Assembly: GCA_020634495.1 (NCBI GenBank)
Contig: JACKBR010000051.1
Coordinates: forward strand, 1 to 33,011
Direction: 5' to 3'
Length of the DNA: 33,011 bases
From: Ardenticatenaceae bacterium
GTDB lineage: Bacteria > Chloroflexota > Anaerolineae > Promineifilales > Promineifilaceae
Below are positions 1 to 33,011 of the stretch, one piece after another. Position numbers and translations under genes: made by a program. How positions within the stretch are numbered: position 1 is the first letter of the stretch; every line of letters begins with the position of its first letter. The notes beneath the pieces are model-generated. The model was not told where the DNA came from. It saw only the letters and a list, made by a program, of their open reading frames with translations, and ran no database searches.

Positions 1-1801
1 ACAGTACATGCACATTCCGCGCATCCACGTTTCTTCTATTGAAACGTGCGGCATGGTGGCCAACTACCAGCCTGCCATGAGCAAAATGCAAATTTACATG
101 ACGACTCAAGCGCCCCACGCCATTCGCACCGTTTTTGCCCTGGTGACTGGCCTGCCAGAGCAGAAAATTCAAATCATCTCCCCGGACATTGGCGGGGGAT
201 TTGGCGGCAAGGTGCCGGTTTATCCTGGCTATGTGATTGGGGCCGTGGCCAGCCTGCTGCTGGGCAAGCCGGTCAAGTGGATTGAAGATCGCAGCGAGAA
301 TTTGCAGGCAGACAGCTTTGCCCGCGATTATCACCTGGAGGCAGAGCTGGCGGCCGATGCCAATGGCAAGCTTGTTGGGCTGCGCGTCAATGGCCTGGCC
401 GATCACGGCTGTGCCGATGCGGCGGCCAACCCCTCTAAATTCCCGGCCGGGCTGTTTAGCATTTGTACCGGCTCTTACGATTTACAGGCGGCGCACGTGA
501 ACATGGATGCCGTCTACACCAACAAGCCGCCGGGGGGCGTGGCCTACCGCTGCTCGTTCCGCGTCACGGAAGCGGTGCAGATGATTGAGCGCCTGACGGA
601 CATGATGGCCCATGACCTGAACGTTGATCCGGCCGAATACCGCATGAACAACTTCATCAAGCACGACGCCTTTCCCTACAAGTCGCCCACCGGCTGGGAG
701 TACGACAGCGGCAACTACCACGCGGCGCTGCAAAAGGCGATGGATATCCTTGATTATGAAGGATTGCGCAAAGAGCAGGCGGAAAAGCGCGCCCGCGGTG
801 AGCTGATGGGCATCGGCATTTCCAGCTTCACGGAAGTTGTAGGGGCTGGCCCGTCTCGCGATTACGACATTTTGGGCATCAAGATGTTTGATTCGGCCGA
901 AATTCGCATTCATCCCACGGGTAAGGCGATTGCCCGCTTTGGCACCAAGAGCCAGGGGCAAGGCCACGAAACCACCTACGCCCAAATCATCGCCGAAGAG
1001 CTGGGCTTGCCAGCCAACGACATCGAAGTGGAGGAAGGCGACACGGATACCGCTCCGTACGGTTTGGGCACGTACGCTAGCCGCTCCACGCCAACGGCCG
1101 GGGCTGCTGCCGCGATGGCTGCCCGCAAGATCAAGGCCAAGGCGCGTAAGATTGCCGCCCATCTGCTGGAAGTGGGTGAAGACGACCTGGAATGGAACGT
1201 GAACCAGTGGCAGGTAAAAGGCTCGCCGGAACAGGCGAAGACGATTCAGGACATTGCCTTTGCTGCCTACACCAACCATCCTCAGGGCATGGAAGCCGGT
1301 CTGGAGGCGACGGATTACTACGACCCGCCCAACCTGACGTTCCCGTTTGGCAGCTACATAGCTGTGGTGGACATTGACAAGGGCACGGGCGAGGTTCACG
1401 TGCGCCGCTTTGTGGCCATCGATGATTGTGGCAACATCATCAATCCGCTGGTGGTGGAAGGGCAGGTGCATGGTGGTCTGACGATGGGGCTGGCTCCGGC
1501 GCTGTTTGAGGAGATTGTGTACGACGAGAATGGTACGTGCTTGACCGGGACGTTTGCGGATTATTTGCTGCCAACGGCCGTTGAGTCACCAAAGTGGGAA
1601 ACCGGCCACACCATTACCCCGTCGCCGCACCATCCCATTGGGGCCAAAGGGGTAGGCGAGTCGCCTACCGTGGGCGCGCCTCCGGCCATTGCCAATGCGG
1701 TGGTGGATGCGCTGTGGCATTTGGGCGTGCGCCACATCGACATTCCCATTACGCCGCAAAAAGTGTGGCAGGCGCTGCGCGATGCGGGCGTGAGCGATTA
1801 G
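1..1801 (+). CDS. coxL: Form I aerobic CO dehydrogenase large subunit (5' partial)
   Basis: Molybdenum-copper CO dehydrogenase large subunit, which oxidises CO to CO2 at a Mo-S-Cu centre and passes electrons to the CoxS/CoxM subunits. The frame is open to the window edge, so the N-terminal part is missing; about 599 residues remain. Counting from the ATG at 8, the motif AYRCSFR lies at residues 179-185 with Cys182. This is the signature of form I (true CO-oxidising) CoxL; form II has AYRGAGR. 415 residues follow the Cys, close to the 421 after Cys388 in the Oligotropha enzyme. The glycine-rich IGGGFGGK segment (61-68) and the C-terminal GVGES segment containing the expected catalytic Glu are present. 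Upstream coxM/coxS would lie outside the window. A CoxI-like maturation gene lies 1.1 kb downstream. High confidence in the family and form; activity is inferred. Confidence 0.93.
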   Translation, partial: QYMHIPRIHVSSIETCGMVANYQPAMSKMQIYMTTQAPHAIRTVFALVTGLPEQKIQIISPDIGGGFGGKVPVYPGYVIGAVASLLLGKPVKWIEDRSENLQADSFARDYHLEAELAADANGKLVGLRVNGLADHGCADAAANPSKFPAGLFSICTGSYDLQAAHVNMDAVYTNKPPGGVAYRCSFRVTEAVQMIERLTDMMAHDLNVDPAEYRMNNFIKHDAFPYKSPTGWEYDSGNYHAALQKAMDILDYEGLRKEQAEKRARGELMGIGISSFTEVVGAGPSRDYDILGIKMFDSAEIRIHPTGKAIARFGTKSQGQGHETTYAQIIAEELGLPANDIEVEEGDTDTAPYGLGTYASRSTPTAGAAAAMAARKIKAKARKIAAHLLEVGEDDLEWNVNQWQVKGSPEQAKTIQDIAFAAYTNHPQGMEAGLEATDYYDPPNLTFPFGSYIAVVDIDKGTGEVHVRRFVAIDDCGNIINPLVVEGQVHGGLTMGLAPALFEEIVYDENGTCLTGTFADYLLPTAVESPKWETGHTITPSPHHPIGAKGVGESPTVGAPPAIANAVVDALWHLGVRHIDIPITPQKVWQALRDAGVSD

Positions 1802-1818
1802 CCTGTGTGTTTTGAGAA

Positions 1819-1852
1819 AATGGGTAATCGAGCATGTGCTTGATTACCCATT
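1819..1852 (+). terminator. Hairpin after coxL, possible terminator
   Basis: An 11-bp perfect stem (AATGGGTAATC at 1819-1829 pairing with GATTACCCATT at 1842-1852), with further inner pairing, begins 17 bases after the coxL stop. The following AATTTC is only weakly T-rich, so this may be a factor-assisted terminator or a simple RNA 3' stabiliser. Confidence 0.55.
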
Positions 1853-1894
1853 AATTTCAGTTGACTTAATCCGTCAGAGACGTACAATTTATTC

Positions 1895-2209
1895 ATGTTC
1901 ACCTTCATCGAATCTTCTATTTTTGCCAAATATTTGTCTGATTATTTGAGTGATGATGAATATGCTAACCTCCAAAATTTCCTCATTGCTAACCCGGAAG
2001 TGGGAAGAATTGTTCCTGGTTCCGGCGGCGTGCGGAAAATGCGGTGGCACACAAGAGGGCGTGGTAAAAGTGGTGGGATTCGCGTAATTTATTATTTGCA
2101 ATCCCGCAAAGGTGAGATCTGGCTTTTGACTATCTATGGGAAAAGTGCAAAAGAGAACATTCCAGGACACATCTTAAAGCGGTTGAAGGAGGCTTTTGAA
2201 AATGAATGA
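1895..2209 (+). CDS. RelE/HigB-type toxin of a type II toxin-antitoxin pair
   Basis: A 104-residue basic protein with the layout of the RelE/HigB mRNA interferase fold. N-terminal helices carry FAKYLSDYLSDDEYANLQ, the middle has a GGVRKMRW strand and GIRVIYYL, and the C-terminal strand is EIWLLTIYGKSAKENI. Such toxins cleave mRNA at the ribosome and are neutralised by the protein from the next gene. The downstream Xre-type gene overlaps its 3' end by 8 bases, the classic toxin-first (higBA-like) order. No strong Shine-Dalgarno precedes the ATG. Base composition is more AT-rich than coxL and the segment lacks the ACGGCCGT octamer, consistent with recent acquisition. Family call is from pattern; cleavage activity is inferred. 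Confidence 0.85.
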   Translation: MFTFIESSIFAKYLSDYLSDDEYANLQNFLIANPEVGRIVPGSGGVRKMRWHTRGRGKSGGIRVIYYLQSRKGEIWLLTIYGKSAKENIPGHILKRLKEAFENE

Positions 2210-2483
2210 ATCTGAACGGGATATTGGACAAGAGATTTTGGATGCCGTATTGGAAATTAAAGATGGTGGTGGTCGCCGTTTCACTGTGCCTGTCCCTGCA
2301 ATTGTTGAGATTCGGCAGAATGTTGGCATGAGCCAGGCTCAATTTGCTGAACTTCTGGGTGTGTCCGTCCGTACTTTGCAGGAATGGGAGCAAGGACGGC
2401 GCAAACCATCCGGTGCTGCCGCCTCATTGCTGGTGTTGGCTAATAAACGGCCAGATGTGTTACGTGAGGTTTTCGCTTCTTAA
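2202..2483 (+). CDS. Xre/HigA-type antitoxin
   Basis: A 93-residue helix-turn-helix protein. The HTH covers roughly residues 35-60 and includes IRQNVGMSQAQFAELLGVSV and RTLQEWEQGRR, typical of the Xre/HigA/NadS antitoxins that bind the RelE/HigB toxin and repress their own operon. The ATG at 2202 was chosen over an in-frame TTG at 2196 because GGAGG at 2188-2192 lies nine bases upstream. The start lies inside the toxin gene, so the two are probably translationally coupled. Good confidence in role from the pairing. Confidence 0.87.
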   Translation: MNESERDIGQEILDAVLEIKDGGGRRFTVPVPAIVEIRQNVGMSQAQFAELLGVSVRTLQEWEQGRRKPSGAAASLLVLANKRPDVLREVFAS

Positions 2484-2506
2484 GTCATACTTTTAAGGTA
2501 AAGTCC

Positions 2507-2866
2507 ATGAATCAATTGATTCTTTATGGAGAAAAGAAATCAAGATGTTGCAAGGCTCCAACTATTTTGGTGAAAAGTAGAGAAGGTGGTTTTGTTACTC
2601 AAAATTGCGCCAAATGCGAAAAACCCTATGCAATTCCTTTGCGTGAGCTACCCATACTGTATTGTGGTGCATGCAGAGGACAATTAACGGCTTTCACGGA
2701 TCATAACTACTTCTATCGTTGTGATAATTGTAATTTTCGATGGGAATTGTCCTTACTTGTTCCTTATTGGAGTGAGATATTTGATAAATGGATAGGGTAT
2801 GGATTGCCTAGCGATCCAAATTTCCTGGCACCCCCCACGCACTATAGGTCAGTTGATCACAATTGA
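2507..2866 (+). CDS. Small zinc-ribbon-like hypothetical protein
   Basis: 119 residues with four Cys groups: CC at 14-15, CxxC at 34-37, CxxC at 53-56 and CxxC at 72-75. The pattern suggests two zinc-ribbon knuckles (14/15 with 34/37, and 53/56 with 72/75). The C-terminal 40 residues are aromatic and have no recognised motif. I do not recognise the family. It follows the antitoxin by 23 bases and shares its AT-rich composition, so it probably travelled with the toxin-antitoxin pair and is not part of the cox cluster. Function unknown. Confidence 0.7.
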   Translation: MNQLILYGEKKSRCCKAPTILVKSREGGFVTQNCAKCEKPYAIPLRELPILYCGACRGQLTAFTDHNYFYRCDNCNFRWELSLLVPYWSEIFDKWIGYGLPSDPNFLAPPTHYRSVDHN

Positions 2867-2899
2867 TATCCTCGCTCATTATTAGGAGAGAGAATAAAT

Positions 2900-3910
2900 A
2901 TGAATGGCGATTTTTTTGCAAAGGCGCATGAATTGGTTCAGGCGGGGGAGCTGTTTGCAACGGCCGTTGTGGTGCGCGCCGAAAAGCCAACCTCAGCCAA
3001 GCCGGGGGACAAGGCAATCATCACGGCCGATTCGGTGATGCACGGCTGGATTGGCGGCAGCTGCGCCCAGCCGACGGTGATCAAAGAGGCGCTCAAGGCG
3101 ATTGCCGACGGGCAGCCGCGCCTGATTCGCCTGACGGTTGACCCGGAACAGGAACCGTCCCGGCCCGGATTGGTTGATTTGCCAATGACTTGCTTTAGCG
3201 GCGGCACGTTGGAGATTTACATTGAACCGCAACGGCCGTTGCCCCATTTGCTCGTGGTGGGCAGCCTGCCGGTGGCGCGGGCGTTGGTGCAGCTGGGTAC
3301 GGCGATGAGCTATCGCGTGACGGTGGTAGACCCGGACACGAACGGTGAGGGCATGGAAAAAGCGGATCGCCTCATCACCAATCTGGACGAATTGGCGGGT
3401 TTGCTGACGCCGCGCACCTTTGTGGTGGTGGCCACGCACGGCAATTACGATGAGCTGGCGTTGAAATATGCATTGAAAGCGCCGGTCGCCTATGTGGGAC
3501 TGGTCGCTAGCAAAAAGCGGCGGCAGGCGGTTGAAGAATATCTGAGGCTGCAAGGATTGACCGACCACGAACTTGAGCGGCTGGTTTGCCCGGCCGGGCT
3601 GGATATTCAAGCGGTGCGGGGCGATGAAATTGCCCTGAGCATCATGGCCCAGATTGTGCAGCTGCGGCGCAACGAGCCGGAAATTGACATCGATGCCTTT
3701 TTTGTGCAGTCAGAATCGGGAACGGCCGTTGACCCCATTTGCCAGATGGATGTGGAGATTGCCACAGCCAAGTTCATGTCGGAATACAATGGCGAGATGT
3801 ATTATTTCTGCTGTGCGGGCTGCAAACAAACCTTTGATAAAAATCCAATGGCGGCATTGGTGAAACAGTCGGAAACGGCCGTTTCCCTCGACGACATCAA
3901 CATTACCTGA
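2900..3910 (+). CDS. CoxI/XdhC-family maturation factor fused to a YHS domain
   Basis: Members of the XdhC/CoxI family insert or sulfurate the molybdenum cofactor of xanthine dehydrogenase-type enzymes, including CO dehydrogenase. The N-terminal XdhC_CoxI domain (about 5-75) has the GWIGGSCAQP motif at 49-58 with the conserved Cys. A Rossmann-type XdhC C-terminal domain (about 115-260) contains LLVVGSLPVARAL and VATHGNYDE. Residues about 276-320 form a YHS-type metal-binding domain with DPICQMDV and a CCAGC cluster. The ATG is preceded by AGGAGAG about ten bases upstream. With coxL just upstream this is most likely its dedicated maturation factor. The YHS fusion could bind copper for the Mo-Cu site, but that is speculation. 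336 residues, intact. Confidence 0.88.
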   Translation: MNGDFFAKAHELVQAGELFATAVVVRAEKPTSAKPGDKAIITADSVMHGWIGGSCAQPTVIKEALKAIADGQPRLIRLTVDPEQEPSRPGLVDLPMTCFSGGTLEIYIEPQRPLPHLLVVGSLPVARALVQLGTAMSYRVTVVDPDTNGEGMEKADRLITNLDELAGLLTPRTFVVVATHGNYDELALKYALKAPVAYVGLVASKKRRQAVEEYLRLQGLTDHELERLVCPAGLDIQAVRGDEIALSIMAQIVQLRRNEPEIDIDAFFVQSESGTAVDPICQMDVEIATAKFMSEYNGEMYYFCCAGCKQTFDKNPMAALVKQSETAVSLDDINIT

Positions 3911-3944
3911 CAACCAGACGGGAAGAGCTGGGAAGAAGGCAAGG

Positions 3945-3978
3945 CAGCGGCTGAGCAATCAGCCGCTGTTTTGTTTTA
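3945..3978 (+). terminator. Rho-independent terminator after the CoxI-like gene
   Basis: A perfect 10-bp stem (CAGCGGCTGA 3945-3954, TCAGCCGCTG 3959-3968) with a GCAA tetraloop is followed directly by TTTTGTTTTA. It closes the cox-proximal transcription unit. Confidence 0.9.
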
Positions 3979-4024
3979 TCTTGTCGACGCGCTCTCTTTT
4001 GCTGCGTGAACAGGTATTTAACCA

Positions 4025-4077
4025 AAAGATTACGCAGATTGAAAAGATGAAAAATCTGGTAAATCTGCGCAATCTGT
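4025..4077. repeat. Imperfect inverted repeat, CGCAGATT family
   Basis: Arms AGATTACGCAGATT and AAATCTGCGCAATCT, with related words between them, form an imperfect palindrome between two convergent genes. The same vocabulary (CAGATT, ATCTGCG) recurs in the repeats at 15.3-18.0 kb, so this is one member of a dispersed intergenic family. Confidence 0.6.
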
Positions 4078-4111
4078 TGATGTAAATCTTTGAGGGTTTC
4101 ATTCGTTCAGG

Positions 4112-5521
4112 TTAAGCAAAGGCCATTTCGGATTGGGGTGGGGTGGCAACGGCCGTTTCTCGTTCCACCAGCCGCATTTGGATGCCATCCGCAGGGGTAA
4201 GCGTAATTTGGGCTTTGTACTGCACCGGGTGGTCTTGGGCCAGCTCCAGGCGGAAGCGCTGGGCAATGGCGGCCAGGATGAGTTGGGCTTCCATCATGGC
4301 AAAGGCGTTGCCGATGCAAACCCGCGTGCCGCCGCCAAAAGGCATGTAAGCGTACTTTGGCAGCGATTTTTCAAACTCTGCTGTAAATCGCTCCGGCTTG
4401 AATGCTTCTGGTTCGTCAAAATATTGCGGCAGATGGTGCATCACGAAGGGCGAGATGAAAATGGTGCTGCCTTTGGGTATCGTGTAGCCACCAATCTCCG
4501 TATCTTCCAGAGCCGTACGGCCGTTCAAAATCCAGGCCGGTGGGTAAAGCCGCATCGACTCTTTGATGATTTGCAGGCTGTAGGGCAGGTTGGGCAAATC
4601 GGCCAGCGTCGGTTGGCGACCGGCTAACACGCTGGCCAGTTCCTCATGCAGTTTCGCTTCTACGTCGGGATGCTGCGCCAGCAGATGCCAAGTCCAGCTC
4701 AGGGCATTGGAGGTGGTTTCATGCCCGGCGGCAAACAGCGTGGCAACCTCGTCGCGCAGCTGCTTGTCGTCCATAAATTCGCCGTCTTCATCCACCGAGA
4801 GCATGAGCATGGAGAGCAAATCGCCCGTGTCGGTGATCTGGCCGTTTACGGCCGTTTCTCGTCGTTCCGCAATGATTTGGTCCATCACCTTGTTGAACTC
4901 CCTGGCGGCCTGGTTGCGCAGACGGTTATCGGCCGTGGGAATCCAGTTGGGCAGCGAGAAGCCCCGCTGGTAATCTCGGTTGGAGACGGCCTGGAAATCG
5001 TGCATGGCGCTGCTGATGGTAACGGCCGTATCCCCCGATCCCGTAATCCCATCCGCGTCAAACAGCGTTTTGGAGACAATGAGCATCGTCAAATGCATCA
5101 TTTCGTGAGTAACATCGACCACTTTGTCATCTTGCCACGCGGCCATAATTTGATTCGCATAATCAACCATCACTTCGGCGTAATTTTGGATGCGCTTGCT
5201 GTGGAAGGCAGGCTGGGCCAGCCGTCGCTGCCGCTTGTGGAAAGCGCCGTCGCTGGTGAGCAGGCCATTGCCCAGGAACTTGCCCAAAATTTGTTTGTCT
5301 AGCGGCGCTTTTTCAAATTTGTCGCTTTGCGTCACCAGCACCTCGCGAATCAAATCGGGATGTCCTAGCAAATAGGTGTGGAAGTGCGCCAGCCGAAAGT
5401 AGACCAGATCGCCGTACTGCTTGACGCTTTCCAGCAGAAATTTGGGTTCGTCTTCACTAAATTGGTTGATACTGCCTAATAGAAAGTTGCCCTGAGGGCC
5501 AGACGGCCGTTTAACTGACAT
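4112..5521 (-). CDS. Cytochrome P450
   Basis: 469-residue soluble bacterial P450 without an N-terminal membrane anchor. The I-helix oxygen-activating motif AGHETTS is at 265-271, the K-helix ExxR (ESMR) at 321-324, PERF at 376-379, and the heme-binding loop FGGGTRVCIG at 395-404 with the axial Cys402. The length and long C-terminal half resemble CYP102/CYP4-like bacterial monooxygenases. No ferredoxin or reductase gene is adjacent, so the electron donor is unknown. AAGGAG precedes the start by about eleven bases. It is divergent from a TetR-type gene across a 169-base region, suggesting local control. The substrate cannot be told from sequence; a fatty acid or other hydrophobic compound is a guess. 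Confidence 0.93.
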   Translation of the reverse strand: MSVKRPSGPQGNFLLGSINQFSEDEPKFLLESVKQYGDLVYFRLAHFHTYLLGHPDLIREVLVTQSDKFEKAPLDKQILGKFLGNGLLTSDGAFHKRQRRLAQPAFHSKRIQNYAEVMVDYANQIMAAWQDDKVVDVTHEMMHLTMLIVSKTLFDADGITGSGDTAVTISSAMHDFQAVSNRDYQRGFSLPNWIPTADNRLRNQAAREFNKVMDQIIAERRETAVNGQITDTGDLLSMLMLSVDEDGEFMDDKQLRDEVATLFAAGHETTSNALSWTWHLLAQHPDVEAKLHEELASVLAGRQPTLADLPNLPYSLQIIKESMRLYPPAWILNGRTALEDTEIGGYTIPKGSTIFISPFVMHHLPQYFDEPEAFKPERFTAEFEKSLPKYAYMPFGGGTRVCIGNAFAMMEAQLILAAIAQRFRLELAQDHPVQYKAQITLTPADGIQMRLVERETAVATPPQSEMAFA

Positions 5522-5690
5522 TGTGTTTACTCCTTGAAGCCTCGATTACAAAAGATAATTGACAAGTTGTTGTTTAATTGATAGAGTGTTGCCAAAATAT
5601 TAAAACGGTTTGACCGATTGTCAACCAACGATTGCAACCCACTGTTGATTTAACGACAGATGTTGACAAAACAACACCTCAGGAAAACTC
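5522..5690. promoter_or_regulatory. Divergent P450/TetR control region with candidate operators
   Basis: An AT-rich 169-base region between divergent genes. It contains the inverted repeat GGTTTGAC-N5-GTCAACC at 5607-5626 and several TTGAC/TGTTGACA words near 5570 and 5660, some of which could be -35 elements. TetR-type repressors normally bind such short palindromes in the divergent spacer. Operator assignment is inference. Confidence 0.5.
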
Positions 5691-6272
5691 ATGGACAGAC
5701 GTGTAAAACGAACGCGCAATCTGCTGGGCAATGCCCTGCTAGAGCTGGTGCAAGAAAAAAAGTTCGAACAAATCACCATTCAGGACATCACCGACCGGGC
5801 TGATCTGAACCGGGCGACGTTTTACCTGCACTACGGCAGCAAAGAAGAGCTGCTGGCCAACAGCCTGGAAGGCCACTTCGATGCCCTGGTAGAGCAAATT
5901 ACGCCCCTCACGCTGCAAAAACCAATCTGGGAAAATCCCGAGGCAGACGAGATGGTTTTTGCCCACGTTGCCGAACATGCCGAACTGTACCGTGTGTTGC
6001 TGGGTGAAAATGGAATGGGTTACGTTATCAACCGGGTGATTGAATACATTGCCGAGTTTAGCGTGCTGCAACTGAAGGCCGGACTAGACGACATTGAGCC
6101 ACATGCGCCCATCGAAATTATGGCGCGTCATGTGGCTGGCTCACTTTACGCCCTGGTCACCTGGTGGCTCATGAACGACATGCCCTACACCCCCCGTGAG
6201 ATGGCCGAAATGACCACGCGACTGTGTACAAATGGCACCGTTCCTACACCGTTAGCCACCGCAAATGGCTGA
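5691..6272 (+). CDS. TetR/AcrR-family transcriptional regulator
   Basis: 193 residues. The N-terminal TetR helix-turn-helix spans about 8-55, with ITIQDITDRADLNRATFY at 29-45 and the YLHYGSKEELL helix after it. The C-terminal ligand and dimer region resembles the TetR_C_8 type (SLYALVTWWLMNDMP). It begins 169 bases from the divergent P450 start, so it most likely represses or senses a substrate for the P450. The target is inferred from position only. It runs convergently towards the ABC operon, whose last gene ends 17 bases beyond. Confidence 0.9.
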   Translation: MDRRVKRTRNLLGNALLELVQEKKFEQITIQDITDRADLNRATFYLHYGSKEELLANSLEGHFDALVEQITPLTLQKPIWENPEADEMVFAHVAEHAELYRVLLGENGMGYVINRVIEYIAEFSVLQLKAGLDDIEPHAPIEIMARHVAGSLYALVTWWLMNDMPYTPREMAEMTTRLCTNGTVPTPLATANG

Positions 6273-6289
6273 GGTTTTGCAGCGTACGG

Positions 6290-7306
6290 TTATTTCCCTA
6301 CAAACTTTGGCTCCACTTCATGACAGGCCACAAAATGCCCTTCTTTTACCTGCCGCCAAACCGGTTCATGTTGGGCACAGTGCGGTTGGGCGATGGGGCA
6401 GCGCGTATGAAAACGACAGCCGGATGGCGGATCAATTGGGCTAGGGACGTCGCCAGTCAGAATGATGCGCTGCCGCTTGCGCGATTTTTTGGGGTCAGGG
6501 ACGGGAACGGCCGATAACAGCGCCTGTGTGTATGGGTGCAGCGGATTTTCATACAGCTCATCCTTCTCTGCCAGCTCCGCCATCACCCCCAGATACATGA
6601 CCGCTACCCGCGTGCAAATGTGACGCACCATACTTAAATCATGGGCAATAAACAGGTAAGTCAGGTTAAACTGCGTCTGTAAATCCTCCAATAAATTAAC
6701 CACCTGAGCCTGAATAGATACATCCAACGCCGAAATCGGTTCGTCACAAACAATGAATTCTGGCTCAGAGGCCAGCGCCCGCGCCACGCCAATGCGCTGC
6801 CGTTGCCCGCCAGAAAACTCGTGTGGGAAACGGTTGACATAACGGCTACTTAATCCCACCAACTCCATCAATTCTTTCACGCGTTCGGACCGTGCTTTTT
6901 CATTGGGCAGCAGCTTATGAACCCGCAGCGGCTCGCTCACAATGGCGTTCACCGTCCAGCGCGGGTTGAGCGAGGCATATGGGTCTTGAAAGATCATTTG
7001 CGCCTTGCGCCGCACCTGCTGCAATGTTTTCCCTGCGGCCGCCCGCACATCCAGGCCAGCAATGGCAATTTCACCCTCAGTGGCTGGATACAGTCCCAGG
7101 ATTGTGCGTCCGGCGGTGCTTTTGCCGCAGCCACTTTCCCCAACCAGCCCCAGCGTTTCCCCACGAGCAATGTTAAACGTAACGCCATCTACTGCTTTCA
7201 CTGCGCCTACCGTGCGTTGAATGACAATTCCTCGCTGGATGGGGAAATGTTTCTTTAAATCCTTTACAGCAACGAGTGTTTCTGATCCGTTGGTGGCAGC
7301 GGTCAT
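6290..7306 (-). CDS. Dpp/Opp-type ABC importer ATPase, DppF-like
   Basis: 338-residue nucleotide-binding subunit of a peptide/nickel-type importer. Walker [10 protein letters not shown] at 56-64, Q-loop QDPYASLNP, signature FSGGQRQR at 164-171, Walker B IVCDEP at 185-190. The C-terminal oligo_HPY extension (about 255-320) contains the Cys cluster ([14 protein letters not shown]) that can hold an iron-sulfur cluster in some relatives. It is the last gene of the operon, and its ATG overlaps the stop region of the preceding ATPase by 4 bases, indicating coupled translation. Confidence 0.93.
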
Positions 7307-8301
7307 CTCGGTTCTCCTGTTTCAATATCAACCCAGCAGGCCGCTTTATGCCCGGCGGCAACCGGGGCCAATGGCGGCATTTCCTGGCGACAGTGGTCTA
7401 TCACATAATCGCAGCGGGGGGCAAACGGGCAGCCACGCGGCGCAATGAGCAGATTGGGGGGCGCACCGGGAATTGATTTCAGTCGTTTTTCACGCCGCTG
7501 ATCAACGCGAGGCAAGGCAGCCAGCAGGGCTAGCGTGTATGGATGCTGCGGCCGTTCGTATAAATCATCGACAATGGCTTCTTCCACTATGTAGCCAGCG
7601 TACATCACAATTACCCGGTCGGCCATACCTGCCACAACACCCAGGTCATGGGTGATCCAGATCATGGCCATGCCCATTTTTTCACGCATACGGATCACCA
7701 GATCGACAATTTGGGCCTGGATGGTGACGTCCAGCGCGGTGGTTGGTTCGTCGGCGATGAGCAGGCTGGGGTTACAGGCCAGCATCATGGCAATCATGAC
7801 GCGCTGACGCATACCGCCAGAAAATTGGTGCGGGTAATCGCCAAGGCGTCGGGCCGCATCGGGGATGCCGACCAGCTCTAGCAGTTCAACAGCTCGTTTA
7901 CGGGCCTGTTCTTGCTCCATGCCGTAATGCTTGTGCAGGGCTTCGGTAAGCTGCCGTTCAATGCTTAAAACGGGGTTGAGCGAGGTCATGGGGTCCTGAA
8001 AGATCATGCCAATTTCGCTGCCGCGCAGCTGCTCAAGGGCATCTTCGGGCAACTGTAGCAGGTCGCGATCCAGCCAGAGGGCACGGCCGTTTACAATTTT
8101 GCCCGGTGGAATGGGAATCAACCCCAAAATGGACATCATGCTGACCGACTTGCCGCAGCCGCTCTCACCAACCACAGCCACAGCCTCTCCTTCTTTGATG
8201 TGGTAGGAGATGCCGTTGACGGCATGAACTGTTCCCTCTGGCGTATTAAATTGCACCTGAAGGTTTTCAACTTCAAGAATTGTGTGCTTGGTTGGGTTCA
8301 T
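7303..8301 (-). CDS. Dpp/Opp-type ABC importer ATPase, DppD-like
   Basis: 332-residue ATPase, partner of the following DppF-like subunit. Walker A GESGCGKS at 45-52, signature SGGMRQRV at 161-168, Walker B LLIADEP at 180-186, and a C-terminal oligo_HPY region with CPFAPRC. The open frame continues upstream through the intergenic repeat and into the permease gene. The ATG at 8301 is the start because family homology begins there ([15 protein letters not shown]). It follows the DppC-like gene by about 75 bases, which hold a palindromic repeat. Confidence 0.92.
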
Positions 8302-8317
8302 GAAGCTTCCATTTTGT

Positions 8318-8373
8318 TTGGAGATTGGAGACTGGAGATTAGAGATTGTTTGTAATCTCCAGTCTCTAATCCC
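8318..8373. repeat. GGAGATTGGAGACTGG palindromic repeat inside the ABC operon
   Basis: Words GAGATTGGAGACTGGAGATT and the reverse complement AATCTCCAGTCTCTAATC form an imperfect hairpin. It fills almost the entire spacer between the dppC-like stop and the dppD-like start. A second copy lies at 25142-25203. In the transcript it would fold and might tune relative expression of the membrane and ATPase subunits. Confidence 0.8.
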
Positions 8374-8375
8374 TA

Positions 8376-9329
8376 TTAAACCGCCCGACTGTGTGGGTCG
8401 AGCGCGTCTCGTAGACCGTCGCCGACAAAATTGATGCTGAGGACGGTCAACACGATTAACAAACCGGGAAAAATCCACAGCCAGGGGGCCGATTCGATAT
8501 AGTTGTAAGAGCCATCGAGCATGTTGCCCCAGGTGGCGGTTGGCGGCTGTACGCCAAGCCCCAAAAAGCTGATGTACGCTTCGGAGAGAATGGCGTTGGC
8601 CACTCCCAGTGTTGCCGACACCACGATGGGGGCGATGCTGTTGGGCAGGATGTGCTTGAAAATAATTTCCCAATTGGGCGTGCCAATGGCTTTGGCAGCC
8701 AGAATAAATTCGTTTTCCTTGACGGAGAGGAATTCGGCGCGAACGATGCGGGCCAGGTACATCCAGCTTGTCAGGCCGATAATGAGAATAATGACGATGA
8801 CGCTGCCGCTAAAGGTGCGGCCTAACACGGTGACATCGGGGATGGAGCCGCCAAAAAATTTAGCCATCACGATCAGCAGAAAAAGCTGGGGAATGTTTAG
8901 CGCAGCTTCGGTGAAGCGCATCAGGAATGCGTCGATTTTGCCGCCGTAGTAGCCAGCAATTGCGCCAACGAGTACCCCGATGGCTGTTTCTAGAATAACG
9001 GCCGTTAACCCAATCAACAATGAAATCTGACCGCCATAAATGGTGCGAATTAAAATATCGCGGCCTACCGTATCTGTGCCAAATGGATGTTCGGCCGTTG
9101 GCCCAGTCAGGCGAAGGCTCGTGTCGGTAAAATTAGCGTCTGCTTCGCTGTAAACCAGTGCGCCACCAAAGGCGTACACAAAGAGCAAAACAATAACAAC
9201 AGCGCCAACCAACGCCATTTTATGACGACGAAAGCGTCGCCAGGTCATTTGCCACAGGGTTAATGGCGGGGCTTCCAGAACATCGGCACCCAGGTTGAGG
9301 GTTGCCACAGAAGGATCGACAGAACTCAT
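8376..9329 (-). CDS. Dpp/Opp-type ABC permease, DppC-like
   Basis: 317-residue membrane permease. The OppC_N-type cytoplasmic lead (WRRFRRHKMALVGAVVIVLL) gives the first transmembrane helix at about 37-58, followed by about five more helices. The coupling loop with the EAA-type motif is around AAKAIGTPNWEIIFKHILPN, and ISFLGLGVQPPTATWG near the C-terminus is typical of DppC. It partners with the DppB-like protein encoded 11 bases upstream. Confidence 0.93.
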   Translation of the reverse strand: MSSVDPSVATLNLGADVLEAPPLTLWQMTWRRFRRHKMALVGAVVIVLLFVYAFGGALVYSEADANFTDTSLRLTGPTAEHPFGTDTVGRDILIRTIYGGQISLLIGLTAVILETAIGVLVGAIAGYYGGKIDAFLMRFTEAALNIPQLFLLIVMAKFFGGSIPDVTVLGRTFSGSVIVIILIIGLTSWMYLARIVRAEFLSVKENEFILAAKAIGTPNWEIIFKHILPNSIAPIVVSATLGVANAILSEAYISFLGLGVQPPTATWGNMLDGSYNYIESAPWLWIFPGLLIVLTVLSINFVGDGLRDALDPHSRAV

Positions 9330-9340
9330 AAGGCAACCTC

Positions 9341-10375
9341 TTAGTCGTACCGGATGCGTGGGTCTAACCAGGCATAGGTAATATCGGTCAAAATTTGAAA
9401 GATGATGACAACCAGTGATAAAAGCATCAGGATGCCCATGACCACGGGCACATCGTTGCGGGACACATGATCCAGGAAAAGACGCCCCATGCCTGGCCAG
9501 GCGAAGATGCGTTCGGTCACCACAGCGCCGCCCAGCAAGAAGGGAATGTCCAGGCCAATGACGGTGACAATGGGCAGGGACGCATTTTTAAGCGCATGAA
9601 CCAAAATGATCGTACGCCCTTTTAATCCTTTGGCTTTGGCGGTGCGAATATAATCCTGATTCATGACTTCTAGCATGGTGCTGCGAATGTATCGGCTGTA
9701 AGCGGCCGTACTGATAACGGCAATGCTCACCACTGGCAAAATTAAATGCAGCAGTACCTGCCCGGTTGTTTTGCCAACTTTGGGATCAAACATGCCCACG
9801 GCGGGCAGAGAGGGCAATCCCCAGCGCTGGAAGTTGACGGAAAAGATGTAGATCGAAAGCAGGGCAATGAAGAAGATGGGCATCGAGTAACCAATGAAGG
9901 AAACGGCCGTTATCGTGTGATCAAACAACGAATATTGTCGCAGCGCCGAATACACCCCAATAAACAAGGCCAACACCACAATGACCACTTCCGAAGCCAC
10001 CATCAAGATGAGCGTATTGGGCACCCTGTCCCAGATGACCTCCAAAACCGGCTTGCCCCGGTTTACAAGAGACGTGCCAAAATCGCCGCGCAGCACACCC
10101 AAACGATGCCCCGGCGTTTCGGCAACGCCATCACCGTCCACGTCAAACGTAGACCAATCGTTCCCCGCCAGCCAATACACATATTGCAGGTAAATCGGTT
10201 TATCCAGGCCCAGCTGGCGGGTTAACCGCTCCCGGTCATCGGGCCGGGTTGCCCGGCGACCACCCATCGTGGCCAATGGATCGCCCATGTTCTGCATCAG
10301 CGTAAAAAGCACCACGCTAATAATGAACAGCAAGGGAATGGCTTGCAGCAGCCGGCGAATGATATATCGACTCAT
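9341..10375 (-). CDS. Dpp/Opp-type ABC permease, DppB-like
   Basis: 344-residue permease beginning MSRYIIRRLLQAIPLLFIISVV, the usual DppB/OppB start. It has six predicted transmembrane helices and the cytoplasmic coupling loop YIRTAKAKGLKGRTIILVHALKN. A periplasmic insert after helix 1 (about 40-100) includes a GLDKPIYLQYVYWL segment common to the family. It lies between the substrate-binding protein gene and the DppC-like gene. Confidence 0.93.
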   Translation of the reverse strand: MSRYIIRRLLQAIPLLFIISVVLFTLMQNMGDPLATMGGRRATRPDDRERLTRQLGLDKPIYLQYVYWLAGNDWSTFDVDGDGVAETPGHRLGVLRGDFGTSLVNRGKPVLEVIWDRVPNTLILMVASEVVIVVLALFIGVYSALRQYSLFDHTITAVSFIGYSMPIFFIALLSIYIFSVNFQRWGLPSLPAVGMFDPKVGKTTGQVLLHLILPVVSIAVISTAAYSRYIRSTMLEVMNQDYIRTAKAKGLKGRTIILVHALKNASLPIVTVIGLDIPFLLGGAVVTERIFAWPGMGRLFLDHVSRNDVPVVMGILMLLSLVVIIFQILTDITYAWLDPRIRYD

Positions 10376-10410
10376 AATCGTTGGCTCTTTGGAAATTCAG
10401 GAGGTTGTGA

Positions 10411-10460
10411 TGCGTGAAACGTGAAACGTGATTAGCTTTCACGCATCACGTTTCACGCGT
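10411..10460. repeat. GTGAAACGTG hairpin repeat between binding protein and permease genes
   Basis: GCGTGAAACGTG at 10412-10423 pairs with CACGTTTCACGC at 10447-10458, with a second GTGAAACGTGA word in between. In the mRNA this hairpin follows the binding protein gene, where such structures often protect the more abundant upstream transcript. That role is inferred. Confidence 0.75.
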
Positions 10461-10496
10461 TATTCAAAATCCTCTAAACTCCAATAGACAGACTTC

Positions 10497-12227
10497 TTAC
10501 TCGCTCAAATCCCATTCACCAATATTGAAGAACGGTGTTGCTCCAGACATTTTCACATTCGTGAGTTTGGGGCTGAGTGCCCAGATGTCCGGGTCTTGCC
10601 AGATGCCAAGCCAGACCACATCGTTAAACATGATGTTGGTAATTTCGTAGAACGTTTGCTGCCGGTCTTCAAAATTGATCTGGGTGGTTTGCTGGGTGAA
10701 CAGGCTGTCCAGACGATCATCACACAGGCGCTGCCAGTTGCCGCCGTCGGGATTTTCCTCGCTGGGGATTTCGCTGCAATACCAGTAGTAATGATCGGGA
10801 TCAGGGTAGGCCGGGCCGTCGGACCATTCAAAGATGTCCAACTCACCACTGGCCGCCGGGCCGCCATCAGACAGCCCGCCGAAGAAAATGTCGGCGTCGT
10901 AGCTAACAATGTCCAGCTTAATGCCAACTTCTGCCAGCTGTTGTTGGGCCACAGCCTGCATATCCTGGCGAATTTCGCGGATGGTTGTACCGTGCGTCAG
11001 TTCCAGCTCAACGCCGTCTTTATCACGGGTGCCGTCATCATTGGTATCAATCCAGCCAGCTTCATCGAGCAGCGCTTTGGCCGCTTCTGGATCGTAGGGC
11101 CAGGGTTCGATGGCTGGATCCATGTAGGGCATGTTGTCCCACAGCGTGGCTGCCGGTTTGGTTAAACCCAGCAGCAAGTCCTGGGCAATCGTTTCCCGGT
11201 CGATGGCCATAGCAATTGCCTGGCGCACACGTGCATCCTGCACAGCGGGATGCCCAGGCGCGGCGTCGTCTCCAAAGTAGAAGAACCAGCCTTCATTGTA
11301 CCCGGATGGTACGGAAAGAATCTGCACGCCAGCATCTTCCAGAGCGGGGATGTCTGAATAGGCAATAAAGGTGCCTAGATCGCCGTCGCCAGTTTGCAAG
11401 GCAGCGATTTGAGCAGCGTCATCCGGTACAAAACGGACGAAGATTTCGTCGATGTTTGGTGCCGGGCCCCAATAATTGTCATTGGCAACAAAGCGGGCAA
11501 AACTGCCAGATTCCCATTCAGCAAAAACATAAGGGCCAGCGCCAACGGTTGGTGCCAGGTTCCATTCAGCATTGTCCAAGGTTCCGTCAGCGTCAAAGAC
11601 AGGGCGCAGAACGTGTTCTGGCAGGATGCCATGCCACAGGGTCGCCTGCCAGGGCACAAAGGGTTCGCTAAAGGTTACAACTACCGTTGTGTCGTCTGGC
11701 GCTTCGGCGCTGGCAATTTGGTCGTAGGGGTAGGTTGAGGTCACAATATTGTTGGGGTCTACCACCATTTCATAGGTGAAAATGAAATCGGCGGAGGTGA
11801 TGGGGGTGCCATCAGACCAGACAATATCATCACGTAGGTTAAAGGTGAGTACGGTGCCATCTTCAGAGATGCCGCCGTTTTCCAGCGAGGGCATTTCGGT
11901 GAGCAAAACAGGGAATGGCTCGTTGTTTTCATCGAAGTGCCAGGCCCATACTTCCCAAAACTGGTAGGTGATTGTGGTGAACCACATGCTGGTATAAAGC
12001 GGACTCAGGGTGTCGAATTCCTGGGTAAAGATAAAGGTGGCAACTTTGTGTTCATCGGTGGTGGTTTCTTCGGCGGCTGACTCGTCAGTGGTTGCCTGTT
12101 CGTCAGTCGTGTCTGAGGTGGTTCCTTCATCGGTGGTATCGCTCGTTCCTTCGCTGCCGCCGCAGGCCACAAGCAAACCGGCGATGAGTAGCAATAACCA
12201 AATCTTGAAAATCGTTTTCCTTTCCAT
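10497..12227 (-). CDS. Family 5 extracellular solute-binding lipoprotein (peptide/amine importer)
   Basis: 576-residue SBP_bac_5 protein, the ligand-capturing subunit of the downstream permease/ATPase set. The N-terminus has a lipoprotein signal (positive MERK, hydrophobic stretch, lipobox LVAC with Cys22), then a Thr/Asp/Glu/Ser-rich linker (about 23-60) that tethers the domain to the membrane. The mature domain shows family features such as DGTPITSADFIFTYEMV, VRQAIAMAIDRETIAQ and DPEAAKALLDEAGW. AAGGAGAAGG precedes the start. Substrate class (peptide, amine, nickel, sugar) cannot be fixed; the upstream flavin oxidase hints at N-methylated amino acids. Confidence 0.93.
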   Translation of the reverse strand: MERKTIFKIWLLLLIAGLLVACGGSEGTSDTTDEGTTSDTTDEQATTDESAAEETTTDEHKVATFIFTQEFDTLSPLYTSMWFTTITYQFWEVWAWHFDENNEPFPVLLTEMPSLENGGISEDGTVLTFNLRDDIVWSDGTPITSADFIFTYEMVVDPNNIVTSTYPYDQIASAEAPDDTTVVVTFSEPFVPWQATLWHGILPEHVLRPVFDADGTLDNAEWNLAPTVGAGPYVFAEWESGSFARFVANDNYWGPAPNIDEIFVRFVPDDAAQIAALQTGDGDLGTFIAYSDIPALEDAGVQILSVPSGYNEGWFFYFGDDAAPGHPAVQDARVRQAIAMAIDRETIAQDLLLGLTKPAATLWDNMPYMDPAIEPWPYDPEAAKALLDEAGWIDTNDDGTRDKDGVELELTHGTTIREIRQDMQAVAQQQLAEVGIKLDIVSYDADIFFGGLSDGGPAASGELDIFEWSDGPAYPDPDHYYWYCSEIPSEENPDGGNWQRLCDDRLDSLFTQQTTQINFEDRQQTFYEITNIMFNDVVWLGIWQDPDIWALSPKLTNVKMSGATPFFNIGEWDLSE

Positions 12228-12282
12228 TTTCCTTCTCCTTTTAATAAGGGGTGCGCTGCAAAAGTGCGTTGCACCGGCAAAC

Positions 12283-13464
12283 TTAAACCATAAATTCTTT
12301 CACCGGATTTTCGGCGAAGAGAATGGGGCGACTAATTTGAAAGGGAGTCAGGTCGTAATTGGACTTTGCTTGGGTGGCTAGCTGGCTCAATATTTTGCCC
12401 AGCAGCGTGGCGAACTTGAAGGCGTGGCCTGCGCCTACGGCGATGGCTACGTTGGGATGTTGGGGTAGGGTATCCAGGACAAAATCGCGGTCGGGGGGCA
12501 TGGTGTAGAGGCAGGTTTTGGTGGTGATGACGGGGCCGTGGGCCGAGGGCAGGTATTGGCGTAGGAAGGTGTCTGTGCGTTGGAAAGCGGCCGTATCCAG
12601 TTCAAAGGTGCGGGATTCGGCCGTGGTTTCCTGCCCACCTACGTCCTGGGCAATTTTGGGGCCAGCCTCGCCAAAGGCAGGGAAACCGTAGTAGCATGGC
12701 TCATCCATCCATATCCAGATGGGGAACCGCTCCGGGGTAAAATCGGCCAGGTGGGGCGAGGCATAATAAGTGACCTGTTCCTGGGTAACAGTGAGGTTGA
12801 TTTGGGTGCCAAAGTGGGCCAGCAGTTGGTTGGTCCAGGCTCCACTGGCGATGATTAGCTTCTCGCAGCGGTAGGTTTCGCCGCCAGCAACGACGGTGAT
12901 TTCGTTGTCCGCCGTATGGATTTTGGTAATCGGGGCATTATCGCGCAAAACTGCGCCGTATTCTCTGGCCAGCCGCTGGTGGGCGGCATTGCTCCTGGCC
13001 GCAGCAACCAGGCCGCTCTCAGTTTGGTACAGGCCCCGTACATGGTCGGGTAAGCGCCACTGCGGCCAGCGGTGCATGATTTCCGCGGCGTCTAGCAGTT
13101 CAAAGGGCACACCGCTGGCGGTTAGGCTGTTGGTATAGTCGGTGAGCGGCAGGCGGGAACCGGCAGGCGACAAATCGAGGCCACCTGTTTTGAGAACAAG
13201 CTGCTCGTTGGCATCGGCTTCAACGGCCGTCCAGGCTCGATAGGCTTCTTTGGCTAAGTTTACATAAAAGGGATTGTGGTACGACAGGCGGATGATGCGC
13301 GAATGGTCTTGCGAGCCGCCTCGCACATGCCCTAAAGAAAACTGTTCTAGCCCCAAGACATCATCGCCGGCTTGTTTTGCCAGCCAATATGCCGCTGCGC
13401 TCCCAATTCCCCCCAGGCCTAATACCAGGTATTGAAACGCTCGTTTCCTAACTGGTTCCCGCAC
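12283..13464 (-). CDS. Monomeric sarcosine oxidase/N-methyltryptophan oxidase-like flavoenzyme
   Basis: Flavin-dependent amine oxidase of the MSOX/SolA type, which demethylates N-methyl amino acids to formaldehyde, H2O2 and the free amine. FAD-binding GLGGIGS is at residues 16-22. The covalent-flavin segment TCLYTMPPDRDF carries Cys318, matching Cys315 of monomeric sarcosine oxidase, and GHAFKF carries Lys350, matching the oxygen-activating Lys348. I prefer the GTG at 13464 (393 residues) because GGAGAG lies six bases upstream of it. A longer GTG start at 13488 (401 residues) lacks a clear ribosome site. The importer binding-protein gene follows after 55 bases, so co-transcription is likely. 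Confidence 0.87.
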   Translation of the reverse strand: MREPVRKRAFQYLVLGLGGIGSAAAYWLAKQAGDDVLGLEQFSLGHVRGGSQDHSRIIRLSYHNPFYVNLAKEAYRAWTAVEADANEQLVLKTGGLDLSPAGSRLPLTDYTNSLTASGVPFELLDAAEIMHRWPQWRLPDHVRGLYQTESGLVAAARSNAAHQRLAREYGAVLRDNAPITKIHTADNEITVVAGGETYRCEKLIIASGAWTNQLLAHFGTQINLTVTQEQVTYYASPHLADFTPERFPIWIWMDEPCYYGFPAFGEAGPKIAQDVGGQETTAESRTFELDTAAFQRTDTFLRQYLPSAHGPVITTKTCLYTMPPDRDFVLDTLPQHPNVAIAVGAGHAFKFATLLGKILSQLATQAKSNYDLTPFQISRPILFAENPVKEFMV

Positions 13465-13662
13465 TGTTTGCTCTCCACAATGATTCACAAAGCTGGTTTC
13501 TTTTAGGGCTAAAAACAGGTCTCATTCAGGTTGTTAAAAGATGGGGAAGTGTATAACCGACTGGGCAAATGTCAAGGAATTGGGGATGAGAAACGGCCGT
13601 TTCCAGCCAGAATGTTGTAGAATACGGCCGTAATTTCCCCCCGATATTCATAAGGAGCAACG

Positions 13663-14154
13663 ATGCACAAAAATGATGTAGAAACGCTCATTGCCTACAA
13701 CTTTTGGGCCGACAACGAAATTTTAGCCGCCTGCGAGCATATTTCTGTGGCTGATTTCACGCGCCAGGCGTCGCCCGACCCCGGTTGGCACAGCCTGCGC
13801 GGCACGCTGGTGCATCTGCTAGACACCGAATATGGCTGGCGGGTGGCCCTGCAAAACTTGCCGGATGCTGGGGTGATGCAGGAAGATGATTTCCCGAATG
13901 TGGCCAGCCTGCGGGTGCGCTGGCAGGCGGAAGCAGCCGCCTGGCAAGACTATATTGCTGCTTTGGACGAAGCTGCGCTGAATGCCGTCTGGCGGGCAGA
14001 GGAAACGATTCAGCGAACGCGCTGGCAAACGATTTTGCATGTGATTAACGACGGCACTTATCATCGCAGCGAAGCAGCGGCAATGCTCACGGGTTACGGC
14101 CGTTCGCCCGGCGAGCTGGATTTTGAAGGCTATTTGGTGTGGCTGGGAAAGTGA
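13663..14154 (+). CDS. DinB-family protein with a substituted metal ligand
   Basis: 163-residue DinB four-helix bundle protein (family includes damage-inducible proteins and thiol-dependent metalloenzymes). His51 (VHLLDTEYGW) is the first expected metal ligand. The later motif reads HVINDGTYHRSE, where family members usually have HxxNHxxYHR, so the second His is Asp130 and the third is His134. Metal binding may be altered. AAGGAG precedes the ATG by five bases (AAGGAGCAACGATG). The 5' region holds two ACGGCCGT sites. Cellular role unknown. Confidence 0.85.
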   Translation: MHKNDVETLIAYNFWADNEILAACEHISVADFTRQASPDPGWHSLRGTLVHLLDTEYGWRVALQNLPDAGVMQEDDFPNVASLRVRWQAEAAAWQDYIAALDEAALNAVWRAEETIQRTRWQTILHVINDGTYHRSEAAAMLTGYGRSPGELDFEGYLVWLGK

Positions 14155-14239
14155 GCCACAAAGACCTGTTGCCACCGTCTGCCGAGAGTGCTAAGATACG
14201 AACGCATGTTCCATTTCAAAAGGATTGGGAGTGAAGGCA

Positions 14240-14701
14240 ATGACACGAGCAACAGTAGCGGAAGCACGAGCCTTTGAAAGCTGGCAAGATTATCAGGATG
14301 CTCTTAAACGGGCCATCGCACCGCTCACCGAAGAACAGCTTCAGCAGCGGCTTCTGCCTGGCCTGCGTTCGCCTGGCGAAATTGCCGAGCACATCGTCTT
14401 TGGCCGCGCTTTGCACCTGCATCGCACGCTGGGTGAAAAGGCGGCGGCATTGATCCCTCTGCAACGTTGGGATGACGCTGATGATTTGCCGCGAACGGCC
14501 GTTGAAATTGTGCAAGGGCTGGCCCTGACCTGGCGGTTCATCACCGACTGCCTGATGAGCGGCTCTCCCGCTGGCGACCTAACCGAGGAAGAGACCGAGA
14601 TTGTGCAAACAGTCTGGGGGCTGCTTGACCATGACCTGCCCCATGCCGGGGAGCTGTCCCTGCTGCTGGGCGCGGCGGGTCTGCCGGGGGTTGAAATTTA
14701 G
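14240..14701 (+). CDS. Second DinB-like protein
   Basis: 153 residues (ATG at 14240; GTG 14231 is an alternative, both have a plausible GGGAG/AAGGA upstream). It has a DinB-superfamily helical pattern with SPGEIAEHIVFGRALHLHRTL in helix 2 and HDLPHAGELSLLLG near the end, the positions of the usual His ligands. It lies 85 bases after the first DinB gene but is not close to it in sequence, so a recent tandem duplication is unlikely. The next gene follows after 8 bases. Role unknown. Confidence 0.75.
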   Translation: MTRATVAEARAFESWQDYQDALKRAIAPLTEEQLQQRLLPGLRSPGEIAEHIVFGRALHLHRTLGEKAAALIPLQRWDDADDLPRTAVEIVQGLALTWRFITDCLMSGSPAGDLTEEETEIVQTVWGLLDHDLPHAGELSLLLGAAGLPGVEI

Positions 14702-14709
14702 CGCCACGA

Positions 14710-15225
14710 ATGATATTACCCAAGAAGCGAGACCCCAGATTTATCACCGTGCGGCGCGGCGGCACGCTGCAAGATGCCGAGCATCATTTGCTGGCGTTGT
14801 GGGCTGCCGACTGTGCTGAGCATGTGCTGCATTTATTTGTTGCGGTGGAGCCTGAAGATGAACGGCCGTATCGAGCCATCGAACAGGTGCGTGCCTGGAC
14901 GCGCAAGGAGGTCACCATGACTGAATCCCGCGCAGCCGGTGGCCACGCCATGGCGGCGGCCAGAGAATTGAGCGGCGCAGCACGCTTTGCAGCATTTGCT
15001 GCTGGCCAGGCAGCCTGCGTACCACACGTCGCCGCCCACGAGCTTGGCGCAGCCGCCTACGCCATCAAAGCCGTGCAGGCCGCCGCACCCAAAGGCGCAG
15101 GCAAAGCCGCCGGTCATTTGGAATGCCAGTGGCAGCGCGCACAGCTCCCTGTTGCCATCCGCGAGCTAGTCCTGGACGATCAGCGGCTGCGCAACGACAT
15201 CTGCTGGTCAGTTTTCGACTGCTGA
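14710..15225 (+). CDS. Imm-5-like putative immunity protein
   Basis: 171 residues, very Ala-rich and probably all helical. The N-terminal RDPRFITVRRGGTLQDAEHHLLALWAAD region and the Ala/His-rich centre (AAHELGAAAYAIKAVQAA) match the widespread Imm-5-like family of putative immunity proteins, seen next to polymorphic toxins and also alone in accessory regions. No toxin gene is adjacent here, so a protective role is not supported by context. Starts 8 bases after the DinB-like gene, probably in the same mRNA. Family recalled from pattern. Confidence 0.75.
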   Translation: MILPKKRDPRFITVRRGGTLQDAEHHLLALWAADCAEHVLHLFVAVEPEDERPYRAIEQVRAWTRKEVTMTESRAAGGHAMAAARELSGAARFAAFAAGQAACVPHVAAHELGAAAYAIKAVQAAAPKGAGKAAGHLECQWQRAQLPVAIRELVLDDQRLRNDICWSVFDC

Positions 15226-15280
15226 GGGCTGGTTATCATTAAAAATAGCCTGGATGCGCAACGCAAAGCAGAATGCACGT

Positions 15281-15380
15281 GCGCCAGCGCAACACCATGA
15301 ATGAAAATCAACAGATTACAAAGATGACACAGATTTTCCTTTTTCTCTGCGTCTCCGTGTCTCTGCGTTAAAATTATTTT
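15281..15380 (+). repeat. Divergent copy of the leader repeat
   Basis: Contains GCGCAACACCATGAATGAAAAT and CAGATT words shared with the three better copies downstream. It then ends in the variant tail TCTCTGCGTCTCCGTGTCTCTGCG followed by TTAAAATTATTTT. No gene follows directly; another copy begins three bases later. The 15226-15497 spacer holds only these two repeats. Confidence 0.7.
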
Positions 15381-15382
15381 GA

Positions 15383-15489
15383 ATGAGACGACATGAGCGC
15401 AAGCTCAACACCATGAATGAAAATCAGCAGATTAACCAGATTTTGATCAGCGTTCATCTGCGTTTATCAGCGTCCTATTTACGAAGGAG
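15383..15489 (+). repeat. Leader repeat copy carrying a Shine-Dalgarno (upstream of DUF2200)
   Basis: 107 bases that differ at only six positions from 16271-16377. It contains the mini-hairpin TGAGC-GCAA-GCTCA, CAGCAGATT words, ATCAGCGTTCATCTGCG, and ends in TTTACGAAGGAG, which acts as the ribosome binding site of the next gene. Confidence 0.9.
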
Positions 15490-15497
15490 AAATGACA

Positions 15498-15848
15498 ATG
15501 ACAAAACATCGAATCTATACAATGGCCTTTTCCGGCGTTTATCCGCTGTATGTGCAAAAAGCGGAGCGCAAAAACCGAACCAAAGAAGAAGTTGACGAAA
15601 TCATCTGCTGGCTGACAGGCTATGACCAGGCTGGCTTAGAGCAGCAAATTGAGCAGAAAAACGATTTTGAAACTTTTTTTGCCCAGGCTCCCACCATGAA
15701 TCCCAATCGGTTGCTCATCAAGGGCGTTGTCTGCGGTGTGCGCGTTGAAGAAATCGAAGACCCGCTGATGCAAAAAATACGCTATTTAGACAAGCTGATC
15801 GATGAACTGGCCAAAGGCAAAGCAATGGAGAAAATTCTGCGGCAATAA
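15498..15848 (+). CDS. DUF2200-family protein
   Basis: 116 residues matching the DUF2200 family almost end to end: [61 protein letters not shown] and the C-terminal [12 protein letters not shown]. Function unknown; the family is small, cytosolic and patchily distributed. The ATG at 15498 is chosen over 15492 because the GGAG at 15486-15489 is eight bases from it. That GGAG is the last part of the upstream leader repeat. Confidence 0.92.
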
Positions 15849-15896
15849 TGTGTTTTGCCATGAAAAAGCACCGCTTTGCTGGCGTAAAGAATTAAA

Positions 15897-16245
15897 ATGA
15901 TGACTCAAAACCGAACCTCTGTTATGGATAGCCTAAAGTCTTTTGTTACGCTGCTGTTGATTAGCGCCACCTTGGTTGTGCCGTTGTTTGTCCTGGAATG
16001 GATTAACCGCAAGACGCTTTTTGAAGACTTTCCTTGTGCTCTTTACCTTCATGTCGCTGCATTCACTCTTCATTGTGCTCTTGCTGGCACCCGCTCTCCG
16101 CAGCCTTCGAGCAGAAAAGAGTCTGAGGGCGTTAACATTCCGCCAATGGGTTGGGCTTTTGCTGGGTGCTGTGCTCATATTTGCCTATGTCGATGTCGTG
16201 ATTGATCAGCTCCCCTGCTTCCTTGGGGTGCCAAATTGCGATTAA
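15897..16245 (+). pseudogene. Small membrane protein, frame broken at a T run
   Basis: The first frame from 15897 gives an N-terminal hydrophobic helix (SFVTLLLISATLVVPLFVLEW, about 14-35) up to NRKTLF. After the TTTTT at 16018-16022 the sensible continuation lies in another frame: LKTFLVLFTFMSLHSLFIVLLLAPAL, then WVGLLLGAVLIFAYVDVVIDQ, ending at 16245. Joined, this is about 115 residues with three membrane helices. It could be a one-base sequencing indel, a real frameshift mutation, or slippage. Family not recognised. Confidence 0.65.
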
Positions 16246-16270
16246 TAACAGTGTTTATACCGCATTTTAG

Positions 16271-16377
16271 ATGAGACTTCATGAGCGCAAGCTCAACACC
16301 ATGAATTAAAATCAGCAGATTGCGCAGATTTTGATCAGCGTTCATCTGCGTTTATCAGCGTCCTATTTACGAAGGAG
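16271..16377 (+). repeat. Leader repeat copy carrying a Shine-Dalgarno (upstream of RibD-like gene)
   Basis: About 94% identical to 15383-15489 over 107 bases, including the TGAGC-GCAA-GCTCA mini-hairpin and the terminal TTTACGAAGGAG. The GGAG is seven bases from the TTG start of the next gene. Confidence 0.9.
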
Positions 16378-16384
16378 CTCAACC

Positions 16385-16974
16385 TTGAGAAAAATTGTTG
16401 TGCTTGAACACATTTCCCTTGATGGCGTCATCCAGGCCCTGGCGGGCCAGAAGAAGATACCAGCGGCGGCTTTGTGCATGGCGGCTGGGTGTCGCACATT
16501 CCGACGCGGCGCTGGGCAAGCTCCTGAGACGGCAGATGAACCTGCCATTTGACCTGCTGTTAGGGCGCAAAACATTTGAAATTTGGGAACCGTACTGGCC
16601 AAACCACGGCGACATCTGGCCCGGAGCCAACACGGCAACCAAGTACGTGGCCTCGAATACCCGAACCTCTAGCGACTGGCAAACGGCCGTATTTCTAAGT
16701 GGCAACATTGCCGAACAAATCGCCCAAATCAAGCAGCAGCCAGGGCCAGATTTGCACGTTTGGGGCAGTGGCGATCTCATCCAGACGCTCATGAAGCATG
16801 ATTTGGTGGATGTTCTGGCTGATGATATACCCGGTCACTTTGGGCAGCGGCAAGCGGCTGTTTGCTGGTGGCACCATCCCGGCGACGTTCCAGGTGACAG
16901 AAAGCGAAGTCACCCCCAATGGTGTCATTGTGGTGAATTACGAGCGCAGCGGCACCATCACAACTGGAGGTTGA
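16385..16974 (+). pseudogene. RibD/dihydrofolate reductase-family protein, several frameshifts
   Basis: Joining frames recovers a near full-length (about 195 residue) RibD C-terminal/DHFR-like protein. The order is [17 protein letters not shown], then [18 protein letters not shown], then [33 protein letters not shown], then [23 protein letters not shown], then [21 protein letters not shown]. Frame changes fall near 16440 (CCC where CCCC would keep frame), near 16495 and near 16823. The start is TTG after the repeat-borne GGAG. Retained family identity on either side of every break points to recent or technical indels, not long decay. Confidence 0.8.
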
Positions 16975-17018
16975 TAGAAATTCTAGCTACCGGGCACTTT
17001 TGGCTTGAAAAAGAAATG

Positions 17019-17092
17019 GAACGCAGATTAACGCAGATTTCGCTGATTTTTTCTTTTATCTGCGTTATCCGCGTTTATCAGCGTCCTATTTT
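17019..17092 (+). repeat. Short relative of the leader repeat
   Basis: Contains CGCAGATTAACGCAGATTTC, ATCTGCGTTATCCGCG and TTTATCAGCGTCCTATTT, sharing the tail of the 15383 and 16271 copies but lacking the TGAGCGCAAGCTCA head. It lies between the RibD-like and third DinB-like genes. Confidence 0.7.
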
Positions 17093-17171
17093 CAAACTGA
17101 GGGATAGCTAGATAGAAATTCACAATTCCCTCTCGGATGAGTGATGAAAGGTGTTGCTGATTGGAGGACCG

Positions 17172-17863
17172 ATGACAAAAGAGCGTTTGCGGGTGATGTT
17201 GGAAATTGGGCCAAAAGGCAAGAAGCTGGTGGCGGTAGCACCAGATTGGCCTGGCCTGGCACGCGGGGCGAAGACCAAGGATGCGAGCCATCGAAAAGCT
17301 GCGTTCCTATCTGCCGCGCTATTCACAGGTAGCCAAGCTGGCTGGCCTGAACGCGGCGTTCGACGCCATCCAAAACATCGACGTGGTGGAGGAGTATCCA
17401 GGAACCGGGTCAACTGATTTTTGGGGCATCTCTTTCGCGTTTTCGAGTATCGACAAGCAAGGCATGTCGGATGACGAATTGGAACGAGAGCTGGCGCTGA
17501 TGCGGGCGTGCTGGGAATTTTTTGACGATGTGCGCGGGCGAGTGTCGGCTGAGATGCAGAAGGGCCCCGAGGGGGCGGGCGAGACCGGGATCGCATCGTC
17601 CGGCACACGTTTGCCGCAGAGCAGGATTGGGCAACGAAGGTTGGGGTACGCACCCTGACGGTGCAATGCTGACTGACGACGGGCTGAAAGTGCATCGTGA
17701 TGCCTATTGCCAGGCCATACGAGAGTATCAGGCACAGGGCAAGTTGGCTGGCAAGGTAGCGAAATGGCCGCTGCGGTACCTGATTCGGCACACAGCTTTT
17801 CATACCATGGACCACGCCTGGGAAATGGAAGACAAGGACCTAACTGCCAAGGAAGCTTTGTGA
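17172..17863 (+). pseudogene. DinB-like protein, several frameshifts
   Basis: About 230 residues are recovered by joining frames: MTKERLRVMLEIGPKGKKLVAV from the ATG at 17172 (GGAGG five bases upstream), then AIEKLRSYLPRYSQVAKLAG to SAEMQKGP, then a short segment with IVRHTFAAEQDWA, then TPDGAMLTDDGLKVHRDAYC to the stop at 17863. The C-terminal RHTAFHTMDHAWEMEDKD resembles the His-bearing last helix of DinB-like proteins. Frame changes lie near 17275, near 17567 (CCCC where CCCCC would keep frame) and near 17640. The family call is tentative. The stop codon TGA is the first triplet of the next leader repeat. Confidence 0.65.
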
Positions 17864-17966
17864 GCGCAAGCTCAACACCATGAATGAAAATCAGCAGATT
17901 GCGCAGATTTACCAGATTTTTCTCTGCGTTCTCCGCGTTCTCTGCGGTTAAATTATTTTCAGAGGA
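17861..17966 (+). repeat. Leader repeat copy upstream of peptidase E
   Basis: Starts with TGAGCGCAAGCTCAACACCA and ATGAATGAAAATCAGCAGATT as in the other copies. It then switches to the tail variant TCTGCGTTCTCCGCGTTCTC and TTAAATTATTTT seen at 15281-15380. It ends with AGAGGA, the ribosome site of the next gene. Confidence 0.85.
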
Positions 17967-17971
17967 ACATC

Positions 17972-18643
17972 ATGAAATTACTGCTCACTTCCGCAGGCAT
18001 TAAAAACGCCAGCATCCACAGCGCCCTGCTAAAATTGTTGGGCAAGCCAATTGCCGAGTGCAACGCCCTCTGCATTCCCACTGCGTCGTACGGGCATCCC
18101 ATGGTCAGCCCAGTCATGGCCTGGCAGTTCATTAGCGGGCAAGAAACGGACACGCCGATGGTCGAACTGGGGTGGAACTCTGTGGGCATTTTGGAACTTA
18201 CCGCGCTGCCCAGCATCGACAAAGAACGCTGGGTGTCCTGGGTACGCGAGGCTGATGTGCTGCTGGTGAACGGCGGCGACCCTTTGTATCTGGGCTACTG
18301 GATGCGGCAGTCCGGCCTGGCAGACCTTTTGCCGTCGCTGCCCGAAATGGTTTATGTGGGGTTGAGCGCCGGGAGCATGGTGATGGCTCCGAACATTGGT
18401 GAGGAGTTTGTGGGCTGGAAGCCGCCGGTTGGTGATGATGAAGCATTGGGGCTGGTTGATTTTGCCATGTTTCCCCATTTGGGCCATGAGATGCTGCCGG
18501 ATAATACGATAGCCAACGCGGAAAAATGGGCGGCCAAACTATCGGTGCCGGGGTACGCGATGGATGATGAAACGGCGATAAAAGTGGTCGATGGCACCGT
18601 TGAAGTTATCTCAAAGGGGCAGTGGAGGCTGTTTATGCCGTAA
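17972..18643 (+). CDS. Peptidase S51 (dipeptidase E-like)
   Basis: 223 residues of the PepE/cyanophycinase-type S51 fold. The nucleophile elbow GLSAGS is at 130-135 with Ser132, NGGDPLYL at 100-107, and FPHLGHE with His169 as the likely triad His. Family members hydrolyse Asp-X dipeptides or related acidic peptides in the cytosol; the exact substrate is not readable. The ATG follows AGAGGA at 17961-17966, which is the end of the leader repeat. Intact, unlike the three genes before it. Confidence 0.88.
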   Translation: MKLLLTSAGIKNASIHSALLKLLGKPIAECNALCIPTASYGHPMVSPVMAWQFISGQETDTPMVELGWNSVGILELTALPSIDKERWVSWVREADVLLVNGGDPLYLGYWMRQSGLADLLPSLPEMVYVGLSAGSMVMAPNIGEEFVGWKPPVGDDEALGLVDFAMFPHLGHEMLPDNTIANAEKWAAKLSVPGYAMDDETAIKVVDGTVEVISKGQWRLFMP

Positions 18644-18673
18644 AGTGGTTTGTTGACCCAGGAGGGAAACGTC

Positions 18674-20431
18674 ATGAGAGCTGACTCTCAAACCTATCGC
18701 ATAACTCTGAACCAGATTCGTAAATTTCGCTTAACAATAGCTTTGTCGATATTGCTCATTCTGATTGCCACGGTGCTGGATGTGTTGTCCCCACTGCTTT
18801 TTCGGTACCTGATAGACGATGCCATCGGGTCGCGGGACATCGGATTGATTGCCACCGTCATTGCGGGCATGGTGCTGCTTCCTTTCGCCTCATCTGGCCT
18901 GACAATTCTGGAGGGGCACCAGCGCAGCAAAATCGGAACCTCAGTTACGCAAGCCCTGCGGCAACGCGCATTTGAACATACCCTCGCGGTGCAGATGCGG
19001 CATCTTGAGCAATGCGACTCTGGGGCGCTGTTTCAGCGCCTTACCCGAGCGGGTGGGCTGGTTGGTGATGTGTTTGTTGGGGACAACTTGCTTCCCTTGA
19101 TTCCCAAGGTGCTGTTTCTGGTGGGCAACGTCATCGCGATGTTTGTGACCAGCTGGAGGCTGGCCCTGGCCACGATGCTGGCTGTTCCGCTGCTGTTTGG
19201 CGCGGGCTGGCTGGTTCGGAAGCGGGTTGAAGCGCTCGATGAGCGGCTGTACTTTTTGCTGGAGTCGGGTTCCAACATGATTCACGAGACGCTGGCTGGC
19301 CTGCGCGCAATTCGTGCCTTTAACGGGCGGCAGCGCGAGGAAGCGCGCTGGCATAACTGGTCACAGCAGTACTGGCAAAGCAAGCTTGCCTCTAGCGCCC
19401 TGCATGGATTCCTGGTTTATACCCTCTCGTCGTTTCTGAATAATCTGGTGTTGGCGACTGTCTTGGGCTTTGGCGCTTTTGAAATTATCGGCAACCGGTT
19501 GTCGATTGGATCGCTGGTTGCCTTTCTGGTGTACGCCCCACGGGTATTGTCGGCGCTGCAGCAGCTGAGCCGAACGCACCTGAGTATTTCGGAAGTTAAA
19601 GCCGCTGTCACAAAGCTCGATGAGCATTTTGCGATGCCGCTTGAGCGCAGTGATGGCGATGCGCTGCCCACCACGCCCAATCAAGGCCTGGGAATGGCGG
19701 TGGCTTTCAACGATGTTTCGTTTGCCTACGGCCGTGGCGAGGCGGGCATCAAGAACCTGTCATTTGAGGTTGGAGCGGGGGAGTTTGTTGGCATTGTGGG
19801 GCCAAGCGGGGGCGGCAAAAGCACCATTTTTGATTTGCTAATTGGCCTGTACGAGCCGGACAGTGGGCAGATTTTATTGGATGGTGTTGAGATGCAGGAG
19901 TTGTCTTTAACGGCCGTTCGTGCCGAAATCGGGGTTGTCCCGCAGGACACTTTTCTATGGAACGTGAGCCTGGTTGAGAACCTGACTTATCCAAAAGAGG
20001 CATCGCGGTCAGGGGCGGAGGTGGAGCGCGTCATTCAAGCGGCGCAACTGCGTCCATTTGTTGCGGCGCTGCCAGACGGTCTTCAAACAGTGATTGGCGA
20101 GCGTGGCCTGTCGCTCTCTGGCGGGGAGCGCCAGCGTGTGGCGATTGCCCGGGCGCTTTTGCGCCAGCCACGGCTCCTTCTGCTGGATGAGGCAACCGCT
20201 GCGCTGGACCCCCTGACAGAAGTTGCCTTGCGTGATTCGTTTGAGGCGGTTCGATACGGCCGTACCACCATTGTGATCGCCCATCGCATGACAACTGTGG
20301 CCAAGGCGGATCGAATCATTGTGGTTGACCAGGGGGGCCTCGTGGAATCAGGATCGCCACAGGAGCTGCTGGATCAAAAAGGTCTTTACTATTCCTTTTA
20401 CCAGGCGCAAATGGCAACTAAACCGGAGTGA
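18674..20431 (+). CDS. ABC exporter half-transporter (fused membrane and ATPase domains)
   Basis: 585 residues. Six transmembrane helices occupy about 20-300. The ATPase domain follows, with Walker A GPSGGGKST at 376-384, Q-loop VVPQDTFLWN at 421-430, signature LSGGERQRV at 481-489, Walker B LLLLDEA at 501-507 and switch His in VIAHRM. This is the MsbA/LmrA-like (ABCB) architecture that works as a dimer to export lipids, peptides or drugs. A TTG upstream at 18650 is in frame, but the ATG at 18674 has AGGAGG eight bases upstream. No partner half-transporter is adjacent, so it is probably a homodimer. Substrate unknown. Confidence 0.92.
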   Translation: MRADSQTYRITLNQIRKFRLTIALSILLILIATVLDVLSPLLFRYLIDDAIGSRDIGLIATVIAGMVLLPFASSGLTILEGHQRSKIGTSVTQALRQRAFEHTLAVQMRHLEQCDSGALFQRLTRAGGLVGDVFVGDNLLPLIPKVLFLVGNVIAMFVTSWRLALATMLAVPLLFGAGWLVRKRVEALDERLYFLLESGSNMIHETLAGLRAIRAFNGRQREEARWHNWSQQYWQSKLASSALHGFLVYTLSSFLNNLVLATVLGFGAFEIIGNRLSIGSLVAFLVYAPRVLSALQQLSRTHLSISEVKAAVTKLDEHFAMPLERSDGDALPTTPNQGLGMAVAFNDVSFAYGRGEAGIKNLSFEVGAGEFVGIVGPSGGGKSTIFDLLIGLYEPDSGQILLDGVEMQELSLTAVRAEIGVVPQDTFLWNVSLVENLTYPKEASRSGAEVERVIQAAQLRPFVAALPDGLQTVIGERGLSLSGGERQRVAIARALLRQPRLLLLDEATAALDPLTEVALRDSFEAVRYGRTTIVIAHRMTTVAKADRIIVVDQGGLVESGSPQELLDQKGLYYSFYQAQMATKPE

Positions 20432-20500
20432 TTAACACTGTTTTTTTATGTAACGGCCGTATACAGGCTAATATGTAAAAGCGGGAAAAACCCATACCAA

Positions 20501-21478
20501 ATGAGCTTGAAAATCATGAAAAAATTCATCTGGATATTATTAATAATCATCACGATTATCTTTGTTAGCGGAAAAGTTTATACAGACATAATTGTCCAAA
20601 GAGCAGAAGAAAAGTATCCACCCTCAAACTTTGTAACCGTGGAGAACATACGTTTGCACTATGAGGAAGCAGGAGCCGGGCAACCAGTTGTCTTTATTAC
20701 TGGGGGCAGCGGGAAAGTGCAAGATTTCTCCCTCTCGCCGCTCTACCAAATGGCTGTAGACAAATATCGAGTAATTATTATTGATCGGCCTGGTTTGGGT
20801 TATAGTGAGAAGCCACCGGATGGTGAATTAACACCAGGTGTTCAAGCACGTTTGATTCACGCAGCTCTCAATGAACTAGATGTTGAAAAGCCAGTAATTG
20901 TCGGGCAGTCTTGGGGTGGCGTGGTTGCCTTAGCCTATGCCCAAGACTATTCAAGTGAGCTTTCAGGCATTATTTTGTTGGGGTCATCACCTTATCCACG
21001 AGAAAGGCAAACAGATTTTTTCAACGTTATCGCAAGAACGCCAATTATTGGAGATTTTATTGTTCAAACGATATATGTTCCCATTGGACGGCATTGGATA
21101 GCGCCAGCAATTATCGAGCAGAATAAAGATAATTTTGCGCCACTAGAGACTGTGCCTGAAGCGTTCTATGATTCCACAATTGAGTTGGGATTACGCCCAA
21201 GCCATGTAATTGCATCAGCCGAAGAAACGCTTACCATTCCAGCATCATTAGCAGCTCTGGTCGATGATCTAGACAAAGTAAACGTGCCCGTCATTATTGT
21301 GGCCGGAGATCAGGACAGCCATGCTGTTGAACAGGCCCCTCGGTTGGAACAGGATTTACCTTTGTCTAGAGTGGTCATTGTTGAAGGAGCCAATCATTAT
21401 CTCTGGTTTAGCAATGCTGAAATAGTGATGGAGACAACTCAACAACTGTGGGAATGGGCAAATGAGCTTGAGCCCTAA
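20501..21478 (+). CDS. Membrane-anchored alpha/beta hydrolase
   Basis: 325 residues. An N-terminal hydrophobic helix (about 8-24) anchors or exports the protein. The hydrolase domain begins near NFVTVENIRLHYEEAGAG. The nucleophile elbow is GQSWGG at 135-140 (Ser137), the acid is in AGDQD (Asp270 or Asp272) and the base is His299 in GANHYLW. This triad suits esterases and related hydrolases; the substrate is unknown. ATG 20516 is an alternative start. The gene is more AT-rich than those before it and contains no ACGGCCGT, which suggests separate origin. Confidence 0.87.
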   Translation: MSLKIMKKFIWILLIIITIIFVSGKVYTDIIVQRAEEKYPPSNFVTVENIRLHYEEAGAGQPVVFITGGSGKVQDFSLSPLYQMAVDKYRVIIIDRPGLGYSEKPPDGELTPGVQARLIHAALNELDVEKPVIVGQSWGGVVALAYAQDYSSELSGIILLGSSPYPRERQTDFFNVIARTPIIGDFIVQTIYVPIGRHWIAPAIIEQNKDNFAPLETVPEAFYDSTIELGLRPSHVIASAEETLTIPASLAALVDDLDKVNVPVIIVAGDQDSHAVEQAPRLEQDLPLSRVVIVEGANHYLWFSNAEIVMETTQQLWEWANELEP

Positions 21479-21837
21479 TGAAACCAGCCAGATCTGTTTG
21501 TGCTTATCCAGTCTGGTCGTTTGAATAGACACGGCCGTTTTGTGAATCAGCTGTTAGAACGGCCGTATCCCACCAACATTTATACTATGCGTAGGGGCGC
21601 ACCCCCGTGTGCGTCCATTTTGGGGCAGACACGGAGGTCTGCCCCTACCCCGCGAAATCCTAAAAAGCCAAAAATCTGCGAGGGGCCAATATACCTTGCC
21701 ACAAATCGTGCCAAAGCAGCTTTGAATTTGCCCCAATTTTTTGTAAACTGTCTCTGCGCGTTTTCGTTTTTCCTTCACTAATACAGGCTCACAGATGTTA
21801 TGTTTGCTAAAGTTATTTGTTCAAGGCAATCAGTTTC
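21479..21837. other. Gene-free spacer with octamers and a dispersed palindrome
   Basis: The 359 bases hold two ACGGCCGT sites (21531, 21559) and the palindromic element at 21591-21648, then AT-rich DNA without a recognisable gene. No convincing promoter could be picked. Confidence 0.6.
21591..21648. repeat. GTAGGGGC...GCCCCTAC dispersed palindromic element
   Basis: Outer arms GTAGGGGC (21591-21598) and GCCCCTAC (21641-21648) enclose a CGCAC/GTGCG hairpin. A competing 9-bp hairpin, GGGGCAGAC/GTCTGCCCC, lies at 21622-21645. Elements with these arms are, to my knowledge, common between genes in Chloroflexota and cyanobacteria and are thought to be non-autonomous mobile palindromes. Confidence 0.8.
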
Positions 21838-23487
21838 ATGAGTAAAGATTCTAAAAGCAACTATGGTGCTTTCGAGCAATTAGATGAACTTGAAGATACG
21901 TTGAGAGAGTTGGGGAACTTGCTGGAGATTCCTGCTGAGAACCTTTCGTATCGACTCAATCGTCTTTTACCAATGGTATTTTCTATCAGGGAAAATTTGA
22001 AAGCTATCTTTTCCCTAAGAAAGGCACAGCTTGCACAAGAATCATTCCTAATCGGAAACATAGCTTTAGGAAGGGCAGTTAACTTTTGCTATTTACTTGC
22101 AATTGAAAGAGATTCCTTTGACGAACTTACAAATCCGGCGGGCCTGAAACAGAATATTGAACAAGGTGCCGAAGCTTTTTTGTCACTGAATCTAACTTCA
22201 CTGAAGGATCAAGATTACGGATACAGGAGCCCAGATAATCAGGAAGACGCAATCAGTTTTGCAGAAAAAATAGACACGATCATCAGACACACAGATCTCA
22301 AGGCTGAAGGATTTCAAATAGCAAAAGCTTCTTTATCTCCGATTTCAACTGAGATGATTTCTGGCTCATATTATGGGTGCTTATCTAGATTTGCTTTCGT
22401 TAACTTCTCAAAATATAAGACACCCATAGAAGCCTATAATCGCTTTCTGCGAGGTGAATTCACAATTTTGTATTTTGTACTTTGTCTTGTTCTTTCACAG
22501 GTTATTAAAGCAATAGCACAAGAAAACGATACAGAAGATTTGTCAAGTAAATCACAAGCTATTGTTAATAAAGCAGCCGGGCTTGTTTCGAGAATGAAAT
22601 CAAGTAACGATGGTTCAGGAAATTTCAGTGCAGTTGGGCTTTGGGAGAGTTTATTACCTGTTGAAGCTACTGCAGCTAGCATACTAACTGAAAAATTCAG
22701 GGTTCATGAAAATGCAATTCGCAAATGTTATGAGTTAGGTGTTCAAGCTCCTTCAATTCCTAGCAACCGACATTATGAAGCTGACATGCAGCTCGCAGGG
22801 TTATTTCTTAAACGCACACTTAACGATCTACGTACCGTTTGGATGCTCACATCAGCAGGTTATACATCTCAGGCAGCATCTGTTGCAGCATCATTGTTCG
22901 AACATGCACTTACAGTGGTCTATATTGCTGGTGATTCTAAAAGAGCAGAAAAATTGGAGGCTTTCAAAACTGGAGATTTACCCTGGAATGTACGAACCCT
23001 ATCTGAAAATCTGGCAAAATCTTATGCGGAATCTAACTCTGATAAAGTGGTTAGCGATGACGACCTCTACGATATGACCGGAATGATTTATGGAGTTTAT
23101 AAATATCTTTGTAAAATTAAACATCCTACTCTTCGCTCAACTGGACACGATTCAGGCAGCAGTTCCATAGAACCTGGCAAATATGCAATCATGGCACTTC
23201 CAGATTTGAGAGAAGAAAATGATTCACTAAAATCTTTTATTATAAATATTAGCCTTATTCGTTGTTTTGATGCTATCAAGCATTTTGTTAACGCATTAGA
23301 GCCTGATGAAACAAAACAAGCTTTTATTGAATTTTCTGAAAAGTTAAAGGATGCATCCAAGGAGTCCGATCAAGCATTTGAGGCTTTACTAACCGGTCCT
23401 GCACTACCCTTCGGGATAGGCGATGAGGCAATTAAATGGGAACGTAATAGACCCTCTCGCAAAAAAGGGAAGAAGAGGAAACGATAA
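21838..23487 (+). CDS. Large hypothetical protein, DUF5677-like C-terminal half
   Basis: 549 residues, predicted soluble and mostly helical. The ATG at 21838 is preferred over an in-frame TTG at 21817. The C-terminal half contains DLRTVWMLTSAGYTSQAASVAASLFEHALTVVY and a later CKIKHPTLRSTGHD, recalling DUF5677-type proteins (a helical domain around a conserved region of unknown function). The N-terminal half is not recognised. It ends in a very basic tail (RPSRKKGKKRKR). The gene is distinctly AT-rich, uses codons unlike its neighbours and has no ACGGCCGT, so it is likely horizontally acquired. The DUF call is tentative. Confidence 0.75.
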   Translation: MSKDSKSNYGAFEQLDELEDTLRELGNLLEIPAENLSYRLNRLLPMVFSIRENLKAIFSLRKAQLAQESFLIGNIALGRAVNFCYLLAIERDSFDELTNPAGLKQNIEQGAEAFLSLNLTSLKDQDYGYRSPDNQEDAISFAEKIDTIIRHTDLKAEGFQIAKASLSPISTEMISGSYYGCLSRFAFVNFSKYKTPIEAYNRFLRGEFTILYFVLCLVLSQVIKAIAQENDTEDLSSKSQAIVNKAAGLVSRMKSSNDGSGNFSAVGLWESLLPVEATAASILTEKFRVHENAIRKCYELGVQAPSIPSNRHYEADMQLAGLFLKRTLNDLRTVWMLTSAGYTSQAASVAASLFEHALTVVYIAGDSKRAEKLEAFKTGDLPWNVRTLSENLAKSYAESNSDKVVSDDDLYDMTGMIYGVYKYLCKIKHPTLRSTGHDSGSSSIEPGKYAIMALPDLREENDSLKSFIINISLIRCFDAIKHFVNALEPDETKQAFIEFSEKLKDASKESDQAFEALLTGPALPFGIGDEAIKWERNRPSRKKGKKRKR

Positions 23488-23630
23488 TAATGCACTTAAC
23501 AGCAACTGTTGCAATGCAAAAATAAGGTGCCCCCACAGAGTCAAGAAAATAGATCGCAAAAGTTAAGAAACCGAATCGGGTCACAGTCTTGGCACATTAA
23601 CAGCAAAATGAACATCGGTCGGCGTGCAAC

Positions 23631-23680
23631 TAATGAATCTCTCATATGTGGGCTACTTTTTCCGCAATGCTTGCTTCAAT
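23631..23680 (-). pseudogene. Relic of a creatininase gene 3' end
   Basis: Read on the minus strand this gives IEASIAEKVAHI-stop-EIH. It closely matches LEAGIAEKVAHVHEIHE near the C-terminus of the creatininase gene at 23994-25130. By eye about 78% of 50 bases match, and most differences are synonymous or conservative in that frame. The in-frame TGA shows it is no longer coding. Probably a leftover of a related gene displaced from this site. Confidence 0.65.
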
Positions 23681-23696
23681 CAAACTACTGAATCAC

Positions 23697-23978
23697 ATGA
23701 CACAACTTTTTTGGTCCAGCCTTAGATATGGAACAGGTGCAATTTTGCAACAAGTGAAGTTTACTCTTACTCCTGACCTAATTGATTTCCTAAGCAACTA
23801 TGAATTCTACGGCTTCAAAGACAAGAGTTCGATGGTTCGCGCAGCCCTTTTACGGCTTCAAAGAGATATAGAGCTGAATAATCTCACGCAATCGGCCGAT
23901 TTGTACGCTGAACTTTATGCTGAGGATTCGGATTTATTTGAATTAACCGAAGCCGGGAGCGATGAGTGGCCTGAATGA
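23697..23978 (+). CDS. Small protein, ribbon-helix-helix antitoxin-like
   Basis: 93 residues from the ATG at 23697; an upstream start at 23646 would read through the creatininase relic and is unlikely. VKFTLTPDLIDFLSNYEFYGFKDKSSMVRAALLRLQRDIE has the strand-helix-helix pattern of RHH antitoxins and regulators. The acidic C-terminus (YAEDSDLFELTEAGSDEWPE) would be the toxin-binding part. No toxin gene sits beside it, so it may be an orphan. Moderate confidence as a gene, low for function. Confidence 0.6.
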   Translation: MTQLFWSSLRYGTGAILQQVKFTLTPDLIDFLSNYEFYGFKDKSSMVRAALLRLQRDIELNNLTQSADLYAELYAEDSDLFELTEAGSDEWPE

Positions 23979-23993
23979 CAACGTGAAAACGCA

Positions 23994-25130
23994 TCACTCT
24001 CTTTTTCCCCACAACCCAAACCCCGCCTTGCGCCGGGCTTCGCGACGGCCGTATTGCTCATGAATCTCGTGTACGTGGGCTACCTTTTCGGCAATGCCTG
24101 CTTCCAGCCAGCGACGGCCGTTTTCCACCGTCGCCACACTGCCAGCCCCATACGCCCCCGTCGCCGTGTCGTCGTCCCAGGGCGGGTTGGCGTCAGTTCG
24201 CCTCAATCCAATCCGTATAGTAGCTCGGCGTGCTGATAAAATCGATCTCGTCCACTGCCTTTCCTGGTGCACCAGGTCGGGGCGCAAATGCAAAATCATC
24301 GCTGTTTCCAGCTCGCCCGCGTGCCCCATGCCGCCCGCTTGAGTAGCGGTTTCCTGCACCACCGGCCCAGCGATGTGGCCGGAGGTGTGCAGCCAGGCCG
24401 TGGCGCAAAGATGCGGCAGTGGCGCTCCCGGCATATTTCACCACGTTGACCAAAAAGGAGCAGTTGCCGCCGTGCCCGCTCATCAAATAAAAGCGGTCGA
24501 AGCCGCGCCCCACCAGCCCGTCCACCACCGCCAGCCAGAAATCCTCAAAGGCGCGCCCCTGCACGTTGAGCGTCCCGGCAAACGACTGCCGGTGGGTGCT
24601 CACCCCGTAGGGAAAGGTGGGTAAGGTGACGGCGTGGTCGGGAACGGCCGTACCCACCCCGTTGCCAATCGCCTCAATAATCAAATTATCGGTAGACAGC
24701 GGCAAATGGTAGCCGTGCTGCTCTGTGTGCCCGATGGGAATGACCACCACCTTACCCACGTCGCTGGCCGCTGGCAGCAAAGGCGCAGGCGCGAATTGGC
24801 TCGAATGGGGCAGCACGATAGCCTGATCGTTCAGCCCTAGCGTCATGTCCTGCGGAATCAGGGCAAACACCCGGCTAAAACCATCTTCGCGCAGGCTGTT
24901 GAGCAGATTTTGCAGAACGGCCGTTAACAATCCCTCCGCCACCGCCAACCCACTGCCCCGCCAGCCAAACGGAATGGCGGGCAGCAGCCCCACTGCTCCG
25001 GCTGGCCCAAACAGTCGGCCAGTGTTGCCAAATCATACCCCGTCCCCAGCGGAATGATGAGCGGGGTGGTGCGGGATAATGCGGCCGTTTCTGGCCAGGT
25101 TAGTTCGTCGTATGCAAAAAATTTGGTCAT
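23994..25130 (-). pseudogene. Two-domain creatininase-family protein, broken by frameshifts
   Basis: Joining frames from the ATG at 25130 gives about 379 residues, much longer than the usual 240-270. An N-terminal half (YDELTWPETAALSRTTPLIIPLGTGYDL, later LLNSLREDGFSRVFALIPQD) parallels the second half but lacks metal ligands. The second half has the true site: GHTEQHGYHLPLSTD (Glu, His, Asp), SGHGGN (His) and HAGELETAMIL. Creatininase relatives hydrolyse cyclic amides such as creatinine at a Zn/Mn pair. Frame changes occur near 24985 (GGGG where GGGGG would keep frame), near 24420, near 24265 and near 24200. Family identity survives on both sides of each break, so indel errors are as likely as true decay. 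Confidence 0.82.
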
Positions 25131-25141
25131 GTGTCACTTTT

Positions 25142-25203
25142 TTGGAGATTGGAGACTGGAGATTAGAGATTGCCACAATCTCCAGTCTCAATCTCCAATC
25201 TCC
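25142..25203. repeat. Second copy of the GGAGATTGGAGACTGG palindromic repeat
   Basis: Shares GGAGATTGGAGACTGGAGAT and AATCTCCAGTCTC with the copy at 8318-8373. Here too it fills the spacer between two genes of the same strand (MttB-like and creatininase). Confidence 0.85.
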
Positions 25204-25207
25204 TCCT

Positions 25208-26739
25208 TTAATCATACAAATTCTGTCCCACCAGCTCCCTTTCCCGTCGGGCTACAAAGTCGTGTAGGGCCTCGGTGATAGCGGGGTCGATGGGGGGCGG
25301 TTCGTACTGTTTGAGCATGGTTTGCCAGATGTGTTGGGCGCGAACGGCCGTATCCAGCCCGCCACCGTTTGTCCAATTTTCATACCCCTGCCGGTCCGCC
25401 AGCGACGACTGGTAAAACGCCGTCTGGAACTGCGCCTGGGTGTGGGCCGTGCCAAAATGATGTCCGCCCGCGCCCACCTCGGCAATCGCATCCAGCGCCA
25501 GACTGGCGTCGTCCACGGCAAACCCGGCCAAAAAGTGGCGGAACATCGCCAGATTTTCCAAATCGATGATGAACTTCTCAAACGAGGCGGTCAGCCCGCC
25601 CTCCAGCCAGCCGACCGAATGCATCAGCAAATTGGTGTGGGCCAGGACGGCGGGCCAGAGGTTCCACATCGTTTCGTAGCTGGCCTGGGCGTCGGGGGAT
25701 TGGGCGTTGGTCAGGCTGCCGCTGCCGCGATAGGGCAGATTGTAGAAGCGAGCCAGTTGGCCGCCTACCAGCAGCGCCCAGGCTCCTTCCGGCGTGCCAA
25801 AAGCGGGACTGCCGCTCTTCAAATCGACGTTGGTGGTAAGCCGCCATAAATCACCGGTGCGCGGGCCGGACGAGCTGCGTCAGGGCAATGCCCGCCAGCG
25901 CCTCAGCGTTTGCTGGGCCAGGGCGGCGGCCATCGTCACCGGGCTCATCGCCCCGGCCAGATGAACAGGTGATGAAGGTCACCTGCCCGGCACGGGCGTA
26001 GGTGAGCAGCCCGCCCAGCATCCGCTCATCAAAGCGCAGCGGACTGTTGACGTTGATCACGTCGCCAATCACCGGGTCGCCCTCCAGCGAGCCAAAAGAC
26101 GATTTCTGGCCATTTTCAGGCAGTCGGCTGGTGATGATACGGCCGTGTGCCGCCTCCATCACTGCTTTGTCCGACAATTCAAACCCGGCTAGCAGCCGGT
26201 GCAGGTGGCGCGTTGGTCCGGAATGTCTTGCGGGGCAACCTGCTCCCAGGCCGCAAAGTGCAGCTGCAGGGCCATCTGGGACAGGCGGACAAAATTTTGG
26301 TAATCGGCAAAAGTGCCGGGGCGACGGCCGTTCACCAAATTTTGCGCGTACACCATGCCACCATTGGGGCCAAAAGCAATGCTGTTTTCGCCGATGAACA
26401 CGTCATGCGCCGGGTTGCGGGCGCGCCAGGTGAAGCTGGGCGGAGCAGTGGCAATCGCCTCCAGCAGCAGCCCGCGATCAATCCAGACGTGTCTGGCAGC
26501 AAAATCCACCTTCGCCCCAGCTTTGGCCCAAATCGACAACACCTCGTCGTCCAGAAAATCTACCCCACGTTTTCTAGAATGTGCAGCGAGGCGTCGTGGA
26601 TTTTTTGGATTTGGTCAGGGGTGAGGATTTCGTACGGCCGTTGCCCATTGCGCACCGTGCCAAATTCCATCTGCAACAGCGGCAGCGCCAACCGCTCAGC
26701 GCGTCGTTCGGCTCGTTTTGCGTTGCGTTGTCGGGTCAT
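25208..26739 (-). pseudogene. MttB-family trimethylamine/betaine methyltransferase, broken by frameshifts
   Basis: Joined frames give about 510 residues of the MttB superfamily, corrinoid-dependent methyltransferases acting on quaternary or tertiary amines. In order: EILTPDQIQKIHDASLHILENVG, VDFLDDEVLSIWAKAGA, AFGPNGGMVYAQNL, TRHLHRLLAGFELSDKAVMEAA, DPVIGDVINVNSPLRFDERML, LAGAMSPVTMAAALAQ, TTNVDLKSGSPAFGTPEGA, SGSLTNAQSPDAQASYETMW and GVGAGGHHFGTAHTQ-like C-terminal blocks. Frame changes lie near 26564 (GGGG where GGGGG would fit), 26200, 25975, 25915, 25870 and 25840. There is no in-frame amber in the block where pyrrolysine sits in true trimethylamine enzymes, so this is the non-pyrrolysine type. 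No corrinoid protein gene is in the window. Start taken as ATG 26739. Confidence 0.82.
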
Positions 26740-26753
26740 AATTTTCACCCTCA

Positions 26754-26804
26754 CCAGCCTCCCTCAAGGGCGAGGGCCTGTTCCTCCCCTGCGAGGGAGG
26801 CTGG
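26754..26804. repeat. CCAGCCTCCCTC/GAGGGAGGCTGG hairpin
   Basis: A perfect 12-bp inverted repeat (26754-26765 with 26793-26804) encloses a 27-base loop rich in AGGG/CCTC words. It lies between the S9 peptidase stop and the MttB-like start. No T run follows on the minus strand, so it is not a classical terminator. Confidence 0.75.
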
Positions 26805-26812
26805 AAATGAGG

Positions 26813-28684
26813 TCATTTCCTCGGCAGCAAATACCAATCCAGGAACGTTTCCATACGGCCGTAAAAATCCAAAACCGTCTTCTTCAGCAAAAAGCCGTGG
26901 GCTTCTCCGGCGTACGTTTTGTACTCAAACGTCTTGCCCGCCCGGCGCAGCGCCTCTACCCACTCTTCAGAAGATTGCGGCGGCACCACCGTGTCGTCCA
27001 GGCCGTGGGCCACAAAAACCGGCTTTCGCACATTTTCCACCTCGGCAATGGGCGACGCCGCCAGATGCACCGGGCGGTTCGTGGCTGGATGGCCCAAAAA
27101 GATTTCGGTGTACAGCCGCAAATCTCGATTGCACTGCGCCCAGGAGCTAATGATGTTAGCGTCGCCGTACTTGTTCACGCCGCAGGCAAACAAATAATCC
27201 GGGTCGCGGCTGAGGCAGCAGGCGGTCATGTAGCCGCCGTAGCTGCTGCCAAAAATACCAATCCGCTCCCGATCAATCTCGCCAAACTGGTGCAAATAGC
27301 GCGCTCCGGCCAGACAGTCCTGCGTGTCGCCCACGCCCCAATCGTTGTAGTTGGCCTGCTCAAAGGTCACGCCGTAGCCGGTGCTGCCGCGATAGTTGGG
27401 CGCGAGCCAAGTGTACCCTTTGGCCACAAAATATTGGGCCACAATGTCCCAGCCGAAGTTGTACAGCGACGACGGCCCACCGTGCGGATAGACCACGGCC
27501 GCTCCGTTGGATTTTGCTGGACGGTACAAAAAGGCGGGAATTTCCAGTCCGTCGTAGCTTTTGTAGCTCACCAGTTCCGGCACGACGAGGGCGTTGGCGG
27601 CCAAGGCGGGCGGGTTGGAGAAGGTCAATTGCGTGGTACGGCCGTTCCCCACCTCAACCTTGTACAAATCCGGCGGCAGCACCGCATCCTCATACTCCAC
27701 CGTCAAAAATGAGCAATCTGGCGACCAGCGCGGCAAAGCATGAATGCCTTGCCCGCCCCGCAGCGTTTGTACCTGGCCCGATTGGGCATCCAGCAGCGCC
27801 AGCTCATACGCGCCCGCCCGATTGATGCTGCAAGTAATCTGGCTGCCATCGGGCGACCAGGCGAGGTCAGCAAAATCGGCCCCCTCGTGCGACAGCTGGC
27901 GCAGGCCGGAGCCATCCGGCTGCACCAGCCACACCTCATTAAACTCCGGCCGTTGCGAAATGAACGCTATTTGCTGGCCATCGGGCGACCAGATGCCGCC
28001 CCAGTTGCGCAGCTTGGGCGTGTTGGTCAGCTGGCGCACCTGGCCCGTCTCCAGCTCCACCAGCCAGATGTCCAGCCGGTTCATGTCGTCGAAAGGGCGG
28101 TGGGCGAAAAGGAGGAAACGGCCGTCTGGCGAAGGCTTGGCGTTCCAGGCATCACCGGGGGTTTGCACGATTTGGCGGGGCCAACGGCCGTCCCGGTCGG
28201 TGAGCAGCAGCTGCACCTGGTCGTTGCGCTCCACGCTCACCACCAGCTGGTTGCTGTCTGGCAGCCACACCGGGGAGAAGGCGGAACTTGCAAAACTGGT
28301 AATTTTTTGAGGCAAGCCACCAGAAGCTGGCGCGATGTGTACGTGATCCTGCATGGTGAAGGCCAGGAAACGGCCGTCTGGCGACCATTGCGGCACTTCA
28401 TCGGCCCAGTACGCCACCAGCGCTCGCCGGTTAGAAATCCGCTTCGGCCAGCCGCCACTACTCGACATCACGTAAATATCAGATTGGTCTTCGCGATCCC
28501 AGATGAAGGCGATCTGCTGGCCATCAGGGGAGAGTTGATGGTTGCGAATGCGGTTAACGGCCGTTATCAAAGACAAATCCCACCCGTTTGGCGGTTTTAA
28601 ATCCGGCCGTTTGACGGCGGGCCAGCCCTGCCGCTCGTACTTTTCTTGAATCACCTGCCCATCGGGGTTTCGCACCACGCTCAT
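26813..28684 (-). CDS. S9-family peptidase (acylaminoacyl/prolyl oligopeptidase type)
   Basis: 623 residues. Residues about 40-350 form a beta-propeller with repeated SPDG words (LSPDGQQIAF, WSPDGRFLAF, PSPDGRFLLF, WSPDGQQIAF, WSPDGSQITC). The C-terminal alpha/beta hydrolase has the nucleophile elbow GSSYGGY at 479-485 (Ser481), the acid in GLDDTVVP (Asp564) and the base in GEAHGF (His596). These enzymes cleave oligopeptides or N-acylated peptides; there is no signal peptide, so it is cytosolic. Several SPDGRF codons contain the ACGGCCGT octamer. The start sits seven bases after a GGGAGG held inside a hairpin. Confidence 0.94.
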   Translation of the reverse strand: MSVVRNPDGQVIQEKYERQGWPAVKRPDLKPPNGWDLSLITAVNRIRNHQLSPDGQQIAFIWDREDQSDIYVMSSSGGWPKRISNRRALVAYWADEVPQWSPDGRFLAFTMQDHVHIAPASGGLPQKITSFASSAFSPVWLPDSNQLVVSVERNDQVQLLLTDRDGRWPRQIVQTPGDAWNAKPSPDGRFLLFAHRPFDDMNRLDIWLVELETGQVRQLTNTPKLRNWGGIWSPDGQQIAFISQRPEFNEVWLVQPDGSGLRQLSHEGADFADLAWSPDGSQITCSINRAGAYELALLDAQSGQVQTLRGGQGIHALPRWSPDCSFLTVEYEDAVLPPDLYKVEVGNGRTTQLTFSNPPALAANALVVPELVSYKSYDGLEIPAFLYRPAKSNGAAVVYPHGGPSSLYNFGWDIVAQYFVAKGYTWLAPNYRGSTGYGVTFEQANYNDWGVGDTQDCLAGARYLHQFGEIDRERIGIFGSSYGGYMTACCLSRDPDYLFACGVNKYGDANIISSWAQCNRDLRLYTEIFLGHPATNRPVHLAASPIAEVENVRKPVFVAHGLDDTVVPPQSSEEWVEALRRAGKTFEYKTYAGEAHGFLLKKTVLDFYGRMETFLDWYLLPRK

Positions 28685-28719
28685 AAAAAAACCTCCCTGA
28701 TTTTCTAATTTCAGGGAGG
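28685..28719 (-). promoter_or_regulatory. Hairpin plus T7 that contains the S9 peptidase ribosome site
   Basis: On the minus strand, CCTCCCTGA (28719-28711) pairs perfectly with TCAGGGAGG (28700-28692) over nine bases with a 10-base loop. TTTTTTT and then the ATG follow. The structure has intrinsic-terminator form for the DUF4160-DUF2442 unit, yet its 3' arm is also the Shine-Dalgarno GGGAGG, seven bases from the start codon. Confidence 0.8.
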
Positions 28720-28760
28720 ATTATACGTTTGCTACTCGAAAAAGGGTCGAATTTGGACTG

Positions 28761-29069
28761 CTAAATTATTTTGCCCTTTCTTGCGTCCAACCAACGCTGC
28801 AACGAACGCTGACTTTCACCTGACCGTCTGCCTAAAATCAGACCCTCGACACTTATATCCTCATCCAAATCAGGCCAATGAATCCCCTCTCCATCTCCAA
28901 TAAACTCCCAGTTTTCACGTTCCGTTTGGCTACCATGAAACAAGCGTGGATACCAGGCAATCGGCACGGAAAGGGAACGGCCGTCTGCCAACTCCACCGT
29001 TAAAGTGTCTTCACTGGTCACAACATTAATACCTTTTACAGTTTGAATCTCAGCTGCCAAAGTATTCAT
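28761..29069 (-). CDS. DUF2442-family protein
   Basis: 102 residues. The DUF2442 core runs from about 14 to 75: DTLTVELADGRSLSVPIAWYPRL, then NWEFIGDGEGIHWPDLDEDISVEGLILG. Family members are found beside DUF4160 proteins in tandem, as here, and the pair has been suggested to behave like a toxin-antitoxin or regulatory module; I cannot confirm this. The start overlaps the 3' end of the DUF4160 gene by 20 bases. Confidence 0.9.
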   Translation of the reverse strand: MNTLAAEIQTVKGINVVTSEDTLTVELADGRSLSVPIAWYPRLFHGSQTERENWEFIGDGEGIHWPDLDEDISVEGLILGRRSGESQRSLQRWLDARKGKII

Positions 29070-29292
29070 TCCATTCTCCCAGAAGCGTTTCTCGGTTATC
29101 TTCTACTAACCGTTGAATTTGATTGATTTCCTGCCGACTAAACCCACCGCTACGACTTAATCTTATTGGTGATAGCCAAAATTTTGCCGTGAATTTATCT
29201 CTTCTTACATGCACATGAGGCGGTTCAACGGAATCACCCGAGTAAAAGAAAAAACGATAGGGTCCTTCTCGCAAAATTGTAGGCATAAGCAT
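29050..29292 (-). CDS. DUF4160-family protein
   Basis: 80 residues from the ATG at 29292 (ATG 29286 also possible). The DUF4160 signature is clear: MPTILREGPYRFFFYSGD, then EPPHVHVRR, AKFWLSPIRLSRSGGFS and a C-terminal helix INQIQRLVEDNRETLLGEWNEYF. First gene of a two-gene unit with DUF2442. Function unknown. An ACGGCCGT site lies 42 bases upstream of the start at 29334. Confidence 0.9.
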   Translation of the reverse strand: MLMPTILREGPYRFFFYSGDSVEPPHVHVRRDKFTAKFWLSPIRLSRSGGFSRQEINQIQRLVEDNRETLLGEWNEYFGS

Positions 29293-29414
29293 TTTCTCGT
29301 TCGATGCATTGTAGCACAAGTTAGATTAATTATACGGCCGTCTCCTCTCAGCAGGTAGAAACTGGCAAAAACTACTTGGCGGGGTAGGAACTGGCTATAC
29401 TTTGGACAAAAAGC

Positions 29415-29507
29415 GGAACACAGAGGGGCACGGAGAAACCGCAGAGTGACACAGAGAAATAAAACCTCTGTGTCACTCTGTGTCTCCTCTGCGAAACTCT
29501 GTGTTCC
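29415..29507. repeat. Long imperfect hairpin, ACACAGAG/CTCTGTGT family
   Basis: Outer arms GGAACACAGAG (29415-29425) and CTCTGTGTTCC (29497-29507), inner arms GAGTGACACAGAG (29444-29456) and CTCTGTGTCACTC (29466-29478). It ends 26 bases before the CocE-like start. The wording is related to the TCTCTGCG tails of the leader repeats at 15.3 and 17.9 kb. Confidence 0.85.
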
Positions 29508-29533
29508 AAAAAAACATCCAAAAAGAGACACTT

Positions 29534-31558
29534 ATGAAAATTCGCACCCAATTTCCCCACACCGTCACCATCCTGGAAAACGTCTGGATTCCCCTGGCCG
29601 ATGGCACCCGGCTGGCTGCCAAAATCTGGCTGCCAGACAGCGCTCAGCAGCAGCCCGTTCCCGCCCTGCTGGAATACATCCCCTACCGCAAAAGCGACTA
29701 CACCTCAGGTCGCGATGCCAAGCGGCAGGCGTACTTCGCGGGCTACGGCTACGCCAACGTGCGCGTAGACATGCGCGGCAGCGGCGACTCAGATGGCATC
29801 CTCTACGACGAATATTTGCTGCAGGAGCAGGATGACGCACTGGAAGTGCTGGCCTGGATTGCCGCCCAGCCGTGGTGCGATGGCAACATTGGGATGCATG
29901 GCATCTCCTGGGGCGGCTTCAACAGCCTGCAAGTGGCCGCCCGCCGCCCGCCAGAACTTAAAGCCATCATCGCCATCGGCGCGACCGACGACCGCTACCA
30001 CGACGACGTGCATTACATGGGCGGCTGCCTGCTCACCTCGCAAATGCTGCCCTGGGCCTCACTGATGTTTGCCTACAATCCTTCCCCGCCCGACCCGCGC
30101 TGGGTGGGCGAAAAATGGCGCGAAATGTGGCTGGAGCGATTGGAACAGTCGCCGCCGTACATCGAAAAGTGGCTGGAACACCAGACTCTTGATGCGTACT
30201 GGAAACATGGTTCCGTCCGCGAAAATTATGCCGACATCGAGATTCCGGTTTACATGGTCGGCGGCTGGGCGGACAGCTACAACAACTCGATTCCCCGCCT
30301 GATGGCCGGGCTCAATGTGCCGCGCAAGGCGCTCATCGGGCCGTGGTCCCACGCCTTCCCGGAGCAGTGCGGCACGCCCGGCCCAGCAATTGGTTTTTTG
30401 CAGGAGAGTTTGCGCTGGTGGGATTATTGGCTGAAGGGCATTGACACGGGCATCATGGATGAGCCGATGATCCGCTGCTGGCTGCAAGATGGGGTGCCGC
30501 CTGCACCAAACTACAAGGTGAGAAACGGCCGTTGGCTCACCGAACCGTCCTGGCCCTCCCCCAACATCCAGGAAAAAATCTACTTTTTGAACGAAAACCG
30601 GCTGGATGATGCCCCGCAGCCGATGCAGGAAATCAGCTTTGTGGGGCTGCAAAACCACGGGCTGGATGGCGGTGGCTGGGGCGGACACGGCTCCCCTGGC
30701 GAATCCCCCGGCGACCAGCGCCCCGCCGATGGCGAGAGCCTGACTTTCACCAGCCAGCCGCTGGCCGAACCAATAAACCTGCTGGGCAATGCTGAAGTGC
30801 AATTGACGCTGAAAGTAGACCAGCCACTGGCTTTGGTGGCGGTGCGGCTGTGTGATGTTGACGAAGACGGCCGTTCCACCCTCGTCACCTGGGGCCTGCT
30901 CAACCTCACCCATCGCAACAGCCACGAAAACCCGGAACCGTTGGTGCCGGGGCAGGTTTACACCGTCACCGTGCCGCTAAACGTGATGGCCTACCGGCTG
31001 CCGGCCGGGCATCGCTGGCGGGTGGGCATTTCACCCACTTACCTGCGCCATGCCTGGCCCTCGCCCCAGCCAGTGACGCTGACGCTGTTGCTGGGTAAGG
31101 GCTGCAAGTTGAGTGTGCCGGAACGGCCGTTTCAACCCCACGATGACACGCTACCCGACTTTCCCCCTGCCGAAATTGCTCCCCCAGAACCCATTGAAAC
31201 GCTGCGCCACGAACTGCGCCGCCAAACTGTGACGCGAGAAGCTACGACGGGCACAACTACCTTTACATTGCATCAAGATTCCGGCCGCATTCGCTACAAA
31301 AATCACGGGCTAGAGCTTGATGATATGAGCATCCACACCCTCACCATTCGCGATGACGCGCCACTGTCTCTTGAGCAAACCGTTACTTTCCGATTAGAGT
31401 ACAAGCGCGAGGATTGGCAGGTGGTGATGAAAACCGAGAGCAAGCTAACGGCCGATGCCACCTTCTTTTATCTTTCCAATTTTTTGGAGGCATACGAGGG
31501 CGATGTGCGTGTATTTAGCAAGGCATGGACTAAGCGAGTTGCTCGAAACGGCGTTTAG
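29534..31558 (+). CDS. CocE/NonD-family (S15-type) hydrolase
   Basis: 674 residues. The N-terminal alpha/beta hydrolase has VRVDMRGSGDSDG at 77-89, the nucleophile elbow GISWGG at 123-128 (Ser125), the acid in GGWADSY (Asp247) and the base in GPWSHAFP (His273). A C-terminal jelly-roll domain (from about 400) typical of X-Pro dipeptidyl-peptidase/CocE proteins follows. Relatives hydrolyse X-Pro dipeptides, acylated substrates or esters; the specific substrate is unknown. The ATG at 29534 is chosen because homology begins there and upstream codons fall in the hairpin repeat. No signal peptide. Confidence 0.93.
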   Translation: MKIRTQFPHTVTILENVWIPLADGTRLAAKIWLPDSAQQQPVPALLEYIPYRKSDYTSGRDAKRQAYFAGYGYANVRVDMRGSGDSDGILYDEYLLQEQDDALEVLAWIAAQPWCDGNIGMHGISWGGFNSLQVAARRPPELKAIIAIGATDDRYHDDVHYMGGCLLTSQMLPWASLMFAYNPSPPDPRWVGEKWREMWLERLEQSPPYIEKWLEHQTLDAYWKHGSVRENYADIEIPVYMVGGWADSYNNSIPRLMAGLNVPRKALIGPWSHAFPEQCGTPGPAIGFLQESLRWWDYWLKGIDTGIMDEPMIRCWLQDGVPPAPNYKVRNGRWLTEPSWPSPNIQEKIYFLNENRLDDAPQPMQEISFVGLQNHGLDGGGWGGHGSPGESPGDQRPADGESLTFTSQPLAEPINLLGNAEVQLTLKVDQPLALVAVRLCDVDEDGRSTLVTWGLLNLTHRNSHENPEPLVPGQVYTVTVPLNVMAYRLPAGHRWRVGISPTYLRHAWPSPQPVTLTLLLGKGCKLSVPERPFQPHDDTLPDFPPAEIAPPEPIETLRHELRRQTVTREATTGTTTFTLHQDSGRIRYKNHGLELDDMSIHTLTIRDDAPLSLEQTVTFRLEYKREDWQVVMKTESKLTADATFFYLSNFLEAYEGDVRVFSKAWTKRVARNGV

Positions 31559-31573
31559 CTAAACCATCCGGCG

Positions 31574-32065
31574 TCAGGACTTTGTTCGCTGTTCAATGTG
31601 GGACAAAATCAGTTTTATCTCCTGGTCAATTGCAATCGTAATTGCTTCATCAGCGCTCGGTGGCTCCAAAGCATCAAACTGACTTTGCAACATTTCTGCT
31701 TTCATGTAATGGTTTTGCCGTGCTTGCATACGTTCCCAGATCAGCTCAAAGCTCCCCTGCAAGAAGATGAAGCAGGTTTGTTTATTGACTTGAAGCTGCT
31801 CCCGGTATTTTTTCTTCAGGGCAGAGCAGGCAAGTACGGCCGTTTCTCCCCTTTCCACATGACCAGCCAGCAAATCATGCAGCCGCGCCAGCCAGGGGGC
31901 GCGATCATCATCATCGAGCGGCACGCCGCTTGCCATCTTCGCCACATTCTCAGGTGGATGAAAATCATCCCCATCGTAAAATGGACAGTCTAGCTTTTTG
32001 GCCAATGCCATCCCAACCGTCGTTTTGCCACAGCCGGATACCCCCATCACAATATATGCGGTCAT
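31574..32065 (-). CDS. gntK: Gluconokinase
   Basis: 163 residues of the thermoresistant gluconokinase family, phosphorylating D-gluconate to 6-phosphogluconate with ATP. P-loop GVSGCGKTT is at 8-16, then DGDDFHPPENVAKMASGVPLDDDDRAPWL and the ACSALKKKYR segment, all diagnostic. The length fits the family. The ATG at 32065 has AGGGTG five to six bases upstream and matches the usual start. The frame also stays open upstream for 46 codons through a LacI-type HTH remnant to an ATG at 32203, so a fused 209-residue protein is possible. It lies near a sugar-permease remnant, suggesting a former sugar acid operon. Confidence 0.93.
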   Translation of the reverse strand: MTAYIVMGVSGCGKTTVGMALAKKLDCPFYDGDDFHPPENVAKMASGVPLDDDDRAPWLARLHDLLAGHVERGETAVLACSALKKKYREQLQVNKQTCFIFLQGSFELIWERMQARQNHYMKAEMLQSQFDALEPPSADEAITIAIDQEIKLILSHIEQRTKS

Positions 32066-32203
32066 GGTTTCACCCTGATGCTCCTCTAATTTGGTGGACA
32101 CAGATGTTGGTTGTTGGGAACGGCCGTTGAGCAGATTGAAAACGGTACTGGGCAAAACGCCTGCCAATTGAGCCACATCGTTTATCGTTACTTTTTCACT
32201 CAT
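32066..32203 (-). pseudogene. LacI-type HTH fragment in frame with gluconokinase
   Basis: 46 codons starting MSEKVTINDVAQLAGVLPSTVFNLLNGR, clearly the LacI-family DNA-binding headpiece. The canonical Ser residues in the recognition region (GVSxxTVSxxLNG) are Leu and Phe here. It ends about 18 residues after the NGR with no ligand-binding domain and runs without a stop into the gluconokinase. Most likely the stump of a gntR-like repressor gene left by a deletion, or a genuine small HTH-kinase fusion. Confidence 0.75.
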
Positions 32204-32234
32204 TAGACATCCCACAAAGTAAAACTCAAGTTTA

Positions 32235-32253
32235 GTGTAACGTTTTGCCAAAC
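32235..32253. promoter_or_regulatory. Possible LacI-type operator upstream of the HTH fragment
   Basis: GTGTAACGTTTTGCCAAAC has an AACGTT centre and loosely symmetric flanks, as expected of LacI-family operators, about 32 bases before the ATG at 32203. Weak match. Otherwise the 32254-32465 stretch holds one ACGGCCGT site (32422) and no gene. Confidence 0.3.
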
Positions 32254-32465
32254 AAAATAATAGCAGCGAGCTTGCCCGGTGTGCCAAATAATTGGGATTG
32301 AGCCGTGTTGTAGGACAGTTTTTGCCCGATTTTGTTGTCATTTCAGGGTGAAAACTGTTCCGAGGGGAGGTCGCAAAGGGGGGGATCGGTTTAGATGGGT
32401 GGCTGACCTTTATGCCTTTGTACGGCCGTAAAGACGCCAAATGAAATTTTGAGGAGGACGCCAGG

Positions 32466-32506
32466 AAATAAAAAAAGGTGCAGGCAAGATCATCATTGCC
32501 TGCACC
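32466..32506 (-). terminator. Rho-independent terminator of the former sugar-transport operon
   Basis: On the minus strand GGTGCAGGCAA pairs with TTGCCTGCACC over 11 bases (8-base loop). A T-rich run follows (complement of 32466-32476). It lies 30 bases after the permease remnant stop. Confidence 0.92.
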
Positions 32507-32535
32507 CAAACCGTGCTTCTCGAAGCCGTAAAAGA

Positions 32536-32760
32536 TTATTTAATCCCCGTTACTTTTACCCCTTCAACAATATACCATTGCACAATGAAGAAAATGGCAA
32601 GAACTGGCAAGATACCTACCGCAGCACCCATGAACAAAGCCGGTAAATTAATAGTTTGAGCTGTTAAGAAGGTAGAAAGCACCACCTGAACCGTCCATGT
32701 GTCCCGACTCTGCCCTGTAAAGATCCCATTTTTAGGGCCACCCAATAGTGGAAAAATCAA
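32536..32760 (-). pseudogene. Sugar ABC permease (MalG/UgpE-like), 3' remnant
   Basis: The last 70 or so residues of a binding-protein-dependent sugar permease: TWTVQVVLSTFLTAQ, then the final membrane helix MGAAVGILPVLAIFFIVQWYIVEGVKVTGIK, the usual ending of MalG-type proteins. The frame is closed by a TAA at 32767-32769 and nothing upstream matches, so the gene is truncated. IS3-type sequence begins within about 100 bases. The intact terminator behind it shows that it was once the last gene of an operon. Confidence 0.72.
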
Positions 32761-32778
32761 AGGACATTAACAGCCGAA

Positions 32779-33011
32779 TGGTAACCATCCCCTAAAATAG
32801 GACCAGTCATAAGTGGAATTTTCCGGCACAATAGCCCAAGGAGAATTCCACATGAAACGAACACAGTTTTCTGAAAACCAGATCATCAAGATTCTTAAAG
32901 AGGCTGAAGCTGGTGTGCCAGTAATTGACCTGTGCCGCACCTACGGCTTCAGCAAGAGCAGTTTTTACAAATGGAAAGCCAAATACGGCGGCATGGAAGC
33001 CTCAGATTTGT
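32779..33011 (+). mobile_element. IS3-family insertion sequence, left part
   Basis: OrfA of an IS3-type transposase begins at 32852. The element's left end is probably at or before TGGTAACC at 32779, because IS3 elements start with TG and an OrfA leader of about 70 bases is normal. The exact end and target duplication cannot be set without the right end, which lies beyond the window. Confidence 0.65.
32852..33011 (+). CDS. IS3-family transposase OrfA (3' partial)
   Basis: 53 codons remain: MKRTQFSENQIIKILKEAEAG, then PVIDLCRTYGFSKSSFYKWKAKYGGMEASDL, a helix-turn-helix of the IS3/IS407-type OrfA that binds the terminal repeats. AAGGAG precedes the ATG by eight bases. The protein would normally continue to a leucine zipper and be joined to OrfB by -1 frameshifting, both outside the window. 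Confidence 0.9.
   Translation, partial: MKRTQFSENQIIKILKEAEAGVPVIDLCRTYGFSKSSFYKWKAKYGGMEASDL

Follow-up and report, generated by a model that had tools for sequence, protein, structure and literature searches.

A highly iterated palindrome with a CGGCCG core in a clade of Anaerolineae, and a candidate methyltransferase linked to NotI-family nucleases

The octamer in the window

The window, that is, the whole stretch of DNA analysed here, comprises 33,011 nt of an Ardenticatenaceae bacterium (assembly GCA_020634495.1, contig JACKBR010000051.1, positions 1–33,011). The palindrome ACGGCCGT is present in 48 exact copies between 1574 and 32429, a density of 1.45 per kb. In 100 dinucleotide shuffles of the window it occurs 0.48 times on average (maximum 3), and Markov models of order 2, 3 and 4 predict 0.96, 1.65 and 4.46 copies, respectively. 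The second-commonest palindromic octamer has only 6 copies. The original prediction, 48 exact copies against an expectation below one, is thus borne out by the count, the shuffles and the order-2 model.

The sites are listed without strand and were assigned to 24 ORFs listed by hand, with 36 copies inside them and 12 outside. The first lies in a molybdopterin-binding dehydrogenase ORF (1574..1581), followed by four in the XdhC ORF (2960..2967, 3232..3239, 3722..3729 and 3875..3882) and five in the P450 ORF (4149..4156, 4517..4524, 4848..4855, 5022..5029 and 5503..5510). Single copies are found in the OppD-like (8083..8090), OppC-like (8998..9005), OppB-like (9903..9910) and DAO oxidoreductase (13223..13230) ORFs, and, beyond two copies outside the listed ORFs (13593..13600 and 13624..13631), in ORF 13663-14154 (14096..14103), the DinB-like ORF (14495..14502), the Imm5-like ORF (14862..14869) and ORF 16395-17111 (16683..16690). 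The ABC transporter ORF has three (19728..19735, 19910..19917 and 20256..20263); three more lie outside the listed ORFs (20453..20460, 21531..21538 and 21559..21566), and the last three are in ORF 31574-32509 (31836..31843, 32120..32127 and 32422..32429).

The remaining 19 sites were compared with the corresponding locus of a relative, where 17 of them are preserved, against 119 of 260 matched 8-mers. All seven sites outside the listed ORFs are kept (24045..24052, 24114..24121, 26139..26146, 26324..26331, 26634..26641, 28977..28984 and 29334..29341), as are that in ORF 25208-25822 (25344..25351) and the three in the S15 peptidase ORF (30525..30532, 30867..30874 and 31123..31130). The creatininase ORF keeps one site (24644..24651) and not the other (24917..24924); the S9 peptidase ORF keeps five (26855..26862, 27638..27645, 28118..28125, 28184..28191 and 28370..28377) and not a sixth (28557..28564).

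A greedy ORF call places 39 copies inside ORFs and 9 outside. The copies occur in ORFs of either strand and in all three reading frames (17, 16 and 6), in agreement with the earlier description of copies in genes on both strands, in several frames and in intergenic DNA. The CGGCCG core, also part of that description, occurs 71 times in the window, 48 of them inside ACGGCCGT. Variants differing by one base are concentrated at the ends of the octamer, with 14 copies over the six outer-base variants versus 2 over the 18 inner ones.

A highly iterated palindrome of an Anaerolineae clade

The genome-wide properties of the octamer were measured in relatives of the window's organism. The nearest relative (8.1 Mb) carries 11,907 copies of ACGGCCGT versus 403 of the reversed octamer, used as a control. 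The signal is therefore not limited to the window's contig; enrichment on this contig alone, which had been named as a reason to abandon the original prediction, is not what the relatives show. Among 396 genomes of the class, 20 have more than 0.5 copies per kb (range 0.51–2.10), and the next genome has 0.42. The low counts across most of the class, together with the whole-genome count of the relative, rule out an artefact, a mobile repeat or a contig-local enrichment. In an RpoB tree of 27 genomes, the 22 genomes with an iterated core form a single clade (support 100/100), and its sister is the core-enriched genome G233.

Other comparisons likewise show conserved site positions. At 74% DNA identity, 14 of 20 sites are preserved, against 15 of 289 matched 8-mers, and a further comparison gave 13 of 22 against 30 of 344. 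The spacing of the octamer is near-exponential and close to random (CV 1.05–1.17); a deficit of gaps below 50 bp seen in G001 does not recur in the other HIP (highly iterated palindrome) genomes.

The core CGGCCG is common to the clade, and the outer pair is mostly A/T. Some genomes iterate the bare core, and others have a different outer pair: GCGGCCGC accounts for 104 of the 116 occurrences of NCGGCCGN in G003, and TCGGCCGA for 112 of 136 in G106. In a 349-kb sample of the nearest relative, the outer-base variants G and T are enriched and C is not; most inner-base variants do not exceed expectation. In G001, an outer C is rare. The flanks prolong the palindrome, with G at -3 and -4 in all ACGGCCGT samples except that of G144, and A at -1 in all but one of the six samples.

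HIP1 and the alternate HIPs of cyanobacteria have a density of about 0.5–2.5 per kb, according to Elhai 2015 (PMC4390886), and the 20 genomes and the window fall within this range. As in those systems, a GC-rich palindromic octamer, hugely over-represented in the window and in relatives, is iterated at about 1 per kb genome-wide, in genes in all frames and in intergenic DNA. Its deviations concentrate at the first and last base, its flanks extend the palindrome, relatives carry alternate palindromes, and there is an association with orphan methyltransferases, here a candidate one. ACGGCCGT is thus a HIP as known in cyanobacteria, belonging to a Chloroflexota (Anaerolineae) clade. The description 'HIP1-like, different sequence' holds for every property tested, positional conservation included. 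It is not HIP1 proper: the octamer differs, with CGGCCG as core where HIP1 has CGATCG, the host phylum is Chloroflexota, and 22 kb of sequence from the nearest relative contain no GCGATCGC. Unlike the cyanobacterial HIPs as presented there, several octamers share one core within a single clade. In the parts of the open-licence literature searched, we saw no report of the ACGGCCGT octamer as a HIP or of any HIP in Chloroflexota, and GGCC does not appear in the main text of PMC12772301.

Candidate methyltransferase and adjoining nuclease

The best candidate for a cognate enzyme is a DNA methyltransferase of the amino type, about 670 aa long, orthologs of which occur in 18 of 20 strong genomes and in 31 of the 376 others. 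A conserved solitary methyltransferase was to be sought according to the original prediction; searches for m5C, N6/N4, Dam-type and DndC enzymes yielded none shared by every genome. In a tree of 49 candidate sequences, the HIP rows fall within one clade of 32. The candidate matches PF01555 (4e-14), and for a homolog the top fold match is the DNA methyltransferase CcrM. It also resembles the DUF1156-type DNA methylases (NF042963) over one stretch of the model (positions 571–684 of 960, 5e-20), but it scores 71 of 1000 bits, far below the cut-off, is shorter and has another partner gene. The DPPY motif and a core without adenine suggest that it would most likely be an N4-cytosine methylase.

The candidate was not found in the octamer genomes G144 and G011 (for G011, by PF01555 searches only), nor in the core genomes G289, G162, G009 and G358. 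Assembly gaps are a possible cause, as a search of 30 assemblies failed to recover RpoB in 3. Short fragments in G139, G142 and G218 (identity at least 52%) were not counted as carriers, and in G106 the gene reads as two overlapping frames, which we count against the candidate.

Other enzymes were rejected as the common one. m5C methylases (PF00145) have no match in 9 of 21 ACGGCCGT genomes, and canonical N6/N4 methylases (PF01555) give no more than weak matches in G001, G368 and G011. The matches in G001 are pieces of the candidate itself; those in G368 are the candidate and one further protein, which we take to be an RNA methylase, and that in G011 is presumably another methylase. Dam-type D12 enzymes (PF02086) are common, but they belong to several unrelated subgroups and are absent from G378 and G009; the D12 tree leaves aside eight loci lacking a recognized ORF and the G144 row, and some fragments in it are misread.

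Among core genomes with known flanks, octamer specificity is seen in 20 of the 21 that have the enzyme versus one of the four without it (Fisher test, p 0.007, ignoring kinship). The cut-off for the core (a CGGCCG/GCCGGC ratio of 2.5 or more and a density of 1 per kb or more) was set after seeing the counts. G358 passes it and was left out because its flanks are unread and it may have another octamer; counted as loose, it lowers p to 0.0016, and its omission makes us slightly less confident. The value is 0.014 when G011, from outside the class draw, is added, and 0.05 when weaker core carriers are included.

Directly beside the methyltransferase, a nuclease of the NotI family, identified with our own profile, is intact in 13 of the 37 rows with readable flanks, broken in 4 and not found in 20. 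The other 12 of the 49 rows were dropped for flanks that are too short or cut (G188, G298, G180, G361, G327, G164, G002, G383, G397, G321, G223 and G001). Six of the 13 intact nucleases were examined with PF12183, and all six are positive. An octamer HIP is present in 2 of the 13 rows with an adjoining nuclease versus 12 of the 20 without. The 23 readable relatives lacking an octamer HIP have 11 intact and 4 broken copies. Single-sequence PDB searches gave nothing useful for the candidate methyltransferase or the nucleases; only the nuclease profile succeeded. One HIP subclade has 12 rows, and in 7 of them the gene immediately downstream of the methyltransferase encodes a NurA-type nuclease. 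For plasmid homologs of the methyltransferase the upstream neighbours, the only side considered, match no Pfam family in four cases out of four.

NotI cuts GCGGCCGC, which is the HIP of G003. The G003 nuclease folds like NotI, the sole PDB fold match under E 0.001 (1.7e-10, TM 0.70). As in the NotI restriction–modification system (PF12183; PDB 3bvq, 3c25), homologs of the nuclease adjoin a methyltransferase, a likeness drawn on the nuclease side. Unlike that system, the adjoining nuclease is not found in 12 of the 14 readable octamer-HIP genomes, and most HIP octamers carry other outer bases.

Several genomes count against a simple relation between nuclease and octamer. G003 and G253 retain the nuclease beside the methyltransferase and still have a HIP, whereas in G370, G220 and G076 no adjoining nuclease was found, yet there is no HIP. 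G171 and G091 have intact nucleases, yet a CGGCCG/GCCGGC ratio above 2; in a sample from G091, however, CGGCCG as such is rarer than expected. Clear avoidance of the site was not seen in G042 and G006, where the nuclease is intact: G042 has 5 copies of ACGGCCGT for 15 expected and 50 of GCGGCCGC for 58, and G006 has no ACGGCCGT for 4.4 expected and 79 CGGCCG for 203, with many other palindromes as low. The co-occurrences of enzyme, nuclease and HIP could result from shared ancestry.

Possible origin and role of the octamer

We consider it narrowly probable that the octamer is the site of an orphan amino-type methyltransferase of NotI-type origin, whose nuclease was lost and whose site was multiplied and held. 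We infer an orphaned NotI-type enzyme whose target NCGGCCGN was retained and multiplied. The methyltransferase of about 670 aa would recognize the octamer and would have begun as the modification half of a NotI-type system. Once the nuclease had disappeared from its side, as seems to be the case for most of the HIP genomes whose flanks can be read, the marked site would be harmless and might then accumulate and stay in place, either because the cell uses it as a mark of strand or of self during repair or replication, or because biased repair favours it. A shift in the outer-base specificity of the enzyme would replace the octamer genome-wide (ACGGCCGT, GCGGCCGC or TCGGCCGA), and loss of the enzyme would tend to loosen the outer base to the bare core. 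The earlier idea of a methylation target gains support from this clade-wide candidate and its apparent link to NotI-family nucleases.

The strong conservation of site positions, the flanks that extend the palindrome, the persistence of the core where searches did not find the enzyme and the density of the octamer in viral contigs would also be explained if it bound an abundant dimeric protein (nucleoid, segregation or repair) and were selected for genome coverage, the methyltransferase being merely a lineage marker. We regard this as unlikely, although it deserves real weight: no candidate protein emerged, spacing is close to random, and the NotI-family link to exactly the CGGCCG core becomes a coincidence. 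Less probable still is a mutational epiphenomenon, in which GmeC-dependent, methylation-directed mismatch repair, as proposed by Elhai (PMC4390886), ratchets sequences towards the methylated site with no selected function. The density of 0.5–2.1 per kb and the mainly outer-position deviations match the cyanobacterial pattern given in that paper; however, since the core already contains GC, the model as written there does not account for a constant outer pair, whereas the pair seen is fixed, and different relatives have different ones. Moreover, CGGCCG exceeds 2.5 per kb in eight of the nine genomes whose ACGGCCGT share is low, a density higher than most of the range given by Elhai.

Enrichment through biased uptake, as a DNA uptake signal for natural transformation, would account for genome-wide iteration with a conserved extension, but the octamer is palindromic and dense in viral contigs, and we find this reading hard to credit. 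GGCC forms the core of the Dnd site in Streptomyces. This core match is all that speaks for a phosphorothioate target, an explanation of negligible probability, as DndC is over the cut-off in only 3 of 35 genomes searched.

The candidate methyltransferase is a further difference from HIP1 as portrayed in PMC4390886. The candidate is amino-type and NotI-linked, the HIP1 enzyme is an m5C methylase of CGATCG, and no m5C methylase is common to the Anaerolineae clade; the octamer is, in addition, dense in some viral contigs here.

With a second HIP system in a different phylum, HIP function can be approached comparatively. To our knowledge, HIP1 has no agreed function. The material for comparison is a single clade with a common core, several outer-base variants, genomes whose methyltransferase has or lacks its nuclease, and octamer-bearing viral contigs. 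If the NotI link is true, it provides a concrete path by which a selfish restriction system could become a genome-wide DNA mark, a route that is testable in existing long-read metagenomes. The modified octamer might even be a sign of self that a nuclease or repair machine of the host reads, in effect a modification-dependent, palindromic analogue of Chi, although we hold this to be improbable. Chromosomes and successful phages would then have to carry the octamer densely. Relevant here are the NurA-type genes noted above and the viral contigs, in which the octamer reaches 3.7 per kb, more than in any host genome counted.

Iteration of the octamer and conservation of its sites

The window carries 48 exact copies of the 8-bp palindrome ACGGCCGT in 33,011 bases, where dinucleotide shuffling predicts 0.48 (maximum 3 in 100 shuffles) and Markov models of order 2, 3 and 4 predict 0.96, 1.65 and 4.46 copies, respectively. 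The recount agrees with the original prediction, which placed 48 copies in genes on both strands, in several frames and in intergenic DNA: the sites occur in all frames, on both strands, between genes and inside ordinary metabolic and transport genes. The CGGCCG core ascribed to the octamer also holds; 48 of the 71 CGGCCG in the window belong to ACGGCCGT. Among one-off variants, the six with a changed outer base total 14 copies and the 18 with a changed inner base total 2. Positions 21567–24044 are free of octamers; this stretch, probably acquired DNA, overlaps a low-GC block (41% GC, 21001–24000) and includes a 556-aa open reading frame without Pfam match (21817–23487). Over the roughly 6 kb of oligopeptide transporter genes (6290–12227) there are only three octamers, where the mean density of the window predicts about nine.

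The enrichment is neither confined to this contig nor accounted for by a third-order model, the two outcomes that would have spoken against the original prediction. The nearest relative, G001 (8.1 Mb), has 11,907 ACGGCCGT and 403 copies of the reversed-letter control, and a 349-kb sample of it holds 496 ACGGCCGT against 22 expected (order 3). The flanks extend the palindrome in this sample (A at −1 in 56%, G at −4 in 54% and G at −3 in 47%). A window protein shows 88% identity to one encoded on PABI01000175.1 (Anaerolineaceae bacterium NAT123), a contig of this relative, which places the window in Chloroflexota. The first protein search returned 80 loci: four from Chloroflexota are rich in ACGGCCGT (11 to 46 copies), one has GCGGCCGC in its place (27 copies in 14.6 kb) and the remaining 75 have at most three ACGGCCGT each. 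In locus L004 of genome G004, GGCCGGCC and CCGGCCGG are mildly iterated, with 8 and 7 copies in 22 kb.

The sites are strongly conserved in position. Where the window aligns with its relative (7,899 bases, 85.2% identity), 17 of the 19 octamers persist, compared with 119 of 260 control 8-mers matched in GC and CpG content. In two genome pairs at 74% identity, the octamers kept are 14/20 and 13/22, against 15/289 and 30/344 for the controls. Further pairs point in the same direction (21/25, 15/18, 17/18, 24/27, 10/11, 6/7 and 1/1 octamers kept); the pairs share genomes and region and are thus not independent, and two more gave no alignment. Either selection or strongly directed repair keeps the octamer sites where they are.

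Distribution and ancestry in the class

Among 396 genomes drawn from the class of G001, 20 contain at least 0.5 ACGGCCGT per kb (range 0.51–2.10; hereafter strong genomes), and the densest genome below this threshold is G162, with 0.42 per kb. Enrichment of the core, defined as a CGGCCG/GCCGGC ratio of at least 2.5 with at least 1 CGGCCG per kb, was found in 26 genomes. The outer base pair varies between them: in G003, GCGGCCGC accounts for 104 of 116 NCGGCCGN; in G106, TCGGCCGA is dominant (112/136); and samples of G162, G009, G289 and G047 have mixed outer bases around CGGCCG. G162 (4.1 Mb) has 21,019 CGGCCG and 132 GCCGGC, and G358 has 19,809 against 1,835 for the control, ACGGCCGT making up only 3% in a count that covers this octamer and no other outer pair. 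The near absence of GCCGGC from the whole genomes of G003 (51 in 8.0 Mb) and G162 (132 in 4.1 Mb) suggests avoidance of another restriction site.

In an RpoB tree of 27 genomes (G011 covers only 29% of columns, and G001, G005 and G388 yielded no RpoB), 22 genomes with the iterated core form one clade (100/100), the core-enriched G233 is its sister and four genomes without a highly iterated palindrome (HIP) fall outside. Since these genomes form a single clade, the HIP would most simply be ancestral to it, the outer base having been replaced within the clade. We regard the identity of the HIP and its clade-wide distribution as practically certain.

The candidate methyltransferase and its NotI-family neighbour

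Searches with PF00145, PF01555, PF02086 and DndC revealed no enzyme shared by every HIP genome searched. Weak, permuted matches to PF01555 led to a protein of about 670 aa that contains paired CxxC motifs as well as a DPPY motif. Of the 20 strong genomes, 18 have an orthologue of this candidate amino-type methyltransferase, as do 31 of the 376 others. In the tree of the 49 sequences, the HIP genomes lie inside a 32-row clade, and the samples read from the 17-row outer clade (four shorter than 7 kb) contain no CGGCCG-type HIP. Part of the AlphaFold model of a homologue (pLDDT 79.9) matches methyltransferase folds; CcrM is the top hit and an N4-cytosine methylase comes fourth in a list that includes further methylases. 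In G106 the gene reads as two overlapping frames (L233:9107-11102), through either sequencing error or a recent break.

Among core genomes whose flanks were read or that are dominated by ACGGCCGT, 20 of 21 with the enzyme are octamer-specific, as is one of four lacking it (p 0.007, or 0.014 once G011 is added and 0.05 when four weaker core carriers are classed as loose; the test is post hoc and ignores kinship). An enzyme that determines the outer base would be expected to give this pattern. G162 encodes a HaeIII-type m5C methylase (L328:1429-2715; also L238 and L239), and 105 of 124 GGCC in its sample are CGGCCG. In G009, no match to PF00145, PF01555 or PF02086 was found.

The HIP of G003 is the NotI site GCGGCCGC, and in this genome a NotI-family nuclease adjoins the methyltransferase gene (PF12183, 5.5e-11). 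NotI structures (3c25 and 3bvq) are the only PDB matches below E 0.001 to its model (pLDDT 90.3; 1.7e-10, TM 0.70), and NotI is the sole match, a weak one (E 0.0093), to a profile of its homologues. A profile of 13 such genes was applied to the methyltransferase flanks, the scope of the nuclease search, and matched genes directly adjoining the methyltransferase in many carriers without HIP; all six nucleases checked of the 13 intact ones match PF12183 (5e-7 to 4e-58). In the 37 of 49 rows with readable flanks, the nuclease is intact in 13 (octamer HIP in 2), broken in four (HIP in none) and not found in 20 (HIP in 12); intact and not-found rows differ in octamer HIP (Fisher p 0.015, kinship ignored). 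Within a seven-row subclade, CGGCCG/GCCGGC is 0.36, 0.43 and 0.55 with the nuclease present (0.55 for G188, where it is partly seen at a contig end), 1.0 and 1.29 with it broken, and 1.75 and 1.66 where none was found (1.66 for G327, with its upstream flank cut). Loss of the nuclease is not sufficient for HIP, because G370, G220 and G076 of the outer clade have neither an adjoining nuclease nor HIP; nor is it necessary, as G003 and G253 demonstrate. That a methyltransferase of NotI origin makes the mark is, on balance, slightly favoured.

Damaged nucleases (frameshifted, split or remnant) occur at L207:11365-12245 (G203), L225 (G209), L214 (G281) and L218 (G071); the methyltransferase gene nearby retains an open frame over most of its extent. 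A NurA-type gene lies directly downstream (9 to 240 bp) of the methyltransferase in G003, G106, G307, G378, G223, G383 and G005, that is, in 7 of 12 rows of one HIP subclade (L213:9578-10780, L233:7902-9098, L255:12078-13283, L248, L259, L261, and L253, cut by a contig end); three calls were checked against Pfam and the others made by similarity, that of G383 being weak and cut short. This neighbour is the lead to pursue first.

Octamer-rich viral contigs

A scan of viral contigs with the 14-base extended palindrome as query gave 94 loci, several from one contig, of which 37 have four or more ACGGCCGT at a density of 0.7 per kb or above. The densest holds 49 in 13.2 kb (3.7 per kb; expected 0.96 at order 2 and 3.2 at order 3), and dozens of copies per locus are beyond what selecting on one copy explains. 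The densest viral loci exceed every host genome in the class count; therefore, viruses with these cells as their presumed hosts either come under the same octamer-generating pressure or copy it. Given that the outer pair is fixed, even though GC is already present in the core, and that the octamer occurs in viral contigs, a self or strand mark is more probable than mutation bias alone.

The IMG/VR contigs L378, L448, L375, L415, L420 and L438 have ACGGCCGT at 1.9–3.7 per kb. A scan of 20 open reading frames from six octamer-rich loci identified terminase and portal genes in L448 (3.0 per kb), a DnaB-type helicase in L415, on the same contig, a head morphogenesis gene in L420, and, in L378, one endolysin-like and one FtsK-like gene. 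The L448 contig also has its own DNA methyltransferase (phrog_67), which resembles the host candidate only locally (45 aa, E 3e-4).
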